The notes below the pieces were generated by a model. That model saw nothing but the letters and a program-made list of their open reading frames with translations, ran no database searches and was not told the DNA's origin. From positions 248,001 to 312,000 of the forward strand of contig NZ_JANIBO010000001.1 in assembly GCF_024506395.1 (NCBI RefSeq): a DNA stretch of 64,000 nt, read 5' to 3'. Source of the DNA: Cetobacterium sp. NK01. Its GTDB lineage: Bacteria > Fusobacteriota > Fusobacteriia > Fusobacteriales > Fusobacteriaceae. How positions within the stretch are numbered: position 1 is the first letter of the stretch; each line of letters begins with the position of its first letter. Shown piece by piece: positions 1 through 64,000 of this stretch. Position numbers and translations under genes: made by a program.

Positions 1-2
1 AT

Positions 3-632
3 AAAGTAATTGTTTTAGATATTAATAAACACAAAGAGCTATCAAAAGGTATCGACTTTCTTAAAGTGGATTTAAGATTTGAAGATGATATAAAACATGC
101 TTTTTCTCAAATTATTGAAAAATATGGAACTGCTCACATACTCATAAATAATGGAGCTATTTCAAATTTTAGTAAAAGTATCGAAGATATCTCTATCAAT
201 GAATTTGATGATGTTATAAATGTCAATCTTCGTGGAAGTTTTATTTGTTGTAAAGAGTTTATAAAAGTAAATAAAGGACAAAACTATGGCCGGATAATAA
301 ATATATCCTCTACTCGATGGAATCAAAATGAAGCCAACTGGGAAGCTTATGGTGCTTCAAAAGGTGGATTAATCTCTATGAGTAACACTCTTGCTATCTC
401 TCTTTCTAGAACACCTATTACTGTTAACGCAATAAGTCCTGGATGGATACAAGTAGATAATTATGATGATTTAACAGAAGCCGATCACTCTCAACATCCT
501 TCAGGCAGAGTGGGTATTCCTCGAGATATCCTTAATGCTTGTTTATTTTTAGCTAATCCTGAAAATGATTTTATTAATGCTACAAATTTAGTCATTGATG
601 GTGGCATAACTAAAAAAATGATTTATGAATAG
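3..632 (+). CDS. SDR-family oxidoreductase, 5' end outside the window
   Basis: This is the C-terminal part of a classical short-chain dehydrogenase/reductase, an NAD(P)-dependent Rossmann-fold enzyme. The frame is open from the window edge, so the TGxxxGxG nucleotide-binding motif lies outside. The first visible residues (KVIVLDIN) look like the second beta strand with its cofactor-selecting Asp. The NNAG motif appears as NNGA, the catalytic Ser lies in NISST, and YGASKGG supplies the Tyr and Lys pair. The C-terminus (LVIDGG) is typical of the family. The substrate cannot be told from sequence; sugars, acyl groups and sterols are all handled by this family. A GTG at 66 could be mistaken for the start, but the homology runs upstream of it. 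Confidence 0.85.
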   Translation, partial: KVIVLDINKHKELSKGIDFLKVDLRFEDDIKHAFSQIIEKYGTAHILINNGAISNFSKSIEDISINEFDDVINVNLRGSFICCKEFIKVNKGQNYGRIINISSTRWNQNEANWEAYGASKGGLISMSNTLAISLSRTPITVNAISPGWIQVDNYDDLTEADHSQHPSGRVGIPRDILNACLFLANPENDFINATNLVIDGGITKKMIYE

Positions 633-652
633 TAAATAATTTATAAATAAAA

Positions 653-686
653 AAGTAGAGGGCAACCATCACAAATCCCTCTACTT
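653..686 (+). terminator. Hairpin after the SDR gene
   Basis: Perfect 10-bp inverted repeat AAGTAGAGGG / CCCTCTACTT with a 14-nt loop, starting 20 nt after the SDR stop codon. An A-run precedes it but no clear T-run follows, so on the plus strand it is a weak terminator; it could also act on the minus strand. Confidence 0.55.
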
Positions 687-1117
687 AACTACTAAATCAC
701 CTTCTAATAACTTTAAAACTTTCAATCATTTTCTTAAAAAACTTTTTAAATCTCTTAAAAGTAAAACAGTTTACTGACTTTAAATCTATTACCTCATATA
801 ATAGTTAGAAAAACAACTTCATGATTTGTTAAAATTAATTAAAATACTATTTTTCTTCATTTTTTAAAAATTAAAACATCTTTGAAACTGTGTGATGGCT
901 ATTTTACTACTTTAAAATTAAATATTAAATCCTTTTCTACCTTCTAACTATTATTATAACTTTTAGACGTTTATTTCTTAAATAAAAGTTTGAAAAATTT
1001 ATTTTTTTGAAGCAATCAAAATTATTTAATATCTATTGTGCTTCTTTGAAAAAAGTTATATAATATTCTATAGTCTTAAAAATTCTATATTGATAAAATA
1101 TACCTAGGAGAAAATAA
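687..1117. other. Long AT-rich intergenic region with a promoter
   Basis: About 430 bp without a convincing reading frame. Near its right end is a good sigma-70 promoter for the next gene: TTGTGC at 1036-1041 and TATAAT at 1059-1064 with a 17-bp spacer. The phrases ACCTTCTAATAACTTT and ACCTTCTAACTATT recur about 240 bp apart, which may mean decayed repeated sequence. I see no RNA gene here. Confidence 0.5.
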
Positions 1118-1549
1118 ATGGAAATAATTATAAAAGATTTAAAAAATGAGTTATCTTATAAAACTAGATTAGAAGCTTTAGATAAAATTAAAGATTATGA
1201 TTTAAATGATGAACAGTATTTTCATATAAAAGCACTTGTTATTAGATTAGCTTTAACTGATAGAGTATTTGCTGTAAAACATGCCGCTTTTTTACTTTGT
1301 CAAAAAAATAAACTAAAAAAAAATAATGAACCTATTAACTTAGGAAAAAAGAATACTGGTTATTCTCCTAATGACGTTAGAAAAATGTTTTTAAAAATTA
1401 AAAAACAAACTGGAATGCAAGCTTTAGATTTAGAGCTTTTTAAAGAGTACTTTCAAACTATCGCTCCTCAAATGTATGATGTTATGTCTTCTGAGCATAT
1501 GTATTTTGATAACTGGATAAGAGGTATTTATAAATATTTATCTAAATAA
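1118..1549 (+). CDS. Small all-helical hypothetical protein (HEAT-like)
   Basis: A 143-residue soluble protein that I do not recognise by family. The first 65 residues read as paired amphipathic helices in HEAT/ARM style (repeated LxxRLEALxKI and IRLALTDRVFAVKHAAFLL patterns), followed by a Lys/Asn-rich linker and a helical tail. There is no signal peptide or membrane segment. The start is supported by CTAGGAG 8 nt upstream and by a TTGTGC-17-TATAAT promoter. It is monocistronic with its own terminator at 1561. About 25 bases of this gene, around 1377-1402, reappear near 2734 next to a copy of its terminator, which suggests local duplication. The function is unknown. Confidence 0.75.
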   Translation: MEIIIKDLKNELSYKTRLEALDKIKDYDLNDEQYFHIKALVIRLALTDRVFAVKHAAFLLCQKNKLKKNNEPINLGKKNTGYSPNDVRKMFLKIKKQTGMQALDLELFKEYFQTIAPQMYDVMSSEHMYFDNWIRGIYKYLSK

Positions 1550-1672
1550 TTATAAATTAAAATTACCCCCTACTTTAATATAAGTAAGGGGTAATTTTAT
1601 ATGTTTATTTTAAGTCTAATTAATTTTAATTAATAGAAATTTACTATCTATTTTAGCTTTTATTTCATTATG
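1550..1672. repeat. Direct repeat copy 1 (duplicated terminator plus cupin gene end)
   Basis: About 120 bp closely matching 2755-2874. It contains the terminator hairpin and then a relic of the last codons of the bicupin gene found intact at 2822-3490. Read on the minus strand, 1611-1672 would encode nearly the same C-terminus (KAKIDSKFLL). The two copies flank the aqpZ region. Confidence 0.8.
1561..1600 (+). terminator. Intrinsic terminator
   Basis: Stem AATTACCCC / GGGGTAATT (1561-1569 with 1588-1596), inner CTACTT/AAGTA pairing, then TTTTAT. A diverged but still paired copy lies at 2767-2803. Confidence 0.8.
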
Positions 1673-1690
1673 TTACTTTTTTAATAATTT

Positions 1691-2383
1691 TTAATTTTTT
1701 TCATCTAAAATTAATTTATAAATAACTCCTGCAATGATAGCACCTGCTAATGGAGCCACCCAGAATATCCATAGCTGATTAAGTGCTTCTCCTCCTGCAA
1801 TAAGTGCAACTGCTGTACTTCTAGCAGGATTTACAGATGTATTAGTAACTGGAATACTAATTAAATGGATTAAAGTTAATCCCAATCCAATAGCTATTGG
1901 AGCAAATCCTTTTGGAGCCTTTTCAGATGTTGATCCTAATATTATAAATAAAAACATAGCTGTTAATACTACTTCTGTTAATACTCCAGAAGCTAATGAG
2001 TACCCATTTGGAGAAAGAGCTCCAACACCATTCAATGCAAATCCGTTATCTAAAATAAAAGTTGAAGAACCTGAAGCTATTGCAAGTAATACTAATCCCC
2101 CAATAAATCCTCCTACAACTTGAGCTAATATATATGGAATAACCTCTTTTTTATCAAACTTCCCAGCTGTAAATAATCCTATTGTAACAGCAGGATTTAA
2201 ATGACATCCTGATATATGTCCTATTGCAAATGCCATAGTTAAAACTGTTAATCCAAAAGCTAAAGCCACTCCAGTAAACCCAATTCCTAGCTCTGGATAT
2301 CCTGCCGCTAAAACAGCACTTCCACACCCTCCTAAAACTAACCAAAAAGTTCCTAAAAACTCTGCAAATAATTTTCTAAACAT
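1691..2383 (-). CDS. aqpZ: Aquaporin Z (water channel)
   Basis: Inner-membrane MIP-family channel of about 230 residues, the usual length, with six hydrophobic segments and two re-entrant NPA loops (HLNPAVT and VNPARST). The Ar/R filter looks like the water-selective AqpZ type: Phe in [12 protein letters not shown], His in LIHLISIP, Thr in PVTNTS and Arg in NPARS, rather than the wider GlpF set. I start it at the ATG at 2383 because AGGAGG lies 8 nt upstream; a longer frame to 2422 lacks such a site. It has its own promoter (TTGTTA and TATAAT). It sits between two copies of a duplicated segment, so it may have been inserted there or been carried along in the duplication. Confidence 0.93.
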
Positions 2384-2427
2384 TATTTTTATACCTCCTA
2401 ATTTATAACAATTTTTTAACAAAAAAT

Positions 2428-2457
2428 ATTATATCAAAGTTTATACAAAGTTAACAA
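2428..2457 (-). promoter_or_regulatory. aqpZ promoter
   Basis: On the minus strand: -35 TTGTTA (2457-2452), 18-bp spacer, -10 TATAAT (2433-2428), about 45 nt before the aqpZ start. Confidence 0.65.
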
Positions 2458-2570
2458 TGTAATTTTTTTTTAATACCTGTGCCCTTTTACATCGTTTTTT
2501 TATTTTACACAATGTACTGAAAATACTGATCTATTAATATAATTTCTTTAAACTACATTGTAATACTATT

Positions 2571-2596
2571 CTAGAAACAACATCTAGAAACAACAT
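2571..2596. repeat. Perfect 13-bp tandem repeat
   Basis: CTAGAAACAACAT occurs twice back to back in the spacer upstream of aqpZ. The function is unknown. Confidence 0.85.
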
Positions 2597-2733
2597 TAAA
2601 ATAAATTAGTATAGGGAAAATTTAAAATAAAAGAAAATTTGGCAGATGAAATATTTAATCCTTTAACTAGATTTTTTATAGAAGTGAATAACAATTATGA
2701 ACGTCAATCATTTTTTTATTATATCAGTCACAA

Positions 2734-2874
2734 CATTAGAAAAATGTTTTTAAAAATTATAAATTTAAACTCCCCCCTACTTAATATAAGTAAGAGGGAG
2801 TTTAATATATTTATTTTAAGTCTAATTAATTTCAATTAATAGAAATTTACTGTCTGTTTTAGCTTTTATTTCAT
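2734..2874. repeat. Direct repeat copy 2, with a gene fragment
   Basis: Bases 2734-2757 match an internal piece of the gene at 1118-1549 (around 1377-1402), then jump to sequence matching 1550-1672. The pattern fits a duplicate that lost the last ~150 bp of the gene by deletion at short A-rich homologies. A 66-codon open frame across this stretch (2639-2839) looks fortuitous. Confidence 0.65.
2767..2803. terminator. Bidirectional terminator
   Basis: AAACTCCC (2767-2774) pairs with GGGAGTTT (2796-2803), with a second inner stem. Relative to the copy at 1561 the arms changed together, so pairing was kept. It can end transcription of the cupin gene on the minus strand. Confidence 0.7.
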
Positions 2875-3490
2875 ACAGAACATTAGGAGGAATTACTATA
2901 ATTTGATCCTCTTTTAAAATCTCTTTCTGATTATTAATAGCAATATCTAGCTCTCCATATAAATTTAAAATAAGTAGTTCACCTTCAGTTTTATTGTGCT
3001 CAATCTCTTCATTTTTAGATATAGCAAACATTAATGATGTTAGATTTTCTAAATTTAAAACTCTTTTACTCACAATTCCACCTTTAAATCCAATCACTAT
3101 ATCTTTCATTAAAAGTTCTTTTGAATACTCTAAATTTATAAACCCGCCTATATCTTCATGTTTTTTTACTATTATCAATAACATTTTAGCCTTTTTTAAA
3201 GCTTTTAAAGCGTGAGGAATATTTGCAGGCATTAATATCATCTCACCTTTTTTTACTTTGTGAGCTATTTTGTTTATAGAAATTTCAAACTCTCCATCCA
3301 AAACATAAACTAAAGCGTCTGCTGGAGCACTATGTTCACTTAACATCTCTTCTTTATCAAAAGCAAAAACAGCTGAATTCAAAGAATTTTTTAAAGCAAT
3401 CATCATACTATTTATTGTTTTCTCTCCATAAGGAACTAAATCTTCTAAATTTATAACTTTATTAAATTCCATATTTCTTATTGCATTCAT
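2822..3490 (-). CDS. Bicupin-domain protein
   Basis: A 222-residue soluble protein with two cupin beta-barrels. Domain 1 (about residues 35-110) contains SEHSAPADALVYVLDGEFEI and GEMILMPANIPHAL, the two cupin motifs. Domain 2 (about 145-220) contains EIEHNKTEGELLILNLYGEL and IIVIPPNVLYEI. Some metal-ligand His/Glu positions are present in domain 1; domain 2 is more diverged. Cupins of this kind bind small molecules or metal; the ligand is unknown. The start has a GAGGTG site. A damaged copy of its 3' end lies at 1611-1672. Confidence 0.8.
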   Translation of the reverse strand: MNAIRNMEFNKVINLEDLVPYGEKTINSMMIALKNSLNSAVFAFDKEEMLSEHSAPADALVYVLDGEFEISINKIAHKVKKGEMILMPANIPHALKALKKAKMLLIIVKKHEDIGGFINLEYSKELLMKDIVIGFKGGIVSKRVLNLENLTSLMFAISKNEEIEHNKTEGELLILNLYGELDIAINNQKEILKEDQIIVIPPNVLYEIKAKTDSKFLLIEIN

Positions 3491-3589
3491 TTTATTTCAC
3501 CTCAATTTTTCATTAAATAAAAATTAAAACTATCTAAAATGAATTTTACCTCAATATGAAAATAAAATATGTATCATATGTTACTCTTT

Positions 3590-3829
3590 TTAAAAATCTT
3601 CCTCTTCAACTTCAAGAAAATTTTCAATCTCTTTTAATCCAACAAATATATTTTCTTCACTAATATCATCATCAGTTGAAACAATTAAAGTTGGAAACAC
3701 TTTAACAGAATACTCTTCTGCAAGCGATTTATTTTGTTCAACATCTACATATTTAACATTTTCAAAGTCTTTTAAAATCTCAATAACCTCTTCAGATTCT
3801 TTTGAATTTTTTTTATAAAAAAGTATCAT
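3590..3829 (-). CDS. Thioredoxin-fold protein lacking CxxC
   Basis: 79 residues with the beta-alpha-beta pattern of thioredoxin: MILFYKKNS, VKYVDVEQN, then VKVFPTLIV with the conserved cis-Pro loop. The usual CxxC position reads KNSKES, so both redox cysteines are missing and a disulfide reductase role is unlikely. A strong AGGAGG lies upstream of the ATG. It resembles in size the CxxC-bearing protein at 36183. The role is unknown; it could be a binding or scaffold module. Confidence 0.72.
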   Translation of the reverse strand: MILFYKKNSKESEEVIEILKDFENVKYVDVEQNKSLAEEYSVKVFPTLIVSTDDDISEENIFVGLKEIENFLEVEEEDF

Positions 3830-4098
3830 TTCTAAACCTCCTAATTAATATGGTTGTAGAAATATACTAAAAAAATATTAAAATCCTTCAAAAATATAAT
3901 ATATTCTAAACTATTTTAGCCTCTCTTTTCATATCATCTTTTAAAGACTTTAATAAATAAAATACCAAAATAAAAGTCTTCAATGTCTTTTTTCATAAAA
4001 AATACTTGTTTTTACTATTTTTTTAACAATAGTCCATTTTTTTGACTCTCTTATTTTAATTTTAAGCGTCTTATTTCATTTTGGACTCATAAGTACAA

Positions 4099-4148
4099 AC
4101 ACCCCTGTAAAATCCATTTAAACTGCATTAAATGTCTCACAGAGGTGT
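4099..4148. other. Two-tier inverted repeat after the ssp operon
   Basis: Outer arms ACACCCCTGT (4099-4108) and ACAGAGGTGT (4139-4148) pair with one G-U as RNA. Inside is a second stem CATTTAA / TTAAATG (4115-4121 with 4128-4134). It lies 40 bp past the end of the last ssp gene and may be its terminator, though the U-run is poor. The rest of 3840-4184 shows no gene. Three copies of TGTATTAC follow at 4159, 4169 and 4181. Confidence 0.55.
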
Positions 4149-4184
4149 CTAAAATTAATGTATTACAATGTATTACGTTTTGTA

Positions 4185-7100
4185 TTACATATCTTTTAAA
4201 ATCTCTAATAATATTGATTTCTTTTCTTCTTCTTTGACTGATAATCCCATTGCTTTTATAGTAGCTTCTAATTTTATCTTTAACATTTTTCCCATTTGAC
4301 TATGAGTTTCTACCAAAGGTATAATTAAACTTTCTCCATTTGATATAACTTCAATTACTTCACTTACATTTTCTCTTTCCAATTCTTTTGTAACTAAAAA
4401 CTTTTCTAATCTTTCTTTAAAGTCTTCTATATCATTTAAATTCGACCAATTCTCAAAACTAAAACCTTTGATTTTAGTTGTCAAATCTAATAAAAATATT
4501 TTATCATTTTTATAAATATATTTCTTTAACCAAGTTTTTATACCATTATCAAAAACTTTAGTTTGTTCTTGCCACTTTTCTAAAGCTTCTTTTAAATTTT
4601 GTCCTGTTTTTAAAATATTTAAAATTATTTCGTGAATCTGTAATTCAATTCTTATTTTTTCATCTTCTAAGTACTTCATATCCTCTGAAATAATTTTTAC
4701 AATTTCTTTTAAATCTTTAGTCTTTGCTCTTCTTGATAATTCTTCAAATAAAAATTCATATGCATTCTTATCTTGGAATAAAATATTAAATATCTTCGAT
4801 AAAACTTTACAGTTTTTTAATGATAAATTATTTAAAAATCTATTTAATGAATAAAAATATGTTTTAAATCCTTCTACAATTCCAATCTCTATCTCTGAAT
4901 TTTCAGAATAATAAACTCCTAGTAACTCTTTTAAATTTTCTAAATATTCCTCTTCAACAGCGGTCTTTTTAACATAACTTAAATAATAGTTTTCTGGATT
5001 TTTTTCTAACTTTTCAATTATATCATTACTTAATAATTGCTTTCTTTTAGTTGTTTTATCTACTATAGCTATACATTTTTTATTCTTTATTAATACAATA
5101 CCTAAAAATAAAGTAAAAATCCCAGCTCTTAATCCATAACCTTTTACTTTAGTTGTATAATCTTCATATAAGTTCCTTATAGAATAATTTTCTAACTTTA
5201 TTTTTTCTAAAATTTCTCTCTCTAAAATTTCCCATTTAGAATCTAGAATTATATCCCCTAAATTTAAAGAACATATTTTTTTCAAAACTGTTCTTGCTAC
5301 AGAGTTAATAGCTCCTGTATTTTTATAAAACTCTTTTGATTCTAAGTTTTTATCATTTTTTATTAACATCTCCAATAAAGTTAACCTTACTTTTTTCATA
5401 GGAGTACTTATTTTTTCTTTGTTCATTAATTCATAATTTATTTCAATATAATTCCTATACTTATCAATTAAATAATCATAGGTTACATTTAATATTTTTT
5501 TATCAACAAATATTTTATTTTCAGAAATAATTTCAATTTCCTTTATAGAAAAATATTCTTTTAACTCTAAATTTATAATTGAAATCAATTCATTTTTATA
5601 TAATAAATATTCCTCTTTAAGAGATAGATTTGTGGAGCATTTCTCATCTAGAACTAAACAATCTATTGCTTCTAATTCTTTTAACAAATAACCTATTTTA
5701 AGTTTTTTGTCATTTTTATTAACAACTAAAATAATATCTTTATTTTTTAAAATATTTTTAATAGAATCAAAATTGAATGCTTTAGTTATATTAGTCAAAT
5801 AAACTATAATCCCATCCGAATATTCTTTTATTTTATCTAAATAATCTACTTGAGTAACATCTAGATAAATCTGTTTAAAATATCTTGTTATATCTTTTTC
5901 ATAATTATATTTTACTGGATAATAGTAATCTAATTCTAAATATTTATTTAAAGATGTTGTATAACTTATAGAATGCAATTTATTTTGGATATATTCTTTA
6001 ATTTCATTTTCTATATTTATTTCAGCATCTTCAACTATCTTGTAATAATTCTTGTTTCTTTTATAAGAAATAATGTTTTTTTCTTGAAGACTTTTTAATA
6101 ATAAATCCATTTCATTTTCATTTAAATCAAGAGCTAATTTCAGTATCTCTTTGTTTGGTTGGATATCAGAGAATCTATTATAAATTTCTATAATTCCTAA
6201 AGTTTTTAGAAACCTCACTTCTTCAGTATCACTAATTAAATTTAAAGCTCTTTTTGTATTAAAAAAGCTTTTATATTCTGTAGTTTCATGATTCAGAAAC
6301 TTAAAATTTTCTTCAAAATAATCATAAATTTTATCTAATCCTATTAAAAATCTATCTTCTAATATACTTTCTAAGCCTTTTTCATCATTCGAACTTAAAA
6401 AAGCAAACATTGTTCTTTCATTTTGAGCAACTTTTTGTGATAATTCTGGTAATATATATGCTGATAAATAATTTAAAGGATAAAATTCATCTATAGTTTT
6501 ATCTATATCTTGAAATATGAATTTACTTTCTGATAAATTAGTCTTATATTTATCAAATTTTTCTTTGTTTAATTCTCGATATTCTTTAAATTTATCATTT
6601 TTATATATAACTTGAGATAAAATACTTAAAGATGTCACTTTATCATAAAATAAATGCTCTTTTTTAAATCTTCCAGATACTTTTTCCCATTCGTATATAT
6701 TATCTTGTTTATTTAATTTATTTGTATATTGAAATATATCTTTGTGAGTTATTAAAAACATAATAGAGTTATTGTCACTGTTACAGTATTCTGCCATATC
6801 TTGAATCTCTTTAACATCAACTTTATTTATATTAGTTTCTAAATATCTTCCAAACTCATCAAATACATACACTACTCCTAAATAGTTTGTTTTTTCTAAC
6901 ACTTCTTTTTCAAAATTTTGAATTAATTTAACTATATCAAAACTAGATTCATAATTGATAAACTCTTCTCCATAAAAAATCTCTTTGTATACTTCTTTAA
7001 AGAGTTCTATATAGAATGGTTTATTTTTTTCTAATTGATTTTTAAACTCTTCTAAACCTATATTTTTTTCTGATAAAATTTGTGAAAGTTTCTCTATTAT

Positions 7101-7583
7101 ATTAGGATATTCTTTATCCCAATCTTGTATTTTTTTTAGAATTATTTCGCTTTCTAAATTTAAACTTATATCTAATTTTTCTTTTTTTATAGAATCAAGA
7201 ATTCCATGTAAAATTGCCTTTTCATAACTTTTAAATCTATCTCTTGCAAAAACTACTAAATATTTTTTATCTTTTAGTTTTTCATATGTTTTCTTTAATT
7301 GAAACCGTTTTTCGGCTCTATTTAAAAAAACATCAATTTCTCCTTGATTTTCAACTGATAATAAATTTAATAAAACTGACATGAAAAATGATTTTCCACT
7401 TCCATATGCTCCAGATAAAATATATGACCCATTTTTTTTCCCTAATATAGATTCACTTATTTTAGCTAACAGTTTTATATTTTTTTCAGTAGGTATATAT
7501 GCATTTATTTTTTCATTTTTTTTGTAATCATTTTCAATATTTACTGAAAACCCAACTTTTGTTATCTGTATTCCTTTGTTCAT
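4185..7583 (-). CDS. sspC: SspC-like P-loop ATPase of the phosphorothioation system
   Basis: A 1132-residue cytoplasmic ATPase. Walker A is GAYGSGKS at residues 58-65 and Walker B is FDEFGRYLE at 241-249, followed by a sensor-like stretch (SIMFLITHKD). The remainder is long and helical with no domain I can name. Size, motifs and position directly after a DUF4007 gene and a PAPS-reductase-like gene fit SspC, the ATPase of the SspABCD DNA-backbone sulfur modification system. The BREX ATPase BrxC/PglY also has such a P-loop, but the neighbours argue against BREX. Its ATG overlaps the sspB stop as ATGA, implying translational coupling. It is the last gene of the operon. Confidence 0.8.
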   Translation of the reverse strand: MNKGIQITKVGFSVNIENDYKKNEKINAYIPTEKNIKLLAKISESILGKKNGSYILSGAYGSGKSFFMSVLLNLLSVENQGEIDVFLNRAEKRFQLKKTYEKLKDKKYLVVFARDRFKSYEKAILHGILDSIKKEKLDISLNLESEIILKKIQDWDKEYPNIIEKLSQILSEKNIGLEEFKNQLEKNKPFYIELFKEVYKEIFYGEEFINYESSFDIVKLIQNFEKEVLEKTNYLGVVYVFDEFGRYLETNINKVDVKEIQDMAEYCNSDNNSIMFLITHKDIFQYTNKLNKQDNIYEWEKVSGRFKKEHLFYDKVTSLSILSQVIYKNDKFKEYRELNKEKFDKYKTNLSESKFIFQDIDKTIDEFYPLNYLSAYILPELSQKVAQNERTMFAFLSSNDEKGLESILEDRFLIGLDKIYDYFEENFKFLNHETTEYKSFFNTKRALNLISDTEEVRFLKTLGIIEIYNRFSDIQPNKEILKLALDLNENEMDLLLKSLQEKNIISYKRNKNYYKIVEDAEINIENEIKEYIQNKLHSISYTTSLNKYLELDYYYPVKYNYEKDITRYFKQIYLDVTQVDYLDKIKEYSDGIIVYLTNITKAFNFDSIKNILKNKDIILVVNKNDKKLKIGYLLKELEAIDCLVLDEKCSTNLSLKEEYLLYKNELISIINLELKEYFSIKEIEIISENKIFVDKKILNVTYDYLIDKYRNYIEINYELMNKEKISTPMKKVRLTLLEMLIKNDKNLESKEFYKNTGAINSVARTVLKKICSLNLGDIILDSKWEILEREILEKIKLENYSIRNLYEDYTTKVKGYGLRAGIFTLFLGIVLIKNKKCIAIVDKTTKRKQLLSNDIIEKLEKNPENYYLSYVKKTAVEEEYLENLKELLGVYYSENSEIEIGIVEGFKTYFYSLNRFLNNLSLKNCKVLSKIFNILFQDKNAYEFLFEELSRRAKTKDLKEIVKIISEDMKYLEDEKIRIELQIHEIILNILKTGQNLKEALEKWQEQTKVFDNGIKTWLKKYIYKNDKIFLLDLTTKIKGFSFENWSNLNDIEDFKERLEKFLVTKELERENVSEVIEVISNGESLIIPLVETHSQMGKMLKIKLEATIKAMGLSVKEEEKKSILLEILKDM

Positions 7584-8470
7584 TGAAGTAGCTCACTTTC
7601 TAAAATTTTTTTAATTATATCTTTTTCTAAGTATTTTTTTATATCAAGAGTTATATTTTGCAGTCCTGCTGCTCTATCTACATGAATTTCATCTTGTAGT
7701 TCTAACTCTTGAACTATTTTTTCAAAATCTAGATAGCTAATTCTTATAATTTTATTTACATAATCATATGCATCTATTACTGAAAGTTGATTTATTAAAC
7801 CTTGATTTTTGATTTTTTTAAAAAGTAAGTAATAAATTAAATAATCAGAGATACTTTCTCTATTTACATTTATAAACTTATAAACTCCACCAGCTTGTTT
7901 TAAATAATTTAGCTTTACAAAAGGGGAAACCATATTTTCTTCAGGATTATTTAAAGTTTTCTCATCTTTTAAATAAGTTTTAATAAAAACATTTATTGTA
8001 TCTTCTAAAGTTTTTTTAGAATATTTTATTCTATTTTCAATACAAAAAAGCTCTGCTTTTTTTTCCAAACTTTCTTTTGAAAAACTATTATTTTCTTGAT
8101 TTTTAAAAACCAAATCCCATATTAATACTTTTTCATTTTTTTTAGTTAAAATATTAGAATGTAACAACCATAAACTATTTAAGTTCTCTAAATATGGATC
8201 TAATTGGAATATAATCTTTGAGTTTTCACTTAATTCTAAATCATCTCCATTTTTTTCTATAATTCCTAAAATATCTATCCAATATTTTATTGATTCAACC
8301 ATTTTGCTTCCGACACCTAAAGTATCTATTGCTACTGATAAATTATTTTTTGAAAAAAATGACTTATCTATTTTTTTATTTATATCTTTTTCATAAACCT
8401 TATAAAATAATTTATTTATCCAATTTTCTCTTATATAAAAAGAACTATGACCACTTATTATAACTTTCAT
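7580..8470 (-). CDS. sspB: SspB-like DUF4007 protein (phosphorothioation nickase)
   Basis: A 296-residue protein opening with the DUF4007 hallmark GHSSFYIRENW and then SVAIDTLGVGSKMVESIKYW, corresponding to the family pattern of a G-H-E/S-x-F start and an LGVGxxMV helix. DUF4007 proteins sit beside PAPS-reductase-like genes in single-strand phosphorothioation loci, where SspB is reported to nick DNA so that sulfur can be inserted. I start at ATG 8470, two bases after the sspD stop, because GAGGT lies 6 nt before it and the family homology begins there; an earlier in-frame start at 8512 lies inside sspD. It is coupled to sspC by a 4-bp overlap. Confidence 0.85.
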   Translation of the reverse strand: MKVIISGHSSFYIRENWINKLFYKVYEKDINKKIDKSFFSKNNLSVAIDTLGVGSKMVESIKYWIDILGIIEKNGDDLELSENSKIIFQLDPYLENLNSLWLLHSNILTKKNEKVLIWDLVFKNQENNSFSKESLEKKAELFCIENRIKYSKKTLEDTINVFIKTYLKDEKTLNNPEENMVSPFVKLNYLKQAGGVYKFINVNRESISDYLIYYLLFKKIKNQGLINQLSVIDAYDYVNKIIRISYLDFEKIVQELELQDEIHVDRAAGLQNITLDIKKYLEKDIIKKILESELLQ

Positions 8471-8472
8471 TT

Positions 8473-10110
8473 TTACCTCTTTTTTATCTTTAATGCTGAC
8501 GCAATTAAACAACCTGAATCAAATTTATCTATACATTTTAAACAATTCACACATTTCTTATCATCAATTATATATTTTCCATTACTTACATAAATAGCTC
8601 CTGTTGGACAAGCAGAATTACATCCCTGACAATATAAACAACTATTAAATTTATTAAATTGTTTTTGAATTTTATTAAATATGTATTTATCCTTACTTTT
8701 CATTATAGTTACTTTAACTTCATTATCATCATCTTTATACATCACTTTAAATAATGGATTATTTTTTCTATCTAAAATAATAAGCTCAGACATTCTATTT
8801 TTCCCCATAATTTTTAAAGTTCCAAATGGTTTAAAAAGTTGTACAAAATCTTCATTAACTGATTTGTTAAGAATAAATGTTTTTGAATTTTTTTCATTTA
8901 CACATTCTTTAGATTCAACTAATATATCTGTACTTTTTTCTAATCCCTCTCCACCTTGTCTAGCTTTCCATTTTCCATCTTTTACATAATCTTCATAATC
9001 GATTTTCCCTATTTTTTTAGAAAAATCAACTAAAAATCTATACCATTTATCATACTCTTCCGAATTATAAATTGATGATAATAACTCTGACCAAGTTCCA
9101 TTATTTGGACAAACCCAACAACCTACTCTTGCAAATCCTTGTCTATAAGAATCATTAAAATCTAAATTTTCAGATAATATATATAACCAAACATCTAAAT
9201 CAGTCCAATCAATAATTGGAGATGCTACTATCTGTTTTAGAATTTTTGGACTTTGGGATACTTTTTTGTATTTTGATCTTGAGGCTGACTCCCCTCTTCT
9301 TAATCCTAAAAACGTTAATATATTTTCATCAAAATTTGCCAATGTTGTTCCCATAGGTCCTGTTTTAAAAATTGAGCAGCACCATGTTTTTACTCTACTT
9401 GGCGGGCCAATTTCTTCACACATTTCAAAAAAATTATTTTCCTCATTTCTCTCTTCAAAAAAAGGTGTAAAAGGATTATCTTCTTGAAATCTTTTTACAT
9501 ATTCATATGATTTAGGTAATTCTAAAGTTGTATCTCCAAATATATGTAAAATACTTGGATTATTTAATGCTAACCTAACTAAATGTGAAACTACTGTTGA
9601 ATCTTTTCCTCCAGAAAAAGAAACTAAAGTTATTCTATCTTTATATTTTTCAAAAGTTTCAACTATAAAAGGTATTGCCCCAATAAATTGCCCCTCATTG
9701 TCTTTTGCTTCACTTTTTACAAGATAATTAAATCTATTTTTATTAGCTATTATAAAAGCTTCAAATATTTCTTTTTCTTTTTTTATATGTTCTTCAGTTA
9801 TTGAAAATGATAAAATATTTTTTCTAACATTCTCTAACTCATCTTGTTTCATACTCTTGAATTTAGATGTCGGGACTACATCAATCATTTTCCCATCTAC
9901 AATATATCTATTTTGTTTTGTTGCCCATACTGATTTTCCTAAAAAATTATTATCTAATTTTTGTGAAAATAAATTTATTAAAAGCCATTTTTCTTGTAAA
10001 AATACTGGCCTTAAATCCTTTGCTACTTCTAAGAAATCATTATTTTCTTCTAATATTAAAGGAATATTTTTTTCAAAGTCCCAATACATTTTTAAATCTT
10101 CATTTTTCAT
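8473..10110 (-). CDS. sspD: SspD/DndC-like sulfurtransferase with ferredoxin tail
   Basis: 545 residues. An adenine-nucleotide alpha-hydrolase / PAPS-reductase-like domain carries the PP-loop SGGKDST at residues 166-172, and a downstream WCCSIFKTGP and LGLRRGESASR typical of DndC-type enzymes. A C-terminal ferredoxin module has two clusters: CLYCQGCNSACPTGA and CVNCLKC with a later Cys. In phosphorothioation systems this protein activates the DNA backbone phosphate with ATP and receives sulfur from the cysteine desulfurase. The ferredoxin fusion suggests electron supply within the same chain. The start has AGAGGAA upstream. It sits between the DUF262 gene and sspB in one operon. Confidence 0.88.
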   Translation of the reverse strand: MKNEDLKMYWDFEKNIPLILEENNDFLEVAKDLRPVFLQEKWLLINLFSQKLDNNFLGKSVWATKQNRYIVDGKMIDVVPTSKFKSMKQDELENVRKNILSFSITEEHIKKEKEIFEAFIIANKNRFNYLVKSEAKDNEGQFIGAIPFIVETFEKYKDRITLVSFSGGKDSTVVSHLVRLALNNPSILHIFGDTTLELPKSYEYVKRFQEDNPFTPFFEERNEENNFFEMCEEIGPPSRVKTWCCSIFKTGPMGTTLANFDENILTFLGLRRGESASRSKYKKVSQSPKILKQIVASPIIDWTDLDVWLYILSENLDFNDSYRQGFARVGCWVCPNNGTWSELLSSIYNSEEYDKWYRFLVDFSKKIGKIDYEDYVKDGKWKARQGGEGLEKSTDILVESKECVNEKNSKTFILNKSVNEDFVQLFKPFGTLKIMGKNRMSELIILDRKNNPLFKVMYKDDDNEVKVTIMKSKDKYIFNKIQKQFNKFNSCLYCQGCNSACPTGAIYVSNGKYIIDDKKCVNCLKCIDKFDSGCLIASALKIKKR

Positions 10111-10126
10111 ATTATTTCCTCTATTT

Positions 10127-12265
10127 CTATCTATCGCTTAATTGATGAAGTTCTCTTAATAAAGTATCTTTTATAGTGTTGTACCTTTCTTCTAAAACTC
10201 TTCTATAATATTCATCCAAATTCTCATTACACTTTTGATTTAAATTTCTATTTATCATTTGTCCTATTCTAGACATATCTTGAACATCACTCATATATTT
10301 ATCAAACCCCATATCTCTTATTTTTCTATTAGCTTCTTTACTTATTAAAGTTCTATTTAATATACTATTTAATATATGTGTTTTATCATTTCTTATTTTA
10401 GAACTTAATTCTCCATATTTAGTTCCTGTTCCTAAAGGAATTAAATGATGATCTTCTAATTCTTTTGAACTTTCAGTTATTTCAAATGTTTTTAATTTTT
10501 CTGAATGGTTTCCAGGCAATAAATCATAAGGCTCTAGACTTAATATATAACCTAATAGATTTCTACTAACAGGACTCGGAGTTTTTGAATCGTTTAATAA
10601 AGTTTCTAAATCAGAATAACTTTCTACATTTAAAACCTTATCTATATTATCTTCTATTAATTCTTTTACTTTTAGATCATCTAATTTATTTAAGTTTATC
10701 CATTTATGAAGAGTTTTTAAATCTTCTACAGATCTTATATTTTGTCTTTCCCTAAATCTTCCTATAAATATCGATGTCCAATACCAATATTCAATCTTAT
10801 CCCAAACTCTTTTATCTTTCCAATTATCATCATCAGATAAAATATATGCAATCGGTAATAACATTAGTTCAAATGATATGTTTCCTAATTTTATAACCCC
10901 TAGTCTATAGTTGGCAAATGCTAACGCTCTTAATAAAGATTTGATTGTCTTAGGGGTCAAACTATTAATCTGGTCCGTTGTCATTTCAAACATTTTATCT
11001 CTTTTTATATGATCTAACTTTAAGTTTAATGGATCTTCTACATGAGAAAAAATTGACATTAAGTTTAAATATTGATTTTTAAATCTTTTATTTAGTTCAT
11101 CCTGACCTTCTATTACTCCAATATTTAATCCATTCCAAATAGTGTTTTCTTGAGGTAAAATATTCTTAGGAATATTAATTCCTTCTTCTACAAGTTTTTT
11201 TATTCTTTGAGTTAAAGATTCTAATTTTGAATCCTTAGCAGCTTTCGCTACAATCAAATCATAATTATCTAATGGTGTCCCACCTTTATTAATTGTTTCA
11301 AAAATTGCTATTCCTCTACTGATCTCATTTTTTTCTATCTCAATTACTGAAATCTCCTGCTCTATCAATTTATCTAGAAAATTAGTAATTTTTGTTTTCC
11401 ACTCAGCTGCCAAGGCTGATTTTAGATTACTTTTCCTCTCATCAAATTCATCTAAAACCTCTTCGTCGTTCAATTCTGGATCGATATCCTTAAAATAATA
11501 TTTTATTTGCTTTATTTTTTCTTCTTCTTCATATTCATCAATTTCATCTACTATTTCATCAGCTCTTTTATTGGCTATTTTTTCTACAACTTTATTTTGT
11601 AAATTTTTCCCTTCATTTAGACCAAATAAAGGTATTAATTTTTCTTCACTACAAAGATTTGCAAACTCATTAACTTTAGCTGCTTCACTTACTTTTTGAA
11701 AACTATATTTTGGATGATACCATATAGTTTTAGTTGATATTTTATTTGTTGTTTTGTCATTTATTTTATAATCTTGTATAAAATCGATGATTTCACTCGG
11801 AGTATATTTCCTCAAATTTTCACAACTAAAATCTAAGTTTTCATATCCAAAAATATCTTGATTTTCAGAATCTCCACTCTGAACCTTTAAAAACCATCTA
11901 TTTCTTATTTTTCCATAAGTACTAGAATATTTCTTTTCCCACTCCCCTTTATTTTCTTCGTTAAATTTAAAAAGATCTGTAAATATGGCTTTTAAAGTCG
12001 ACATTCTTTGTTGTCCATCTAATAAATATAAACACTCATCTTTAGCCTCTTCTACTTCATCTGAATAACATAGTTTTCTATAATTAAAATCACTTGAAGT
12101 ACCTTTTAATAATAGAATACTACTTATTGGTAGTTCAACTAAAAATGTTGCAAGTAGTTCTTTTTGTTGTTTAGAATCCCATACAAATTCTCTTTGAAAA
12201 TTTGGAAGAATAAGCTTTTTTTCCTCTTCTTCTTGAAATATTTCCCTTAGTTTTTTTACTTTCAA
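10127..12265 (-). CDS. SspE-like DUF262/HNH restriction effector
   Basis: 712 residues. The N-terminal DUF262 (ParB/Srx-like) domain has PNFQREFVWD at 21-30 and DGQQR at 83-87, the signature for nucleotide binding. The middle is helical. Near residues 610-650 a DUF1524-like HNH nuclease carries LEDHHLIPLG and later Asn residues (ILNRTLIS). This is the architecture of SspE and of GmrSD-type enzymes. SspE is reported to sense phosphorothioate and nick invading DNA. The start is a TTG at 12265 with AGGGGGA upstream. Position among sspA/B/C/D homologues supports the SspE role, but I cannot tell SspE from another DUF262 enzyme by sequence alone. Confidence 0.8.
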   Translation of the reverse strand: MKVKKLREIFQEEEEKKLILPNFQREFVWDSKQQKELLATFLVELPISSILLLKGTSSDFNYRKLCYSDEVEEAKDECLYLLDGQQRMSTLKAIFTDLFKFNEENKGEWEKKYSSTYGKIRNRWFLKVQSGDSENQDIFGYENLDFSCENLRKYTPSEIIDFIQDYKINDKTTNKISTKTIWYHPKYSFQKVSEAAKVNEFANLCSEEKLIPLFGLNEGKNLQNKVVEKIANKRADEIVDEIDEYEEEEKIKQIKYYFKDIDPELNDEEVLDEFDERKSNLKSALAAEWKTKITNFLDKLIEQEISVIEIEKNEISRGIAIFETINKGGTPLDNYDLIVAKAAKDSKLESLTQRIKKLVEEGINIPKNILPQENTIWNGLNIGVIEGQDELNKRFKNQYLNLMSIFSHVEDPLNLKLDHIKRDKMFEMTTDQINSLTPKTIKSLLRALAFANYRLGVIKLGNISFELMLLPIAYILSDDDNWKDKRVWDKIEYWYWTSIFIGRFRERQNIRSVEDLKTLHKWINLNKLDDLKVKELIEDNIDKVLNVESYSDLETLLNDSKTPSPVSRNLLGYILSLEPYDLLPGNHSEKLKTFEITESSKELEDHHLIPLGTGTKYGELSSKIRNDKTHILNSILNRTLISKEANRKIRDMGFDKYMSDVQDMSRIGQMINRNLNQKCNENLDEYYRRVLEERYNTIKDTLLRELHQLSDR

Positions 12266-12282
12266 TTACTTATCCCCCTAAA

Positions 12283-12813
12283 TTATACGATTATTTTCAT
12301 GACCTCGTTTATTTCTCTCTCTTCTCTTTCCTCATCAAACATATTCTCTAAAAAATTTTCTGGACTTTCTAAAAAATCCTCAAAGTTTCTTATATATCCT
12401 TCTCCATCTTTTGTTAATATCTCTTTTAACTTTTCTATTCCTAAACTGGCACAATTATTAAATATATCTACTATTCTTTTATTGTCTAATATATCTTCAA
12501 TACTATTATTTAAAGATAATGCTACTGAATATATTAAATGGTAATATTCACTAAAATCAACTGGTGATAAAGGTCTAAATTCTTTTTTTACTAAACTATG
12601 TTTTTCAATTTTTAGAGGTTGATTTGAATATAAATTAAATCCTATTAATGCTGCTAACACATATATATCTTTTTTTGTATCAAAGAAACCATCTCCTCTT
12701 TGATTTAATAACTCATTATATATATTATCAAATTCCTTTTCGTAACCAAATCCATTTAGTTCATTACTCACTTCTCTTCTTTTTCTTATCTCTTCTTGAA
12801 ATAGTTCATTCAT
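12283..12813 (-). CDS. Phosphorothioation-associated protein (dnd_assoc_4-like)
   Basis: 176 residues, soluble, helical and acidic at the C-terminus. The stretch FFDTKKDIYVLAALIGFNLY followed by an SLALSLNN-like helix and an IFNNCASLGIEKLKEIL segment resembles the family named DNA phosphorothioation-associated protein 4, which is found beside DndD-like ATPases. It has no catalytic motif. One base separates it from the ATPase gene upstream, so the two are very likely co-translated and may form a complex. It may be one component of an SspFGH-like module. Family assignment is from memory of the pattern and should be checked by profile search. Confidence 0.62.
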   Translation of the reverse strand: MNELFQEEIRKRREVSNELNGFGYEKEFDNIYNELLNQRGDGFFDTKKDIYVLAALIGFNLYSNQPLKIEKHSLVKKEFRPLSPVDFSEYYHLIYSVALSLNNSIEDILDNKRIVDIFNNCASLGIEKLKEILTKDGEGYIRNFEDFLESPENFLENMFDEEREEREINEVMKIIV

Positions 12814-12814
12814 A

Positions 12815-14860
12815 TTAAATCTCCTCTTTTATTCTTGTAACATCATATCTTTTGTCTATTCCTGTTCTTCTTTCATTTTCTAATGTATATATCTTCCCTA
12901 TTTTATCTTTAACAACATTTTCTATTGTAGAATTCCATTGTCCTGATGAAACCATTACAATGACCTGCTCCGATAAAATTGGTAACATTTTAGTAAAGTC
13001 CAATCTATAGTCATTATCTAAATCACCATATGGAGCATCTAACACTAAAGGGTATATTCCACCATCACAATCTAACTCAGACTTATTTTTTTCTTTATTT
13101 AATTCCTTTGCGTAATAAACTAATCCTCCAATAAAGCTTAAAGCTTTATTTTTTGCTTCTCCCTTTGACGTTCCAGCTTCTTTCCCATCTGTATCAAAAA
13201 CTTTGAATTCAAAATTTTCTGTCAATTCAACACTATATCTCTTTTTATTTATTCGAGAATAAACCTCTTCTATTTTATGCTTTAATCCTTCTCTTCCTTG
13301 AGCTTCTTTATATTTTTTCAAAGTTTCAAGATTTAACATTATTTTTTCTGCAAAATCTCTTTTTATTCTTGCTCTTTTATTTTTTGTATCTCTTTTCTCA
13401 GCCTCTACTTTTTCAATTCTAACTGAAGTTAATTCTTTTTCAATTCTTTCTATCTCTAATTCTAAAGCTCCTATTTTTTTATGAAGATTATTTTTTATCT
13501 CATCCTTATTCGTAATTGTTGTTTTTATATTTTGCAACTCAACTTGAAGATCATAATTAGATTCTTTTAATAAAACATCTAACTCATCTTCAATACTATC
13601 TATTTTATTTTGAATCTTATTATTTTCTAATTTTATCGAATTTATAATTTCTAGAAAATTCTTTTGTTCTCTATTTTTTAACATAAAATATACTTCACTT
13701 ACTTTTTCTCTATTCTCTTTTGTTGCAGCATTTTCTAATTTTGCTACTATTTTAGCATAGTTATCCGTATGACTAGCTAATGATGCTCCGCATATACACT
13801 CTTTTAGATTTAGTAATTCTTCTAAAAATTCTTTCTCATATCTTGACGGTATTTCTCCTTTCTCTTTTTTTCTTTCAATTACTCTAAAACCATTTTTTAA
13901 TATTTGAGATGAAATAATCTCAACACCTTTTAATGATAAAAATTGTTCATATCTCTTTTGAATTAGCTCTTTCGAATTTTCTTGTTGTTTTTTATCAGCT
14001 TGTAAAAACTCAACTCTTTTTTTATTTTTTTCATCTTCCTGACTTATCATCATGAGCTCATTTACTTTATTATTTAACTCTTCTTTTTCTATATCTATAA
14101 CTTCAATTTCTTTTATTATTTCTGCTTTTGTATCTAATTTACTTTTATATTCATTCTCTATTGCGCTAACTTTTTTTTCTAAATCCACAATATTTTTATT
14201 AGAACTATTGCTTTCAGAATATTCTTTCTCTAGCTCTTTGTAAACTTTTGATGTATCTAAAACAGCATTTTCTAAACTTTTTATTCCTAATACTCTGTTT
14301 ATAGATTCTTCGATTGCTTCTATACTTTCTTTTTTTGCTTTCTTTTGATTCTCTTTTTCTGGAGCTATTTTTTCTAATCTTTCTCCATCAACAAAAAAAT
14401 TAATTTCTTTCGGTAATAAACGATTTATTATCTCCTGACAATGTATAGCTGAATTCTCACTTGTTATTTTCCCATCTCTAGATTCTATATCCAATCTTAC
14501 ACCTTTAAATATATCGTTCTCAAAACTTATTTCTCTTGTTATTTTGTATTCTTGCTCTATACTATTTTCTGACACTTTTCCAACTATATTTAAAATTACT
14601 TTAGCTGACACTTTATTTTTATTTTCATCTAAATATTTTTTATTTACAAAACTACTCGCTCCAAATTTTTTAGGATCTGCTGATGTTAAATCTAAATTCC
14701 CTCCATATAATCCCCATTTAATAGCTTCTAAAAGAGTTGTTTTTCCAGAACCATTCTCAGCTTTTAAAAGCGTTATATTTTTTTCTCCACTACAAAACTC
14801 TAATTTTACTTTTCCATAATATGGTCTAAAATTTTCTAAGATTATACTTTTAAATATCAT
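12815..14860 (-). CDS. DndD-like SMC/Rad50-type ATPase
   Basis: About 681 residues. The N-terminal ABC-type head has Walker A AENGSGKTT near residue 34-42 and FFVDGERLEKIAP, the pattern seen in DndD. Two long coiled-coil arms flank a central CICG, which may be a reduced zinc hook. The C-terminal head carries GGLVYYAKEL and the Walker B region LVLDAPYGDLD. Such ATPases act on DNA in phosphorothioation modification or restriction. Because SspC is also present, this one more likely belongs to a second, restriction-type module. I chose ATG 14860, which overlaps the upstream stop as TAATG; a GTG at 14872 is the alternative. Confidence 0.85.
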   Translation of the reverse strand: MIFKSIILENFRPYYGKVKLEFCSGEKNITLLKAENGSGKTTLLEAIKWGLYGGNLDLTSADPKKFGASSFVNKKYLDENKNKVSAKVILNIVGKVSENSIEQEYKITREISFENDIFKGVRLDIESRDGKITSENSAIHCQEIINRLLPKEINFFVDGERLEKIAPEKENQKKAKKESIEAIEESINRVLGIKSLENAVLDTSKVYKELEKEYSESNSSNKNIVDLEKKVSAIENEYKSKLDTKAEIIKEIEVIDIEKEELNNKVNELMMISQEDEKNKKRVEFLQADKKQQENSKELIQKRYEQFLSLKGVEIISSQILKNGFRVIERKKEKGEIPSRYEKEFLEELLNLKECICGASLASHTDNYAKIVAKLENAATKENREKVSEVYFMLKNREQKNFLEIINSIKLENNKIQNKIDSIEDELDVLLKESNYDLQVELQNIKTTITNKDEIKNNLHKKIGALELEIERIEKELTSVRIEKVEAEKRDTKNKRARIKRDFAEKIMLNLETLKKYKEAQGREGLKHKIEEVYSRINKKRYSVELTENFEFKVFDTDGKEAGTSKGEAKNKALSFIGGLVYYAKELNKEKNKSELDCDGGIYPLVLDAPYGDLDNDYRLDFTKMLPILSEQVIVMVSSGQWNSTIENVVKDKIGKIYTLENERRTGIDKRYDVTRIKEEI

Positions 14861-15042
14861 TAGTCGCTCCACTCCATTGAATATTGTCCGATTATCTCTT
14901 TAATTTCTTTTACTGTCACAGCACTTTCTTTTTTAATTAATCTATCTGGATTATTCTCTAATTTGATTATTGCAATTATTGTATTTTGCTCATTTTTACT
15001 TAAGCTTGCAAAGAATTCTTGTCCTTTTGATTTTGCACTCAT
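14860..15042 (-). CDS. Tiny DNA-modification-associated protein
   Basis: 60 residues, helical, charged, no Cys pair or membrane segment. It lies between the PLD-helicase and the DndD-like ATPase, 12 bp after the former and overlapping the latter by one base (TAATG). Small proteins of this size are regularly found next to DndD-like ATPases in DNA-modification loci, and this gene's reading frame and tight spacing argue that it is real. It may be an adaptor for the ATPase. A GAGGA ribosome-binding site is visible upstream. No catalytic function can be proposed. Confidence 0.7.
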   Translation of the reverse strand: MSAKSKGQEFFASLSKNEQNTIIAIIKLENNPDRLIKKESAVTVKEIKEIIGQYSMEWSD

Positions 15043-15054
15043 TCTATCCTCTCC

Positions 15055-17148
15055 TCATATTCCATAAAACTCTTTTATTTTTTTTAATTCATTTTCATTT
15101 CTATTTTTATTTAAAGCTAACGAATTATATTCTTGAAGTCTTTTTAATTCACCTTCGACTAATTTTTTTTCATAGTTAAAATTAGAGTCCTGTATAGGTT
15201 CATAATTTTCATAGCTTCTAGGAACTATTAAAAAATCATGTATTTCTGCTATATCTTTACCACTGGCTTTTCTTAATATTCTTCCTCTTCTTTGAACATA
15301 TTCTCTATAATTCCCTGTACTTCCCAAAATATAAGCTCTTTCTATTGACGGAATATTTATTCCCTCATCTAAACATTTTATAGCTACAACTGCATTTATA
15401 TCTTTTTTAACAAATTTTCCAATTACCTCTTCTCTCTCCTCTTTAGATTCCTGAGATGTAAATTTCATAAGTTTAAAATTTAATTTTTTCGATATGATAT
15501 CCATTGTTTTATCTATAAACTTTTGTTCGGTATCCTCATACTCACTTTTACTTTTTCCAGCTCCAACATATATAAGATTATTAAAACTATCTTCATCAAT
15601 AATTTCTAACAATTTATCTATTTTATTGCTCGTTAAATTTAATAATCTAGCTCTTTTAAATAAAAGCATCTCTAAAGGAGTTGACTCTTTTTTCTTATCC
15701 TTTATATTTGAAGATTTAGAAAAACTCATTGAAGATATTTTTTTACTCAGCTCTATATATTCTCTCTCTTCATCCTCTGTTAAAGTTACAAAATAAGGAT
15801 AATATTTGTAATTTGTTAAAAATTCACCTTTTATAGCATCTTCTAAAGAAAATTGAAAAACAACATTTCCTAAATATTTTTCTATAATTTCATTTCCTTT
15901 TTGATCTCCTTGTCTATCTGGTGTAGCTGATAATCCAAGCCTCAGAGATATTTTTTTTAATTCTTCTTTTTCTAAAAACTCTTCAAAACTAGAACTTCCA
16001 ATATTATGACATTCATCTACTACGATCATAATCTCCTTTTTGATTCTTCTTACTGCTCTCAAAAAAGAGATATTTTGTAATGTCTTATTTGTCACAACTG
16101 CAACTACAACATCTTCTTGATTTTCATTTAGTAAAAATAGTTTTCTATTTATTTCATCTTTCCAATTTTTATTTTCTGAATTACAAATTATAGATTTTAT
16201 TCCAAATTCTTTAATTTCCTCTGACCACTGTCTTACTAAATATGTTTGAGGACAAACTACTATAAAAAACATTCTTTTTTCTTTAGATATTTCTGTCATT
16301 ATATTCAAAGCTGTTAATGTTTTTCCACTTCCAGTCGCCATTTCTAATATTCCTTTAAAATTATTATTTTTCCAATTTTTAAAAGCTTCACTTTGATACT
16401 CTCTAACTATTAACCACTCTGGTTTAGATAAACCTTTTAATAAGTTTTTTTTATATTTTTTATTTAAAATTACTTTTATTTCTTCATCTGTTGGAGCTTT
16501 TGAAATTATATTTTTTTTGATTGCTTCGCTTAAATCAATTACTTCGATTTTATTTGTTTCATTAGCCCAAAGTTTTTCAAAATCCTTCTCTTTATTTTCT
16601 ACTCTTTCCAAATCTTTTTTTCCATCTAACGATGAATAAACATCTATCGATTCAAAATTTCTACTCATTCCTCCAATAGTTTCATTAACTGATCCTGAAA
16701 AAGCTATCTTATTATTTTTTATATCTCTAAATATCCCAAACTTCTCATGATAAATTCCAAAATGATTTTTTTGATAAGCTATCTTTAATTGAAGTATATT
16801 TTTACTAAGTAACCAAGAAAATATCTTTGTAATATCTTCTTCTTTTCCAGAATAAAATTTTTCCAATTCTTTTTCTATTTTCAAATTAATTACTTCTATA
16901 TCATCTAATTTTTTTATAGTTTCCAAATCTTTTTCAGATAATTTAGGAGACGTTACAACTCTCATTAAACCATTATTTTTTATAAGATTTTCTACTCCTT
17001 CTAACAATAAGCATAAACTATCACTTGTAAAATATCCTACAGCTCTATCATAAGAAATTGAATTTTTTAAACATTTTTCAAAAAAATCACAATAAATATC
17101 ATCATTATCACTTCTATACGATGTTTTTAAATCTAATATTTCAAACAT
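15055..17148 (-). CDS. PLD-domain superfamily 2 helicase
   Basis: 697 residues with two parts. The N-terminal phospholipase-D-like fold (about 20-190) has HEKFGIF at 134-140 and SGSVNET at 151-157, an HKD-like half-site that could cleave phosphodiesters. The helicase core follows: Walker A ATGSGKT at 271-277, VVDECHN (DEAD/DEAH box), LSATPDR, and a C-terminal motif VI QRRGRILRKAS. This is the DEAD/DEAH-box nuclease-helicase type found in phosphorothioation restriction loci. It would unwind or translocate on unmodified DNA. It is separated by 21 bp from the coiled-coil gene and 12 bp from the small gene. Confidence 0.85.
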   Translation of the reverse strand: MFEILDLKTSYRSDNDDIYCDFFEKCLKNSISYDRAVGYFTSDSLCLLLEGVENLIKNNGLMRVVTSPKLSEKDLETIKKLDDIEVINLKIEKELEKFYSGKEEDITKIFSWLLSKNILQLKIAYQKNHFGIYHEKFGIFRDIKNNKIAFSGSVNETIGGMSRNFESIDVYSSLDGKKDLERVENKEKDFEKLWANETNKIEVIDLSEAIKKNIISKAPTDEEIKVILNKKYKKNLLKGLSKPEWLIVREYQSEAFKNWKNNNFKGILEMATGSGKTLTALNIMTEISKEKRMFFIVVCPQTYLVRQWSEEIKEFGIKSIICNSENKNWKDEINRKLFLLNENQEDVVVAVVTNKTLQNISFLRAVRRIKKEIMIVVDECHNIGSSSFEEFLEKEELKKISLRLGLSATPDRQGDQKGNEIIEKYLGNVVFQFSLEDAIKGEFLTNYKYYPYFVTLTEDEEREYIELSKKISSMSFSKSSNIKDKKKESTPLEMLLFKRARLLNLTSNKIDKLLEIIDEDSFNNLIYVGAGKSKSEYEDTEQKFIDKTMDIISKKLNFKLMKFTSQESKEEREEVIGKFVKKDINAVVAIKCLDEGINIPSIERAYILGSTGNYREYVQRRGRILRKASGKDIAEIHDFLIVPRSYENYEPIQDSNFNYEKKLVEGELKRLQEYNSLALNKNRNENELKKIKEFYGI

Positions 17149-17169
17149 TTCTATTTTTCCCTTTCTTTA

Positions 17170-20004
17170 TTAGAATAATATATCTGCAATAGTTTTATCT
17201 AATTCTACTTTTAAATCGCTATCTTGTACTTCTTTATCTTCAATAACTTTTAAATTTTTAATCTTTAAATTATTCTTACTCTCATGTATCTTTTTTATTA
17301 AAGGATATAATTCTGAATAATTATTTTTTATAATTTGATATTGACTTTTATTTACTTCTAAATTATTTTCAATATATTTTCCTAAAGTAAATATCTTTTT
17401 TCTTAACCATTCACTTATATTTCCATCTTTCTTAGACAAATCATAAAGCTCATACCAATCATTTGCACTATAATTTTCTAAATCATTAAATGTTATTTCC
17501 TCTTCTAATAAATTTACTTCTAGTGGAATTTCATTAATTTTTTTATTTAAGGAGTTATCTACTTTTTGAACCTTATCTTTATACATATCCTCTATAAGTT
17601 TTTCATAAAATAATTCTATTTTTTCCAAACTCATATCTGTTAATGGTAACTTTAATTTTAATCTTGTCATTATATTTGAAAAATCTCTTTCTTGAGATGG
17701 TTTTAAGATTTTTCTTTTTTTACCCTCTATATAAATTTCTTTAAAATCAGATTCTGTGAAATTTCTTAATAATGGAATTAAATCATTTTTATTTTCTAAA
17801 AATTTTTCATAATCACTCCATTTACCAACTAATCTAAGCTCCTTTTTATTTTCTTGTATTTCATTTTCTTTTAAATCTATTTTAATTTCTTCTAATACAT
17901 CTTCTTTTTCTTTTATTACTTCTTTTTGTTCAACTTTATTAAATAGAGTTTTATGGTATCCTTCCATAAATTTTATGTATAATTCATTTATTTTATCAGT
18001 ATTTAATTTTGATAATGGAGTTCCCCATTTTAACCAAGTTATTACAGTTAAAATTTGTCTCTCATCAAATGTATTAAAAATATTTTTTTCTTTCCCTAAA
18101 GAAACAATTTTTCTAAAATCATTTTCTGAAAAAGTAGATAAATATTCACTTAACCTATCTTTATTTTTTAAATACTCATTGTAATCTGTACAACTCCATG
18201 TACTAGACCTTTCAATTGAATCTACCATTACTTTTTCTTTCTCTAAATTACTTTTACCTTCTTGCATCTTTAATAACTCTTTTGACACTCTTGCTTTTTC
18301 TATTTTTTCTTCAGTTATTTTTTTCTCTAAATTTTCTATCTTTATTTTTAACTCTTGGCATTTTAACCCTAACATCTCTTTTTTTAACAGCTCTTTTTCT
18401 AATTCCTTCTTCTCTTCACACAACGAAACTATCTCTTTTGATAGTTTTTCTTTTTCTTCTTTTTCCACTTCATTAACTTTTTTTAATTCTTTTAATTCTT
18501 TTTCTAAAACATTTTTTTCTTCTCCTACTTTTAACACTTCTTCTGATAATTTTTTCTTTTCTACTTTATCTTTAGTTGATTTTTCCGTTAAATCTTCTAA
18601 TGTTAATTTAAGTTCTTGGTATCTTAACTCTAACGTTGCTTTTTTTAACAGCTCTTTTTCTAATTCTTTCTTCTCTTCACACAACGAAACTATCTCTTTT
18701 GATAGTTTTTCTTTTTCTTCTTTTTCCACTTCATTAACTTTTTTTAATTCTTTTAACTCTTTTTCTAAAACATTTTTTTCTTCTCCTACTTTTAACACTT
18801 CTTCTGATAATTTTTTCTTTTCTACTTTATCTTTAGTTGATTTTTCCGTTAAATCTTCTAATGTTAATTTAAGTTCTTGGTATCTTAACTCTAACGTTGC
18901 TTTTTTTAACAGCTCTTTTTCTAATTCTTTCTTCTCTTCACACAACGAAACTATCTCTTTTGATAGTTTTTCTTTTTCTTTTTTTTCCACTTCATTAACT
19001 TTTTTTAATTCTTTTAACTCTTTTTCTAAAACATTTTTTTCTTCTCCTACTTTTAACACTTCTTCTGATAATTTTTTCTTTTCTACTTTATCTTTAGTTG
19101 ATTTTTCCGTTAAATCTTCTAATGTTAATTTAAGTTCTTGGTATCTTAACTCTAACGTTGCTTTTTTTAACAACTCTTTTTCTAATTCTTTCTTCTCTTC
19201 ACACAACGAAACTATCTCTTTTGATAGTTTTTCTTTTTCTTCTTTTTCCACTTCATTAACTTTTTTTAATTCTTTTAACTCTTTTTCTAAAACATTTTTT
19301 TCTTCTCCTACTTTTAACACTTCTTCTAATAATTTTTTCTTTTCTACTTTATCTTTAGTTGATTTTTCCGTTAAATCTTCTAATGTTAATTTAAGTTCTT
19401 GGTATCTTAACTCTAACGTTGCTTTTTTTAACAGCTCTTTTTCTAATTCTTTCTTCTCTTCACACAACGAAACTATCTCTTTTGATAGTTTTTCTTTTTC
19501 TTCTTTTTCCACTTCATTAACTTTTTTTAATTCTTTTAACTCTTTTTCTAAAACATTTTTTTCTTCTCCTACTTTTAACACTTCTTCTGATAATTTTTTC
19601 TTTTCTACTTTATCTTTAGTTGATTTTTCCGTTAAATCTTCTAATGTTAATTTAAGTTCTTGGCATCTTAAATCTAACGTTGCTTTTTTTAATAGCTCTT
19701 TTTCTAATTCTTTCTTCTCTTCACATAATAATTTTTTTTCATTTTCTAATTCTCTTTGGATAATTTTAATTTTTATTAATTCATCTTTTTGATTCTCATT
19801 TTCAATTTTCAAATTTTTCATATCTTTATCTTTCATTTGAATTTTTTCTTTTAAACTTTCAAAATTCTTTAACTCTTCTTGTAAAATCTCATTATTTTTT
19901 AATATACGAGCAAGTTCATTTTTTAAAAAATTACATTTTTCTATTGATTCATCTAAATCTTCTTCCAACTTTTTATCTCGAAACAACTCTTTCAATATTT
20001 TCAT
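17170..20004 (-). CDS. Repeat-amplified coiled-coil protein with three C-terminal modules
   Basis: 944 residues, very rich in Lys/Glu, with no signal peptide. Residues ~1-95 are irregular coiled coil. Then come five 87-residue repeats, nearly identical (each holding LCEEKKELEKELLKK and LTLEDLTEKS), and a sixth degenerate unit. After a break (SSTWSCTDYNEYL) there are three related ~80-residue helical modules: one from WSCTDYNEYLKNK, one from KWSDYEKFLENK, and a more distant one from ENYSANDWYELYD. The first two share an NDF/SDF, ER-I and LS/DM layout. I know no such protein in Dnd or Ssp systems. It lies 8 bp after sspA and 21 bp before the helicase, so it is clearly operonic. A scaffold, filament or phage-sensing role is possible but speculative. 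Confidence 0.85.
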   Translation of the reverse strand: MKILKELFRDKKLEEDLDESIEKCNFLKNELARILKNNEILQEELKNFESLKEKIQMKDKDMKNLKIENENQKDELIKIKIIQRELENEKKLLCEEKKELEKELLKKATLDLRCQELKLTLEDLTEKSTKDKVEKKKLSEEVLKVGEEKNVLEKELKELKKVNEVEKEEKEKLSKEIVSLCEEKKELEKELLKKATLELRYQELKLTLEDLTEKSTKDKVEKKKLLEEVLKVGEEKNVLEKELKELKKVNEVEKEEKEKLSKEIVSLCEEKKELEKELLKKATLELRYQELKLTLEDLTEKSTKDKVEKKKLSEEVLKVGEEKNVLEKELKELKKVNEVEKKEKEKLSKEIVSLCEEKKELEKELLKKATLELRYQELKLTLEDLTEKSTKDKVEKKKLSEEVLKVGEEKNVLEKELKELKKVNEVEKEEKEKLSKEIVSLCEEKKELEKELLKKATLELRYQELKLTLEDLTEKSTKDKVEKKKLSEEVLKVGEEKNVLEKELKELKKVNEVEKEEKEKLSKEIVSLCEEKKELEKELLKKEMLGLKCQELKIKIENLEKKITEEKIEKARVSKELLKMQEGKSNLEKEKVMVDSIERSSTWSCTDYNEYLKNKDRLSEYLSTFSENDFRKIVSLGKEKNIFNTFDERQILTVITWLKWGTPLSKLNTDKINELYIKFMEGYHKTLFNKVEQKEVIKEKEDVLEEIKIDLKENEIQENKKELRLVGKWSDYEKFLENKNDLIPLLRNFTESDFKEIYIEGKKRKILKPSQERDFSNIMTRLKLKLPLTDMSLEKIELFYEKLIEDMYKDKVQKVDNSLNKKINEIPLEVNLLEEEITFNDLENYSANDWYELYDLSKKDGNISEWLRKKIFTLGKYIENNLEVNKSQYQIIKNNYSELYPLIKKIHESKNNLKIKNLKVIEDKEVQDSDLKVELDKTIADILF
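18419..19723. repeat. Five 261-bp tandem repeats within the coiled-coil gene
   Basis: The marker CACAACGAAAC recurs at 18419, 18680, 18941, 19202 and 19463, exactly 261 bp apart, and is replaced by a diverged form at 19722. Units differ by only a few bases (for example one EE to KE change and one S to L change). 261 is a multiple of 3, so changes in copy number keep the frame. Confidence 0.95.
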
Positions 20005-20012
20005 AGCCTCTC

Positions 20013-21149
20013 CTAAAATATACTTTCTAAAACCTCTGTTAGTTTGTATAAATCCTCTTCATCATTAAAATATCCAACTGATAATCTTAAAGTTCCGTTT
20101 TTATCGGTCTCCATATGTTTATGGGCTAAAGGAGCACAGTGAAGACCTCTTCTCGTTATTATTCCCCCATCATTAAAAATATTTTCTAATTCTTGTGGGG
20201 TATAATCATTAGCTTCTATTGAGATAACTCCAACATTATTTTCTCTATCTGATAAAATTTTCAAATCATATGAATATTCTTCTAAAAGATCATATAAATC
20301 TCTTATGTTTTTCTGCTTTTTATTTTTTATATTTTCTATCCCAATTTTCAAAAGTTCATCAGTTGATATCTTAAGACCAATTATCCCTAATATATTTGGA
20401 CTTCCCGCTTCAAATCTCTCTGGAAGCTCCTCTGGCATGTCTTCATCTTCAGAATTAATTCCTGTACCACCATATAATAGTGGTTTTAGATGAACATTTT
20501 TATTATAGATATATCCTCCTATTCCTGACGGCCCATATAAATTTTTGTGTCCTGCAAAAACTATAAAATCTGAAGAAATAGAGATTTCTGAAAAATCTAA
20601 AACTCCTCCAGTTTGCGTTGCATCTAAAATTGTTATAGCATCATATTTTTTTCCCTCTTCAAATATATCTTTTACTGGTAAAATATTTCCAAAAACATTT
20701 GATGCATGATTACATATTATTAAATCTGGTTTTTTTGACATAAATTGAAGTTTCATATTTTCAAAATCTAAATCAAATCTATGAAATTTTAAAACTTTTA
20801 TATCTATATTTTTCTCTTTTATAACTCTTTTTAAAACTCTATAGACTGAATTGTGTTCAAAAGGTGATATGTAAACTGTTTTTATATTAGTATAATCTAA
20901 TCCCAATATAATTTCGTTTAATGAAAATGTAGCAGATGAATTTAGTATTACTTCATTTTTAGTCTTAAATATTGTTTTTATATTTTTTATCAAATTCTCT
21001 TTTATAGATTTTGCATCTTTACTTTTTTCTGAGTTATTTCGTGAAAAATTAACTCCATACTTTTCATAAATATTCATAGTATCCTCATAAAAATTTTTAA
21101 ATTTAGGATAAGATGTTGATGCATTGTCAAAATAAGTTATATTTTTCAT
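20013..21149 (-). CDS. sspA: Cysteine desulfurase of the phosphorothioation system
   Basis: 378-residue class-V aminotransferase fold. PLP ligands are visible: His149 (NHAS), Asp176 (DATQ) and Lys202 in the AGHKN loop. The nucleophilic Cys338 lies in RRGLHCAP, which carries sulfur as persulfide. SspA/DndA-type enzymes take sulfur from L-cysteine and pass it to the SspD/DndC partner. Close relatives act in Fe-S assembly (IscS, SufS), but here the gene opens a phosphorothioation operon and no Fe-S scaffold gene is adjacent. GGGAGA lies before the ATG. The leader contains a strong terminator-like hairpin. Confidence 0.85.
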   Translation of the reverse strand: MKNITYFDNASTSYPKFKNFYEDTMNIYEKYGVNFSRNNSEKSKDAKSIKENLIKNIKTIFKTKNEVILNSSATFSLNEIILGLDYTNIKTVYISPFEHNSVYRVLKRVIKEKNIDIKVLKFHRFDLDFENMKLQFMSKKPDLIICNHASNVFGNILPVKDIFEEGKKYDAITILDATQTGGVLDFSEISISSDFIVFAGHKNLYGPSGIGGYIYNKNVHLKPLLYGGTGINSEDEDMPEELPERFEAGSPNILGIIGLKISTDELLKIGIENIKNKKQKNIRDLYDLLEEYSYDLKILSDRENNVGVISIEANDYTPQELENIFNDGGIITRRGLHCAPLAHKHMETDKNGTLRLSVGYFNDEEDLYKLTEVLESIF

Positions 21150-21172
21150 TATTTTCTCCCAATAAAGACAAA

Positions 21173-21205
21173 AAAGGACTAATTTTTGATAAAAATTAGT
21201 CCTTT
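21173..21205 (-). terminator. Strong hairpin terminator in front of sspA
   Basis: Perfect 15-bp stem AAAGGACTAATTTTT / AAAAATTAGTCCTTT with a 3-nt loop. On the minus strand it is followed by a run of seven T. It lies only ~24 bp before the sspA start and could end the upstream gene or attenuate sspA. Confidence 0.85.
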
Positions 21206-21240
21206 AATCTTTTTTATATTTTTTCTAAACTTTTCTATTT

Positions 21241-21301
21241 AATTTTTATCATCTTTAAAACACTATTTTTAGCACTATTATAGCACTAAATGATAAAAAT
21301 T
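21241..21301 (-). promoter_or_regulatory. Candidate sspA promoter/operator
   Basis: A -10 element TATAAT lies on the minus strand at 21282-21277 with no good -35. It is straddled by the direct repeat TAGTGCTA (two copies, 11-bp spacing). A perfect 12-bp inverted repeat, AATTTTTATCAT (21241-21252) and ATGATAAAAATT (21290-21301), encloses the whole element. Confidence 0.5.
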
Positions 21302-21316
21302 AATACCTAAAATTTT

Positions 21317-21901
21317 TTATTTTTTTATTCTTTTTAAAATTCTATCTTTTAAATCAATATCTTTCTCTATCTTTTTATTAGTAAGTCTTTCTAAAGCAGA
21401 TAGATTTCCATAACGACAGATATCATTCATCTCGCTTTCTGTAAGAGTACTTGTTGTTTTTGACATCAACTCTTGAAAACGTCTTTTATTAGATATAAAT
21501 TCTTCTATGCAACTTTCCTCTTTCGTAGAGAACAGATTATAAAAATCACTTACATAATCTTTAGGAGCAACATATGGATTTTCATTTGGAATAAACATAA
21601 TTCTCATGTTAGATCCTCTAGTTACATGATGTAAAGTTTTATCTGGTGCTTCCCAAACTGCAAAAGCTTGTTTTTCAAAAAGAATATCTGACTCTAAAAT
21701 CGATACTCCATATACAATTTTTCCACCGTGTAAGTCTATATATTTTGCAACAGTTTCAAAAGAATCATTAATATTGTATTTTCTTATTTGAATATTATGA
21801 TCTAATTTACGAGTTAAAAAAACATAATTTTTAGAATGGATAAATTGTTCTAATTCATTGTAAATAACTTCTGGACAGTTTAATTTTGAGTGAGATTTCA
21901 T
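21317..21901 (-). CDS. Hypothetical protein with a YGV/WEAPD-type domain
   Basis: 194 residues from ATG 21901, chosen because GGAGG lies 7 nt upstream; the longer frame to 21922 lacks one. The section GKIVYGVSIL, AFAVWEAPD, HHVTRG and IMFIPNE resembles a module seen in SEC-C-containing and related uncharacterised proteins, where it reads roughly GWxIxEWP...HAVWxxPDG...DITP...FLPD. There is no signal peptide. The C-terminal helix is basic. It ends ~110 bp upstream of the sspA hairpin and is probably not part of the ssp operon. The function is unknown. Confidence 0.7.
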   Translation of the reverse strand: MKSHSKLNCPEVIYNELEQFIHSKNYVFLTRKLDHNIQIRKYNINDSFETVAKYIDLHGGKIVYGVSILESDILFEKQAFAVWEAPDKTLHHVTRGSNMRIMFIPNENPYVAPKDYVSDFYNLFSTKEESCIEEFISNKRRFQELMSKTTSTLTESEMNDICRYGNLSALERLTNKKIEKDIDLKDRILKRIKK

Positions 21902-21996
21902 TATTGCCTCCAAAAAAATCAAATATTTTTTGATTTTACTTATATTATACCCCGTATAAGAAACATTTACAACAAATGATTGAATTTAAAACTTTT

Positions 21997-22701
21997 TTAA
22001 CACAAACTCTTCTTTGAATCCATCTTAGTTGCTAAATATAAAAACGGTGTATCCATAGCTGCAACTATCCATTTTAATATATATGTGCTTAAAAATATCT
22101 CAAACATAACTTCAAAAGAGAAAATTCCAGTAAAAGCTAAAGTTGTAAATAAAATATTATCCACTAGTTGACTTACCATAGTACTTCCATTGTTTCTAAC
22201 CCATAGATGTTTTGGAAACTTCTCTTTTAAAACCTTATATAAATATATGTCCACATGTTGAGATATTGCATAAGACACAAGTCCTACTATCATAAATCTT
22301 GGAAATAATCCAAAGATTGATTTTAGATTACTATGCATTTCTAATCCGTCAGCTTCTGGAGTAAACATAAGAGCAAAGTTTATCATAAATGCTATAACTA
22401 TATTAGTAAAAAATCCTATCCAAATAGCTTTCTTAGCCTCTTTTTCTCCATATTTTTCAGAAAGTATATCCGTAACTAAAAATGCACTGGCATAAGGTAT
22501 ATTTCCTAGTGAAGCATGCAGACCAAAAAGTTTAACTAAAACCATTACCTCAACACTTGCTATAAACATAGATATTGGAATCCAAATAAAAAGTCCCGTT
22601 TTTCCAAAACATTTATAAGCACCTAAAACTATTATAAAACTTAAAAATAGTTTTATTATCCATAACATCTCATTTTGTAGTAACATTCCATTCATCATCA
22701 T
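21997..22701 (-). CDS. Queuosine precursor transporter (YhhQ family)
   Basis: 234-residue inner-membrane protein with about six hydrophobic segments. Family marks are FLVTDILSEKYGEKEAKKA in the middle and NNGSTMVSQLVDNILFTTLAF near residue 170, which define the VUT/YhhQ group. Members import preQ0, preQ1 or queuine for tRNA modification. The gene starts 1 bp after the nucleoside hydrolase stop, so both are co-transcribed from a leader with a candidate preQ1 riboswitch. That arrangement suits salvage of queuosine or its base. Confidence 0.88.
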   Translation of the reverse strand: MMMNGMLLQNEMLWIIKLFLSFIIVLGAYKCFGKTGLFIWIPISMFIASVEVMVLVKLFGLHASLGNIPYASAFLVTDILSEKYGEKEAKKAIWIGFFTNIVIAFMINFALMFTPEADGLEMHSNLKSIFGLFPRFMIVGLVSYAISQHVDIYLYKVLKEKFPKHLWVRNNGSTMVSQLVDNILFTTLAFTGIFSFEVMFEIFLSTYILKWIVAAMDTPFLYLATKMDSKKSLC

Positions 22702-22702
22702 A

Positions 22703-23668
22703 TTAATACCCCTTTAACACTATTTCATTATCTTTTTTATTTTCAGGAAAAACTCTATTAAAGAAAAGCTCAAAAAATCTTTTCTCATCTACCTCTGTAT
22801 TTATAAATACATTTGGTGTTTTTCTATAAAAATCTCCAATATCTATAAGTGTTTGCCCAATAGCTCTTCCATTTTCAACACATTCTAAGTGAGTTAAAAC
22901 TCCATTACATAGATTTGGTTCTATAAAATAAGCTACTGCTAAAGGATCGTTTATAACACACCCCAAAGTTCTTTCTTGCATCCAATGAAAGTCAACATAA
23001 AATCCTGTTATATTATAAATAAAATCAGCTATTTCATTTTTCATCAGCTTTAAATACTCTCTATAGTTCGGCGTTAAAACTATTTTTCTAGTTACATCTA
23101 GCGGAATAAGTTCTATTGGCTTATCTATGTTTTCAAAAACAATATTTACTGATTCTGGATCTACCCAGTAGTTAAATTCAGCTACTTGTGAACAATTCCC
23201 ATTAGTTCTAAAAGCACCTCCCATGGAAACAATTCTTTCAGCTCTTTTTAAAATATCTTTTTCTCTCTCCACAGCCTTTGCTAAATTTGTCATTGGACCT
23301 AATGCTATTATAGATATGTCATCACTGTCTTTTAAAGTTTCAATAAGATAATCCACAGCTCCTAATTTAATGGTATCTTTTGGAATATTAACTTCTGGTA
23401 AAATATCTCCAACTCCATCATCTCCATGAGTATCTTGAGCTGTTACTAACTCTCTTTTAATCGGATTATTATCTCCTAAGTAAATAGGAATATCCTCTCT
23501 TTTTAGCAACTTTAAAACTCGATAAGCATTAACTCCTCCAATTTCCACTGGAACATTTCCAGCACAAATAGTAATTCCAATAACATCTAGCTCTGGTGAT
23601 TTCAGTGCTAAAATAAGTGCCAGTGAATCGTCAATTCCTGGATCACAATCAATAATTATTCTTTTCAT
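22703..23668 (-). CDS. Nucleoside hydrolase, possible queuosine hydrolase
   Basis: 321-residue inosine-uridine-type nucleoside hydrolase. The Ca-binding N-terminus DCDPGIDDSLAL is intact, as is DTHGDDGVGD; the later region ALGPMTNLA and VEFNYWVDPESVN-like segment are typical. The enzyme splits the N-glycosidic bond of ribonucleosides in the cytosol. Coupling with a YhhQ transporter and a preQ1-type leader suggests it acts on queuosine, as QueK does in Clostridioides; otherwise it is a generic IunH/Rih enzyme. The start is ATG 23668 with GGGAGAGG upstream; an in-frame extension to 23758 runs through the riboswitch and terminator and is not coding. Confidence 0.85.
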   Translation of the reverse strand: MKRIIIDCDPGIDDSLALILALKSPELDVIGITICAGNVPVEIGGVNAYRVLKLLKREDIPIYLGDNNPIKRELVTAQDTHGDDGVGDILPEVNIPKDTIKLGAVDYLIETLKDSDDISIIALGPMTNLAKAVEREKDILKRAERIVSMGGAFRTNGNCSQVAEFNYWVDPESVNIVFENIDKPIELIPLDVTRKIVLTPNYREYLKLMKNEIADFIYNITGFYVDFHWMQERTLGCVINDPLAVAYFIEPNLCNGVLTHLECVENGRAIGQTLIDIGDFYRKTPNVFINTEVDEKRFFELFFNRVFPENKKDNEIVLKGY

Positions 23669-23698
23669 AACCTCTCCCTTTTTGGGCTCCATGCAAAT

Positions 23699-23723
23699 AA
23701 AAAAGGCTAGAATAAACCTAGCC
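23699..23723 (-). terminator. Riboswitch expression-platform terminator
   Basis: GGCTAG (23723-23718) pairs with CTAGCC (23710-23705) and is followed by six T (23704-23699) on the minus strand. It starts ~6 nt after the aptamer tail and ends ~30 nt before the hydrolase start. Confidence 0.8.
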
Positions 23724-23729
23724 CTTTTG

Positions 23730-23764
23730 CTGGTTTTTTTTACAGATGGATCTCCCAAACATCT
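23730..23764 (-). ncRNA. Candidate preQ1-I riboswitch aptamer
   Basis: On the minus strand, P1 AGATG (23764-23760) pairs with CATCT (23748-23744) around an 11-nt loop beginning TTTGG. A purine-rich tail GTAAAAAAAACCAG follows. Tail CCAG can pair with loop TTGG, giving the H-type pseudoknot of the class I preQ1 aptamer. The layout (5-bp stem, 11-nt loop, A-rich tail) matches the Bacillus example closely, but several loop bases differ. The downstream genes concern queuosine, which supports the call. Confidence 0.68.
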
Positions 23765-23789
23765 TTTTTTATAAATTTAATTCTCAAAA

Positions 23790-23818
23790 AGTATATCATC
23801 TCTTTTAGAATTTTTCAA
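23790..23818 (-). promoter_or_regulatory. Promoter of the queuosine salvage operon
   Basis: On the minus strand: -35 TTGAAA (23818-23813), 17-bp spacer, -10 TATACT (23795-23790). Transcription would start about 20 nt before the riboswitch stem. Confidence 0.75.
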
Positions 23819-23828
23819 CTAAATATAG

Positions 23829-24140
23829 TTACAGCTTTATAATATAAAATTTTACTCCATTTACTACAACTGTATCCTCTTTTTTTCTATTAATTTTATC
23901 AAATTTACTATGAGTATATCTTCTCGCTAATTTAGCTGGATAATCTTTTGAAGTTTTAATAGATATTAACTCAATTGTGCTCAGAAGCTCAACTCTGTCA
24001 CTTGATACTAAATAATCATCTGTACCATGTGAAAATAAAACTCCTTTATAATAACCATCTGGCTTTATCATTTTAAAATTAAAATTCTTTCCTGTTTGTT
24101 TTACTATATATTGCCCTAAAGCAGATATTTTTTCCTTCAT
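23829..24140 (-). CDS. Hypothetical basic protein
   Basis: 103 residues, soluble, pI clearly basic, no signal peptide. Segments GYYKGVLFSHGTDDYLVSS and VVVNGVKFYIIKL suggest a small beta-rich fold, but I recognise no family. AGAGGT lies 5 nt before the ATG. Its stop precedes the queuosine promoter by ~10 bp. It is ~19 bp downstream of the cupredoxin gene's start codon region on the same strand and may be transcribed on its own or from upstream. Confidence 0.6.
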   Translation of the reverse strand: MKEKISALGQYIVKQTGKNFNFKMIKPDGYYKGVLFSHGTDDYLVSSDRVELLSTIELISIKTSKDYPAKLARRYTHSKFDKINRKKEDTVVVNGVKFYIIKL

Positions 24141-24159
24141 TTTTACCTCTTTTATATTT

Positions 24160-24486
24160 TTATTCTACTTTTATTTTTAAAAGCATTTTTTTATGTCCTG
24201 ATCCACATGGAACTGTACATTTCCCTGTATAATCTCCAACTTTAGTAGGTTTTATCTCCACTGATTCTGGCTTTCCTGGAGATGCTTCTAGATTAAATCC
24301 TAGCTCTTTTGACCCAAGTCCATGATCGCCATCTTTACTTACTAAAGTTAATTTTACAGGTTCATCTTTTTTTAAAACAATCTCTTTTGGCTCATATCCC
24401 CAATCATAAGCTACAATTTGAATCTCTTTTCCTAAAAGTGTTGCTGATAAAAGTGTACATAGTCCTAAAATTTTAAATATCTTCAT
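24160..24486 (-). CDS. Periplasmic cupredoxin with CuA-type copper motif
   Basis: 108 residues. A signal peptide (residues 1-19, ending TLLGK) precedes a single cupredoxin beta-sandwich. Copper ligands follow the CuA spacing: His55, then Cys90-x3-Cys94-x3-His98-x2-Met101, as in cytochrome c oxidase subunit II and nitrous-oxide reductase. It lacks the N-terminal transmembrane hairpin of CoxB, so it is a soluble exported protein. It may handle electrons or copper in the periplasm. No oxidase gene is nearby, so copper binding or delivery is as likely as respiration. AGGAGG precedes the ATG. Confidence 0.82.
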   Translation of the reverse strand: MKIFKILGLCTLLSATLLGKEIQIVAYDWGYEPKEIVLKKDEPVKLTLVSKDGDHGLGSKELGFNLEASPGKPESVEIKPTKVGDYTGKCTVPCGSGHKKMLLKIKVE

Positions 24487-24529
24487 TTTTTACCTCCTAA
24501 ACTTAAAATAAGTTAAAAGGTATTACCAT

Positions 24530-24904
24530 CTAAATCTCTTTTTTCATTTTTTCGCAAAATGTTTTTGCTTTTAAACTGCTTTCATCTATATCTAACTCTA
24601 TTTTTTTTATAGAGTTATCCTCTTCAGATAAGTGAGTTAAAATAAAATATCCTAACCCCCTATTTTGATATTTTGGACAAATAAAAAGTTTTTTAACTTT
24701 AAATGTTCCACAATTATCTTGCTCTTTTAAAAATATTGCACCAATAATCTCTTTTTCTAAAAAAATAACTTTTCCAACACTATTTTCTGCTATATTTTTA
24801 AAATCTTCATATGTTTCTTTTATTAAACTTCTTCTAAATGCATTTCTATTTATGTTCCAAAGAATATTTAAATCTCCTGCTTTAAACTCTTTAATTTCTA
24901 TCAT
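24530..24904 (-). CDS. GNAT-family N-acetyltransferase
   Basis: 124 residues, somewhat short for the family. The acetyl-CoA-binding motif A is KLFICPKYQNRGLGYFIL (RGLG loop). Beta strands KVIFLEKEIIGAIFL precede it. The tail is cut soon after FCEKMKK, but enough remains for the fold. The acceptor substrate cannot be predicted. It sits 12 bp downstream of the large GGDEF-EAL gene and 44 bp upstream of the cupredoxin gene, on the same strand, so these may share transcripts. Confidence 0.8.
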   Translation of the reverse strand: MIEIKEFKAGDLNILWNINRNAFRRSLIKETYEDFKNIAENSVGKVIFLEKEIIGAIFLKEQDNCGTFKVKKLFICPKYQNRGLGYFILTHLSEEDNSIKKIELDIDESSLKAKTFCEKMKKEI

Positions 24905-24916
24905 TTTCTCTCTCCT

Positions 24917-27691
24917 TTAAATATTTTTTAGTTTCCTCTGCGGTTTACCAAAATAATATCCTTGACCGTAGCTAACACCTATTTTTTTTAAAAATTCAAA
25001 TTGCTCTTTTTCTTCTATCCCTTCTGCTACAACTTTAAGCTTTAAACTTTTTATCATATTATTCAAACCTAAATAAACATTTTTTCCTCTTTCACTGTCG
25101 TCATTAATACTTGAAATTAAAGACTTATCAAACTTAACGACATCTATTGGAAGAGTTGTAAGTAAACCTACTGTTGAATATCCCGCTGTAAAGTCATCAA
25201 TAGATATATAAATTCCCATTTTTCTAAATTTATTTAATTTTTCTACAACATCCTCTACATCCTCTAAAAATGTACTCTCTGTTATCTCTATTTCAAGATT
25301 GTCTCCGCTTAAAGAATATTTTCCTAACAAATCAAATATATACTTTACAACATCTTTTCTCTTTAAAGTCTCAATAGACATATTAAAAGACATTCTAAAA
25401 TCTTTCTCTATTAATTTCTCTGTAAGAAGTTCTTTAGTCTTTTTTATAGCCTCTTCTGCTATTTTATAGTCAATTTTATAAATTAAACCCAAAGTTTCAC
25501 TTATAGGAATAAATTCATCTGGATATATCTGACCTAATAATTTATTCTCCCATCTTGTCAAAGCCTCTGCACCTATTATTCTACCATTTTTCAAATCATA
25601 TTTTTCTTGAAATACTGGATAAAACTCTGTATCAATAGATATATTCATCATATTTTCTATTATTTTTTTTCTTTTATTTATTTTTATAAAGTCATATGTA
25701 GCTTCCTCTGACCAATTCTTTTTCATTTTCTTTGCTGAATACATTGCAAGATCTGCATACTTAAAAGCATAACTCATAGAGTCCTTCTCTCTTTTTATAT
25801 AATATCCCAGGCTAAATGATATATTATATTTTTTCATCAATTCTGAATTTTTAAAAAGAGTTTCTAATTTTTTTATTTTAAATTTTATGTTCACTGAATA
25901 ACAAGAGAATATATAAAACTCATCTCCTGAAATTCTAAAGATATAATCATTTTTAAAAGAGTCTTTTAAAAGTTTTCCAACTTCCACTAAAACTTGGTCT
26001 CCGTAGTCATGTCCATATGTATCATTTAAAGTTTTAAAATTATTTAGGTCCAAAAGAAGAGTACATCCTGACAAATTACTATTCTTTTTGCAAAACTCAT
26101 TAAAAAGCCTTCTACTATAAAGACCTGTTAATTCATCTTTCAATAGTTCATTATTTTTCTTCTTATGTATTATAACTTTAAAACTTTGGTAAGCTACTAG
26201 TATAAGTAAAATCAAACAGCTTGAAATGACTAAACTGATTAATTTTTTATGTTTTTCTTGTTCATGTAATATCTCTTTTTTTCTATTTAAATCCGATATC
26301 TTTAAAATGTCTTTTAAATCAACCATTTCCAATATAGCTTTATTTAAAATATCCCTTAAAACTACCTTATCTTTAGCCAAGGCAAGATTTATTGGCACAC
26401 TTTCAAATATTTTAATATTATATTTTATTTTATCATAAATATCTGAATTTAATGATAGTATTGCTGTTAATCTATTATTTTTTAAATCTGCAATCATTCT
26501 ATCTCTATTTGAATAAACTTTAATACTATCTTTTAAATAGTGATCTTTAGCAACACTTTCTTCTATAGAATTTTTTATAACACCAATTTTTCTTTTCTTT
26601 AAAGAGTTTTTTAAATTTTCTATTTGATAAACATTTAAATCATATATTTTTTTAGTAAATATAAACTTTTTTTCCCTTTCTGCTGTTTTAGAAAGAGTGA
26701 GTATATTTACCTCTCCATTATTAAAACTTTCATAGACATTTGTCCATTCTAATTTTTTTAAACTCTCCTCTTGAACTATATTAATACCTAACTTTTTAAA
26801 TAAACAATTTAATAAACTTGGTAAAACTCCAACATATTTTTTATCTTTAAAAGAATAACTACTTACATTTTCAATATTTCCATAAGCTATTTTTAAAGGA
26901 CTTAAATTTTCTAAGTAATATTTCTCTTCCGCTGTTAAGGAGTTTAAAAATTTATTTTTAAAGACAAACTCTCTACGTGCTTTTAACCAATCATCTATTC
27001 TTTTGTTATATTTTTCCTCTAATGCTTTATCTATTATATCTTTTAATTTTTCATGCTCTTTTCTTATTGCTATTGATGTTTCTGGAAGTCTACTTATATT
27101 TAATTTATTAGACTCTCCAACTGCGTTTAAGTTTGTATCTGCTATATATTTTACATTTTGTGTATTCACATCATCAACACGTATTATTTTCATATTATAA
27201 AGTTCATTTTTTCTTTTATATCTTTCTAAAAACTTTTCATAAATTGTATTTTTAGTTACATATACCTCTACTTTATTTAAATCTTCTGGTGCATTTAGAT
27301 TTTTATCTTTAGATATTACAACTAGCTCTTCATCTAAAATTTTATTTGAAAAAACTGCAAACTTTTCTCTATTTTCAGTTTTAGTTAAAAAATTTATTAT
27401 GTCTATATTATGATTTTTAAACTCATCATAAATTGTATTCCAATTTCCTTTTTTTATTTCTATATTAAGTTGTAAATAATCCCTCAATAATTCCTCTATA
27501 ATATCATTTAACGATTCATTTCCTATTTTATCATCAGCAAAATAATCATTTTTTATTCCTAATATTAATTTTTTTTCTCTTATCTTTTCAAGATATTTTT
27601 TCTCGCTTTGATTTTTAGGAATATATATGTCCATTGAGACTATAAATTTAAAAATTAAAAAGAAAACTAACAGTATTCTTTTTATAATCAT
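24917..27691 (-). CDS. Sensor with two SBP domains, GGDEF and EAL
   Basis: 924 residues. A signal peptide is followed by two tandem periplasmic family-3 solute-binding modules (about 35-235 and 260-470), a transmembrane helix at 484-506, a GGDEF domain with SGDEF at 588-592, and an EAL domain starting EALTRW at 709-714. The EAL side looks complete: FNMS, EITEST, DDFTAGYS, VKFDKS, AEGIEE and GYYFGKP. The first G of GGDEF is S, a variant seen in both active and inactive cyclases. It likely senses amino acids or similar solutes and changes cyclic-di-GMP, with phosphodiesterase activity the safer guess. A thioredoxin-fold gene lies 16 bp upstream. Confidence 0.9.
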   Translation of the reverse strand: MIIKRILLVFFLIFKFIVSMDIYIPKNQSEKKYLEKIREKKLILGIKNDYFADDKIGNESLNDIIEELLRDYLQLNIEIKKGNWNTIYDEFKNHNIDIINFLTKTENREKFAVFSNKILDEELVVISKDKNLNAPEDLNKVEVYVTKNTIYEKFLERYKRKNELYNMKIIRVDDVNTQNVKYIADTNLNAVGESNKLNISRLPETSIAIRKEHEKLKDIIDKALEEKYNKRIDDWLKARREFVFKNKFLNSLTAEEKYYLENLSPLKIAYGNIENVSSYSFKDKKYVGVLPSLLNCLFKKLGINIVQEESLKKLEWTNVYESFNNGEVNILTLSKTAEREKKFIFTKKIYDLNVYQIENLKNSLKKRKIGVIKNSIEESVAKDHYLKDSIKVYSNRDRMIADLKNNRLTAILSLNSDIYDKIKYNIKIFESVPINLALAKDKVVLRDILNKAILEMVDLKDILKISDLNRKKEILHEQEKHKKLISLVISSCLILLILVAYQSFKVIIHKKKNNELLKDELTGLYSRRLFNEFCKKNSNLSGCTLLLDLNNFKTLNDTYGHDYGDQVLVEVGKLLKDSFKNDYIFRISGDEFYIFSCYSVNIKFKIKKLETLFKNSELMKKYNISFSLGYYIKREKDSMSYAFKYADLAMYSAKKMKKNWSEEATYDFIKINKRKKIIENMMNISIDTEFYPVFQEKYDLKNGRIIGAEALTRWENKLLGQIYPDEFIPISETLGLIYKIDYKIAEEAIKKTKELLTEKLIEKDFRMSFNMSIETLKRKDVVKYIFDLLGKYSLSGDNLEIEITESTFLEDVEDVVEKLNKFRKMGIYISIDDFTAGYSTVGLLTTLPIDVVKFDKSLISSINDDSERGKNVYLGLNNMIKSLKLKVVAEGIEEKEQFEFLKKIGVSYGQGYYFGKPQRKLKNI

Positions 27692-27707
27692 GTATCCCCC
27701 TTAAAAA

Positions 27708-28013
27708 TTATAAGATTTTTTCTAAAAATTTTTCAAGTTCATTTTTTATTTCAGAAATAGAAAAAAATCTTGCTCTTTTTAGTATCTCTATCCCATCATA
27801 ATAAATAATTAAAACAGGTGTTATAAAAACTAAGAATTCTCCTGCCACTTCAGGATTCTTTTTTATATCTATTGGAAAAAATTTAGAATTTTTATACTCT
27901 TTAGAAAGCTCCTCTAACCTAGGGAGCATAACACCATCAACTCAGCAACTTTTCGTTTCATCATAGATATATACAAATCCAAATTTCTCATTTTTCATAT
28001 CTTTATAGTTCAT
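27708..28013 (-). CDS. Thioredoxin-fold protein with in-frame UGA (candidate selenoprotein)
   Basis: Read through codon 24 (TGA at 27944-27942), this gives 101 residues: MNYKDMKNEKFGFVYIYDE-x-KSC, then U, then VDGVMLPRLEELSKEY and a thioredoxin fold with a cis-Pro loop (FITPVLIIY). The site reads Cys-Sec-Val-Asp where relatives would have CxxC. The start at 28013 has a strong GGGAGGGG site; the first ATG after the UGA (27929) has none. A SECIS-like hairpin begins 15 nt after the UGA. Alternatives are a nonsense mutation or a base-call error. If it is not selenocysteine, the gene is a pseudogene. Confidence 0.62.
27908..27927 (-). promoter_or_regulatory. Candidate bacterial SECIS hairpin
   Basis: GCTCC-CT pairs with AG-A-GGAGC (7 bp, one bulged A) closing loop AGGTT (27920-27916). 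The loop starts 21 nt after the UGA and has G in its second position, within the published spacing of 16-37 nt and the loop-G rule for bacterial SECIS elements. Confidence 0.5.
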
Positions 28014-28053
28014 ATTCCCCTCCCTATAAATGATTTAATAGTTTTTTCTTTAA

Positions 28054-28059
28054 ATTATA
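28054..28059 (-). promoter_or_regulatory. -10 element for the thioredoxin-fold gene
   Basis: TATAAT on the minus strand 41 nt upstream of the 28013 start. No clear -35 element is seen, so this is a weak assignment. Confidence 0.45.
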
Positions 28060-28121
28060 TCTTGATTTCCATTTTTTTTCTAGAAAAAACTAAAAATTCC
28101 TTTCTATTTTTTATTTTTTGG

Positions 28122-28176
28122 TTTTACTTGTCTTTTACCTGTTTTTTATTTTACCTTTACACTCATGCTTTATAAT
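28122..28176 (+). promoter_or_regulatory. phnS promoter with 11-bp phased repeats
   Basis: TTTTAC at 28122 and 28133, TTTTAT at 28144 and CTTTAC at 28155 lie exactly 11 bp apart, followed by -10 TATAAT at 28171-28176. The phasing resembles Pho boxes, or operators of a DeoR regulator. Confidence 0.55.
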
Positions 28177-28205
28177 ACTATTAAATTTAAAAACGGGGTG
28201 ATTTT

Positions 28206-29255
28206 ATGACATTTAATAAAAAAATATTGGGTTCATTAGTTTTAACAACACTTTTAACTAGTTGTGGTTCTTCTGAAAAACCTGTATCTAAAGAAAATAA
28301 AACAAAGGAGATCACAGTTTATACTGCTTTAGAAAATGAGCAAATTCCTGAGTATCTTCAATCTTTTAAAGAGCAATACCCTAACATAAAACTTAATATT
28401 GTTAGAGAATCAACAGGTGTTATCGTTTCAAGAGTTTTAGCTGAAAAAGATAATCCACAAGCTGATGTTATCTGGGGAACTGCTGCTACTGGTCTTTTAG
28501 TTTTAGATGAAGCTAATCTTTTAAAAGAATATTCTCCAAAAGATATTGAAAAAATAAATCCAAAATTTAAAGATAACACAGGTAAAGATCCTAAATGGGT
28601 TGGAAACAATGCTTGGATGACAGCTATTTCAGTTAATACTATTGAAATGAAAAAACTAGGACTAGAGGAACCTAAAAATTTCTCAGATCTTTTAAAACCT
28701 GAATATAAAGGTTTAATCTCTATGCCTAACCCAGCTTCTTCTGGAACTGGATTTCTAACAGTCTCTGCTTTAGTTCAACTTTTAGGAGAGGAAAAAGCTT
28801 GGGAATATATGGCTAGCTTAGATAATAATATGGGTGTTTATACTCACTCAGGATCTAAACCTGCTAAAACAGCTGCATCTGGAGAGTATCCAATTGGAAT
28901 ATCTTATGGATATCCTGGAATAAAAATAAAAAATGATGGAGCTCCTATAAATGTTTATTTCCCTAGTGAAGGTTCTGGTTGGGATTCTGAAGCTAATGCT
29001 TTAATAAATAAAAAGAATATCAAAGATGAAGCTAAGGTATTTTTAGATTGGGCTATCTCTGAAGATGCTATGAAAATGTACGCTAAATCTTATGCTATTG
29101 TTTCTAGAGATATCAATGTTGCTCCACCAAAGGGATTTCCTGAAAATCCTATCACTCAACTAATTGCTAATGATTTCTCTTGGGCTGCTGCTAACAAAGA
29201 GCGTATTTTGACTACTTGGGAAACAAAATTTGGTTCTAAAACTGAGAAAAAATAA
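28206..29255 (+). CDS. phnS: 2-Aminoethylphosphonate ABC transporter, binding lipoprotein
   Basis: 349 residues with a lipoprotein signal (lipobox LLTSC, Cys near 20) and a type-II periplasmic binding fold: ITVYTALENEQIPEYL, AEKDNPQADVIWG and GIGYG-type hinge (GISYGYPG). These match the AEP-binding family related to FbpA iron-binding proteins. It captures 2-aminoethylphosphonate at the outer face of the inner membrane and hands it to the ATPase and permease encoded next. The ATG follows GGGGTG. A terminator-like hairpin separates it from phnT, which may allow more binding protein than transporter to be made. Confidence 0.88.
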   Translation: MTFNKKILGSLVLTTLLTSCGSSEKPVSKENKTKEITVYTALENEQIPEYLQSFKEQYPNIKLNIVRESTGVIVSRVLAEKDNPQADVIWGTAATGLLVLDEANLLKEYSPKDIEKINPKFKDNTGKDPKWVGNNAWMTAISVNTIEMKKLGLEEPKNFSDLLKPEYKGLISMPNPASSGTGFLTVSALVQLLGEEKAWEYMASLDNNMGVYTHSGSKPAKTAASGEYPIGISYGYPGIKIKNDGAPINVYFPSEGSGWDSEANALINKKNIKDEAKVFLDWAISEDAMKMYAKSYAIVSRDINVAPPKGFPENPITQLIANDFSWAAANKERILTTWETKFGSKTEKK

Positions 29256-29267
29256 TATCTTTTTTAT

Positions 29268-29295
29268 AAAGCTACAGAGAAATCTGTAGCTTTTT
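29268..29295 (+). terminator. Hairpin between phnS and phnT
   Basis: Stem GCTACAGA / TCTGTAGC with GAAA loop (29271-29278 with 29283-29290), extended by AAA/TTT, then a T-rich run. It would reduce read-through from phnS to the operon. Confidence 0.8.
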
Positions 29296-29298
29296 ATT

Positions 29299-29359
29299 TT
29301 TTACAATTTCTTAACCTTTGTTTTACTCTTAGTTTACTTGGTTTTAATTTGTTTTTAAC
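29299..29359 (+). promoter_or_regulatory. 11-bp phased repeats before phnT
   Basis: Related hexamers lie at 29299 (TTTTAC), 29310 (CTTAAC), 29321 (TTTTAC), 29332 (GTTTAC), 29343 and 29354 (TTTAAC), all in 11-bp register, as before phnS. A second direct repeat, TTAGATGATG, lies at 29360 and 29380. Confidence 0.5.
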
Positions 29360-29406
29360 TTAGATGATGTAATATATCTTTAGATGATGAAAACGAGGAG
29401 GAGTTA

Positions 29407-30384
29407 ATGAGTTATTTAAAGATAAAAAATGTTGAAAAAACTTTTGGTAAGTTTAAAGCATTGAACAATATAAATTTTGAAATAGAAAGAGGAGAGTTTA
29501 TCTGTTTTTTAGGTCCATCTGGTTGTGGTAAAACAACACTTCTTAGAATTATTGCTGGACTTGAAAATGTCGATAGTGGTGAAATTTTTTTAAAGGATGA
29601 AAACATTACAAAAAAGCATCCAGCTAAGAGAAATATGTCAATCGTTTTCCAATCTTATGCTCTTTTTCCAAATTTAACAGTTGGAGAAAATATTGCTTAC
29701 GGAATGAAAAATAAAAAAATACCAAAGGATATAATTCAAAAGAAAATAGATGAGTCACTTGAGCTTGTTGGTTTAAGAGGTCAAGAGAATAAATATCCAA
29801 ATGAACTTTCAGGAGGTCAGCAGCAAAGAGTTGCACTTGCTAGAGCAATCTCTTACTCGCCAGATATTCTTTTGTTAGATGAGCCTCTTTCAGCTCTTGA
29901 TGCTAAAGTAAGAGAAAAACTTAGAAATGATATAAAAAATCTTCAAAAAAAACTTGGAATTACAACTATAATGGTTACTCATGATCAAGAGGAAGCTCTT
30001 TCAATGTCAGATAGAATAATCGTTATGGATAATGCTAAAGTTGTTCAAGTAGGAACACCTCAAGATATTTATGAGAAGCCAGCTAACAATTTCATTGGAG
30101 ATTTTATTGGAAAAGTTAATAAGTTTGAAATCAATGGAACAAAAGTTATGGCTAGACCAGAGGATATCTCTCTTGCTGATGAGCAAACAGATAACTTCTT
30201 TATGGGAACATTAGAGTCTTGGGAGTATATGGGATCGTACTATAGATTAAAAGTTAATAAAAAGAACTACATTATTGAAGTTGATATCTGTAGAAATAAA
30301 ATTGCTCATATTCCATTAAAAAAAGATCAACACATCTTTCTTAAAGTTGAAAGAACTTTAGGAGGAGGAGTTGAATGGAGCTAG
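29407..30384 (+). CDS. phnT: 2-Aminoethylphosphonate ABC transporter ATPase
   Basis: 325-residue ABC ATPase. Walker A GPSGCGKTT, Q-loop FQSYALFPN, signature LSGGQQQR, Walker B LLLDEPLSALD and switch His in VTHDQEEA are all present. A C-terminal TOBE-like region starts near 240. It powers phosphonate uptake with the permease and phnS. The start has GAGGAGG upstream. It overlaps the permease gene by 10 bp, so the two are probably co-translated. Confidence 0.9.
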   Translation: MSYLKIKNVEKTFGKFKALNNINFEIERGEFICFLGPSGCGKTTLLRIIAGLENVDSGEIFLKDENITKKHPAKRNMSIVFQSYALFPNLTVGENIAYGMKNKKIPKDIIQKKIDESLELVGLRGQENKYPNELSGGQQQRVALARAISYSPDILLLDEPLSALDAKVREKLRNDIKNLQKKLGITTIMVTHDQEEALSMSDRIIVMDNAKVVQVGTPQDIYEKPANNFIGDFIGKVNKFEINGTKVMARPEDISLADEQTDNFFMGTLESWEYMGSYYRLKVNKKNYIIEVDICRNKIAHIPLKKDQHIFLKVERTLGGGVEWS

Positions 30385-32096
30385 TTTTTAAAAAAACTGA
30401 AAAACTTCTTTCAGAAAAAGTTAGAGATATTATCGTTTGGGGAATTGCAATCTTTTTCGTTGTTACTCTTCTTTTTCCACTTATCTCTTTAAGTATAAAA
30501 GCAACAGAGGACAATGCTGGAAACTTCATTGGTCTACAAAATTTTATTCAATATCTTACTAGCCCTGGAGTAGTATCCTCATTTTTCAATACAGTTAAAA
30601 TAGCAACTTTAACTATGGTTATAACTTTAATTTTGGGATTTGGTTACTCTTATGGAATGGCTAGAAGCAATATAAAGGGAAAAGGTATTTTAAAATTTTT
30701 AATTCTTCTACCTATATTTGCTCCAACTATGCTACATGGTATCTCACTAGTTTATCTATTTGGAAGAATGGGAGTTATAACTACTGGATTCTTCGGTAGA
30801 TTTCCTAATCTTGCAACAGATATAAATCTATACGGTTCAACTGGTATTGTAATTAGTGAAGTTATATATACTTTACCTCAAGCTTACTTAATTATCTCTA
30901 TGGCACTACAAAATAGTGACTATAGACTCTATGAAGCTGCTAAAACTCTTGGAACAAGTAAAGTAAAGCAATTTTTTACAATAACTCTTCCATCTTGTAA
31001 ATATGCTGTTTTTTCCACAGCTACAGTTTCTTTTATTCTTGCATTCACTGACTTCGGAGCACCTAAAGTTGTTGGTGGAAACTATAATGTTTTAGCTACA
31101 GATATTTATAAGCAAGTTATTGGACAACAAAATTTAGGAAGAGGTGCAGTTGTTAGCATTCTTCTGCTTATTCCTGCAGTAATCTCATTTTTCTTTGAAA
31201 AATCTTTAGAGAAAAAACAAAGAGATACCTTTAATGCAAAATCTATGAACTATCGAATTGAAAATTCAACTGGTAGAGATATTTTCTTCTACAGTTTCTG
31301 TTGGTTTATTGGTCTTGGTATATTAGGACTTTTTATTACAGCAGGTGTCGCTTCTTTTGTTAAGATGTGGCCATATAACTTTGAACTTACTTTAAATAAC
31401 TATAAATTCTTTGACTTTAATGGTGGAGCTTTCCATTTTTATAAAAACTCAATAACTATAGCAATATTATCATCTATCTTTGGAACTATTATTGCATATC
31501 TTGGAGCATATATATGTTTAAAAACTGAGAGTTTAACTAAGCTTAGAAATGTTATTAAGTTTTTCGCAATAGTACCTTTAGCCCTTCCAGGAATGGTTTT
31601 AGGTTTAGGATATATCTTTTTCTTCAATATGAACTACATTAGAATTCCACTAATTGGTTGGGTAAATAATCCATTCAATAGTTTATATGGAACTCTTTGG
31701 ATTTTAGTTCTTGTAAACATTGTTCACTTTTTCTCAGTTGCCTTTATGACAGCGTCAACATCTTTGAAAAAGTTAGATAAAGAGTTTGAAATTGTATCTC
31801 TATCTATGGGTGTTCCTTGGTATAAAACATTTTTCAATGTAACTCTACCACTTACTAAACACACTATTGGAGAGATATTCATATATTACTTTGTAAACTG
31901 TATGACTACAGTTTCAGCAGCTGTTTTCCTATATACTTCAAAAACAACTCTTGCATCTATTGCAATGGTTAACCTTGATGAAGTTGGAGATCAAGCTAAA
32001 GCAGCAGCAATGGGAATTTTAATTGTTGGAACAAATCTTTTAGTAAAAACAATTTATGAAATAATTAAAAAAAGAAATTTTGGGAGGAATAAATAA
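30375..32096 (+). CDS. 2-Aminoethylphosphonate ABC transporter permease (fused)
   Basis: 573 residues with about twelve membrane helices: two complete BinPDT-type permease halves in one chain, as in FbpB-like iron transporters. Each half carries an EAA-like loop, EAAKTLGTSKVKQFFTITLP in the first and a cognate EIVSLSMGVPWYKTFFNVTL in the second. Other bacteria often split these as PhnU and PhnV. The gene starts inside phnT and ends directly against phnX (stop overlapping by one base). Confidence 0.88.
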   Translation: MELVFKKTEKLLSEKVRDIIVWGIAIFFVVTLLFPLISLSIKATEDNAGNFIGLQNFIQYLTSPGVVSSFFNTVKIATLTMVITLILGFGYSYGMARSNIKGKGILKFLILLPIFAPTMLHGISLVYLFGRMGVITTGFFGRFPNLATDINLYGSTGIVISEVIYTLPQAYLIISMALQNSDYRLYEAAKTLGTSKVKQFFTITLPSCKYAVFSTATVSFILAFTDFGAPKVVGGNYNVLATDIYKQVIGQQNLGRGAVVSILLLIPAVISFFFEKSLEKKQRDTFNAKSMNYRIENSTGRDIFFYSFCWFIGLGILGLFITAGVASFVKMWPYNFELTLNNYKFFDFNGGAFHFYKNSITIAILSSIFGTIIAYLGAYICLKTESLTKLRNVIKFFAIVPLALPGMVLGLGYIFFFNMNYIRIPLIGWVNNPFNSLYGTLWILVLVNIVHFFSVAFMTASTSLKKLDKEFEIVSLSMGVPWYKTFFNVTLPLTKHTIGEIFIYYFVNCMTTVSAAVFLYTSKTTLASIAMVNLDEVGDQAKAAAMGILIVGTNLLVKTIYEIIKKRNFGRNK

Positions 32097-32902
32097 TGAG
32101 AAAAGAGATTAAGGCAGTTATATTTGATTGGGCAGGTACTACAGTAGATTATGGATGTTTCGCACCACTTGATGTTTTTGTTCAAGTTTTTAAAGAGATT
32201 GGTATTGAGATTACTTATGAAGAAGCTAGAAAACCTATGGGAATGTTAAAAATAGATCACATAAAAGCACTATTAAAGATGGAAAGAATACACTCTTTAT
32301 GGTTAGAAAAATTTAATAGAGATTACACTATGGAGGATATTAACTCTTTATACGAAAGATTTGAAAAAGTTTTATTCGCTTCTTTAGAAAACTTTTCTGA
32401 ACCTGTTCCTGGAATGTTGGATCTTCAAAAAGAGTTAAGAGAGAGAGGATTAAAAATTGGAAGCACAACTGGATATACAAAAGAGATGTTAGATATTGTT
32501 GCTCCAAAAGCTAAAGCTTTTGGATACTGTCCAGATTTTAGAATCACATCAACTGAAGTTCCTGCTGGTAGACCATATCCATATATGATTTATCAAAATA
32601 TGATTACCTTAGCAATTCCAAATAGGAACTCTATTATAAAAATTGGAGATACAACTGTTGATATGAAAGAGGGTAAAAATGCTGGTGTTTGGACTGTTGG
32701 TATCTTAAAGGGTGGAAGTGAACTTGGTCTTTCACAAAAAGAGGTTGAAACTATGGACCATGCTCAGTTAAAAAAATTAATGGATGCAACTGCAAAGAGA
32801 TTATACTCTGCTGGAGCTGACTATGTTGTTGAGCAAGTTGGTGATTTACCACATATAATTGATGTTATAAATGCTAGAATGAATTCTGAAGAGGTTATTT
32901 AA
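32096..32902 (+). CDS. phnX: Phosphonoacetaldehyde hydrolase (phosphonatase)
   Basis: 268-residue HAD-superfamily enzyme. The nucleophile Asp11 lies in DWAGTTVD and a Schiff-base lysine near Lys52 in RKPMGMLKIDH, both diagnostic of PhnX. GDTTVDMKEGKNAG is the HAD motif IV region. It splits phosphonoacetaldehyde to acetaldehyde and phosphate. It follows the permease without a gap and precedes the PbfA-like gene by 1 bp, so substrate import and breakdown are one unit. Confidence 0.95.
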   Translation: MRKEIKAVIFDWAGTTVDYGCFAPLDVFVQVFKEIGIEITYEEARKPMGMLKIDHIKALLKMERIHSLWLEKFNRDYTMEDINSLYERFEKVLFASLENFSEPVPGMLDLQKELRERGLKIGSTTGYTKEMLDIVAPKAKAFGYCPDFRITSTEVPAGRPYPYMIYQNMITLAIPNRNSIIKIGDTTVDMKEGKNAGVWTVGILKGGSELGLSQKEVETMDHAQLKKLMDATAKRLYSAGADYVVEQVGDLPHIIDVINARMNSEEVI

Positions 32903-32903
32903 A

Positions 32904-34259
32904 ATGAATAAAATTACATCTGAAGGGGATGTGAATACCTCTTCAAATCGTAAAAATTGGCAAGATAAAAATATAAACTATGAAACTAGTTGTGTTCTTA
33001 GAGATGATGAAGATATCTTTCTTCATCAATCTCTTTCAACTCCTTGTTTAAATGTTTTAAAAAAATCTAAGGGTATCTACCTAGAAGATATCTCTGGAAA
33101 AATCTATATGGATTTTCATGGAAATAATGTACACCAAGTTGGATTTGGAAATGAAGACGTTAAAAATGCCATTATTAATGAGATGGAAGAACTTCCATTT
33201 TCTCCTAGAAGATATACAAATAACTCTGCTATAATTTTAGCTCAAAAGCTTTCTGATAAAACAAATGGTGTTTTAAATAAAGTTCTATTTTCACCAGGAG
33301 CAACCTCTTCTATTGGAATAGCAATGAAACTAGCTAGACTTGTAACTAGAAAAGATGGTTTTCTATCTTTTTGGGACTCTTTCCATGGAGCTTCAATAGA
33401 TGCTATCTCTTTAGGAGGAACTGCTCATTTTAGAAATGGTATTGGAAGTCTTCTAACTGGGTGCGAGCATTTAATCCCTTATAATAGCTATAGACCCATT
33501 TTTGATGAAGATACTTTTTTAACTATTTTAGATTATACTTTAGAAAAGCATGGAGATATTGCAGCTTTTTTTATGGAAACTATTAGAAATACTGAAGTGG
33601 AGATTCCATCATATAAACTTATGAAAGGAATAAGAGATATCTGTACTAAACACAATACCCTTTTAGTTTTAGATGAAACTGCAATTGCTATGGGAAGAAC
33701 TGGAAAATTCTTCGCCTTTGAACACTATGGTATTGACCCTGATATTGTTGTCATTGGAAAAGGACTTGGCGGTGGAATATTTCCAATCTCTGCTCTTTTA
33801 ACAAAAGATGAATTTAATATTGGTCAATATACATCTTTAGGACACTATACTCATGAGAAATCCTCTGTTGGATGTGCTGCTGCTAATGCTGCCATAGATT
33901 TTATTGATAACAATAATATTTTAGAAAAAACATCTAATATGGAGAAATTTATTTTAGATAGATTAAATATATTAAGAAATAAATATGAAATTATCGGTGA
34001 TGTAAGAGCTATTGGACTACTCTTTGCAATTGAACTTGTAAGAGATAGAAAAACAAAAGAAAAAGCTGAATCTGAAGCTGATAAAATTCTTTATAATTGC
34101 CTTGATTTAGGTCTTAGTTTCAAAGTTTCTAGTGGAATATTAACACTATCACCACCACTTATTATTGAAAAACATGAACTTGAAAAAGCTCTTGAAATTC
34201 TTGAAAAAAGCATAAAAATTGAAAATATAAAACTATTTGGAGGAAACAACAATGAATAA
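32904..34259 (+). CDS. PbfA-like PLP enzyme for hydroxylated aminophosphonate
   Basis: 451-residue class-III aminotransferase fold. PLP Lys286 is in VIGKGLGGG and DETAIAMGR (Asp near 257) holds the cofactor ring. In phosphonate operons this subgroup is PbfA, reported to eliminate ammonia from (R)-1-hydroxy-2-aminoethylphosphonate and yield phosphonoacetaldehyde. That would widen the substrate range beyond 2-aminoethylphosphonate. An ordinary transaminase cannot be ruled out from sequence alone, but the position between phnX and phnW is the one where PbfA is found. Confidence 0.8.
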   Translation: MNKITSEGDVNTSSNRKNWQDKNINYETSCVLRDDEDIFLHQSLSTPCLNVLKKSKGIYLEDISGKIYMDFHGNNVHQVGFGNEDVKNAIINEMEELPFSPRRYTNNSAIILAQKLSDKTNGVLNKVLFSPGATSSIGIAMKLARLVTRKDGFLSFWDSFHGASIDAISLGGTAHFRNGIGSLLTGCEHLIPYNSYRPIFDEDTFLTILDYTLEKHGDIAAFFMETIRNTEVEIPSYKLMKGIRDICTKHNTLLVLDETAIAMGRTGKFFAFEHYGIDPDIVVIGKGLGGGIFPISALLTKDEFNIGQYTSLGHYTHEKSSVGCAAANAAIDFIDNNNILEKTSNMEKFILDRLNILRNKYEIIGDVRAIGLLFAIELVRDRKTKEKAESEADKILYNCLDLGLSFKVSSGILTLSPPLIIEKHELEKALEILEKSIKIENIKLFGGNNNE

Positions 34260-35364
34260 CAATAACTTAACAGATAAACCATATATTCTTTTAACACCTG
34301 GGCCACTTACAACATCTTCTGGAGTTAAATCAGCTATGCTTAAAGATTGGTGTACTTGGGATAACGAGTATAACTCTTTAGTTCAAGATATGAGAAAAAG
34401 AGTTTTAGATGTTGCTGAAGCTGGAGATGACTATACTATGATTCCTATGCAAGGAAGTGGAACTTTCTCTGTTGAGGCTGTTTTGACTAGTGTTATTGGA
34501 GAGAATGAAAAAGTTTTAATTCTTTCAAACGGTGCATATGGAGATAGAATGAAAACTATTTGTGATACAGCAAAAGTTAAAAATACTATCTATAAAATTG
34601 AACAAACTGAAACTTATGATCTATCTCATTTAGAATCTATTTTAAAGGAAGATAAAGAGATTACTCATGTTGCTGTTGTTCACTGTGAAACTACATCAGG
34701 AATTTTAAATCCAATTAAAGAGATTGGAGTAATTGTTAAAAACCACAATAAAACTTTTATAGTTGATGCTATGTCTAGTTTTGGGGGAATTCATTTTAGC
34801 ATTCCTGAGTACCAAATTGATTTTTTAATTAGTTCATCTAACAAATGTATCCAAGGAGTTCCTGGTTTTGGATTTATTATAGCTAGAAAATCTGAACTTT
34901 TAAAATGTGAAGGAAAGGCTCGTTCTCACTCTTTAGATATATTTGATCAATGGAAAGTTATGGAAAATGGAAATGGAAAATGGAGATTCACTTCTCCTAC
35001 CCATGTTGTAAGAGCTTTTTATCAAGCCCTTTTAGAATTAGAAGCTGAAGGTGGAGTTAAAGCTAGAGAAAAAAGATACACAGAAAACCAAGATAAACTT
35101 GTTAAAGGTATGGACACTCTTGGATTTAAAGCTATTATCACTTTAGAAAAACAATCTCCTATTATAACTACATTCTATGCTCCAAATCATCCTGATTATA
35201 AGTTTGAAAATTTTTATTCAAAACTTAAAGAGCAAGGATTTGTTATATATCCTGGTAAATTAACAAAAGAGGAGAGTTTTAGAATTGGTAATATTGGAGA
35301 GGTTTATCCTACAGATATTGATACTTTAATCAACTCTATCAAAAACTCTATGTTTTGGAGATAA
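34252..35364 (+). CDS. phnW: 2-Aminoethylphosphonate-pyruvate transaminase
   Basis: 370 residues from ATG 34252, preceded by GGAGGA; an in-frame ATG at 34237 lies further inside the upstream gene and is less likely. It is a class-V aminotransferase with the opening LLTPGPLTTS, VDAMSSFGG and the PLP lysine in SSNKCIQGVPG. It transfers the amino group of 2-aminoethylphosphonate to pyruvate, giving phosphonoacetaldehyde and alanine. It overlaps the PbfA-like gene by 8 bp. Confidence 0.95.
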   Translation: MNNNNLTDKPYILLTPGPLTTSSGVKSAMLKDWCTWDNEYNSLVQDMRKRVLDVAEAGDDYTMIPMQGSGTFSVEAVLTSVIGENEKVLILSNGAYGDRMKTICDTAKVKNTIYKIEQTETYDLSHLESILKEDKEITHVAVVHCETTSGILNPIKEIGVIVKNHNKTFIVDAMSSFGGIHFSIPEYQIDFLISSSNKCIQGVPGFGFIIARKSELLKCEGKARSHSLDIFDQWKVMENGNGKWRFTSPTHVVRAFYQALLELEAEGGVKAREKRYTENQDKLVKGMDTLGFKAIITLEKQSPIITTFYAPNHPDYKFENFYSKLKEQGFVIYPGKLTKEESFRIGNIGEVYPTDIDTLINSIKNSMFWR

Positions 35365-35367
35365 TAT

Positions 35368-36141
35368 ATGTTAATGGAAGAGCGTAGGCAACTTATCTTA
35401 GATGAAATAAATATTAAAAATATAGTTTATGTTAAAGAGCTTGCAAAAAGATATAGTGTGACTATGGAAACTATCAGAAAAGATTTAGAAGATATTATAA
35501 ATGAAAATAGTGATATTAGAAAAGTTTATGGAGGAGCCTTAAAAAGCTCCTCTAACATAGTTGATGAAAGTTATAGTTTAAGAAATGAACTTTTTTTTAA
35601 CGAGAAGAATATTTTAGCTAAAAAAGGTGTTTCCCTTATTAATGATGGTGATTCAATCTTTTTAGATACTGGAACTACAATTTCTAAAATGATTCCTTAT
35701 TTAAAAAGTAAAAAAAATCTTAAAATTGTTACTGTTTCTCTCTCTGTTATCAATGAGTTTGTAAATTTTTTCAGTAGTATTGACCATACTCACTCTATAT
35801 TTCTAATTGGTGGAAAGGTTAAACTAAATCTTTTATCAACATCTGGAGTCAAAACATCTCTAGATATTAGTAACTATTTTTTTGATAAAGCATTTTTAAC
35901 CTTAGATGGTTTATCTTTAAAAAATGGTGTTACTTCACACAATCACGATGAAGCATTAGTTACTAAAACTGCTTTAAAACACTCTTTAGAAAATATTTTT
36001 TTAGTTACAGATGAAAAGTTCGATACTTCTAAATTTTATAAAGTTTGTGACTTAAATCAAGTTAACTTCATTGTATCAGTAAATCCAGAGAATAATTTTT
36101 TAAAAAATTTAGTTAAAAATTTTAATATAAATCTCTATTAA
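35368..36141 (+). CDS. DeoR-family transcriptional regulator
   Basis: 257 residues. An N-terminal HTH (about 5-55: LILDEINIKN through VTMETIRKDLEDI) is followed by a DeoR sugar-phosphate-sensor-like domain (GDSIFLDTGTTISKMIPYL). It closes the phosphonate operon with 3 bp after phnW. DeoR proteins usually repress and respond to a phosphorylated metabolite; here phosphonoacetaldehyde or a similar compound is plausible. It may act on the phased repeats upstream of phnS and phnT. Confidence 0.85.
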   Translation: MLMEERRQLILDEINIKNIVYVKELAKRYSVTMETIRKDLEDIINENSDIRKVYGGALKSSSNIVDESYSLRNELFFNEKNILAKKGVSLINDGDSIFLDTGTTISKMIPYLKSKKNLKIVTVSLSVINEFVNFFSSIDHTHSIFLIGGKVKLNLLSTSGVKTSLDISNYFFDKAFLTLDGLSLKNGVTSHNHDEALVTKTALKHSLENIFLVTDEKFDTSKFYKVCDLNQVNFIVSVNPENNFLKNLVKNFNINLY

Positions 36142-36182
36142 TATGTTATAATTTTTTTATTAAATAACGGAGGTAGACTATT

Positions 36183-36440
36183 ATGAAAAAAACACTGTTT
36201 ATACTTAAAAATTGTGATAGTTGTGATGTAGTTAAAAGTTTATTCAATAATAGACATGATTTAGCTATCTATGATTTAACTGAAGCTAAAGAGTTAGCAC
36301 AAAAACTTGATGTTACTACTGCTCCTACTTTAGTAGTTGAAGATTGGGAAAGTGTTACGAACTACGTTGGAATTGAAAAAATTAAAGAATACTTAAGTGA
36401 TGAACCTACACCAAATTATCCTTGTGTTTGTTCTGAATAG
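36183..36440 (+). CDS. Thioredoxin/glutaredoxin-like protein with CDSC
   Basis: 85 residues, thioredoxin fold. The redox pair is Cys11-x2-Cys14 (KNCDSCDVV) and the cis-Pro loop reads TTAPTLVV. A C-terminal CVC (residues 81-83) adds a third Cys pair or metal site. GGAGG precedes the start. It follows the phosphonate regulator by 41 bp and probably has its own promoter. It may be a small disulfide reductase. Confidence 0.82.
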   Translation: MKKTLFILKNCDSCDVVKSLFNNRHDLAIYDLTEAKELAQKLDVTTAPTLVVEDWESVTNYVGIEKIKEYLSDEPTPNYPCVCSE

Positions 36441-36463
36441 TTTTACTGATTAAGGGGGATTTT

Positions 36464-36847
36464 ATGATTGAATTTAAAAACGCATTAAAAAATGGAGATT
36501 TAGAAAAATTAAAAGCCAAATTAGAATCTGGAATTGATGTTAATGATAGAAGTGGTGAGTACAGATATCCTATACATAAAGCTGTTTTATTAAAAGATAT
36601 TGATATTGTTAAACTATTTTTAGATTATAATGCAGATATTAATATCCAAGAACCACTACAAGGTAATACACCTATTAATCTTGCTATTTTTAATAAAGAT
36701 TTACAAATGGTAAATTTTTTAAAAGAAAATGGTGCCAATTTAGATATTAAAAATAGTTGGGGAATGACATCTTTAGAATACGCTATATACCTTAAAAATA
36801 ATATGAATTTTGATGATATAGATAATATTATTGAAACTTTAAAATAA
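36464..36847 (+). CDS. Ankyrin-repeat protein
   Basis: 127 residues with about three ankyrin repeats: DLEKLKAKLESGIDVNDRSG, YPIHKAVLLKDIDIVKLFLD-type helices, and QGNTPINLAIFNKDLQMVNFL with ENGANLDIKN. Cytoplasmic; a protein-binding module. It is 23 bp downstream of the thioredoxin gene and shares the terminator at 36850 with the convergent channel gene. Confidence 0.85.
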   Translation: MIEFKNALKNGDLEKLKAKLESGIDVNDRSGEYRYPIHKAVLLKDIDIVKLFLDYNADINIQEPLQGNTPINLAIFNKDLQMVNFLKENGANLDIKNSWGMTSLEYAIYLKNNMNFDDIDNIIETLK

Positions 36848-36849
36848 AA

Positions 36850-36884
36850 AAAGAGCATTTAAATTTTTAAATGCTCTTTTTTTT
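36850..36884. terminator. Bidirectional terminator, ankyrin/ClC
   Basis: AAAGAGCATTTAA (36850-36862) pairs with TTAAATGCTCTTT (36867-36879), then T-run. The ClC stop codon (36859-36861) lies inside the stem. Confidence 0.85.
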
Positions 36885-38079
36885 GTCCTTCATATATGCT
36901 TAACTCTCCACTAAATAGATAAGCCATTGCACAAGCTATAAAAAGATAACCTGCCATATTATAACCAAATATCTCTATTCCTATTAAAAATGAGGCTAAA
37001 AATGTATTTGTAGAAGATGCGAATACAGCACAATATCCAATTGCTGCTAAAAACTCCACAGGAATACCAAACCAACCTCCTAATACTCCTCCTAAACATG
37101 CTCCTATAGCAAAAATTGGTGTAACCTCTCCCCCTTGGAATCCTATTCCTAAAGTGAATACAGTAAAGAACATCTTTAATATCCAGTCATATGAATATAA
37201 CTGCTCCTTTGAAAAAGCTATATCAATTAGATTAGTTCCTAGTCCACTATATCTCCCTCCATAAACTAACCAGATTAAAAAACCTAATATTATTCCTCCG
37301 AAAAATATTTTTTTTATAGGATCTAAACCAATCATATATCTATTCTTCTTAAATTTTTTTAAGAAAAAAGCAAAACAATAACCTGCAACTGCAAAAATAA
37401 ATGTTGCCATTAAAAATAAAGTTATATTTCTTATATCATTTTTAGGAAACTTTTCTACTAAAAAATGAAAATGTTTCATCTCAAAATATTCAGATACACC
37501 AAAAGCTGTATAGGCTGCTAAAAATGCAGGAAACAAAGCTTTATATTCTACAATTCCCATATTTAAAATTTCTAAAGAAAAAATAGTTGCTGCAAAAGGA
37601 GTTCCAAAAAGTCCTGAAAATCCTGCTGAAATTCCTGTTGAAATCAAAATTTTCTTTAGATCATTTATATTCAATTTAATTTTTCTTTCAATATATATTG
37701 TTATTGTATTTGCTACTGTTGCTCCAATTTGCACTGCTACTCCTTCTCTACCAGCTGAACCTCCAAAAAGATGTGTAGCCCATGTTGACACAATTGAAAA
37801 CGGAATTAATCTTTTAGGAATAATCACATTTTCCATATGTGCCGCTTCAAATACATATCCCATTCCCTTTAAAGAACCTTTTCCATATTTTTTATATAAA
37901 AATATCATTAAAACTCCTACAAAAGGTAAAAAAATAATTAGTTTATTAAAATATTCCACACGCAAATTTGCTGCTAATATCAATCCTTTTGAAAAAAATA
38001 CATCTATTAATCCTACAATTAATCCTGTTAAAATTGAAAATACTGAAAAAAATAGAGCTCTCACTATTCTGTCTTTCAT
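36859..38079 (-). CDS. ClC-family chloride channel/antiporter
   Basis: 406 residues with many membrane helices. The anion-pathway motifs are GGSAGREGVAVQIG (with Val where most ClC have Pro after GREG) and GGEVTPIFAIGACLGG near residue 325, plus a SGLFGTPFAATIFSLE stretch. Such proteins move Cl- (or other anions), often with proton exchange. The Val variant leaves anion selectivity open. It is 13 bp downstream of an MscS channel gene and likely shares its promoter. The ATG has GGAGGAG upstream. Confidence 0.88.
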   Translation of the reverse strand: MKDRIVRALFFSVFSILTGLIVGLIDVFFSKGLILAANLRVEYFNKLIIFLPFVGVLMIFLYKKYGKGSLKGMGYVFEAAHMENVIIPKRLIPFSIVSTWATHLFGGSAGREGVAVQIGATVANTITIYIERKIKLNINDLKKILISTGISAGFSGLFGTPFAATIFSLEILNMGIVEYKALFPAFLAAYTAFGVSEYFEMKHFHFLVEKFPKNDIRNITLFLMATFIFAVAGYCFAFFLKKFKKNRYMIGLDPIKKIFFGGIILGFLIWLVYGGRYSGLGTNLIDIAFSKEQLYSYDWILKMFFTVFTLGIGFQGGEVTPIFAIGACLGGVLGGWFGIPVEFLAAIGYCAVFASSTNTFLASFLIGIEIFGYNMAGYLFIACAMAYLFSGELSIYEGQKKEHLKI

Positions 38080-38092
38080 ATACTCCTCCTCT

Positions 38093-38941
38093 CTATTTGC
38101 TTTCAGTTACATTCACATCTAAAATATTAAATGGAACATTTACTCCTTCCTTGTTAAAAACCTCTAATATGTATGCCATTAGCTCTCCTCTAACTTTATA
38201 GTAACCTTTTGTTGGTGTCCATACCATAAATAAAATATTTATGCTAGAATCTCCATATTCCATCGTATGGATAAAATTTTCTCTATCTTTACTTAATCCT
38301 TCATAAGTATTAGCTATATTTTCCAATATAGCTAATACTTTTTTCATATCTGAATCATAAGATACAGATAACATTAATTTTATACGTCTAAAAAGATTTG
38401 CATCATAATTTATAATATTACCACTAATCATTACATTATTTGGGATGATTATTCTTCTACCATCTAAACTAGTTATGTATGTTGAGAAAACCTCTATTTT
38501 AGCTACTTCACCCATTACACCATTTATCTTTATAAAGTTTCCTATACTAAAAGGTCTTGTAAAAAATAGAACTACTCCTCCTGCTAAATTTGATAGAAAT
38601 TCTTTTAGTGATATACCTACACCTAATCCGATAGCACTAATCATAGTAGCTATTGAAGCTTCACTAAATCCAAAAGCTAATAATCCAATTAAGAAAAATG
38701 TAACATTTAATCCTAGCTTTGTAACAGACTTAGTAAATTGTTTTGTATTTATATCTTGATTTACAACTGGAATTTTATCAATGTATTTATCTACTTTTTT
38801 TGTAAAATATGATCCTAAATATAAAATAATTACAAATACAAATACTCTTATTAAAAACTCAATCGCATCGTGGCCTAAAGTTTGTAGTAAAGGCTCTCCT
38901 GAACTATTTTTAATTTGTAATAAACTATTAAGTGTTTCCAT
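38093..38941 (-). CDS. Small-conductance mechanosensitive channel (MscS)
   Basis: 282 residues from ATG 38941, chosen for GGGAGGAG 6 nt upstream rather than the earlier Met at 38962. Three N-terminal helices, the pore helix with GVGISLKEFLSNLAGGVVLF, and the MscS beta/alpha domain (FSIGNFIKING, EVFSTYITSLDGRRIIIPN) are present. It opens under membrane tension to release solutes after osmotic down-shock. It forms a pair with the ClC gene. Confidence 0.92.
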   Translation of the reverse strand: METLNSLLQIKNSSGEPLLQTLGHDAIEFLIRVFVFVIILYLGSYFTKKVDKYIDKIPVVNQDINTKQFTKSVTKLGLNVTFFLIGLLAFGFSEASIATMISAIGLGVGISLKEFLSNLAGGVVLFFTRPFSIGNFIKINGVMGEVAKIEVFSTYITSLDGRRIIIPNNVMISGNIINYDANLFRRIKLMLSVSYDSDMKKVLAILENIANTYEGLSKDRENFIHTMEYGDSSINILFMVWTPTKGYYKVRGELMAYILEVFNKEGVNVPFNILDVNVTESK

Positions 38942-39091
38942 AATTAACTCCTCCCAAAACATACTTCCTATGTAATTTATATTATAGATTTATCAAAAAT
39001 ATCCTTTAATTTTTTTTAATTTTAAAGGAAATTCTTTTTTTTTTTGTAGAAATATCACAGATACATTAACTATACATAGGAGGTATTTTTT

Positions 39092-39250
39092 ATGGAAAAA
39101 TGGAGATGTAAAGTTTGCGATTGGATTTATGACCCTGCTACAGGAGATCCTGATAATGGAGTTGCTGCAGGTACAACTTGGGAAGAAGTTCCTGAAGAAT
39201 GGGTTTGCCCTATCTGTGGAGCTGGAAAAGACGAATTTGAAAAAGAATAA
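39092..39250 (+). CDS. Rubredoxin
   Basis: A 52-residue protein with the FeS4 motif Cys6-x2-Cys9 (CKVC) and Cys39-x2-Cys42 (CPIC), plus the conserved [11 protein letters not shown] and aromatic core. It carries single electrons in anaerobes, often to rubredoxin-oxygen or peroxide reductases. AGGAGG precedes the ATG. It has its own terminator and sits 81 bp upstream of the hybrid-cluster protein; both fit nitrosative or oxidative stress defence. Confidence 0.97.
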
Positions 39251-39259
39251 CTTTTTTTT

Positions 39260-39291
39260 ACTGGGGTAATTTTCAATACCTCAGTTTTTTT
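39260..39291 (+). terminator. Rubredoxin terminator
   Basis: ACTGGGGTA (39260-39268) pairs with TACCTCAGT (39277-39285) with one G-U, then a run of T. Confidence 0.8.
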
Positions 39292-39331
39292 TACTGTTAA
39301 ATATATAAAGAAATTTTTTAGGAGGTTATTT

Positions 39332-40984
39332 ATGTCTATGTTTTGTTTTCAGTGTCAAGAAACTGCAATGAATAAGGGATGTACTGTTAGAGGAGTTTGT
39401 GGTAAAACTTCTGAAACTGCAAATCTACAAGATTTATTAATTCATACAGCTAAAACTGTTTCTGCTTATGTTGAACTTTTAAATGATAAAATTCCTATAA
39501 CTGATGACTTACACCGATGGATTGTAAATGCTCTTTTCATAACTATTACTAATGCTAACTTCCATGATGATGCTATTATAAGAGAGATTGAAACAGGAGA
39601 AATGTATAGAGCTGCTTTAGAAATCGAACTCTTAAATCATAAAATTTCTGTTCCTGAAAAATATGCAAAATATGTTAATTGTCCGACTGATTTAAGTTCT
39701 GATGACACTCTTTTAGACTATGCTGAAAAAGTTGGTGTTTTAAGAACTGAAAATGAAGATGTTCGTTCTTTAAGAGAAACTATAATTTATGGTTTAAAAG
39801 GAATGTGTGCTTATGTTGAGCATGCTTTTAATTTAGGTTATGAGGATATTTCCATATATAAATTTATCGAGGAAACACTCGCTAATGTTGATGATGATTC
39901 TTTATCTAGTGAAGAACTAGTTCAAATGGTTTTAAATGTTGGTAAAGTTGGTGTTGATGCAATGGCTCTTTTAGACAAAGCTAATACAATGTCATATGGC
40001 CATCCTGAAATAACTAAAATTAATATTGGAGTTAGAAATAAACCTGGAATCTTAATATCTGGACACGATTTAAAAGATTTAGAAATGCTTTTAGAGCAAA
40101 CTAAAGGTACTGGTGTTGATGTTTATACTCACTCAGAAATGCTTCCTGGTCATGCATATCCATTCTTTAAAAAATACGATAACCTTGTAGGTAACTATGG
40201 CGGTTCTTGGTGGCATCAAACAAAAGAGTTTGTTGATTTTAATGGTCCTATTCTATTTACAAGTAACTGTTTAGTGCCTCCTAGAGGAACTTTAGCTGAA
40301 TATCTTGAAAGAGTTTATACTACAAACTCTGCTGGAATGGAAGGATGTGAACATATTCTTGCTGATGAGAAAGGTTATAAAGACTTCAGAGAAATTATTG
40401 AAAAGGCAAAAGCATGCAAGCCACCTGTTGAAATTGAACATGGTGAAATCATAGCTGGTTTTGCTCACAATCAAGTTCTAGCTTTAGCTGATAAAATCGT
40501 TGATGCTGTTAAATCTGGAGCAATAAAAAAATTCTATGTTATGGGTGGTTGTGATGCTAGAATGCAAGATAGAAAATACTACACTGAATTTGCTTTAGCT
40601 CTACCTAAAGATACTGTAATTTTAACTGCTGGTTGTGCTAAGTATAGATATAATAAATTAGACTTAGGAGATATTGATGGTATTCCAAGAGTTTTAGATG
40701 CTGGACAATGTAATGATTGCTATTCTCTAGCTGTAATTGCATTAAAATTAAAAGAAGCTTTTGGATTAAATAATGTAAATGATCTTCCAATTGTATTTAA
40801 TATTGCATGGTATGAACAAAAAGCTGTTTTAGTTCTTTTGTCTTTACTATATCTTGGATTTAAAAATATTCATGTTGGACCGACTATTCCTGCGTTTTTG
40901 AGTCCTAATGTTCTTCAAGTTCTAATTGATAACTTTAATTTAGGAACTATTAGTAGTGTAGAAGAAGATCTAAAAAATTTTTAA
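39332..40984 (+). CDS. hcp: Hybrid-cluster protein (hydroxylamine/NO reductase)
   Basis: 550 residues. The N-terminal Fe4S4 site is [19 protein letters not shown] (C-x2-C-x8-C-x5-C), the class I type of strict anaerobes. The hybrid cluster ligands lie in SHSEMLPGH-type and [20 protein letters not shown], and [10 protein letters not shown] and [10 protein letters not shown]. It reduces nitric oxide or hydroxylamine and S-nitrosylates proteins. AGGAGG lies 8 nt before the ATG. It is followed by a convergent DUF305 gene. Confidence 0.97.
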
Positions 40985-40991
40985 TAAAAGA

Positions 40992-41020
40992 AAAGGCAAA
41001 CAATTTAGTTTGCCTTTTTT
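40992..41020. terminator. Bidirectional terminator, hcp/DUF305
   Basis: AAAGGCAAAC (40992-41001) pairs with GTTTGCCTTT (41008-41017), then T-run. The DUF305 stop overlaps the stem. Confidence 0.85.
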
Positions 41021-41727
41021 AATATTTTTTTCATTTCTTTTATCTCTTCATCTTGACTTAAAATAATTTTCTGAGACATTTTTATTAATTCTTGATTTTT
41101 ACCATATTTTAAATATTCTTTTGCCATACTAACAGCACCTTCATGGTGAATAATCATATTTCTCAAATAATTTTTTGTTATTTCCTCTGAATTATTACCA
41201 TGATCACTATAAGGCTTCATATTTTTCATCATTTTTATCATTATCTTCTTCATTTTATCTAAAAATTGAGCATTATCATTTCCTCTTAGTTCTCCAGTCT
41301 CAAGTAATTTTTGCATAAATTCAACCTCTTTTTCTTGAGCATGGATTATTCTATTTGCTAAGTTTTTAACTTCTAAATTTTGTGTATATTTTACAACTCC
41401 AATGCTTGTTATAATTGCTGCCTCATGATGTGGTATCATATATATTACAAAGTTATTTCCTACATCTTTTGTTAAGAATATCTGTGAGCTATTTGACATC
41501 ATTAAACTATGTGCATATTCATCATACTCTTTAAATCCTCTCAAATTTTGTGGAATAATATCTTTTAAAGGAGTGAGTACTGTGTAGATTTTGCTATCTG
41601 ACTTTATTTCATAATTAGACATTTTATGACTATGATTTTCATTTAAATCACTTCCTGGTGAATTTAAAGAAACTGTTGAAAAAAGTGCTGCTATTCCTAC
41701 CATTATATTTATATTTTTAAAATCCAT
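41005..41727 (-). CDS. DUF305 metal-binding periplasmic protein
   Basis: 240 residues from ATG 41727, preceded by AAGGAGGG. It has a hydrophobic N-terminus (likely signal) and two DUF305 units: MIPHHEAAI with later IIHAQEKEVEFM, and MIIHHEGAVSMAKEYLKYG with IILSQDEEIKEM. The paired His and Met residues are those that bind metal, typically copper, in CopM-type proteins. The middle is Met/Lys-rich. Together with the neighbouring ZIP transporter it suggests metal handling. Confidence 0.85.
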   Translation of the reverse strand: MDFKNINIMVGIAALFSTVSLNSPGSDLNENHSHKMSNYEIKSDSKIYTVLTPLKDIIPQNLRGFKEYDEYAHSLMMSNSSQIFLTKDVGNNFVIYMIPHHEAAIITSIGVVKYTQNLEVKNLANRIIHAQEKEVEFMQKLLETGELRGNDNAQFLDKMKKIMIKMMKNMKPYSDHGNNSEEITKNYLRNMIIHHEGAVSMAKEYLKYGKNQELIKMSQKIILSQDEEIKEMKKILKKAN

Positions 41728-41868
41728 TTTTTCTAACCCTCCTTGTACTAAAGTATGTAACATATTATTATATCAAACTGTCTAAATTCCTTTTTAATTT
41801 AAAGGATTTTCTTAATTAGTTTGTAAAAGTAAAATATATAAGACATTTTACATCTTAAGGAGGATTTT

Positions 41869-42687
41869 ATGTACGAAACTTTAAAAAATTTAGATCCTGT
41901 TTTACAAGCTCTTTTAGCAACATTATTTACATATTTTGTTACGATGCTTGGAGCAGGTATGGTATTTTTTTTTAAAACTATAAATCAAAAAGTTTTAAAT
42001 GGAATGCTTGGATTCGCTTCTGGTGTCATGATTGCAGCTTCCTTTTGGTCCTTATTAAATCCTGCAATTGAAATGGCTGAAAATATTGGATTACCTGGTT
42101 GGAAACCTGCAGTTATTGGATTTCTTGGAGGTGGAATTTTCCTTTGGTGTATTGATAAATTTTTGCCACATTTGCATCAAAATCAACACATATCCAATGC
42201 TGAAGGTATTTCAACAAAATGGAAAAGAAGCGTTCTTTTGGTTCTAGCTATAACTCTTCACAATATTCCTGAAGGATTGGCTGTCGGAGTTGCTTTTGGT
42301 GCTCTAGCTGTCACTGGACCTGAATCTTCCTCTACATTAGTTTCTGCAATTGCTTTAGCAATTGGTATAGGGCTTCAAAATTTCCCAGAGGGAGCTGCTG
42401 TTTCTATACCTTTAAGAAGAGATGGAATGAGTAGAAGAAAAGCTTTTTTTTATGGACAAGCTTCTGGTATTGTAGAACCAATTTCTGGAGTAATTGGGGC
42501 TATCTTTGTTATAAAAATGACTTTTTTACTTCCCTATGCTTTAGCATTTGCTGCTGGAGCTATGATATACGTAGTTGCTGAAGAGCTTATTCCAACAGCT
42601 AAAGAGATTAGACATGATGACTCTGGAACTATTGGCGTTATGCTCGGTTTTGCTGTTATGATGTTTTTAGATGTTGCTTTAGGATAA
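41869..42687 (+). CDS. ZIP-family divalent metal transporter
   Basis: 272-residue membrane protein with eight helices. The metal-binding helices read [15 protein letters not shown] and [14 protein letters not shown], both ZIP signatures (HNxPEG and QNFPEG). A His-containing cytosolic loop (HLHQNQH) lies between helices III and IV. It resembles ZupT and would import zinc or iron. AAGGAGG precedes the start. Confidence 0.92.
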
Positions 42688-42695
42688 TAATAATA

Positions 42696-42724
42696 AAATG
42701 GAGCTATTCTTTAGCTCCATTTTT
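42696..42724. terminator. Bidirectional terminator after the ZIP gene
   Basis: AAAATGGAGCTA (42695-42706) pairs with TAGCTCCATTTT (42712-42723), then T. It also ends the opposing gene. Confidence 0.85.
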
Positions 42725-43354
42725 ATTTTTTTCAACCTTCATTATTATTACTGTTACCTTATTTGTATATTTTGATAATTCATTGTAATCTTTTTCCACT
42801 TGAACCCAATCTGGATTTGGTCTTTCTATTTCTTTTGCTATTTTTGAACTTAAATATTCCATTCGTTCAAGTTCTCTATCTGGTATCTCTTTTTTTATAG
42901 CTTTCATTATCTCTTTTTCATCTAAACTATTACTTGAAGTATCTTCATCTAGGACCATATCTGACATTAACTCATTGTTTATTTCTTCTTCGAAATCAGG
43001 CTCAGTTTTATCTAAGCCACCCTCTTTTAAAGTTTTCATCATATTTACAGCTAACTTGTTTGTGTACATAGAAAGTTCATTATATAGCTGCTCAACTTTA
43101 ACCCAATCTGGATTTGGTTTTTGTACTTCTGCATCAACTAAATCTCCTATTTCATTCATTTTATTCATCTCTTCCGAATTTTCATCAATACTTCCCATTA
43201 CATTTTGTATAAGTTCTTCATTTGCTATATTTGATATTGATATATTATCTACAGTTGGACCTTTTGTATTCGTTGTATTTGTAGTTGGTGTGTTATCTGT
43301 AGAAAAAGATGTTACCGATAAAATAATTGCTAAAATAATTATAATAATTTTCAT
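42704..43354 (-). CDS. Periplasmic repeat protein with two NPDWVxVE units
   Basis: 216 residues with a signal peptide and a Thr-rich spacer (TPTTNTTNT). Two homologous segments are present, PNPDWVKVEQLYNELSMYTN and PNPDWVQVEKDYNELSKYTN, each followed by a Met-rich or basic helix. A related DWNKVEKLNKEI occurs in the protein at 44754, so this is a small paralogous family. The function is unknown; helical envelope stress or metal binding is plausible, by analogy with Spy/CpxP. Confidence 0.75.
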   Translation of the reverse strand: MKIIIIILAIILSVTSFSTDNTPTTNTTNTKGPTVDNISISNIANEELIQNVMGSIDENSEEMNKMNEIGDLVDAEVQKPNPDWVKVEQLYNELSMYTNKLAVNMMKTLKEGGLDKTEPDFEEEINNELMSDMVLDEDTSSNSLDEKEIMKAIKKEIPDRELERMEYLSSKIAKEIERPNPDWVQVEKDYNELSKYTNKVTVIIMKVEKNKNGAKE

Positions 43355-43536
43355 CTTTTTATCTCCTTTATATTTTATTAATTATTTGTATATGATTATA
43401 CTACCAAAAGAGAGATTAATTTCTTTTGAATTTTAAATTTTTTCCATTATTATATTTAAGGTATTCAAAAAATAAATATGACAAAAGTATAAAAAATATG
43501 GTATTAATTTATTAACAATTCTAGGAGAGTGATTTT

Positions 43537-44673
43537 ATGATAAACAATTTAAATAACCATCGTAACTATCTTCATACAATACCAGAGATTGCTTTAAAAG
43601 AGTTTAAAACTGCAGCATATATTCGAAAAATTTTAGATGAAGAGAAAGTGGAATATCATAATGTTGGTACGAGTACAATCGCTTTTATCCCAGGAGAAAG
43701 TGAGTCTTGTATCGCTTTTAGAGCTGATATTGATGCTCTTCCTTTAGAAGAAGAAAGTAATAATCCTTTTAAATCTAAAATTCCAGGAATGATGCATGCG
43801 TGTGGACACGATGGTCATACTTCTATTCTTTTAACTTTTATTCAAGAGATTAAAAAACTAATGCTTCATGGAACAACATTAAATAAATCTTTACTTTTTA
43901 TATTTCAAGCTGGAGAAGAGGGAGCAGGAGGGGCACGTTTTATAATAGCTGATGATTTTTATAAATCTAAGCAAATTGAAGCAATTTTTGCCTTACATGT
44001 TTATCCTGAAATAAATGTAGGAGAATTTGCTGTAAAAACAGGGTATGTTTCTCTTCAAAATATAAACTTAGATATCACTTTAACTGGAAAAGGATGTCAC
44101 GGCGCTCAACCTCATAAAGGAACAGACTGTATTTTAGTTGGAGCTAAATTAGTTGAAGCTTATCAATCAATTAAATCTAGAAATATCCCTTCATATGAGC
44201 ACTTTTTATTAACAATAGGATCTTTTCATGCAGGAACAGTAAGAAATATAATTCCAGGCAGCCTAAGTATGTTAGGAACTATAAGACTTGAGAATACCTC
44301 TTTAATTCCATTTATTCAAGAAAGGATAGAGCACATTAATAAAGGATTTGAAATCGCTTTTGATGTTAAGATAGAGATGACTTTTCAACCTTTTTACCCA
44401 CCTATATTTAATAATGCCTCTCTTTTTGAAAAAGCTTTAAATGTATTAAAAAACAAAAAAGTTTTTACAGATATTTCACTAAGTGGATCTGAAGATTTTT
44501 CTTTTTATTCCAAAAATGGAACCCCTGGACTTTTTGTTTTAATTGGTACTCGAGATGAAGAAAAAGGTCATGTTTGCGCACTTCATAATAATAGATTTGA
44601 CTTTGATAATGAAGCTCTTGTACATGGTGTTGAATTTTTTAAAGATTTATTAAAAGAATATAAAGTTATTTAA
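43537..44673 (+). CDS. M20-family amidohydrolase
   Basis: 378 residues. Di-metal ligands lie in FRADIDALPLEE (Asp) and MHACGHDGHT (Cys, His), with GEEGAGGAR later and LHVYPE. The dimerisation domain follows near residue 180. This is the aminoacylase/hippuricase (IAA-amino-acid hydrolase) branch of M20, which removes acyl groups from amino acids. A TATTAAC-rich promoter region precedes it; GGAGAG lies before the ATG. It is monocistronic. Confidence 0.9.
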   Translation: MINNLNNHRNYLHTIPEIALKEFKTAAYIRKILDEEKVEYHNVGTSTIAFIPGESESCIAFRADIDALPLEEESNNPFKSKIPGMMHACGHDGHTSILLTFIQEIKKLMLHGTTLNKSLLFIFQAGEEGAGGARFIIADDFYKSKQIEAIFALHVYPEINVGEFAVKTGYVSLQNINLDITLTGKGCHGAQPHKGTDCILVGAKLVEAYQSIKSRNIPSYEHFLLTIGSFHAGTVRNIIPGSLSMLGTIRLENTSLIPFIQERIEHINKGFEIAFDVKIEMTFQPFYPPIFNNASLFEKALNVLKNKKVFTDISLSGSEDFSFYSKNGTPGLFVLIGTRDEEKGHVCALHNNRFDFDNEALVHGVEFFKDLLKEYKVI

Positions 44674-44753
44674 CACTTTATTAAAGGAATTATTAAACTT
44701 TTTCTTAATAATAGAAATATAATTTATTATAAACTATATTCAGGAGGTTTTTT

Positions 44754-45194
44754 ATGAAAAAATATTTTTTAATAGGATCTTTTATTATTTCCGCTTTTAC
44801 TTTTGCTGCATCTCATGATAGTCATCAAAATCATTCTCAACAAAATATGATGAATGATAATAATATGCCTATGATGCAATCCCAAGAAAACTGCCCTAAA
44901 TGTAATATGATGCAAAACATGTCACAAATGCCTGGATGGAAAGCTGATAAAAAAATGATGAAAAGTAATATGATGTATGCTACTCCTGAAATGCAAAAAA
45001 ATATGATTGATATTGAACAGAAAGAATTAGATATAAAAAAAGCTATGCTAGATGATAAAGTAGATTGGAACAAAGTGGAAAAACTTAATAAAGAAATTGG
45101 TGAAATTAGAGCTAAAATGCAAACAGAAATGATGAAAAAAAATTACGATATGATGAAAAATCCTCCTGTTGCAGAACCTACTAAACAACAATAA
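44754..45194 (+). CDS. Met/His-rich periplasmic protein
   Basis: 146 residues: signal peptide (cleavage near AASH), a His- and Met-rich N-region (HDSHQNHSQ, NMPMM), a CPKC pair, and a helical segment DWNKVEKLNKEIGEIRAKM. The composition suggests copper or zinc binding, and the helix resembles Spy/CpxP-type chaperones and the repeats at 42704. AGGAGG precedes the ATG. It ends at a bidirectional terminator. Confidence 0.78.
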   Translation: MKKYFLIGSFIISAFTFAASHDSHQNHSQQNMMNDNNMPMMQSQENCPKCNMMQNMSQMPGWKADKKMMKSNMMYATPEMQKNMIDIEQKELDIKKAMLDDKVDWNKVEKLNKEIGEIRAKMQTEMMKKNYDMMKNPPVAEPTKQQ

Positions 45195-45202
45195 AATTTT
45201 AA

Positions 45203-45225
45203 AAGAGAGCCTAATAGGCTCTCTT
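45203..45225. terminator. Bidirectional terminator
   Basis: AAGAGAGCC / GGCTCTCTT with short loop (45203-45225); the patatin stop lies in it. Confidence 0.8.
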
Positions 45226-46084
45226 AGTTTTCATATAACCACTCTATTAATCTTTCATAATTTTCCTCTGCATCTTTTATTCCTAGATTATATAAAGATT
45301 TGATTTTATTTAAGTCTTTTTCTAATCTATCAACTACAACAATTTTACTTGGTCTAAATACAAAAACATCACCTTTTTTCTCAAGTTCTCGTATTTCTTT
45401 TAATGTTTTGTTATAAACTAAATGTCTTTTTATTAAAGCATCAGCTACTTTAGGATATTTTCTATAATATAACTTTATTAATGGATGAAGTTTTAATGGT
45501 TCTTTTTTATAGCTTTCATCCTCTGTTAAAATAATTACATTTTTACTATTACCATCTAATATTGATTGCATTATAGGAATAGGTGAAGCAATACCTCCAT
45601 CTAAATAAATTTTATCATTTATAACTGTTTCTTTTGAAAAAAAAGGAAGACTTCCAGATGCTATTAATGACTCAAGTAAATCATCTGTTCTTTTAAAATC
45701 TTTCTTACTAAAAAATTCAGTTTTTCCCTTTATACAATTAAACGCTCCAACTTTAAACTCTAAATCACAACTATGAAAAGTTTCAAAATCAAAAGGAGAT
45801 AACTCATAAGTCATTTTTTTATAAGCAAAATCTATATTTATATAACTCCCCTTTTTTATTAAATACTTGTACCCCATATATCTTTCGTCATTTAAATATT
45901 TTAAAATTATATCTATATTTCTTCGTTTTTGCCTAGAAGCGTAAGAAGCTGAATAAATTGCTCCCGCTGAAACTCCAATAGTATATTTAAAATATAATTT
46001 TTTCGATAAAAAATAATCTAAAATTCCTGAAGTATAGGCTCCTCTTAGTCCTCCACCTTCTAAAACTAATCCTATATTATTCAT
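45224..46084 (-). CDS. Patatin-like phospholipase
   Basis: 286 residues from ATG 46084, which has GGAGG upstream. The Ser-Asp dyad is seen: oxyanion loop GGGLRGAYTSG, nucleophile GVSAGA, and Asp in YLDGGIASP. The rest follows the bacterial YjjU/RssA type. It hydrolyses acyl lipids; it has no signal peptide, so the substrate is likely cytosolic or membrane-bound. Confidence 0.9.
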   Translation of the reverse strand: MNNIGLVLEGGGLRGAYTSGILDYFLSKKLYFKYTIGVSAGAIYSASYASRQKRRNIDIILKYLNDERYMGYKYLIKKGSYINIDFAYKKMTYELSPFDFETFHSCDLEFKVGAFNCIKGKTEFFSKKDFKRTDDLLESLIASGSLPFFSKETVINDKIYLDGGIASPIPIMQSILDGNSKNVIILTEDESYKKEPLKLHPLIKLYYRKYPKVADALIKRHLVYNKTLKEIRELEKKGDVFVFRPSKIVVVDRLEKDLNKIKSLYNLGIKDAEENYERLIEWLYEN

Positions 46085-46161
46085 AAAATTAAATCCTCCT
46101 AACATTAAACTTTCTTCATGTAATATTCTACTTTTTTTTTAGAGGATTTCTTTCTTTAATA

Positions 46162-47547
46162 TTATTTTAAATCTTTTAACGCCTTCTCAAAAGTCTTTTT
46201 TTCTAAAACTTCACTTATTAAAAGTTTATCAAAAAAATCTATTTTTATAATATTTTCATCATGTATTTCGTCACTTATAATATAATCATAATTATTTTTA
46301 TAAAATTCAACTCTATTTTTATACATTAAACTTGTTTGGAAATTAAACTCTATATGTGGTAAAATTTTTTTCAATCCACTTTGAAAAAATGATTTTTCTA
46401 CCAAAGCTAACTCATTAAAAACAATTAAAACTTTTTTTATTTCCAATATTTTTTTGGTAATAATAATATCTCTTATTATATTTACAATTAAATATTTGTC
46501 ATAATAATAAACTTCCGCATTAAATTTCTTTAAAATTAAATTCAATACATTTAAAACTTTTCTTTTATTAGTATTGAAATTAACTCTATTTATTTTTAAA
46601 ATTTTATTTTCATATTTAAAAAGAGCAATATATATTTTAAAATATAAAACTTCCTCTAATTCTCTTTCTAAATTATCTATATTCAAATATTTTTTTAGTT
46701 CGTTTATTATTAAATCTGCTTTTTCTTTTAAATTGTATTCTAAAGAATCATTAAAAACATAACTTCTTAAACAACAAGCCATCTGATTTTTATACTCTAA
46801 ATTAAAATCATCTCCTACTTCTGTTACTATATTTAAAATATCATAAAATATGTTGTCACAATTAATCTCTTTACTATATTTCTTAAAACCATTAAAAATT
46901 TTTACACAAGGTTCTAATGAAGCCAAAAATGCCATAAAAGGATATGTTGATACAATATTTAATTTTTCCAAAATAATATTTATTTTATGAATTCTTTCAT
47001 CTATATTGACGTCTCTAATCTCTTCTATTAGATCTTTTAAAGGTGATGACAAGTAACTATTTTCTATAAAATATTTCATTAACTTTTTACAAAAATATCC
47101 TTTTTCTTTCTCACCTATAGTTTTTAATTTTAACCCTTTTCCACATACATAATCATAATTTGATCCATTTTTATCAAGAGTTTCTTTAACTCTTTTAAAA
47201 CATCTTAATATTGTACTCCTTGAAATATCTAATACTTCTTTTTCTTTTTCTAAATTAAGAAATCCTTTATATATGAATTTTAAATATAAGTAATCTATTT
47301 TTTCATCTGCAGTTAAAAATTTCATTTTTGAATACAAGTACTCTAACTCTTTTTTTTGAAGCTTTAATACATATTCTTCTTTAACTTTTTTTATTGTATT
47401 CAAATTTAGAGTTCCTAAAAATTCATTCAATTGATTAATGCTTTTTTGAACAGCACTTTTTTCTACATCTACATAATGAAGTATATCCTCTATACTCATT
47501 TTTGATTGACTTAAAAGTTTTAAAATATTTGTTACTGTTGTATTCAT
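46162..47547 (-). CDS. HTH transcriptional regulator (Mga/BglG-like)
   Basis: 461 residues, Lys/Ile-rich. Two N-terminal winged-HTH-type segments are seen (about 5-45 and 85-125: LDISRSTILRCFKRV), then long helical regions with the pattern of PRD or PTS-linked activators and a C-terminal alpha/beta part. No receiver or sensor motif is clear. It points away from a homologous regulator at 47737, with which it shares the layout. The target is unknown. Confidence 0.72.
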   Translation of the reverse strand: MNTTVTNILKLLSQSKMSIEDILHYVDVEKSAVQKSINQLNEFLGTLNLNTIKKVKEEYVLKLQKKELEYLYSKMKFLTADEKIDYLYLKFIYKGFLNLEKEKEVLDISRSTILRCFKRVKETLDKNGSNYDYVCGKGLKLKTIGEKEKGYFCKKLMKYFIENSYLSSPLKDLIEEIRDVNIDERIHKINIILEKLNIVSTYPFMAFLASLEPCVKIFNGFKKYSKEINCDNIFYDILNIVTEVGDDFNLEYKNQMACCLRSYVFNDSLEYNLKEKADLIINELKKYLNIDNLERELEEVLYFKIYIALFKYENKILKINRVNFNTNKRKVLNVLNLILKKFNAEVYYYDKYLIVNIIRDIIITKKILEIKKVLIVFNELALVEKSFFQSGLKKILPHIEFNFQTSLMYKNRVEFYKNNYDYIISDEIHDENIIKIDFFDKLLISEVLEKKTFEKALKDLK

Positions 47548-47736
47548 TATTCTCCTTTCTTAAATTGATTTTAACCATTAATTATACTATTTTTGTAATA
47601 CTTATGACACTTATAACTTTATTTTATTTTTTTTAAATTTTTTTATACATATACTTTCTAATATTCTTTGACTTTTAAGCTTTTTTCTTTTAAAATTAAC
47701 TAATTGGACATAAATATGAAATTCAAGGGAGGAATA

Positions 47737-49221
47737 ATGAACATTTTTTTAAAAGATAATGATTTGAAAATCTTAAGATACATTATTTATAACAATAACT
47801 GTACTATTAAAAAAATTACTGAATTTATTAATTTGAGTGATGTCTATGTTCGACAATCTATAAAAAAAATAAATACTTATTTAAAATTAAATTATAACTT
47901 TGAAATTATAAAAACTGGTAAATATTTCCAATTTCCTTCTGATAAAAAATATATTTTCTTTGAAGATTTTTCACAAAACTTAACAACTAGTTATCTCTCA
48001 ACAAAAAAAATTAGAATTGATTATATTCTTATGAATTTAATTTTTCAAAATAAAGTTAAGATAACTGAAATAGCTAAAATATTTAATGTTACTAGATTAA
48101 CTATAAGCAACGATTTAAAAGAAGTTAAAGCTATTCTAAAAACTTATGATTTAATTTTAGAAAGTAAACAATGGGAAGGAATATCTTTAAATTCTAATAG
48201 TGATCGTTTTTGTTTCTTTTCAATAGAATATATTACAAAAATACTCTTTGAACAATCTTTAACTCTTGATATAAATAATCAATACTCTAATATTACAAAC
48301 CCTAATTTATTTGAATACTTTAATTGTTTTGTTGATTTAAAAACACAAAAAAATATGATTTTCTTTTTAAAAACATTGGTTAAAACTCTTAATTTAAATT
48401 CTGATATTTTTAGTTTTCAAAGTTTTTATGCCGCCTTAATTTTTTCCCATATTCATAATACTTATAAATTACCAAGCAATTTTTATAATAAGAGAAAACG
48501 ATTAAAAAAAGATGTAGATAAATATTTCTATATTTTTAAAAATTTTGAAAATTTTGATCTTGTTAATAAATTAAACTTAGAGTTTTTGGCTATTTTATTA
48601 GTTGGAAATACTGTTAATGCTCTTAAAACACATAAATTTTTCCATCCGTATATTTTTGATATTATTTTAAAATTAGAAAATTTATTTAAAATTAATTTTT
48701 CTGATGAAGATAAATTAACTTTAAAAAATATGTTAAAAACATATCTCTTTAAAAAGAAGTATGAACTTTTACATTTTTCTCTTCCAACTAAAAGTTTATC
48801 AAATGATGATTTAAATTTTATATCAAAAGTTGATTTTTTAATAAACAAAGAAAAAAATGCTATTTATTACAATGATATTATTACTTTCTCATTTTTTCTA
48901 AAAACATTAAAAAGAAAATATATGTATCAATATGGAAAAGAAAAAAATATTCTTCTTGTTGATTCTAGCTATAATTTATGGGTTAGTGAAAATTTAAAAA
49001 GTTTTATTACTTTAAACTATGGTGTTAAAAATATAACTTTAATCAATATTTTTCAAAATATTAACTGGGAAATCACTGTTCCTAAGTATGATGCTGTTTT
49101 TTTTATTAATTTAAAAAAGCCAACTAATATTGCGTCTTTTTCTACTTGCTATGAAATCTCTTATTTTGGAAACAATCATTTCTTTTTAGAAGAATATATA
49201 AATTTTGGAGGTAAAATATGA
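47737..49221 (+). CDS. HTH transcriptional regulator paired with an ABC exporter
   Basis: 494 residues from ATG 47737, preceded by GGGAGG; an earlier in-frame start at 47704 lacks a site. Two N-terminal HTH segments (LKILRYIIYNN and VKITEIAKIFNVTRLTISNDLKEV) are followed by a helical body like that of the protein at 46162. Its stop overlaps the ABC exporter start (ATGA), which implies co-translation and makes the exporter its probable target. Confidence 0.75.
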   Translation: MNIFLKDNDLKILRYIIYNNNCTIKKITEFINLSDVYVRQSIKKINTYLKLNYNFEIIKTGKYFQFPSDKKYIFFEDFSQNLTTSYLSTKKIRIDYILMNLIFQNKVKITEIAKIFNVTRLTISNDLKEVKAILKTYDLILESKQWEGISLNSNSDRFCFFSIEYITKILFEQSLTLDINNQYSNITNPNLFEYFNCFVDLKTQKNMIFFLKTLVKTLNLNSDIFSFQSFYAALIFSHIHNTYKLPSNFYNKRKRLKKDVDKYFYIFKNFENFDLVNKLNLEFLAILLVGNTVNALKTHKFFHPYIFDIILKLENLFKINFSDEDKLTLKNMLKTYLFKKKYELLHFSLPTKSLSNDDLNFISKVDFLINKEKNAIYYNDIITFSFFLKTLKRKYMYQYGKEKNILLVDSSYNLWVSENLKSFITLNYGVKNITLINIFQNINWEITVPKYDAVFFINLKKPTNIASFSTCYEISYFGNNHFFLEEYINFGGKI

Positions 49222-50924
49222 TAAAAAAATTTATAAGTTATTATAAACCTTATAAAAAACTGTTTTTTTTAGATCTATTAGCTGCCATAACTGTTTCTAT
49301 GTGTGATTTAATATATCCAATGTTAAGTAGAATTGCTGTAAACGATTATATTCCTAATAGACATTATAAAAATATTCTTATTTTGGCTGTTATTCTTTTT
49401 GTTATATATTTAGTTAAACTTTTGTGTAACTACTTTATGAATTATTGGGGACATGTTGTTGGTGTTAGAATGCAAGGTGATATGAGGAAAGATGTCTATA
49501 CAAAACTTCAAAATTTTCCCATAAAATATTTTGATAATACCCAAACAGGTAGTATTATGTCTAGAATTGTTAATGATTTACAAGAAGTTTCTGAGCTTGC
49601 TCACCACGGTCCTGAAGATCTTTTTATTTCTATTATAATGATTTTAGGGTCATTCATTCTTCTTTTAAATATAAATATTCCTTTAACTCTTATTGTTTTT
49701 TCAGTAATTCCATTCATTGTATGGTTTACAATTAATCGAAGGCAACGAATGTCTGATGCATTTTTAGAAACACGTGAAAAAATAGGTACGATTAATTCAA
49801 CTTTACAAAATAGTATCAGTGGAATTAGAGTTTCTAAAGCTTTTGTCAATAAAGAAGATGAATTAGAAAAATTTAAAAAAAGCAACATTGAATTTAAAAA
49901 AGCTCGTGAAGGAGCCTATAAAGTTATGGCTGAATATGTTTCTGGTATGACATTTCTTACAGATATGTTAGATTACCTTGTATTAATTTTTGGTGCTATA
50001 TTTACTTATCAAGGAAAAATCAACTTTGGAGATTTTTTAGCTTATCTTTTATATATCAGAATTTTCAGTCAACCTATAAAAAGACTTGTAGGGTTTGTTG
50101 AACAATATCAAAATGGGATGAGTGGTTTTAAACGTTTTAAAGAAATGCTTGATGAAGATACAGAAAAAGATTCAATAGATGCTAAAGAAATTAAAGGTAT
50201 TAAAGGAGATATTAAATTTGAAAATGTGTATTTTAGTCATGATAAAAAAATTATTTTAAAAGATTTTTCTCTCAATATAAAAGCGGGTGAAACTTTAGCT
50301 CTTGTTGGACCTTCAGGTGGAGGTAAAACAACAATATGTAATTTAATTCCAAGATTTTATGATATTGATAGCGGTGATATTAAAATTGATTCACAAAGCA
50401 TATATCATTTTAAAATTGATTCACTGAGGAAAAATATTGGTATAGTTCAACAAGATCCATTTCTTTTTACTGGAAGTATTAAAGAGAATTTAACTATTGG
50501 AAAACCAGATGCTACTGATGAAGAAATTATAGAAGCTGCTAAAAAAGCTAATATTCATGATTTTATAGAAACATTACCTGCGGGGTATAATACTGAGGTT
50601 GGTGAAAGAGGAGTTAAACTTTCTGGTGGTCAAAAACAAAGAATTGCTATAGGTAGAATTTTTCTAAAAAATCCTCCTATTCTGATTTTAGATGAAGCTA
50701 CTTCTGCCTTAGATAATATAACTGAACAACTTATTCAAGAATCTTTAGATGAGCTTTCTAAAAATCGTACTACGATAGTCGTAGCTCATAGATTATCTAC
50801 TATTAAAAATGCCGATACAATTGTTGTTATAACTGATGATGGTATTATTGAAAAAGGAACTCATGATGAATTAGCTGCTCAAAAAGGATTCTATTACAAT
50901 TTACATTTAGGAATTTTACAATAA
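49218..50924 (+). CDS. ABC exporter, fused permease and ATPase
   Basis: 568 residues: six-helix type IV exporter domain (1-310) followed by a nucleotide-binding domain with Walker A GPSGGGKTT, signature LSGGQKQR, Walker B ILILDEATSALD and H-loop VAHRLST. It forms a homo- or heterodimer and exports lipid, peptide or drug. The preceding regulator overlaps it; a binding protein for peptides follows 17 bp later. Confidence 0.92.
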   Translation: MIKKFISYYKPYKKLFFLDLLAAITVSMCDLIYPMLSRIAVNDYIPNRHYKNILILAVILFVIYLVKLLCNYFMNYWGHVVGVRMQGDMRKDVYTKLQNFPIKYFDNTQTGSIMSRIVNDLQEVSELAHHGPEDLFISIIMILGSFILLLNINIPLTLIVFSVIPFIVWFTINRRQRMSDAFLETREKIGTINSTLQNSISGIRVSKAFVNKEDELEKFKKSNIEFKKAREGAYKVMAEYVSGMTFLTDMLDYLVLIFGAIFTYQGKINFGDFLAYLLYIRIFSQPIKRLVGFVEQYQNGMSGFKRFKEMLDEDTEKDSIDAKEIKGIKGDIKFENVYFSHDKKIILKDFSLNIKAGETLALVGPSGGGKTTICNLIPRFYDIDSGDIKIDSQSIYHFKIDSLRKNIGIVQQDPFLFTGSIKENLTIGKPDATDEEIIEAAKKANIHDFIETLPAGYNTEVGERGVKLSGGQKQRIAIGRIFLKNPPILILDEATSALDNITEQLIQESLDELSKNRTTIVVAHRLSTIKNADTIVVITDDGIIEKGTHDELAAQKGFYYNLHLGILQ

Positions 50925-50941
50925 CTTATTTAGGAGAATTT

Positions 50942-52459
50942 ATGAAAAATACTATTTACAAATTTTTTACTTTATTTTTAATTTTAAACTTATTCTTTAC
51001 TACTTCTTTTAGTAAAGAAAACAATATTATCATTGTAGCCCAAGGTTCTAAACCAAAATCTTTAGACCCACATACTTTTAACGAATTCCCTACTTTGGGA
51101 ATAACAGAACATATTTTTAATACTCTTGTTACTTTAAATGATCAAGGAATTCCAGTCCCTGAACTAGCAAAAGATTTTACTTATCTATCACCCACAGAAA
51201 TTTTATTTACAATTAGAGATAATGTTAAATTTCATAATGGAGAAATTTTAAATACTGATGATGTTATATTTAGTTTAGAAAGAATGATGGAAAAACCTGG
51301 AAGCAGAGTTATACTAAAAGATATTAAGAATATCACAAAAACTAAAGATAATAAAGTTTTAATAACTTTATATGAACCTTCAGCTCCTTTTTTAGCTAAC
51401 TTAACTCTTCCTATTGCTGCTATTATGAATAAAAAATATATAGTAGAAGGAAATAATGTTGCTTTAAATCCAGTGGGAACTGGTCCTTACATGGTTACAA
51501 ATTGGGGTGATGGGGATAAAATAGTTATGAAAAGTTTTAATGATTACTTTAAGGGAAAACCTAAAAATGATGGTCTGATTTTTAAAATTATAACTGAAAA
51601 CACTAGTCGTTTAGCTGCTTTAGAAACTGGAGAAGTTGATATTATCTATGCTGTTTCTCCCATTGACTTTCAAATTGTTGAAAAGGATCCTAATTTAAAT
51701 CTTTTACATAAAACCACTACAACTACAGAGCTTATGGTTTTAAATGTAAAAAAACCAGGTTTAGATAATAAAAATATTAGAAAAGCTATACATCTAGCCA
51801 TTGACAAATCTGGTATTTTAGAAGCAATCTTTTTAAATAAAGGCTCTATTGCGACTTCACCAATAAATCCAAACATCTTTGGAAGTTATCAGAATTTACC
51901 TCTTTTAAATAGAAATTTAAAGGAGGCAAAAGAAATCGTAGCTAATGAAACAAAAAATAAAAAATTAGCCCCCTTAAAAATTTGGACAAGTGAAAATATT
52001 ATAAGAGTTCAAATAGCACAAATTATACAGGCTAATTTAAAAGAGATTGGTATTGAATCTAATATTGAGATCGTAGAATGGGGAACTTTTTTAAAAAAGA
52101 CTTCTGAAGGAGCTCATGATATTCTTTTAACAACATGGATTTTAGGAGTTAGCGATATTGACACTGTTGTGACTACACTTTTTCATTCAAATTCTATAGG
52201 CGCAGAAGGAAATCGTTCTTTTTATAGCAATAAAAAATTAGATGACCTTATAGATTTAGCTAGGTCTACAACTGACTCTAAAAAACGAAAATTTTATTAT
52301 CAAGAGATTCAAGAATTAATTTTAGAAGAAAATCCTATAATTCCTATAGTTTACAAAATTGATGGGATTGGAATTAGTAAAAAAATTCAAAATTTTGAAT
52401 ATAATAAAGCCAGTATGAGAAACTATTATGAAAATATGAAAAAAGTAGATGTTAAATAA
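50942..52459 (+). CDS. Peptide/solute-binding protein (SBP family 5)
   Basis: 505 residues with a signal peptide and the family-5 fold: QGSKPKSLDPHTFNEFPTL, GIPVPELAKDF, FHNGEILNTDDVIFSLERM, and GTGPYMV. These bind oligopeptides, glutathione or nickel in importers. No importer permease is encoded here, which is odd beside an exporter; the importer may lie elsewhere. The stop lies inside its terminator stem. Confidence 0.88.
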   Translation: MKNTIYKFFTLFLILNLFFTTSFSKENNIIIVAQGSKPKSLDPHTFNEFPTLGITEHIFNTLVTLNDQGIPVPELAKDFTYLSPTEILFTIRDNVKFHNGEILNTDDVIFSLERMMEKPGSRVILKDIKNITKTKDNKVLITLYEPSAPFLANLTLPIAAIMNKKYIVEGNNVALNPVGTGPYMVTNWGDGDKIVMKSFNDYFKGKPKNDGLIFKIITENTSRLAALETGEVDIIYAVSPIDFQIVEKDPNLNLLHKTTTTTELMVLNVKKPGLDNKNIRKAIHLAIDKSGILEAIFLNKGSIATSPINPNIFGSYQNLPLLNRNLKEAKEIVANETKNKKLAPLKIWTSENIIRVQIAQIIQANLKEIGIESNIEIVEWGTFLKKTSEGAHDILLTTWILGVSDIDTVVTTLFHSNSIGAEGNRSFYSNKKLDDLIDLARSTTDSKKRKFYYQEIQELILEENPIIPIVYKIDGIGISKKIQNFEYNKASMRNYYENMKKVDVK

Positions 52460-52472
52460 CATCTACTTTTTT
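52441..52472. terminator. Bidirectional terminator
   Basis: AAAAGTAGATGTT (52441-52453) pairs with AACATCTACTTTT (52458-52470) with an AAAT loop. The stop codon of the binding-protein gene (52457-52459) is part of the stem. Confidence 0.9.
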
Positions 52473-52954
52473 GTTATCATCTCAATTAAATCTTTAACAG
52501 TATATTGTAAATACTGCCCTTTTAAATAATCCATCTTTACGTCTTCATATACATATTTTTTTACTTCTTTTGGTCTTTCAACAAAAATCTCACCACAAAC
52601 TTCATATTCTTCTGTTAGAGGAACAATGAATGGAACTTTAAACTCTTCAACTTCCATTAATGGCTTTAAAAATTTTTCTCCTCTAGCTTTAGTTATAATT
52701 GTCATATCAAAATTTGGATTTAGTTCACAAAATTTTTTTAAAACAGTTACATTTAACTGAAAATCCATGCACCAAGGTTCTCCTGAAACTAAAAAATTTA
52801 TTTTTCTCTCAATATTTTTTACTGTTTCTATTTCTTCTTCGCTCATTATAATTCTTGAATAATTTTTAGGTATTCTATCTCTTTCACTTTTTATTCCAGT
52901 TCCCATAAATGCGTCAAAGTTCATTCCTGCTGAATAAAGTGTTTTCATATCCAT
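52463..52954 (-). CDS. Thioredoxin-family protein
   Basis: 163 residues. A central thioredoxin-like segment NFLVSGEPWCMDFQLNVTVL has a single Cys in the active-site helix, then a cis-Pro loop VPFIVPL. Helical extensions on both sides match the larger thioredoxin-like (thioredoxin_9 type) proteins. The role is unknown. It is the last of four minus-strand genes that start at 54320. Confidence 0.78.
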   Translation of the reverse strand: MDMKTLYSAGMNFDAFMGTGIKSERDRIPKNYSRIIMSEEEIETVKNIERKINFLVSGEPWCMDFQLNVTVLKKFCELNPNFDMTIITKARGEKFLKPLMEVEEFKVPFIVPLTEEYEVCGEIFVERPKEVKKYVYEDVKMDYLKGQYLQYTVKDLIEMITKK

Positions 52955-52980
52955 TTACTTCACCTCATAAACTTTTTTTA

Positions 52981-53175
52981 CTATTTATTTAGTAATTTAC
53001 AATTTTTATATTCATTTTTTTGTCCTAATCTATAAGTACATGTTCCTGATAAAATTTTACATTTTATAGACATATAATCCTCTATCATTACTCCTATTGA
53101 ATTTTTACACTCTAACGTTGGATATTGCTCAATAATCTCTTTTTTTTCCTCTTCTGTTATAAAATATTTTTCCAT
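52981..53175 (-). CDS. Small Cys-containing hypothetical protein
   Basis: 64 residues with four Cys (ECKN, IKCK, GTCTYR, KNCK), possibly a metal site. A GGAGA site lies before the ATG. I know no family. It lies 26 bp before the thioredoxin-like gene and 10 bp after the DUF1275 gene. Confidence 0.6.
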   Translation of the reverse strand: MEKYFITEEEKKEIIEQYPTLECKNSIGVMIEDYMSIKCKILSGTCTYRLGQKNEYKNCKLLNK

Positions 53176-53185
53176 TTATCTTCTC

Positions 53186-53851
53186 CTACCTTTTCATTTT
53201 ATAATATTTATCTCTTAATAAGAAATAGAATGCACCACTTAAAATATAAGCTATTGACATATAGTTTATAGTATTTCTACCTAAATATTTTAAACCTAAT
53301 CCCACTAAAAGTCCACCTGTTATAAAAGAAAGAATATTCATTGCATAATATTTCATCTTCCATGTAATCTCTCGATTTCCTCTTAAATAATGACCTATTA
53401 CAACTCCAAGATCTGTAACTGTTCCTGTCATGTGGGTAGTTCTTATAACCATACCTCTATAACGTATAAATAATCCATTTTGCAAACCTAAAGAAAAAGC
53501 AAGGATAAAAACAAATAGAACTTCAGTATAAAGATACATCTCTAAAAATTTAAGAAGCACTCCTATAAATATAAAAGTATCTCCATATCTTTTTCTAAGC
53601 TCAAAATCTCTTCCTGATCCTATAATAACTCCTGAAACTATTGCTCCACTAAAAAATGAGATTACTAATCCTATCATTATCTTTAAATGCGGTATATTAT
53701 AATAAGCTAAATCTGTAGAGATTCTTGTAACACTTCCTGTTATATGGCTAGCTGTTAAAGAAAACTGCAATATTGCAAAAGCATTCATTCCTCCACCTAA
53801 AAAAGCTAATAAACTTATCCATAAAAACAGTTTTTTATTAATTTGTTCCAT
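53186..53851 (-). CDS. DUF1275 membrane protein (YoaK family)
   Basis: 221 residues with about six membrane helices. The family marks are LAFLGGGMNAFAIL at the N-terminus, HITGSVTRIS, and RTTHMTGTVTDLGVVIGH. The function of DUF1275 is unknown. GGTAGAG precedes the ATG. Part of the four-gene operon. Confidence 0.88.
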   Translation of the reverse strand: MEQINKKLFLWISLLAFLGGGMNAFAILQFSLTASHITGSVTRISTDLAYYNIPHLKIMIGLVISFFSGAIVSGVIIGSGRDFELRKRYGDTFIFIGVLLKFLEMYLYTEVLFVFILAFSLGLQNGLFIRYRGMVIRTTHMTGTVTDLGVVIGHYLRGNREITWKMKYYAMNILSFITGGLLVGLGLKYLGRNTINYMSIAYILSGAFYFLLRDKYYKMKR

Positions 53852-53864
53852 CTCTACCTTCTTC

Positions 53865-54320
53865 TTAGTACTTTATTTTGAATACTGCTTTTTTTAATTC
53901 TTTTGGTTTATCATCTTTTGAAATTAACGGCATATGAGGTTCATCAGGAAATACTATTAAAAAGTTATCTTTATTCATATTTAATCTATACTCCTCTTCA
54001 CCTTCTAAAACTTGGAAATCACTCTCTTCATTATACTCTGTCTTTTCTTTTAAAGAGTTCTTTAATGAATATCCAATTCCTTCTTCTCCATCAATCACCA
54101 CATGAATATCTATATATTTTTTATGTCCTTCAAAAAAGCATTCGTTTAATACCTTAGTTTTACACTCTTGTAAGTTAAAAAATACATTGTCTCCATCAAT
54201 TTCATTTTTACCTATTGCCCCAGTTTTGTAGCTTCCGTTTTCAATAGCCTCTATCGCCATATCTAAGCCCTTAGAGATTCCTTTATAAAACTTCAATTCA
54301 TTAATTTGTCCAAAGATCAT
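53865..54320 (-). CDS. YhcH/YjgK/YiaL-family protein
   Basis: 151-residue cupin-like beta-sandwich of the EbgC type: IDIHVVIDGEEGIGYS (ligand-binding), FLIVFPDEPHMPLI and KKAVFKIKY at the end. In sugar operons it assists sialic acid or galactoside use by binding aldoses. It leads the four-gene operon; AGGGGG lies upstream. Confidence 0.88.
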   Translation of the reverse strand: MIFGQINELKFYKGISKGLDMAIEAIENGSYKTGAIGKNEIDGDNVFFNLQECKTKVLNECFFEGHKKYIDIHVVIDGEEGIGYSLKNSLKEKTEYNEESDFQVLEGEEEYRLNMNKDNFLIVFPDEPHMPLISKDDKPKELKKAVFKIKY

Positions 54321-54465
54321 TTCTAATCCCCCTTATTTTTTATTATCATCTTTAATGATATTCTAAACCCCTTCATAAAGTCAAGCTATAATTTAATTTA
54401 GATTGATTTTTTTTGATAATTCTTTTATAATATAGTGTGAAGAAATATATTTAGAGGAGGATATT

Positions 54466-56268
54466 GTGTTACAAAAATTTAAAAGAAACTTTTCAATTAT
54501 AGCACATATAGATCACGGTAAATCAACTGTAGCTGATAGACTACTTCAAGCTACTGGTACTGTTACTGAAAGAGAAATGAAAGAACAACTTCTTGATTCA
54601 ATGGAATTAGAAAGAGAAAAGGGAATTACTATAAAAGCTCAAGCTGTTACTTTAAAGTATACTGCTAATGATGGAAATGAGTATGAATTAAATCTTATTG
54701 ATACTCCTGGACACGTTGACTTTATATATGAAGTTTCACGTTCACTATCTGCTTGTGAAGGAGCACTTTTAGTTGTAGACGCTGCTCAAGGAGTTGAGGC
54801 TCAAACTCTTGCTAATGTTTATTTAGCTCTTGAAAATAATCTTGAGATTGTTCCTGTTATTAATAAAATCGACTTACCTGCAGCAGATGTAGATAAGGTT
54901 AAAAACGAAATTGAGGATATTATTGGATTACCTGCTGATGATGCCGTTTTAGTTTCTGCTAAAGCTGGTATTGGAATCGCTGAGCTTTTAGAAGCTATTG
55001 TTGAAAGAGTTCCTGCTCCAACGTTTGATGAAGATGCGCCTCTTAAAGCTATGATTTTTGACTCTTTATTTGATGATTATCGTGGAGTTATAACTTATGT
55101 TAAAGTTCTTGATGGTTCTATCAAAAAAGGAGATAAAATTAAAATTTGGTCTACTGGAAAAGAGTTTGATGTACTTGAGTGTGGAATCTTTGCTCCAACA
55201 AAAAAAGAGCAACCTGAATTAAGTTCTGGATCAGTTGGATACATCATTACTGGAATAAAAACAATTCAAGATACACAGGTTGGAGATACTATAACTCATG
55301 CTAAAAGACCTTGTGCTGAGCCATTAGAAGGGTTTAGACCTGCTCAATCAATGGTTTTTGCAGGATTATATCCTATTTCTACAGATGACTATGAAGATTT
55401 AAGAGAAGCTTTAGAAAAACTTCAATTAAATGACGCTTCTTTAACATTTATTCCAGAAACATCACTTGCTTTAGGATTTGGATTTAGATGTGGATTCCTT
55501 GGATTACTACATATGGAAATTATAGTTGAAAGACTTAGAAGAGAGTATGACATTGATCTAATCTCTACTTCTCCGTCAGTTGAGTATAGAATAACTTTAG
55601 AAGGAAAAGAAACTTATGTTATAGATAACCCTTGTGATTTCCCTGAAGGTGGAAGAGCTAAGTTCTGTGTAGAAGAGCCTTATATAAAAGGAAGTATTCT
55701 TACTCCAAAAGATTACGTTGGAAATGTTATGGAACTTTGTCAAGAAAAAAGAGGAACATACATTGATATGAAGTACATAGATGATAATAGAACAATGGTA
55801 ATTTATGAGTTGCCTCTTGCGGAAATTGTTATCGACTTCTATGATAAATTAAAATCAAGAACTAAAGGATATGCTTCATTTGAATATGAGATGATTGGAT
55901 ATAAAGAATCTTCTCTTGTTAAAGTAGATATTCTTGTTTCTGGAAATGTTGTTGATGCGTTCTCGTTTATAGCTCACACTGATCATGCAGCTTCAAGAGG
56001 AAGAGCTATTTGTGAAAAACTAAAAGAGATTATTCCTAGACAACAATTTGAAGTTCCTATTCAAGCTGCATTAGGTGCCAAAATAATAGCTAGAGAAACT
56101 ATTAAAGCTTACAGAAAGAACGTTCTTGCTAAATGTTATGGTGGAGACATCTCTAGAAAGAAAAAGCTTTTAGAAAAGCAAAAAGAAGGAAAGAAAAGAA
56201 TGAAACAAATTGGAAACGTTGAAATTCCACAAGAGGCATTCGTATCTGTCCTTAAACTTAATGATTAA
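54466..56268 (+). CDS. lepA: Translation elongation factor 4 (LepA)
   Basis: 600 residues, full length. The G domain has [10 protein letters not shown] (P-loop), DTPGHVD (G3), NKIDLP (G4) and SAKAGIG (G5). Further on come the EF-4-specific region and the C-terminal domain ([15 protein letters not shown]). It acts on the ribosome, back-translocating or aiding assembly. The start is GTG at 54466 with AGAGGAGG 6 nt upstream. The gene ends at a hairpin terminator. Confidence 0.98.
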
Positions 56269-56278
56269 TAATTTTTTA

Positions 56279-56304
56279 GGTGAGCAATATAGCTCACCTT
56301 TTAT
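56279..56304 (+). terminator. lepA terminator
   Basis: GGTGAGC (56279-56285) pairs with GCTCACC (56292-56298), then TTTTATTTT. Confidence 0.88.
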
Positions 56305-56327
56305 TTTAAGGAGGGGTTTTTTATTTT

Positions 56328-57941
56328 ATGAAAAAATTACACTTTATTTTGAAAAGAATTTTTCCAGACATTCTAAGTATTCTAATTTTTCTATCTGGAT
56401 CACTTATTATGTTTTCAAATTCATCTAAACTAGATTTAAGATATATTAAATTTATTTATTCCATCCTTCCAGGAGATGTTATAACTTTGTCTCATCTTTC
56501 CTCTAATATAATTGGAACTTTTTTACTTATATTAGCCTATGGAATCTATCGAAGGTTAGATAGCGCATACTATCTCTCTGTCATCGCCTTTATTTTTGCT
56601 ATATTTTTTAGTTTTTTCAAAGGCTTTAACTACTTAGAAGCAGCTTTTTTTAGTTTTATTCTTATTTTATTGATTCCATCTAAAGATAGATTTTATAGAA
56701 AATCATCTATTTTAAAAGATAAACTTTCTATAAGTTGGGTTCTTTTTACATTATTTGTTATTTTGCTAAGTATATTTTTTGGATTTTATTCCTTTAAAAC
56801 TGTTGAATATCAAAAAGAAGTATGGTGGCATATTGCTTTAAATAGACACTACACTATTTTTTTAAGAAATAGTTTTATCTCACTATCTATATTTTGTCTT
56901 TTCTTAGTTTTTAACTTTTTTAATACTGTTTTAAGTGTTGAAAAAGTTCCAAGCTCTAAAGTTATAAACGAAATAAAAAAAATAATTAAAACCAGTGATA
57001 ATAGTTACTCATCTTTAGCTTTACTTCCTGACAAATCAATTATTTTTGATAAAAGTAAAAGTTCATATATTATGTATGGAAATACTTCTGGAAATCTAAT
57101 ATCTATGGGAGACCCTATTGGTGATAAAAAACATTTTCGTGAGATTATACAAGACTTTTATAGAATAGGAAAACAAAGTGGAAAAAATATAGCTTTTTAT
57201 GAAATTTCTAAAGATCATCTTTCTGAATATTTAGAATTAGGTCTTAAAATAATTAAAATAGGAGAAGAAGCTATTGTTGATTTAAAACAATACGATATTT
57301 CTACACCTTTATATAAAAAAATAAGATATACATTTAATAAATTTGAAAAATTAAACTTTACATTTACAGTTGTTGACTCTATAGATGGCCTAGAATCTCA
57401 ACTAAAAAAAGTTTCAGATAATTGGTTGAAAAATAAAAAAGCTAAGGAGAAGGGATTTTCTTTAGGGAACTTTAATTTAGATTATCTTAAAAATTTTAAA
57501 ATAGCTCTTTTGTATAATGAAAATAACGAGTTAATTGCCTTTTCTAACTTATTAACAACTGATACTAAAAATGAAATAGCTATTGATTTAATGAGATATG
57601 TTGATTCTGCACCATCAGGAACTATGGAATATCTATTTATTAAAATAATAAATTGGTCAAAGGAGAATGAATATAACTACTTTAGTTTAGGAATGGCTCC
57701 ACTAGCTGGTATCTATGGTGGTGATTTAGCTCCTTTATGGAATAGATTAAGTGTATTTCTATTTAATCATGGTGGTAACTTTTATAATTTTGAGGGTTTA
57801 AAACAATTTAAAGATAAATTTGCTCCCCACTGGGAATCAAAATATCTTGCTTATTCAGGACACTTTAATTTAGCTTCTTTACTTAAAGATATCGCTCTTT
57901 TAATATCAGGAGGATTACTTGGTATTTTTAGTAAAAAATAA
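56328..57941 (+). CDS. MprF-like membrane protein with DUF2156 domain
   Basis: 537 residues. The first ~210 form about six membrane helices; residues ~225-520 form a GNAT-like DUF2156 domain with YEISKDHLSEYLELGLK, GEEAIVDLKQYD, and MEYLFIKIINWSKENEYNYF-type core. This is the C-terminal half of phosphatidylglycerol lysyltransferase MprF, which aminoacylates membrane lipids. The shorter N-terminus than full MprF leaves open whether it has a flippase. AAGGAGG lies upstream. Confidence 0.88.
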   Translation: MKKLHFILKRIFPDILSILIFLSGSLIMFSNSSKLDLRYIKFIYSILPGDVITLSHLSSNIIGTFLLILAYGIYRRLDSAYYLSVIAFIFAIFFSFFKGFNYLEAAFFSFILILLIPSKDRFYRKSSILKDKLSISWVLFTLFVILLSIFFGFYSFKTVEYQKEVWWHIALNRHYTIFLRNSFISLSIFCLFLVFNFFNTVLSVEKVPSSKVINEIKKIIKTSDNSYSSLALLPDKSIIFDKSKSSYIMYGNTSGNLISMGDPIGDKKHFREIIQDFYRIGKQSGKNIAFYEISKDHLSEYLELGLKIIKIGEEAIVDLKQYDISTPLYKKIRYTFNKFEKLNFTFTVVDSIDGLESQLKKVSDNWLKNKKAKEKGFSLGNFNLDYLKNFKIALLYNENNELIAFSNLLTTDTKNEIAIDLMRYVDSAPSGTMEYLFIKIINWSKENEYNYFSLGMAPLAGIYGGDLAPLWNRLSVFLFNHGGNFYNFEGLKQFKDKFAPHWESKYLAYSGHFNLASLLKDIALLISGGLLGIFSKK

Positions 57942-57953
57942 TACTATATGAAA

Positions 57954-57982
57954 AAAAGGAGAGATTATTAATCTCTCCTTTT
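57954..57982. terminator. Bidirectional terminator
   Basis: AAAAGGAGAGATT (57954-57966) pairs with AATCTCTCCTTTT (57970-57982). It ends the MprF-like gene and rpmA. Confidence 0.88.
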
Positions 57983-57988
57983 GAAATC

Positions 57989-58279
57989 TTAGTTAGCTTT
58001 TTCAGCGTAAACTGAAACTTGCTTCTTGTCTCTTCCTAATCTCTCGAACTTTACGTATCCATCGATTAATGCGAATAGAGTATGATCTTTTCCACATCCC
58101 ATGTTGTTTCCAGCGTGGAATTTGTTTCCTCTTTGTCTAACGATGATGTTTCCAGCTTTTACAACCTCTCCATCATACTTCTTAACTCCAAGGTAATTTG
58201 GATTAGAATCTCTTCCGTTCTTAACAGAACCTTGTCCTTTTTTCTTCGCAAATAATTGTATATTTAATGTAAATAGCAT
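57989..58279 (-). CDS. rpmA: Ribosomal protein L27 with cleavable leader
   Basis: 96 residues. The mature protein begins [16 protein letters not shown]; before it is the leader [10 protein letters not shown], which is removed by the Prp protease between Phe and Ala. This leader is known from Firmicutes, Mollicutes and Fusobacteria. L27 lies at the peptidyl-transferase centre. It follows prp directly. Confidence 0.98.
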
Positions 58280-58615
58280 CTAAATTTCCTCCTTCTCTAC
58301 AAGCTTTATGTGTTTAGGATAACCCTTAGATAGTTCTTTCAACATTAATACCATTGTATCTAATAATACATGAACCTCTTTTTCTTTATTTGAAAAATCC
58401 ATTCCCCTCATATCAACGTCTAAGTACCCATCGGAGTCAATTTCAAATTTTGGTGTAATATCCAAAATCTCTTGCAATCCTCCTAACGGGAATTGCATTG
58501 CCATGGAAATTGCAGCACAAACAATATCTTGCCCGTACTCAGCATATTCAGCATGACCATTGGCTCTGTATCTAACTACTTTACCATTTTTTTTAACTAT
58601 TTCAATCTTTGTCAT
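58280..58615 (-). CDS. prp: Ribosomal-processing cysteine protease Prp
   Basis: 111 residues. His21 (NGHAEYAE) and Cys33 (DIVCAAIS) form the catalytic dyad. The small alpha/beta fold and the place between rplU and rpmA are diagnostic. It cleaves the L27 leader before ribosome assembly. Confidence 0.95.
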   Translation of the reverse strand: MTKIEIVKKNGKVVRYRANGHAEYAEYGQDIVCAAISMAMQFPLGGLQEILDITPKFEIDSDGYLDVDMRGMDFSNKEKEVHVLLDTMVLMLKELSKGYPKHIKLVEKEEI

Positions 58616-58622
58616 AAATTAA

Positions 58623-58934
58623 TTATGCATTGATTGCAGTAACTTTGATCTCAGTGAAAAGTTGTCTGTGACCTTTCTTTCTGTGATATCCAGTCTTTGG
58701 CTTGTATTTGAAGTTAACAACTTTAGCTCCTTTACCTTGAGCAACAACCTCTGCAACTACTTTAGCACCTTCAACAACAGGAGTTCCAACTTTAACCTCT
58801 CCATTGTTTGATACTAAAAGAACCTCTGTTAATTCTACAGTTGTGTTAACCTCAGCATTTAGTTTTTCAACTCTTAATACTTCACCTACTGCAACTTTGT
58901 ACTGTTTTCCTCCAGTTTTTATAACTGCGTACAT
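58623..58934 (-). CDS. rplU: Ribosomal protein L21
   Basis: 103 residues, full length: [14 protein letters not shown] at the N-terminus and [17 protein letters not shown] at the C-terminus. It opens the rplU-prp-rpmA operon. GGAGGTG precedes the ATG. Confidence 0.98.
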
Positions 58935-59035
58935 TCTAACACCTCCAAAAGTATAAAGATCGCTAGATTCGGTTGCTGACGACCTTATCCAAGCTTAATC
59001 TACTGTTTATCATATCATTTTTTTCATATTTTGTC
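58935..59035 (-). ncRNA. Candidate L21 leader RNA
   Basis: The ~100-nt leader of rplU on the minus strand is unusually GC-rich for this window. It contains AAGCTTGGATAAGG, GGTCGTCAGCAACCG and AATCTAGCGATC, with possible GGTCG/CGATC pairing. L21 leaders in Firmicutes regulate this operon; the match here is only by position and general composition. Confidence 0.42.
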
Positions 59036-59042
59036 AACTTAT

Positions 59043-59813
59043 TTATTTCAACCACTCTTGTGATACTGGGGATCCATTTCTAAAAATTGTAATTTTTTCT
59101 AATTCACCTTTAGATGTATAATTTCTCCATTCTCCGTTAGGAAGTCCTCCTGCAAGTCTTCCTTTTTCTCTTATTTGACCATTATCCCAATATGCTACCC
59201 ATTCTCCATTTCCACCTTTAAAGTCTTCTTGATGTAATATTTTACCTGCATTATCATACCAAGTTGCAGGTCCTGAGACTCTTCCACCTGAATACGATAT
59301 TCTAGAACGAATATTTCCTGTGTTTCTATAGTAACTTTCTTGTAATCCGTTTCTAACTCCATCTACATACATCTCTTTTAATCCAACTCTTCCAGCTTCT
59401 GAATACCAAGTTTTATAACCATTTAACTTACCATTTTTATACTCTTCTGTATAATGTTTATGAACTCCTACAACAGCAGCAAAAGTTCCTGTAAATGGTA
59501 CTGTAGAGCTTCCATTATACGCTATTTTGTTTCTAACTTGTTTCTTTCCTATATTAACCTGATCAATACCATTTAATGTTATTTCAGTTACTGCACTTTC
59601 TGCTAAGGCCACATTTTGTCCTGTATGAATTATATCAGTTTGCGGTATAAATTCTCCTTCTGACATAGTCGATATACTCACATCATAAGCTTGTTTTGTC
59701 ACTGTAGGCAACAGGATACGATCCTCTTCACTCATTTTCTTTTCTAAAGGTGTACATCCTATTAAACTCAATAATATAATTCCTACTACTATTTTCATCT
59801 TTTTCATACTCAT
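59043..59813 (-). CDS. Lipoprotein with MORN-like repeats (YwqK family)
   Basis: 256 residues. The lipobox is LLSLIGC near residue 20. The C-terminal two thirds carry MORN-like repeats (GKLNGYKTWYSEAG, GVRNGLQESYYRNTG, GGNGEWVAYWDNG, GGLPNGEWRNYTSKG). Annotated in databases as YwqK-type antitoxin proteins, but no toxin gene lies beside it. Likely an outer-membrane-anchored protein of unknown role. Confidence 0.85.
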   Translation of the reverse strand: MSMKKMKIVVGIILLSLIGCTPLEKKMSEEDRILLPTVTKQAYDVSISTMSEGEFIPQTDIIHTGQNVALAESAVTEITLNGIDQVNIGKKQVRNKIAYNGSSTVPFTGTFAAVVGVHKHYTEEYKNGKLNGYKTWYSEAGRVGLKEMYVDGVRNGLQESYYRNTGNIRSRISYSGGRVSGPATWYDNAGKILHQEDFKGGNGEWVAYWDNGQIREKGRLAGGLPNGEWRNYTSKGELEKITIFRNGSPVSQEWLK

Positions 59814-59835
59814 ACTTCTCCTAATAAGATTTTAT

Positions 59836-59877
59836 ATAAAAAATAAAGTCAAGGAATTTTCACAAAATTTCTTGACT
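59836..59877 (-). terminator. rnpB terminator
   Basis: GTCAAGGAATTTT (59848-59860) pairs with AAAATTTCTTGAC (59864-59876); on the minus strand a T-rich run follows (59847-59836). Confidence 0.88.
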
Positions 59878-59892
59878 CAGTTGTTTCTTATT

Positions 59893-60228
59893 GATAGGCA
59901 TTAAATAAGCCGGGTTTTGTATTTGTCAATCATTTATCTAGAACTATAATTGCTTATAGCTTCAAGCAACTTACCCTGAGAGAGGACGAGCAACCCCTAT
60001 TTCTCTCCTATTTAGTCTTGCTCCAAAGGGGGTTTACCTAGCTTCTTTAGTCTCCTAAAGAACTGGTGGTCTCTTACACCACCTTTTCACCCTTACTGTA
60101 TAAAACAGCGGTCTATTTTCTGTGGCACTTTCCTTAAAGTTTCCTTTAGTAGCCGTTAGCTACCCTTTTGCTCTGCGGAGCCCGGACTTTCCTCTTACTA
60201 ATGCAAGCGATTAACTCTAATACCTATC
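59893..60228 (-). ncRNA. rnpB: RNase P RNA
   Basis: Catalytic RNA of RNase P, about 336 nt, class A-like. On the minus strand it begins GATAGGTATTAGAG and contains the conserved GAGGAAAGTCCGGGCTC (P4 5' strand region) and, near the 3' end, AAAACCCGGCTTA. P1 pairs GATAGGTATTA at the 5' end with TAATGCCTATC at the 3' end. It matures the 5' ends of tRNAs. The 5' end overlaps the stop region of the CDS upstream by about 12 nt. Confidence 0.95.
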
Positions 60229-60786
60229 ATTTTTTAACTTATATTTTCTTTTTTTTTGTTTTACCTGTATTATTCTAATAGATAATACTAAAAATGTCAA
60301 TAAAATTCCTAAAAATACCTTAGTGCCTAGGGTCATTTGTTCTAAATCTTTACTATCCTCTTGAGAATCAGATACTGTTATAAAAACTTCTTGAAGACCT
60401 TCAACTAAATTTATTGCCACAAGTCCCTCATCTTTTTCCCCTACATACTCTTCAACATTTGTTAATAAAAGAGATAAATCTGAAGAAATATCCTCTGGAT
60501 TTAGATCTTGAGAAATTTTTAATTGAACCTTCAACACTCCATTTTCACTATCATTATTTTTTATTAAATTTATTATTACTGCTTTTTCCTGCTCTTCTGC
60601 TTCAAAACCTTCATTTTCTTCTAAAGTATTTAAATATAATTTATTTCCTGTTTTATCTTGAAAGTTTTCTATAGCTTCTGCTATCTTTTCCTTTGTGTCT
60701 CCAGTAAAAACATTTCTATAATCATTTAGTTTTCCAAGGACCAAAGTAGAAAATATTATCGTTCCTATTACCACTTGTTTTAGCAT
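60217..60786 (-). CDS. TPM-like signal-anchored protein
   Basis: 189 residues: signal peptide, a globular part (about 22-140) with the TPM-domain look (GDTKEKIAEAIENFQDKTGN then KLYLNTLEE), and a C-terminal membrane helix KVFLGILLTFLVLSIRII followed by a basic tail. TPM proteins are periplasmic; some are phosphatases or aid photosystem repair, but the role here is unknown. Its last codons (GAT AGG TAT TAG) coincide with the rnpB P1 strand. It follows the Nif3-like gene by 12 bp. Confidence 0.78.
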   Translation of the reverse strand: MLKQVVIGTIIFSTLVLGKLNDYRNVFTGDTKEKIAEAIENFQDKTGNKLYLNTLEENEGFEAEEQEKAVIINLIKNNDSENGVLKVQLKISQDLNPEDISSDLSLLLTNVEEYVGEKDEGLVAINLVEGLQEVFITVSDSQEDSKDLEQMTLGTKVFLGILLTFLVLSIRIIQVKQKKRKYKLKNDRY

Positions 60787-60798
60787 CCGTTGTTCTCC

Positions 60799-61587
60799 TT
60801 ACATTTTTTCAAATACTGGACCGTCATTATAAATTGTGATGGTTATTTCAAACTCTTTTCTTATTAAGTTTTCTAATAAATTTGAAAAAATCCATTCGCT
60901 TTCAAAATGACCTATATCAATTAAGTTAAAGTTCTCTTCTCGTGCATCCATAGCCTCATGATATTTTATGTCTCCTGTAATTAGAACCTGTGCTCCTAAT
61001 TTTTTAGCTTTTCTCCAATAAGATACCCCTGCACCAGTAACTATTGCTACCTTTTTTATCTCTTTATCATCATCTGATTTCACTACATTTATACTGTGCA
61101 GTTTTAGTTTTTCTTTCAATATTTCTGATATTTTTTCCAATTTTAAAGGTTCATCTAGCTTATATATTCTTCCAATTCCATACTCTCTACCATTTTGTTC
61201 TAAAGGATTTAGTATTTTTCCTAATTTTAATCCTAATATATTTTCACCTAAAAAATCATTTAATCCAGATTTTCCAGAATCTAAATTTGTATGCATAGAA
61301 TATACTGAAATACCATTTTCAATTAACTTTATTACTTTTCGTCCTATTAAAGTATCACTTGATACATTTTTTAATGGCTTAAAAATTAGAGGATGGTGAG
61401 TTATAATCAAATTAGCTCCTATTTCTATGGCCTTATCTATAACTTTTTCTGTTAAATCTAAAGATAATAAAATTCCATTAATTTTAGAATCTCTTTTTCC
61501 AATTTGTAAACCTACATTATCCCATTCCTCAGCTAAAAACATTGGAAATTTATCTTCTAAAAAGTTTATTAATTTGCTTAATTTCAT
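60799..61587 (-). CDS. Nif3-like dinuclear metal protein
   Basis: 262 residues of the NIF3/YbgI family: WDNVGLQIG at the N-terminus, ITHHPLIFKPL for the metal site, and HTNLDSGKSGLND, then IDIGHFESEW near the C-terminus. It forms hexameric rings with a di-iron or similar centre; in B. subtilis YqfO is linked to Fe or GTP-cyclohydrolase metal. The start overlaps the sigma-like gene by 4 bp (ATGA). Confidence 0.92.
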   Translation of the reverse strand: MKLSKLINFLEDKFPMFLAEEWDNVGLQIGKRDSKINGILLSLDLTEKVIDKAIEIGANLIITHHPLIFKPLKNVSSDTLIGRKVIKLIENGISVYSMHTNLDSGKSGLNDFLGENILGLKLGKILNPLEQNGREYGIGRIYKLDEPLKLEKISEILKEKLKLHSINVVKSDDDKEIKKVAIVTGAGVSYWRKAKKLGAQVLITGDIKYHEAMDAREENFNLIDIGHFESEWIFSNLLENLIRKEFEITITIYNDGPVFEKM

Positions 61588-62411
61588 ATTTTTAAACTTC
61601 TTCCTCCTCCTAAAGATATTTTTGTTAATGCTTCTTCAAAAAGTATTTCTCCCTCTCCTCTTTTTAAATCTAATTCATTTTCAATTTCAAAAAGTGATTC
61701 TCTTTTTTCTCCTATTAACCCATAGTATCTTTTTAAAATTTCCTCTTCCATTTGAGATAATTTTTTAGGAACAGATGTAAAATCTAGTTTTTCAACTTCA
61801 TTTATTTTCTCTTCAATAATTTCTGATTTTTCATCTAAAGGAATTTCATCGTCTTCTTCTAACTCTGCTACTATTTCATGCTCTAGTAACTCCTCTTTTC
61901 TTTTAGAAAAATACCCTTTATACATGTATTTCTCTGTTTCAACTTTTTCATCAATGAATAATATCATTTCTCTTCTTACCCATAACTTTATGTATTCTAA
62001 TACATCTCCATTCGATGGTCTATACTCTTCTAAAGCTTTTATAACTCCTATATTTCCTTCTTGAATTAAATCTAAGTAATCAATTCCTGCAATTAAATAA
62101 TCAAAAGCGATATTAGCAACCTCTCTTAAATTACCTTCTACTAATTTATGAACACTTTCTTCTTCATCTAAAGTTTCTAAAAGATTACTTATCTCTTCTT
62201 TTGAAAGAGGCTGAATATAAGATATCTCTTCTAAATATTCACCTACAATTCCTTCTACAACATAGCTATTATCCTCAACTTTTTCTTCTTTTCTTATATC
62301 TATATTTTCAAACTCTAATTTTAAAGCTGAATTTTGCTTTAAAAATTTTATAAAGTCTTTATCCTCAATACAGTTTTTTAATATTTCTTTTTCAAATTCT
62401 CTTATTTTCAT
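61584..62411 (-). CDS. Degenerate sigma-70-like paralog
   Basis: 275 residues. Region 2 is recognisable: VEGNLREVANIAFDYL and [19 protein letters not shown], the core-binding 2.1-2.2 segments. Region 2.3-2.4 (LEYIKLWVRREMILFI) differs from the Rpo[15 protein letters not shown], and region 4 lacks the HTH signature; the C-terminus ends in LGGGRSLKI. It could bind core RNA polymerase without normal promoter recognition, as a modified sigma or an anti-sigma-like competitor. It lies directly downstream of rpoD after a hairpin. Confidence 0.82.
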   Translation of the reverse strand: MKIREFEKEILKNCIEDKDFIKFLKQNSALKLEFENIDIRKEEKVEDNSYVVEGIVGEYLEEISYIQPLSKEEISNLLETLDEEESVHKLVEGNLREVANIAFDYLIAGIDYLDLIQEGNIGVIKALEEYRPSNGDVLEYIKLWVRREMILFIDEKVETEKYMYKGYFSKRKEELLEHEIVAELEEDDEIPLDEKSEIIEEKINEVEKLDFTSVPKKLSQMEEEILKRYYGLIGEKRESLFEIENELDLKRGEGEILFEEALTKISLGGGRSLKI

Positions 62412-62445
62412 TTTTATCCCCTTTTTTTAATATAAATAATATAAA

Positions 62446-62468
62446 ATGGGGGTTTTAACTACCCCCAT
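62446..62468 (-). terminator. Hairpin between rpoD and the sigma-like gene
   Basis: ATGGGGGT (62446-62453) pairs with ACCCCCAT (62461-62468). The T-run on the minus strand is poor, so it may only attenuate. Confidence 0.6.
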
Positions 62469-62474
62469 ATTGTC

Positions 62475-63710
62475 TTATACTTTAAAATCTTCTAGTTTTT
62501 TTCTTCTGCTTGGATGTCTTAACTTTCTAAGTGCTTTTACCTCTATTTGTCTAATTCTTTCCCTTGTTACTTTAAAGATTTTTCCTACTTCTTCTAGAGT
62601 TTTAGGTGCACCATCATTTAATCCATATCTAAAGATTAAAACTTGTTCTTCTCTACTACTTAAAGTTTTTAACACATCATTTAATTGCTCTCTAAGTAAA
62701 GTTCTATTTGTTAACTCATAAGGATTTTGCATTTTATTGTCTTCTACGAAATCTCCTAATTCACTATCTTCTTCACTTCCAACTGGAGTTTCTAATGATA
62801 TTGGATCTTGATTCATCTCTTGAATACTTTTTATTTTTTCAACTTCCATCCCTAATCTATCTGCTAAAACTTCTGGAGTAGCGTCTTTTCCTGTTTCTTG
62901 AAGGTAAATTCTAGCTTCTTTTTTAATTTTATTAATTGTTTCTATCATATGAACTGGAATACGTATAGTTCTTCCTTGATCTGCTATTGCTCTTGTTATA
63001 GCTTGTCTTATCCACCATGTTGCGTAAGTAGAAAATTTATATCCTTTACTATACTCAAACTTTTCAACAGCTTTCATTAATCCTATATTTCCTTCTTGAA
63101 TTAAATCTAATAGTTTTAATCCTCTGTTTGTATGCTTTTTAGCAATACTTACAACTAGTCTTAAGTTAGCTTCTATAAGTTGTTGTTGAGAATATTCATC
63201 TCCTTCTAATGCCGCTTTAGCATAACCTAACTCTTCTTCATGAGTTAATAGAGGAATTTGTCCAATTTCTCTCAAATACATTTTAATTGGCTCGTCTACT
63301 TCCATCTCTCCTGTAATACTAAACAAATCATCATTTACTAAGTCATCTTCACTAACTTCTTCTATATCATCTGGATTAAAATCAAATTCCTCTGAATAAT
63401 CTGCTGCTTTTTCTTCTTCCTCTTCTTCTTCATCTAATTCAACAACAGGTCTTTTTACTATTGGAGTTATAACTTTTTTTAAATCTTTTCTTCCTTCGTC
63501 TTTTCTCTTAATATTTTCCTGTTTCTTAATTTCTTCTTGGGAAATTATTTTAATTCCCTGTTCTGTCATTCCATTTATTAAAAACTCTATTCTTTCTGGT
63601 GGAAAATCTGAACTTAATTGGCTATTAATCTCTTCATAGCTTATTACTTTATTTTCCATTGCCTTTCTTAATAAAGCTAAAACCTTTTCATTTTTTATAA
63701 ACTCCTTCAT
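62475..63710 (-). CDS. rpoD: Primary sigma factor
   Basis: 411 residues. Regions 2.1-2.4 ([50 protein letters not shown]), region 3 and region 4 HTH ([31 protein letters not shown]) are all present. The N-terminus carries an acidic Glu run near residue 100. It directs RNA polymerase to -35/-10 promoters like those named in this window. It follows dnaG, as is usual. Confidence 0.97.
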
Positions 63711-63752
63711 TAGTTGAAGCCTCCTCTATTGAATAAATTATCTTTCAAAATT

Positions 63753-64000
63753 TTAAGCATTGATATTTTTAAACTCACTATACAATGCACGAAGGTCATT
63801 GAACTCAATATGTTGTTTCAATTTATCCTCTATTTTTTTTAGCTTAATATGTTTTAATAAGTTACTTCTTTCTTTTAACGCTTCTTTTAATTCTAATATA
63901 AACCACGACATAAAAATAATCTGGAATCCCTTCTCAATATCTAATTTATTTGAAAAATCATCTATAGAAAGTAAGGATATATTTACCAACTCCTTTTCTT
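63753..64000 (-). CDS. dnaG: Probable DNA primase, C-terminal end
   Basis: Only the last ~82 residues are inside the window; the frame stays open to the window edge (EKELVNISLLSIDDF...). They are helical and charged, as expected for the DnaB-binding C-terminal domain of DnaG. The identification rests mostly on gene order (dnaG-rpoD), with weak sequence support. It lies 42 bp upstream of rpoD on the same strand. Confidence 0.65.
   Translation of the reverse strand, partial: EKELVNISLLSIDDFSNKLDIEKGFQIIFMSWFILELKEALKERSNLLKHIKLKKIEDKLKQHIEFNDLRALYSEFKNINA

What the first reader, a model, noticed from the sequence alone, without database searches (positions are those of the whole stretch)
4185..21149. 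Ten-gene phosphorothioation defence operon with two effector modules
The sequence shows, in one minus-strand operon with gaps of at most ~21 bp, homologues of SspA, SspD, SspB (DUF4007) and SspC, an SspE-like DUF262/HNH protein, and a second block of PLD-helicase, tiny protein, DndD-like ATPase and a phosphorothioation-associated protein. Established work describes SspABCD with SspE, and separately with SspFGH. Having both effectors in one transcript, plus an extra coiled-coil gene, is an unusual composition. I cannot say which of the block's genes equal SspF, G and H.
Basis: partly seen in the sequence, partly recalled or inferred. Interest (0 to 1): 0.8.

Follow-up and report, generated by a model that had tools for sequence, protein, structure and literature searches.

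The report
Sulfur-marked DNA defence with two effectors
A bacterium related to Fusobacterium has one run of ten genes that probably puts sulfur on its own DNA and guards it with two different attack modules, one of them (Pbe) known so far mainly as a partner of a different sulfur-marking system; the same pairing recurs in many other bacteria and may explain why so many of these gene sets looked incomplete.

Summary
In detail: ten minus-strand genes at 4185-21149, gaps of at most 21 bp, behind a conserved leader hairpin. The naming needs correcting. The second block is not SspFGH but PbeABCD (PLD-helicase PbeA, 60-aa PbeB, CxC-hook ABC ATPase PbeC, PbeD). So the locus is SspABCD modification + PbeABCD + a DUF262-HNH effector that resembles SspE but cannot be filed as SspE. 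SspABCD with SspE and SspFGH is already published; Ssp with Pbe was not seen in the passages I read. That pairing recurs: SspB+SspC lie in the same gene run in 50 of 80 PbeA loci (ranked by likeness to our PbeA). In samples drawn by DUF4007, PbeA was adjacent in 8 of 12 Fusobacteriota (window genome included), 4 of 7 Clostridia, 3 of 14 Bacilli and 1 of 14 Pseudomonadota. In the host genus (probably Cetobacterium) one species keeps Ssp+DUF262-HNH without Pbe, and PbeB-C-D seems to swap between species as a block. The 944-aa coiled-coil gene was found only in this locus (3 of 98 Fusobacteriota, plus a wreck in a fourth). Phosphorothioation, defence and dependence of Pbe on the Ssp mark are inferred, not shown.

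The parts
21173..21205 (-). leader hairpin (15 bp stem) followed by a T run, 24 bp before the sspA start codon; a TATAAT lies at 21282-21277
   Evidence: aligned in the 5 Ssp-bearing species of the genus with 4 of 14 pairs changed on both sides; folding z -4.1
20013..21149 (-). sspA: cysteine desulfurase, 378 aa, RRGLHCAP motif
17170..20004 (-). CC: 944-aa coiled-coil protein found only in this locus; conserved N end, C-terminal domains predicted helical, invariant ADILF tail
18296..19725 (-). in-frame tandem array inside CC, 261 bp x 5.5 copies, 97% alike
15055..17148 (-). pbeA: PLD (HxK...D, GSxN) nuclease domain plus SF2 helicase, 697 aa
14860..15042 (-). pbeB: 60-aa small protein at the pbeB position
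   Evidence: a small ORF lies between PbeA and PbeC in 28 of the 30 loci printed
12815..14872 (-). pbeC: DndD-like ABC ATPase with Walker A and CxC hook (C-I-C at 359-361); real start probably the ATG at 14860
12283..12813 (-). pbeD: 176 aa, weak TIGR04062 (dnd_assoc_4)
10127..12265 (-). SspE-like effector: DUF262 (DGQQR at 83-87) plus HNH (HHLIP at 606-610), 712 aa
8473..10110 (-). sspD: BrxP-type PAPS-reductase with SGGKDS loop and C-terminal 4Fe-4S region, 545 aa
7580..8512 (-). sspB: DUF4007; real start probably the ATG at 8470
4185..7583 (-). sspC: ATPase with Walker A GAYGSGKS, 1132 aa

Best explanation
This is a complete Ssp-type DNA phosphorothioation defence operon that carries two separate effectors. 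SspA takes sulfur from cysteine, SspD activates the phosphate through its PP-loop and Fe-S part, and SspB (DNA binding, nicking) with SspC (ATPase) place sulfur on one strand of the host's own DNA. PbeC-PbeD scan DNA and read the mark, PbeB holds them in check, and PbeA (helicase plus PLD nuclease) stops replication of unmarked DNA. The DUF262-HNH protein is a second, nucleotide-driven nickase governed by the same mark. The coiled-coil protein is an optional accessory that probably tethers or senses for the Pbe part. Shown here: gene content, conserved linkage, motifs, leader hairpin, divergence pattern that fits block exchange of PbeB-C-D. Inferred from homology: the PT chemistry, the role of each protein, the dependence of both effectors on the Ssp mark.
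For: All four Ssp modification proteins and four proteins at the Pbe positions are present, with motifs intact. Ssp and Pbe are linked far beyond this genome: SspB+SspC in 56 of 80 PbeA loci, 50 of 80 in one uninterrupted same-strand run (recounted). Fusobacteriota: 12 of 98 genomes have DUF4007 over the cut-off, 11 of 98 have true PbeA, 8 (the window's genome included) have both side by side. Samples drawn by DUF4007 alone: Clostridia 4 of 7 (4 of the 6 with SspC; the centre genome not counted), Bacilli 3 of 14, Pseudomonadota 1 of 14. Two gene orders exist, and the host genus's PbeA is a separate clade from the main Ssp-linked clade, so the pairing probably arose more than once. In species G010 the same operon lacks Pbe and CC but keeps SspA, the DUF262-HNH gene, SspD, SspB and SspC. 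PbeABCD depends on PT rather than on contact with the Dnd proteins, and spares PT-marked virus (PMC6459918 section 8), so a change of modification partner is plausible.
Against: No PT measurement exists for this strain in what I saw. PbeABCD was shown to work with 5'-GATC marks from DndCDEA (PMC6459918), while studied Ssp systems mark CCA on one strand; that this Pbe reads an Ssp mark is untested. PbeA also occurs without Ssp (17 of the 87 tree rows that could be classified), and many solitary or methylase-linked cases are published. The 80-locus sample is ranked by likeness to our PbeA and so over-counts loci like ours; in Bacilli and Pseudomonadota the pairing is a minority. The SspE-like protein has Phe (F23) where SspE and DndI have the PT-sensing Tyr. 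PbeD matches its family only below the curated cut-off.
Confidence: 0.7

Rival explanations
1. Two independent defence systems sit side by side in a defence hot spot. Ssp plus the DUF262-HNH gene form the PT system; the Pbe block with CC is a passenger that uses no PT mark or another signal.
For: The same flank carries other genes in two relatives (G008, G009). G010 shows Ssp without Pbe. PbeA also lives without Ssp (17 of 87 classified tree rows). PMC10853773 notes that Pbe also occurs independently of DndD-centred systems in numerous taxa and doubts that it is a plain restriction partner of Dnd.
Against: Pbe lies inside the Ssp operon, between SspA and the DUF262-HNH gene, with gaps of at most 21 bp. 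The pairing recurs in several phyla and in two gene orders. Published PbeABCD depends on PT.
Confidence: 0.2
2. The block is SspFGH, as in the Vibrio SspABCD-SspFGH system.
Against: No SspF, G or H model is among the hits shown for the ten proteins (PbeC's list is cut at 25 of 50), while SspH models hit L207 at 1e-84. SspH has an FtsK-like C end (PMC8092258); no FtsK hit is listed for the block. PbeA and PbeC models hit at 749 and 1117 bits.
Confidence: 0.02
3. It is a type 4 BREX locus (BrxP, BrxC, PglZ, BrxL).
For: SspD's best PADLOC model is BrxP (2.5e-92) and SspC also hits BrxC. PMC12839542 notes that SspB, C and D share homology with type 4 BREX parts and that a subset of SspD has the same extra domains.
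Against: No PglZ or BrxL hit is shown for the ten proteins; the best SspC model scores 273 bits against 93 for BrxC.
Confidence: 0.02
4. The locus is decaying and inactive.
For: CC is a wreck in the sister species G006; an extreme tandem array sits in CC. SspC of G006 meets a stop about 180 aa early, but only 15 bp before the end of its contig and after a sudden loss of likeness, so an assembly end is as likely.
Against: All ten window frames are open with catalytic motifs kept; in G002 and G007 the Ssp and Pbe frames are also open, SspC of G007 being cut by the fetched stretch.
Confidence: 0.06

Closest known systems
DndCDEA-PbeABCD of Haloterrigena jeotgali A29 (Xiong 2019, PMC6459918)
   Same: PbeA domain set (PLD, ResIII, helicase C), small PbeB, AAA_23 PbeC, small PbeD, next to a PT modification module
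   Different: Modification module here is SspABCD (one-strand mark in studied cases), not DndCDEA; a further DUF262-HNH effector and CC share the run
SspABCD-SspE (Vibrio, Streptomyces)
   Same: SspA-D and a DUF262-HNH protein with DGQQR
   Different: SspD is the BrxP type with 4Fe-4S; the effector is not hit by SspE models; Phe replaces the PT-sensing Tyr; Pbe is added
SspABCD-SspFGH, alone or with SspE (Wang 2021, PMC8092258)
   Same: Two effectors on one SspABCD module
   Different: Second effector is Pbe, not the FtsK-bearing SspFGH
Type 4 BREX (BrxP, BrxC, PglZ, BrxL)
   Same: BrxP-like SspD and BrxC-like SspC
   Different: No PglZ or BrxL hit in the run
BrxU (7P9K) and DndI (9JFL)
   Same: DUF262-DUF1524 fold of the effector (Z 10.7 and 8.1)
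   Different: BrxU is a type IV enzyme; DndI belongs to a Dnd operon

Membership tests
SspABCD modification module | SspA cysteine desulfurase with catalytic Cys | tested here: met
   PADLOC SspA 5e-23, Aminotran_5 202 bits, RRGLHCAP (motif meaning recalled); it does not separate SspA from DndA-like desulfurases (8e-23)
SspABCD modification module | SspB with DUF4007 | tested here: met
   DUF4007 177.5 bits, PADLOC SspB 2e-43
SspABCD modification module | SspC ATPase | tested here: met
   PADLOC SspC 1e-81, Walker A
SspABCD modification module | SspD PAPS-reductase/ATP pyrophosphatase with PP-loop | tested here: met
   PAPS_reduct 118 bits, SGGKDS at 166; best PADLOC model is BrxP, not SspD
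SspABCD modification module | one-strand PT mark, CCA in studied systems | not testable with these tools
   needs LC-MS/MS and PT sequencing
PbeABCD | PbeA with PLD, ResIII and helicase C domains | tested here: met
   PADLOC PbeA 749 bits; Pfam ResIII 95.7, Helicase_C 55.6, PLDc_2 27.2 bits
PbeABCD | small PbeB between PbeA and PbeC | tested here: met
   60-aa ORF at that place; by position and size only, no profile hit
PbeABCD | PbeC ABC ATPase with CxC hook | tested here: met
   PADLOC PbeC 1117 bits, AAA_23, C-I-C at 359
PbeABCD | PbeD, a DndE cognate | tested here: inconclusive
   TIGR04062 in 13 of 21 aligned PbeD at E<=0.01, below cut-off in the window; PDB search gave no DndE
PbeABCD | PT-dependent block of phage replication | not testable with these tools
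   needs an assay
SspFGH | SspH with FtsK/SpoIIIE C end | tested here: not met
   no SspH or FtsK hit shown for the ten proteins; models work elsewhere
SspE | DUF262 with DGQQR plus DUF1524/HNH | tested here: met
   DGQQR 83-87 and H606, H607, P610 invariant in 7 and in 6 aligned sequences; GmrSD_N 74 bits; GmrSD_C is not listed at E<=0.05, so the HNH half rests on motif and fold
SspE | match to SspE profiles | tested here: not met
   no SspE model at E<=0.01, though SspE models hit L086, L095 and L215
SspE | fold closest to SspE | tested here: inconclusive
   VIA Z: BrxU 10.7, DndI 8.1, SspE 5.6-6.8; model pLDDT 67.5
SspE | PT-sensing Tyr (Y30 in SspE, Y25 in DndI) | tested here: not met
   Phe at 23, invariant in 7 and in 6 sequences; position judged by eye from the P-x-Y/F-Q-R motif, no SspE or DndI sequence was aligned
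Type 4 BREX | PglZ and BrxL present | tested here: not met
   neither among the hits shown for the ten proteins

The most novel reading that the evidence does not exclude
Pbe is a third general effector of Ssp phosphorothioation, the commonest one in Clostridia and Fusobacteriota. PbeB-C-D is its exchangeable recognition cassette, swapped between species like a specificity subunit, and locus-specific add-ons (CC here, a dedicated sigma factor in many other loci) tune it. Together with the DUF262-HNH effector it forms a defence with two effectors that both need the mark.
Probability: 0.35. Interest if true: 0.75.

Novelty: new variant of a known kind. Interest (0 to 1): 0.6.

Why it matters
Two published loose ends meet here. 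Xiong 2019 found 320 of 553 pbeAC without dnd genes, and Wang 2021 found 2,211 of 2,678 sspBCD without SspE or SspFGH and raised the possibility of more effectors. Ssp-Pbe operons could account for part of both and make the question directly testable: swap Dnd for Ssp under one Pbe set and ask whether Pbe reads any phosphorothioate or a sequence-specific one. The divergence of PbeB-C-D between sister species points to where recognition may reside.

Tried and rejected
SspFGH and type 4 BREX assignments were tested and dropped. The coiled-coil protein: no PADLOC, NCBIfam or Pfam family at threshold (Pfam Ribosomal_L19e at E 0.016 is below its cut-off), only PHROG hits at E 0.02-0.05 for its last 335 aa, no relatives in viral contigs (573 pattern stretches, none confirmed), and in 98 Fusobacteriota only this locus plus a 19-bit hit in G089 at 6e-4. 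A single-sequence fold of its last 335 aa had pLDDT 50.9 and its PDB matches stayed under Z 4, so nothing is concluded from them.

A search for DndC in the own genome gave no match, but the same search missed SspD, which hits that model at 1e-9 in hmmscan; it does not show that Dnd genes are absent. Plasmid search with SspC found only distant partial matches: 53 records, none over 80% of the query. PbeA in viral contigs: 14 loci, none above 33% identity, not followed. The PDB search with PbeD gave one weak TetR hit at E 0.025. SspE solved structures were not found by sequence.

PbeA census: the family search rings in all 98 genomes (and in 14 of 14 control genomes) because of helicase motifs; I counted only the 11 matches above 580 bits, the next being 135 bits. 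The tree is the quick kind, with long branches flagged for L065, L193, L206 and L212.

In the Clostridia count, of the three loci without PbeA one (G446) sits on a 13-kb contig, one (G357) has a partial DUF4007 and no SspC, and one (G344) shows none over two adjoining stretches of 36 kb. Pseudomonadota L206 has PbeA and PbeC near a partial DUF4007 without SspC and was not counted.
Full report
What is there. The window lies in a 3.1-Mb genome whose nearest named relative among the PbeA loci is an uncultured Cetobacterium with a 96% identical PbeA (L067), so the host genus is probably Cetobacterium. Ten minus-strand ORFs run from 21149 to 4185 with gaps of at most 21 bp. In order of transcription: SspA, a 944-aa coiled-coil protein (CC), PbeA, a 60-aa protein, PbeC, a 176-aa protein, a DUF262-HNH protein, SspD, SspB, SspC. 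Catalytic motifs are intact: RRGLHCAP in SspA, HxK...D with GSxN in PbeA, Walker A and a CxC pair in PbeC, SGGKDS and a C..C..C...C cluster in SspD, DGQQR and HHxxP in the DUF262 protein, Walker A in SspC. The meaning given to each motif is partly recalled and partly from the papers cited.

Naming the second block. PADLOC's PbeA models hit the PLD-helicase at up to 749 bits and its PbeC model hits the ATPase at 1117 bits. Rakesh 2024 (PMC10853773, section 16 and passages read) defines PbeA as an HKD nuclease fused to an SF2 helicase, PbeB as a small fast-evolving protein, PbeC as a CxC ABC ATPase and PbeD as a DndE cognate; the window fits in order and size. The DndE nature of PbeD could not be confirmed by sequence. 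SspFGH is not supported: no SspF, G or H model is among the hits shown (for PbeC the best 25 of 50), although SspH models hit the Bacilli locus L207.

Is the pairing real? A scan of 84,980 species with a PbeA alignment kept the best 80 of 361 relatives. SspB and SspC (60 bits or more) lie in 56 of these 80 loci and in the same uninterrupted same-strand run in 50 of 80, mostly as SspD-SspB-SspC-SspA-PbeA-PbeC-PbeD; the 50 include Bacillota (38), Fusobacteriota, Pseudomonadota, Spirochaetota (2 each), Actinomycetota and Campylobacterota (1 each), and 4 without a phylum. That sample is ranked by likeness to our PbeA, so I drew others by DUF4007 alone. Fusobacteriota: 12 of 98 genomes over the cut-off, 8 of them, the window's included, with PbeA next to it. 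Clostridia: 393 genomes, 8 over the cut-off including the centre genome; of the other 7, PbeA is adjacent in 4. Bacilli: 398 genomes, 14 over the cut-off, PbeA adjacent in 3. Pseudomonadota: 397 genomes, 14 over the cut-off, PbeA adjacent in 1. So the pairing is common in the first two groups and a minority in the last two. Fisher's test on the Fusobacteriota table gives p 5e-7, without correction for shared descent.

More than one origin. In the host genus it is SspA-[CC]-PbeA-B-C-D-DUF262/HNH-SspD-SspB-SspC. The PbeA tree puts the host genus in its own clade (100*), outside the main Ssp-linked clade; the fewest changes between Ssp-linked and not are 4 (quick tree, long branches flagged).

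Three modules together. Of the 56 PbeA loci with SspB+SspC, 7 also hold a DUF262 protein with DGQQR within two genes of the cluster, one of them from the host genus. So Ssp + Pbe + DUF262-HNH is a minority but recurrent make-up. Two effectors on one SspABCD was already shown to be additive for SspE and SspFGH, with 36 genomes carrying both (PMC8092258: first part and passages read).

The SspE-like protein. Its architecture agrees with SspE, but no PADLOC SspE model hits at 0.01. The AlphaFold model (6 sequences, pLDDT 67.5) matches BrxU (Z 10.7), DndI (8.1) and SspE structures (5.6-6.8). The PT-sensing Tyr of SspE and DndI (PMC9646914 and PMC11662687, passages read) is Phe in the sequences aligned. 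It probably works like this group, but I do not file it as SspE. SspE is silent without PT while DndI is toxic without it, and which holds here is open.

Natural experiments in the genus. G010 has SspA, the DUF262-HNH gene, SspD, SspB and SspC at the same flank with no Pbe or CC; its SspD is 99% identical to that of G007, which has Pbe, so Pbe was probably lost there. G008 and G009 share the flank but carry other genes. Along the operon, G000 and G002 are 94-95% identical in PbeA, 71-81% in PbeB-PbeC, and 87-96% from PbeD to SspC; G002 and G006 are 93-97% through PbeA-PbeC, 89% at PbeD and then 69-89% from the DUF262-HNH gene onward (500-base bins). Protein identities agree: PbeC 69% and PbeD 74% between G000 and G002, against 95% in PbeA and in the DUF262-HNH protein. 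The simplest reading is recombination that swaps PbeB-C-D as a unit, as expected if it carries recognition; this is inference, and fast divergence under selection is not excluded.

The coiled-coil gene. It holds a 261-bp array, 5.5 copies, 97% alike, in frame, a conserved N end and an invariant ADILF tail in 3 sequences of 944, 440 and 879 aa; its C-terminal part is predicted helical at low confidence. It is found in 3 of 98 Fusobacteriota, each time between SspA and PbeA (a 19-bit hit in G089 at 6e-4 is not counted). G006 keeps a broken start, fragments and the last codons as a wreck. So it goes with Ssp-Pbe of this genus, is dispensable, and varies in length. A role as tether or sensor is a guess.

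Leader. A 15-bp hairpin and T run lie 24 bp before sspA. It is kept in the five Ssp-bearing species of the genus, with 4 of 14 pairs changed on both sides and one pair broken in two species, and folds with z -4.1 in the window. In G007 the upstream gene points the other way, so the hairpin belongs to this operon there; an attenuator is my inference.

Mechanism. PbeABCD in archaea depends on PT rather than on contact with the Dnd proteins, spares PT-marked virus, is not toxic without PT, and halts replication without visible cleavage (PMC6459918 passages, sections 8 and 10). Rakesh 2024 argues that the HKD nuclease does cut and that Pbe may act apart from PT or by suicide. The least demanding model is that Ssp supplies the mark and Pbe reads it.

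Print status. Searches covered open-licence PMC papers only. In the passages read I saw no statement that PbeABCD pairs with SspABCD: Xiong 2019 counts Dnd and methylase neighbours; Wang 2021 counts SspE and SspFGH and does not name PbeABCD; PMC7464106 used both dnd and ssp queries when counting pbeA-D, so it may hold such cases unremarked; the EcoSal review lists the restriction branches apart and says that modification and restriction clusters can sometimes be exchanged; PADLOC mentions Dnd and Pbe with a 'PT_other' model. Three of the ten papers that name PbeABCD were seen in the listing only, as were PMC8053081 and its like. Nat Microbiol 2020 on SspE is not held, and no supplement could be read. 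So 'not described' is provisional.

Noticed in passing
L112:14867-15967 and 23 other Pbe loci: A sigma-70-like protein (Pfam regions 2 and 4 in L112; the others by a profile made from three of them) is the first or second ORF after PbeD in 24 of 69 Pbe loci, 20 of them with SspB+SspC; the L106 copy is short and weak. I saw no mention of a sigma factor in the phosphorothioation passages I read; the search for it was, listing only.
   Followed up: partly
L062:4133-12290 and L063: Ssp loci of G024 and G076 carry a second, weaker DUF4007 match; in L062 there is also a second SspC/BrxC-like 1318-aa protein and a PglZ-like 782-aa protein: a possible Ssp / type 4 BREX blend.
   Followed up: partly
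L112:9666-9989, L094:9689-9970: A small (107 and 93 aa) gene lies between SspA and PbeA in these two loci, the place CC holds in the window; the L112 copy had no PADLOC or Pfam family, the L094 copy was not scanned.
   Followed up: no
L189 and L190: The flank shared with the window carries other gene sets in G008 and G009, so the site looks like a hot spot for variable genes.
   Followed up: partly
L207-L209, L211, L214, L215: Six Bacilli Ssp loci without Pbe have a 1724-1738-aa ORF before SspB; the one scanned (L207) is SspH-like with an FtsK domain.
   Followed up: partly

Follow-up and report, generated by a model that had tools for sequence, protein, structure and literature searches.

The 944-residue protein encoded between sspA and the neighbouring helicase gene in the window, i.e. 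in the whole 64,000-nucleotide stretch of Cetobacterium DNA analysed here, is a member of a previously undescribed protein family. Judging from gene content, this protein, termed X, is an accessory tied to the restriction (DNA-attack) half of its operon, an anti-phage operon of phosphorothioate (sulfur on DNA) defence in some Cetobacterium gut bacteria, and related systems do without it. X is probably an accessory adaptor or a sensor and not a core part, and what is new is an accessory family in an already known kind of defence.

Gene X in an Ssp-Pbe operon

The operon (4185-21149) comprises an SspABCD modification set, a complete PbeABCD restriction set and a GmrSD protein (Table 1). The helicase is PbeA, and downstream of X an HKD-SF2 helicase, a small protein, a CxC ABC ATPase and a DndE-like protein follow in this order, the DndE-like assignment of PbeD being a TIGR04062 match below cut-off. 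The gene order pbeA-pbeB-pbeC-pbeD is the same in the portions consulted of two descriptions of PbeABCD, or CxC ABC-ATPase, systems (PMC6459918, PMC10853773); there PbeABCD is combined with DndCDEA or with methylases, whereas the modification partner here is SspABCD. With the systems in which SspABCD is accompanied by SspE or SspFGH (PMC8092258; Xiong 2020 via PMC10853773, as far as the parts consulted go) the operon has sspA-D and an SspE-like DUF262 protein in common, and in both the restriction cassettes adjoin a shared modification set. The Ssp-Pbe hybrid is also found in Fusobacterium-like genomes (L089-L092) and may itself be under-described. A small ORF occupies the pbeB position in another Pbe locus, too; the pbeB ORF and the 261-bp repeat described below were both missing from the original prediction. 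Upstream of sspA lies a 201-aa ORF (21317-21922) with a weak DUF4420 match only, and a 201-aa ORF is found at the matching place in another Cetobacterium genome, G010 (L012:8324-8929).

Table 1. Features of gene X and of the surrounding operon (positions in the window).
Feature	Position	Strand	Basis
Gene X, 944 aa, coiled coil and three C-terminal helical modules	17170..20004	-	open frame, 8/21-bp gaps
N-terminal segment of X, MKILKELFRDKKLEE	19960..20004	-	alignment: identical in G003, similar in G005
Tandem array in X, 261-bp period, ~5.5 copies, 97% identical (87-aa coiled-coil repeat)	18296..19725	-	TRF, copies compared
Helical module A1	17941..18201	-	alignment A9, AF2
Helical module A2, DFKEIYIEGKKR	17569..17826	-	AF2 pLDDT 93
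Helical module B	17269..17502	-	also in G042 X-like protein; weakly at AIPR C terminus
Conserved C-terminal tail LDKTIADILF, candidate docking peptide	17173..17202	-	alignment
sspA, cysteine desulfurase	20013..21149	-	Pfam Aminotran_5 2e-59, PADLOC SspA 5e-23
pbeA, PLD/HKD nuclease-SF2 helicase	15055..17148	-	PADLOC PbeA 1e-225; Pfam PLDc_2, ResIII
pbeB, 60 aa, overlaps pbeC start	14860..15042	-	ORF, position; conserved in G003, G005, G010
pbeC, coiled-coil ABC ATPase, invariant CxC motif (CIC)	12815..14860	-	PADLOC PbeC 1118 bits, alignment
pbeD, DNA phosphorothioation-associated protein 4 family	12283..12813	-	TIGR04062 E 4e-5, below curated cut-off
GmrSD_N (DUF262) protein, SspE-like in architecture	10127..12265	-	Pfam 2e-20
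sspD / BrxP-like PAPS reductase, 4Fe-4S region	8473..10110	-	Pfam, PADLOC
sspB (DUF4007)	7580..8512	-	Pfam, PADLOC
sspC, ATPase	4185..7583	-	PADLOC SspC 1e-81

X is separated by 8 bp from sspA upstream (20005-20012) and by 21 bp from pbeA downstream (17149-17169), exactly as predicted; a ribosome-binding-like sequence, AGGAGAGG, immediately precedes its ATG, and orthologues occupy the equivalent position in G003 and G005, two further Cetobacterium genomes. Neither X nor its modules matched a family in Pfam, NCBIfam, PADLOC or PDB, and with BFVD included no counterpart in described systems was found, in agreement with what had been proposed from the letters alone; the consulted parts of the Pbe descriptions PMC6459918 and PMC10853773 likewise contain no X-like coiled-coil gene. 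Searches of plasmids, phages and viral contigs returned no match to X, and PbeA had no match in viral contigs.

Several known identities were considered and rejected. X is not an enlarged PbeB, the small disordered protein encoded between pbeA and pbeC in Pbe systems, as it has 944 residues and lies upstream of pbeA, and since the place of pbeB is taken by a 60-aa ORF of its own X is no substitute for PbeB. Neither X nor its C-terminal part matches an ATPase family in Pfam, PADLOC or NCBIfam, speaking against a coiled-coil ABC ATPase of the PbeC, DndD or SMC type. X does not belong with SspE, SspF, SspG or SspH, as it showed no family match to these and none to an ATPase or nuclease family, and the DUF262 protein is encoded by a separate gene. 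X does not match PF10592 either and is thus not an AIPR anti-phage protein, only module B being weakly similar. Finally, a housekeeping family was discarded, as X matched nothing in Pfam or NCBIfam and none of 98 Fusobacteriota genomes contained a convincing copy away from ssp/pbe loci; a housekeeping match of the modules and a lack of co-occurrence with ssp genes had been named as grounds for abandoning the prediction, and neither was observed. Provisionally, we define the family by a gene directly after sspA, an N-terminal coiled coil and module A and/or B, a combination present in the window, G003 and G005 and, through module B, in G042, a genome of another fusobacterial genus.

A repeat-expanded coiled coil followed by exchangeable modules

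The N-terminal ~600 residues of X form an E/K/L-rich, Pro/Gly-poor helical region in which several stretches show heptad-like periodicity. The hydrophobic periodicity near 3.5 is stronger than in shuffled sequences for residues 1-95 of X (P0001; 4/500 shuffles) and for residues 471-640 of the orthologue P0003 (0/500). The predicted long coiled coil is thus upheld by composition and by the periodicity of several stretches, but not by the 87-aa repeat alone, for which the periodicity is not significant against shuffles (101/500). The 261-bp array encoding this repeat makes up most of the coiled coil of X and is absent from the orthologues; its five compared copies differ at only 7 nucleotides, indicating a recent expansion. 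The array is a likely hotspot for variation of coiled-coil length, and as the length of X proteins ranges about two-fold, from 440 to 944 aa, the pure fixed-length spacer that had been considered is unlikely.

The three related C-terminal modules are real (residues ~602-688, 727-812 and 835-912). In the AF2 model of X each is a separate helical unit (pLDDT ~80) and the linkers fall below 50, and a single-module model derived from all seven module copies of three genomes has five helices (pLDDT 93.4, pTM 0.83). The modules are thus predicted to be compact helical bundles joined by flexible linkers. Modules 1 and 2 are clearly related (35% identity); the third is collinear with them and more distant (hhalign pairwise E 0.026, probability 2%). 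Module A2 is the best conserved part of X (52-60% identity to the orthologues), and the ADILF tail is invariant in three orthologues and in a remnant of X in G010. Structure searches of the modules against PDB and BFVD gave no useful match, the best PDB E value being 8.3 for the single-module model.

Module arrangements are shuffled among X proteins, i.e. A-A-B, B-A-B, A and, in G042, a DNA-binding winged helix (wHTH) followed by B. Module B is also similar to the C-terminal end of an AIPR protein from an Agrobacterium Mza-like operon. The C-terminal module of AIPR (MzaE-like) proteins, ~60 residues long, has the pattern W...W.R...F..G...KQ in common with module B. As X has no AIPR domain and the similarity is weak (E 0.01), this sequence-based link is weak but suggestive. 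Other weak matches of module B were dropped as chance, namely a glycosidase-like protein (G082), a protease-like protein (G062), unrelated ORFs (G057) and matches in G060, beside a recombinase-like ORF, and in G058, with a ferredoxin-like ORF. A widespread defence module was rejected as well, a profile that included AIPR rows yielding only chance-level extra matches over 389 genomes.

Distribution and divergence of X

Among 61 genomes of the family the C-terminal part of X is matched only in the window genome and in G003 and G005, where the order sspA-X-pbeA-pbeB-pbeC-pbeD-GmrSD-sspD is identical to that of the window. A PbeC of high similarity is encoded in one more genome, G010. Its pbeABCD frames are intact, and 231 bp lie between sspA and pbeA instead of X. 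These 231 bp align piecewise with the G003 X, matching its beginning, its interior and its end at 84-93% identity, and the first frame stops after three codons, i.e. the G010 copy is a pseudogene. The modification gene sspD is present in 5 of the 12 genomes of the genus. In one Cetobacterium genome, G009, the order is sspA-GmrSD-sspDBC with matching chromosomal neighbours, and both X and PbeABCD are lacking; X thus goes with an X-PbeABCD cassette and not with the modification genes. In five Fusobacterium-like genomes, which belong to the same family, sspC, sspA and pbeA follow one another (with sspB and sspD as far as the contigs extend), and none of the five has X between sspA and pbeA, which marks X as an accessory. 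The proposed search for the modules beside other phosphorothioation genes showed X to co-occur with ssp/pbe genes in other genomes, whereas the notion of a general component built into phosphorothioation does not hold in view of the G010 remnant, the Fusobacterium-like loci and G009.

Between the window and G003 the identity is 41% for X, 55% for PbeB, 69% for PbeC, 74% for PbeD, 85% for SspA, 94% for SspB, 95% for PbeA and GmrSD and 97% for SspD; by this measure X is the fastest-changing of the operon proteins compared. With dN/dS values between genomes of 0.27-0.62, a range also given for A2, versus 0.10-0.24 for PbeA and PbeC (dS being near saturation for some pairs), the X modules are under purifying selection, weaker than that on PbeA and PbeC. 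Within the cassette, PbeA is 95% identical between the window and G003, but PbeB, PbeC and PbeD only 55-74%, and PbeBCD of G003 and G010 are 92-95% identical; these mosaic identities (window, L006, L007, L012) suggest allele exchange within the operon.

In other fusobacterial genomes the slot between sspA and sspD carries different genes. G001 has an SspFGH-like set with a possible P-loop protein and an FtsK protein (L060:5475-18641, where the SspFGH-like cassette is followed by genes for 271 and 1403 aa), G033 a Sigma70_r4 protein alone, and G042 a distant X relative, X42 (L032:8693-9862), together with a 1070-aa Sigma70_r4 protein. Like X, X42 is encoded right after sspA and has a coiled-coil-like N-terminal region and module B (profile E 2.5e-7; pairwise E 3e-7 in a small set). 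It differs from X by an additional Rex-type winged helix (PF06971, 7.6e-9) and by a 50-residue C-terminal tail that recurs at 52% identity in its 1070-aa neighbour, as would be the case for a common docking element, and the G042 slot lacks PbeABCD. Large Sigma70_r4-HTH proteins of ~1000 aa recur beside Ssp genes in G042 and G033 and beside PbeA/PbeC in G039 (L032:5467-8679, L061:5948-8860 and L095:5985-9041); they are a possible further undescribed component, the G042 copy being weakly similar to MzaA.

Possible roles of X in Ssp-Pbe defence

Based on sequence and predicted structure we tentatively favour X as an accessory adaptor of PbeABCD, i.e. an elongated, probably dimeric coiled-coil rod bearing helical protein-binding modules and a conserved tail. 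X lies in a tight gene run with sspA and pbeABCD and in Cetobacterium comes and goes with the PbeABCD cassette, not with sspBCD. The coiled coil would form an extended homo-oligomer whose reach may vary, and modules A and B together with the ADILF tail may dock a phage factor or one or several proteins of the Pbe (or Ssp) set; the HKD helicase PbeA and the CxC ABC ATPase PbeC might thereby be gathered or triggered more efficiently. As X is absent from other Ssp-Pbe loci, the core reaction would run without it, and X may modulate its strength, target range or resistance to evasion. X would thus dock the restriction cassette or tune its triggering. This reading is based on the shared position of X in three Cetobacterium genomes and its decayed remnant in another, on the loci without X in G009, where PbeABCD is lacking too, and in Fusobacterium-like genomes, on the module-B relative after sspA in G042 and the tail that it shares with its neighbour, on compact modules on flexible linkers and on the dN/dS of the modules. 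Counting against it are the non-significant periodicity of the 87-aa repeat alone, the very short similarity between the tails of Cetobacterium X and X42, and the rapid divergence and domain shuffling, which fit a sensor equally well.

A sensor is indeed the strongest rival to the adaptor reading, and a possible, though rather unlikely, one: fast-changing modules would recognize a phage protein and release the activity of PbeABCD. The low identity of X relative to its operon neighbours, the shuffled modules, the recently expanded array and the resemblance of module B to an anti-phage AIPR protein all agree with this. Nevertheless, no similarity of X to phage proteins was seen, and the Ssp-Pbe loci kept without X in Fusobacterium-like genomes imply that X is not an obligatory trigger.

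A tether role, in which an N-terminal helix would hold the restriction machinery at the membrane or the nucleoid and the coiled coil would serve as a spacer, is improbable. The conserved N terminus MKILKELFRDKK may form a short amphipathic helix (moment 0.55-0.61, net charge +1 to +3) and X42 has its DNA-binding winged helix, but the hydrophobic moment ranks no higher than among the top 2-9% of sequence windows of these amphipathic proteins, X42 lacks an amphipathic N terminus, and X varies in length. Quite improbable, too, is a negative regulator or immunity factor restraining PbeABCD: rapid evolution and operon position would suit it, and PbeB-like small proteins have been proposed for this role (PMC10853773, in the part consulted), but PbeB is encoded separately here, and the intact pbeABCD frames of G010 show that this genome survives the loss of X. 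A passenger gene of another function or decaying, low-constraint filler, as the absent or decayed copies might suggest, is very improbable given purifying selection in the modules, the conserved tail, the relative at the corresponding position in a different genus and convincing matches only beside ssp/pbe genes among the 98 Fusobacteriota genomes.

Going beyond the adaptor reading, we speculate, as an unlikely extension, that X founds a modular coiled-coil sensor/adaptor family that plugs different restriction cassettes into the Ssp module, i.e. PbeABCD in Cetobacterium and the Sigma70_r4-HTH protein in G042, and whose fast-swapping C-terminal modules would set the triggering phages. The comparison identifies the gap between sspA and sspD as a place where, in a single phylum, alternative restriction cassettes are exchanged. 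How Pbe systems are triggered is disputed: in the parts of the sources consulted, one study observed no cleavage of viral DNA with PbeABCD (PMC6459918), whereas it has been argued elsewhere that cleavage must occur in Pbe restriction (PMC10853773). X, being dispensable, fast-evolving and encoded in only a subset of Ssp-Pbe operons, offers a handle on triggering and specificity.

Follow-up and report, generated by a model that had tools for sequence, protein, structure and literature searches.

We predict that a gene in Cetobacterium sp. NK01 encodes a selenoprotein, with selenocysteine (Sec) very probably inserted at an in-frame UGA (codon 24) by way of a SECIS hairpin downstream of it. The product would be a thioredoxin-like protein in which U-V-D-G stands where its Cys-type relatives have C-x-V-C. 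The window (the whole stretch of DNA that was analysed, 64,000 nucleotides) lies within a 1.9-Mb contig, and the genome is 3.1 Mb in size.

Gene and product

The following features of the gene were located in the window:

27708..28013, minus strand: predicted selenoprotein coding sequence, thioredoxin-like, 101 aa if the TGA is read as Sec, with the TAA stop at 27710..27708
28024..28017, minus strand: Shine-Dalgarno sequence GGGAGGGG, read directly
28013..28011, minus strand: ATG start codon, read from the sequence
27944..27942, minus strand: in-frame UGA, codon 24 (predicted to be read as Sec), TGA in all eight copies
27927..27908, minus strand: predicted SECIS hairpin, stem GCUCCCU/AG(A)GGAGC, loop AGGUU (GGU if an A-U pair forms)

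A preliminary description of this DNA had placed a strong ribosome-binding site at 28013. Its strength is borne out, but that position is the start codon; the Shine-Dalgarno sequence lies at 28024..28017, and the same or nearly the same sequence occurs 5' of the three closest copies of the gene. Also as described there, codon 24 of the window copy is a UGA right after a Cys: the TGA directly follows codon 23, TGC (Cys23), and V-D-G comes directly after it. The frame beyond the TGA is open until the TAA, and with TGA as Sec it would yield MNYKDMKNEKFGFVYIYDETKSC-U-VDGVMLPRLEEL... (101 aa). The view that thioredoxin-type sequence continues past the UGA likewise agrees with the match to PF00085 (thioredoxin), although this is marginal (24.0 bits; cut-off 23.5). 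PF00085 is the only Pfam family matched by the window protein at E <= 1; the glutathione peroxidase (PF00255) and peroxiredoxin (PF00578) families gave no match at that threshold, and no selenoprotein model of Pfam was matched.

Conservation and distribution

A protein search of 61 genomes returned a match at E <= 0.001 in 47 of them. The eight best matches, the window's own copy included, come from eight genomes of two genera and are 52 to 99% identical to the query. Each has a single TGA inside, at the same codon, and no other stop in the match. The residue that homologues carry at this codon had been proposed as a check on the Sec reading, and it is UGA in 8/8 close copies, never Trp, Gly or another stop. 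In the next-best matches, this site reads C-x-V-C or C-x-I-C without a UGA. One further TGA flagged in the search (genome G053) is the ordinary stop at the end of the gene, and flags for TAA come from more distant matches.

The distribution survey covers genomes of the Fusobacteriota. When 98 genomes of this phylum were searched with a profile, 49 gave a match at E <= 1e-10, with the UGA form in the same eight. The tree (19 rows, Sec column masked) unites the eight UGA copies in one group with support 100/100. selA exceeds its cut-off in 52 of the 98 genomes; all eight genomes with the UGA form have it, versus 9 of the 26 whose Cys form matches at E <= 1e-26 (our own count; the genomes are related). 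The chance of finding selA in all eight would be about 0.001 (hand calculation) if the genomes were independent, which they are not. The gene is absent at that threshold from five other members of the genus (G001, G003, G007, G010 and G011), of which two have incomplete assemblies (82% and 67%).

A scan of genome contigs with one protein gave a single locus, L047, which to judge by length and place is on the same contig as the L019 copy. Viral contigs yielded no relative, the phage search gave two weak Listeria records, and in PHROGs there was only a weak thioredoxin match. Among plasmids there were seven relatives, each carrying the annotation thioredoxin family protein; the one from Ilyobacter is the Cys-type protein compared below.

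The hairpin downstream of the UGA

The hairpin had been reported to have a 5-nt AGGUU loop and to begin 15 nt after the UGA, within bacterial SECIS spacing. We find the same: its first base is the 15th nucleotide after the UGA, and its geometry is that of a bacterial SECIS. The model, in the parts of PMC13188914 consulted, comprises a loop of 3-9 nt with a G in the first two loop positions, a stem of 4-16 bp, a distance of 16-37 nt from the UGA and an MFE <= -7.5 kcal/mol. In the window copy the loop is GGU (AGGUU), the stem has 8 (7) bp and the distance is 22 (21) nt. All eight copies fit the geometry and six of the eight fit the energy rule, with values of -9.4 kcal/mol in five, -9.0 in one, and -7.3 (L022) and -6.3 (L024) in the two that are weaker than -7.5 kcal/mol.

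The window hairpin folds at -9.4 kcal/mol (RNAfold), and 4 of 200 dinucleotide shuffles fold as well (z -2.29); a longer 56-nt piece is no more stable than its own shuffles (z +0.71). Thus, folding of a single sequence is insufficient on its own, and the comparative evidence decides. The hairpin is present in 8/8 UGA copies versus 0/11 Cys-type relatives (none in ten, and one at -2.4 kcal/mol). The hairpin codons (U+5..U+12) show no synonymous change in the six closest copies (pS 0.000), compared with a pS of 0.486 upstream of the UGA and 0.442 beyond the hairpin. Codon choice was compared with usage in the 39 long ORFs of the window. CTC makes up 16 of 1846 Leu codons there, yet the hairpin Leu is CTC in 7/8 copies, and AGG makes up 32 of 512 Arg codons, yet the loop Arg is AGG in 8/8. 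When the codons were redrawn synonymously from the window's usage, 1 of 400 sequences folded as well.

Two copies (L023 and L024) have a stem altered on both arms with the pairing kept. Between them, a C-G pair is exchanged for U-A, synonymously on both sides; relative to the other six, both lack the 3' bulged A and carry coupled Pro-to-Ser and Glu-to-Ser changes. By this comparison among copies, the downstream hairpin is a SECIS element. A structure model built on it (R1) recovered only its own site from its own genome (next E 1.98) and did not find selD; with no second genomic site, even at selD, R1 is specific to this gene. No Rfam family matched near a gathering score.

Selenocysteine machinery of the host

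The preliminary description saw no Sec machinery gene in the window, and there is none, nor any tRNA gene; the Sec genes lie elsewhere on the same contig. The genome-wide check that it called for, covering selA, selB, selC and selD, recovered all four over their cut-offs, with selD-selA-selB and selC grouped near C1:1823-1831 kb on the window's own contig. The tRNA-Sec gene selC reaches 68.6 bits, above the gathering score of 47 that none of the 18 other matches attains. selB scores 284.8 bits against a cut-off of 242.25, and profiles for SelB (285.2 bits), SelD (383.8 bits) and SelA (578.4 bits) are likewise exceeded at their cut-offs. In a 12-kb stretch of this region (L048), selD, selA and selB are consecutive and selC is nearby. 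The first of these is itself a UGA gene:

L048 9883-10908, minus strand: selD, with the UGA in GGUASK, translation read

Its product begins MKLLLDRCSIGGUASK, and the in-frame UGA is followed by a hairpin (AGGACC-GGA-GGUCCU). Since selD also has an in-frame UGA, UGA is apparently used for Sec at least twice in this genome. An ordinary ORF finder begins selD at an internal GTG. Near selC and selB we also identified a SirA/TusA-like gene (YedF-like, by eye) and a small gene of no known family (L048 3885-4475 and 6110-6592, minus strand). A search for GrdA gave no match, and its positive control gave none either.

From this anatomy we predict Sec insertion by SelB at codon 24. Ribosomes would reach the UGA, SelB with Sec-tRNA(Sec) would be held there by the hairpin at 27927..27908, and selenocysteine would be inserted. 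The product would be a 101-residue cytosolic protein.

Active site

The motif had been described as C-U-x-D, and in that form it is rejected, as the position before Sec varies (C in five copies; T, N and K in one each), whereas U-V-D-G is invariant in 8/8. The three copies with T, N or K before Sec have no Cys anywhere, and the other five have one vicinal Cys. A CxxC active site is therefore absent, U-V-D-G being accompanied by 0 or 1 Cys per protein, and so is UxxC, no Cys following Sec in any of the eight. Residues invariant among the eight include F13, Y15, I16, K21, U24-V25-D26-G27, L30, R32, E34, G58-E59-F60, T65-P66 and R82-F83-F84. T65-P66, placed by alignment, is what we take to be the thioredoxin cis-Pro segment; it is invariant in the eight, and its Pro is invariant in all 19 aligned proteins.

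Most known selenoproteins have Sec on a Cys column of their relatives. Here the homologues have no Cys at the Sec column: set against their C-x-V-C, residue 23 falls on the first Cys, V25 on the V and D26 on the second Cys, which puts Sec on the first x. MAFFT, hhalign (profile-profile, probability 99.8) and HMMER against PDB 4euy and 6mos all give this placement. The ancestral C-x-V-C may have been dismantled and Sec may have arisen one position over, not replacing the catalytic Cys, a reconstruction whose chances we regard as evenly balanced. If true, an Asp occupies the place of the resolving Cys, and the sole chalcogen nucleophile is one selenium, three species being Cys-free.

Compared with the Cys-type relatives, the loop before Sec has two extra residues and could compensate for the shift in structural position. 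Sec might then stand in for the catalytic Cys at the N-terminal end of CxxC, the usual nucleophile of the thioredoxin fold, with the one-column displacement an alignment effect of the insertion. We consider this a serious possibility but lean against it, since all three alignment methods put residue 23 on the first Cys and since it needs one extra insertion and one extra deletion. An AlphaFold model with two sequences had a mean pLDDT of 47.5.

Predicted function

The likeliest role is that of a one-selenol redox enzyme, either a peroxidase or a mixed-selenenylsulfide reductase, and to this we give roughly even credence. A peroxide or disulfide would be attacked by the selenolate, which an external thiol would then regenerate; a reductant from outside is predicted because the protein has no resolving Cys. 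This reductant could be another protein or a small molecule, and Asp26 may tune or protonate the selenol. We did not find gshF (glutathione synthesis) in three of the eight UGA genomes, so glutathione is unlikely as a universal partner, and it was rejected in that role.

It is unlikely, in our view, that the selenol instead binds or carries a metal (with Asp26) or carries selenium for SelD without acting as a redox catalyst. The protein does lack a second Cys, Asp26 is invariant two residues after Sec, and the thioredoxin system is among the selenium routes to SelD proposed in the parts of PMC13188914 consulted. Against such a role, none of the genes next to the UGA gene was recognised as one for metal or for selenium delivery, and the thioredoxin-type cis-proline Thr-Pro is invariant.

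Two gene contexts were seen by eye. A Cys-type relative (L025, genome G019) adjoins a gshF-type gene, and a gshF match lies on the same contig. The UGA gene of genome G005 (L022) is divergent to a glutaredoxin-like gene, which is followed by ribonucleotide reductase.

Other readings of the UGA codon

A stem-loop 3' of a stop codon can raise readthrough in general, and the hairpin might be a mere stimulator of readthrough without Sec, through near-cognate Trp or a tuned leaky stop. This is very improbable given that selA occurs in all eight genomes, that the hairpin has bacterial SECIS geometry, that codon 24 is never UAA or UAG and that relatives have no Trp at the UGA column. Hardly credible is a true stop at the UGA with an internal restart at or near Met29, which would yield a 23-aa peptide plus a truncated protein. 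The window copy does have ATG at codon 29, but this codon is GTG in another copy (L019). Coding selection also acts on the stretch that precedes the UGA (pN/pS 0.35), which has a strong Shine-Dalgarno sequence, and a protein begun at the restart would be without the first strand and the active site. A nonsense mutation, pseudogene or sequencing error in a dead thioredoxin-like gene, as an in-frame stop in a short gene whose relatives have no Cys at that column might suggest, has a negligible chance, being refuted by conservation of the same UGA in eight species-level genomes of two genera, by purifying selection past it (pN/pS 0.23) and by hairpin codons without synonymous change.

All three were rejected on this evidence. 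Evolution is of the coding type on both sides of the UGA, and after it dN < dS in 28/28 pairs. The preliminary description had left the choice between Sec and mutation to be decided; the conserved UGA, the hairpin and the Sec machinery strongly support Sec. From these and the flanking coding sequence, with the hairpin re-paired among copies, we infer that Sec is inserted in vivo.

Gene neighbourhood

One gene follows closely in the same direction:

24917..27691, minus strand: gene for an SBP_bac_3 (x2)-GGDEF-EAL protein, 16 bases after the selenoprotein stop

The two genes are probably co-transcribed, which is not needed for the Sec claim. The UGA gene lies directly before a GGDEF-EAL gene in five of the eight UGA genomes, and in a sixth it adjoins a relative in the opposite direction. 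GGDEF-EAL relatives also occur in five genomes without the selenoprotein gene (G003, G007, G010, G011 and G031), so the adjacency may be mere history, and a fixed functional link was rejected. Cetobacterium-type genomes encode several paralogues with two SBP_bac_3 domains and GGDEF-EAL, with up to five matches at E <= 1e-100 per genome.

Elsewhere in the window, 24160-24486 (minus strand) encodes a small secreted-looking protein with CTVPCGSGHKKM, whose match to cytochrome c oxidase subunit II (CoxB 47.7 bits, below the cut-off of 147.7) is confined to the CuA-type part at the C-terminus. A CuA-type domain is odd in a fermentative bacterial group. A phosphonate-use cluster at 28206-34259 (plus strand) comprises genes for a substrate-binding protein, ATPase, permease, PhnX (353.7 bits) and a PbfA-type (R)-1-hydroxy-2-aminoethylphosphonate ammonia-lyase (647.2 bits), the last two both over cut-off.

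Relatives and implications

The Cys-type protein of Ilyobacter polytropus (L026; NC_014633.1, 527526..527819) is 42% identical over its length, shares the cis-Pro region and the GxF and RFF motifs, and belongs to the group next to the Sec clade. It scores 41.7 bits against PF00085. Unlike the UGA gene product, it has a C-S-V-C active site and a loop two residues shorter, and its gene has neither UGA nor hairpin. The best relatives of solved structure, by sequence (Sec-only profile), are PDB 4euy (an uncharacterized protein; E 2e-10) and 6mos (a thioredoxin; E 4e-10), which have C-x-V-C where the Sec family has x-U-V-D.

The 2026 inventory of selenoproteins (PMC13188914), in its Table 1, holds 119 families or subfamilies, with PF00085 there only as the Sec thioredoxin UxxC. 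That protein also belongs to the Pfam thioredoxin family and has Sec in the active-site region, but here the motif is U-V-D-G, without a resolving Cys and with Sec off the Cys column. Other thioredoxin-like selenoproteins of unusual motif in the table, Trx-like Sec.1 (CxU), Sec.2 (UxC), VPGUxxT and UXX-star, resemble ours in kind but differ in motif, and no NCBIfam selenoprotein model matched at E <= 0.01. In a scan of eight members against NCBIfam 20.0, three families matched at that threshold, none of them a selenoprotein model. The whole of Table 1 has no U-V-D-G or UxD entry in the thioredoxin fold. In the literature searched on selenoproteins of Cetobacterium and Fusobacteria, we found no report of such a protein, and none is named in the parts consulted of PMC5029168, PMC9312934 and PMC12013277. 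In the text consulted, PMC13188914 treats a different Sec position or motif as a distinct subfamily, and by this rule the UVDG protein would be a new subfamily of thioredoxin-like selenoproteins. With Sec where relatives have no Cys, it looks like a subfamily that has been overlooked.

The UVDG family would escape selenoprotein finders that require homologues with a Cys at the UGA, and annotation that ends at the UGA would leave the gene out or cut it short. If Sec did arise beside the Cys column, the protein would be an exception to the Cys-to-Sec exchange rule that underlies homology-based finders, and it would be a minimal single-selenol enzyme. Should Sec stand outside the CxxC pattern and without a Cys partner, the protein would offer a natural test of a lone selenol in the thioredoxin fold. 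For Cetobacterium-type bacteria, the gene would provide a selenoprotein in addition to SelD.
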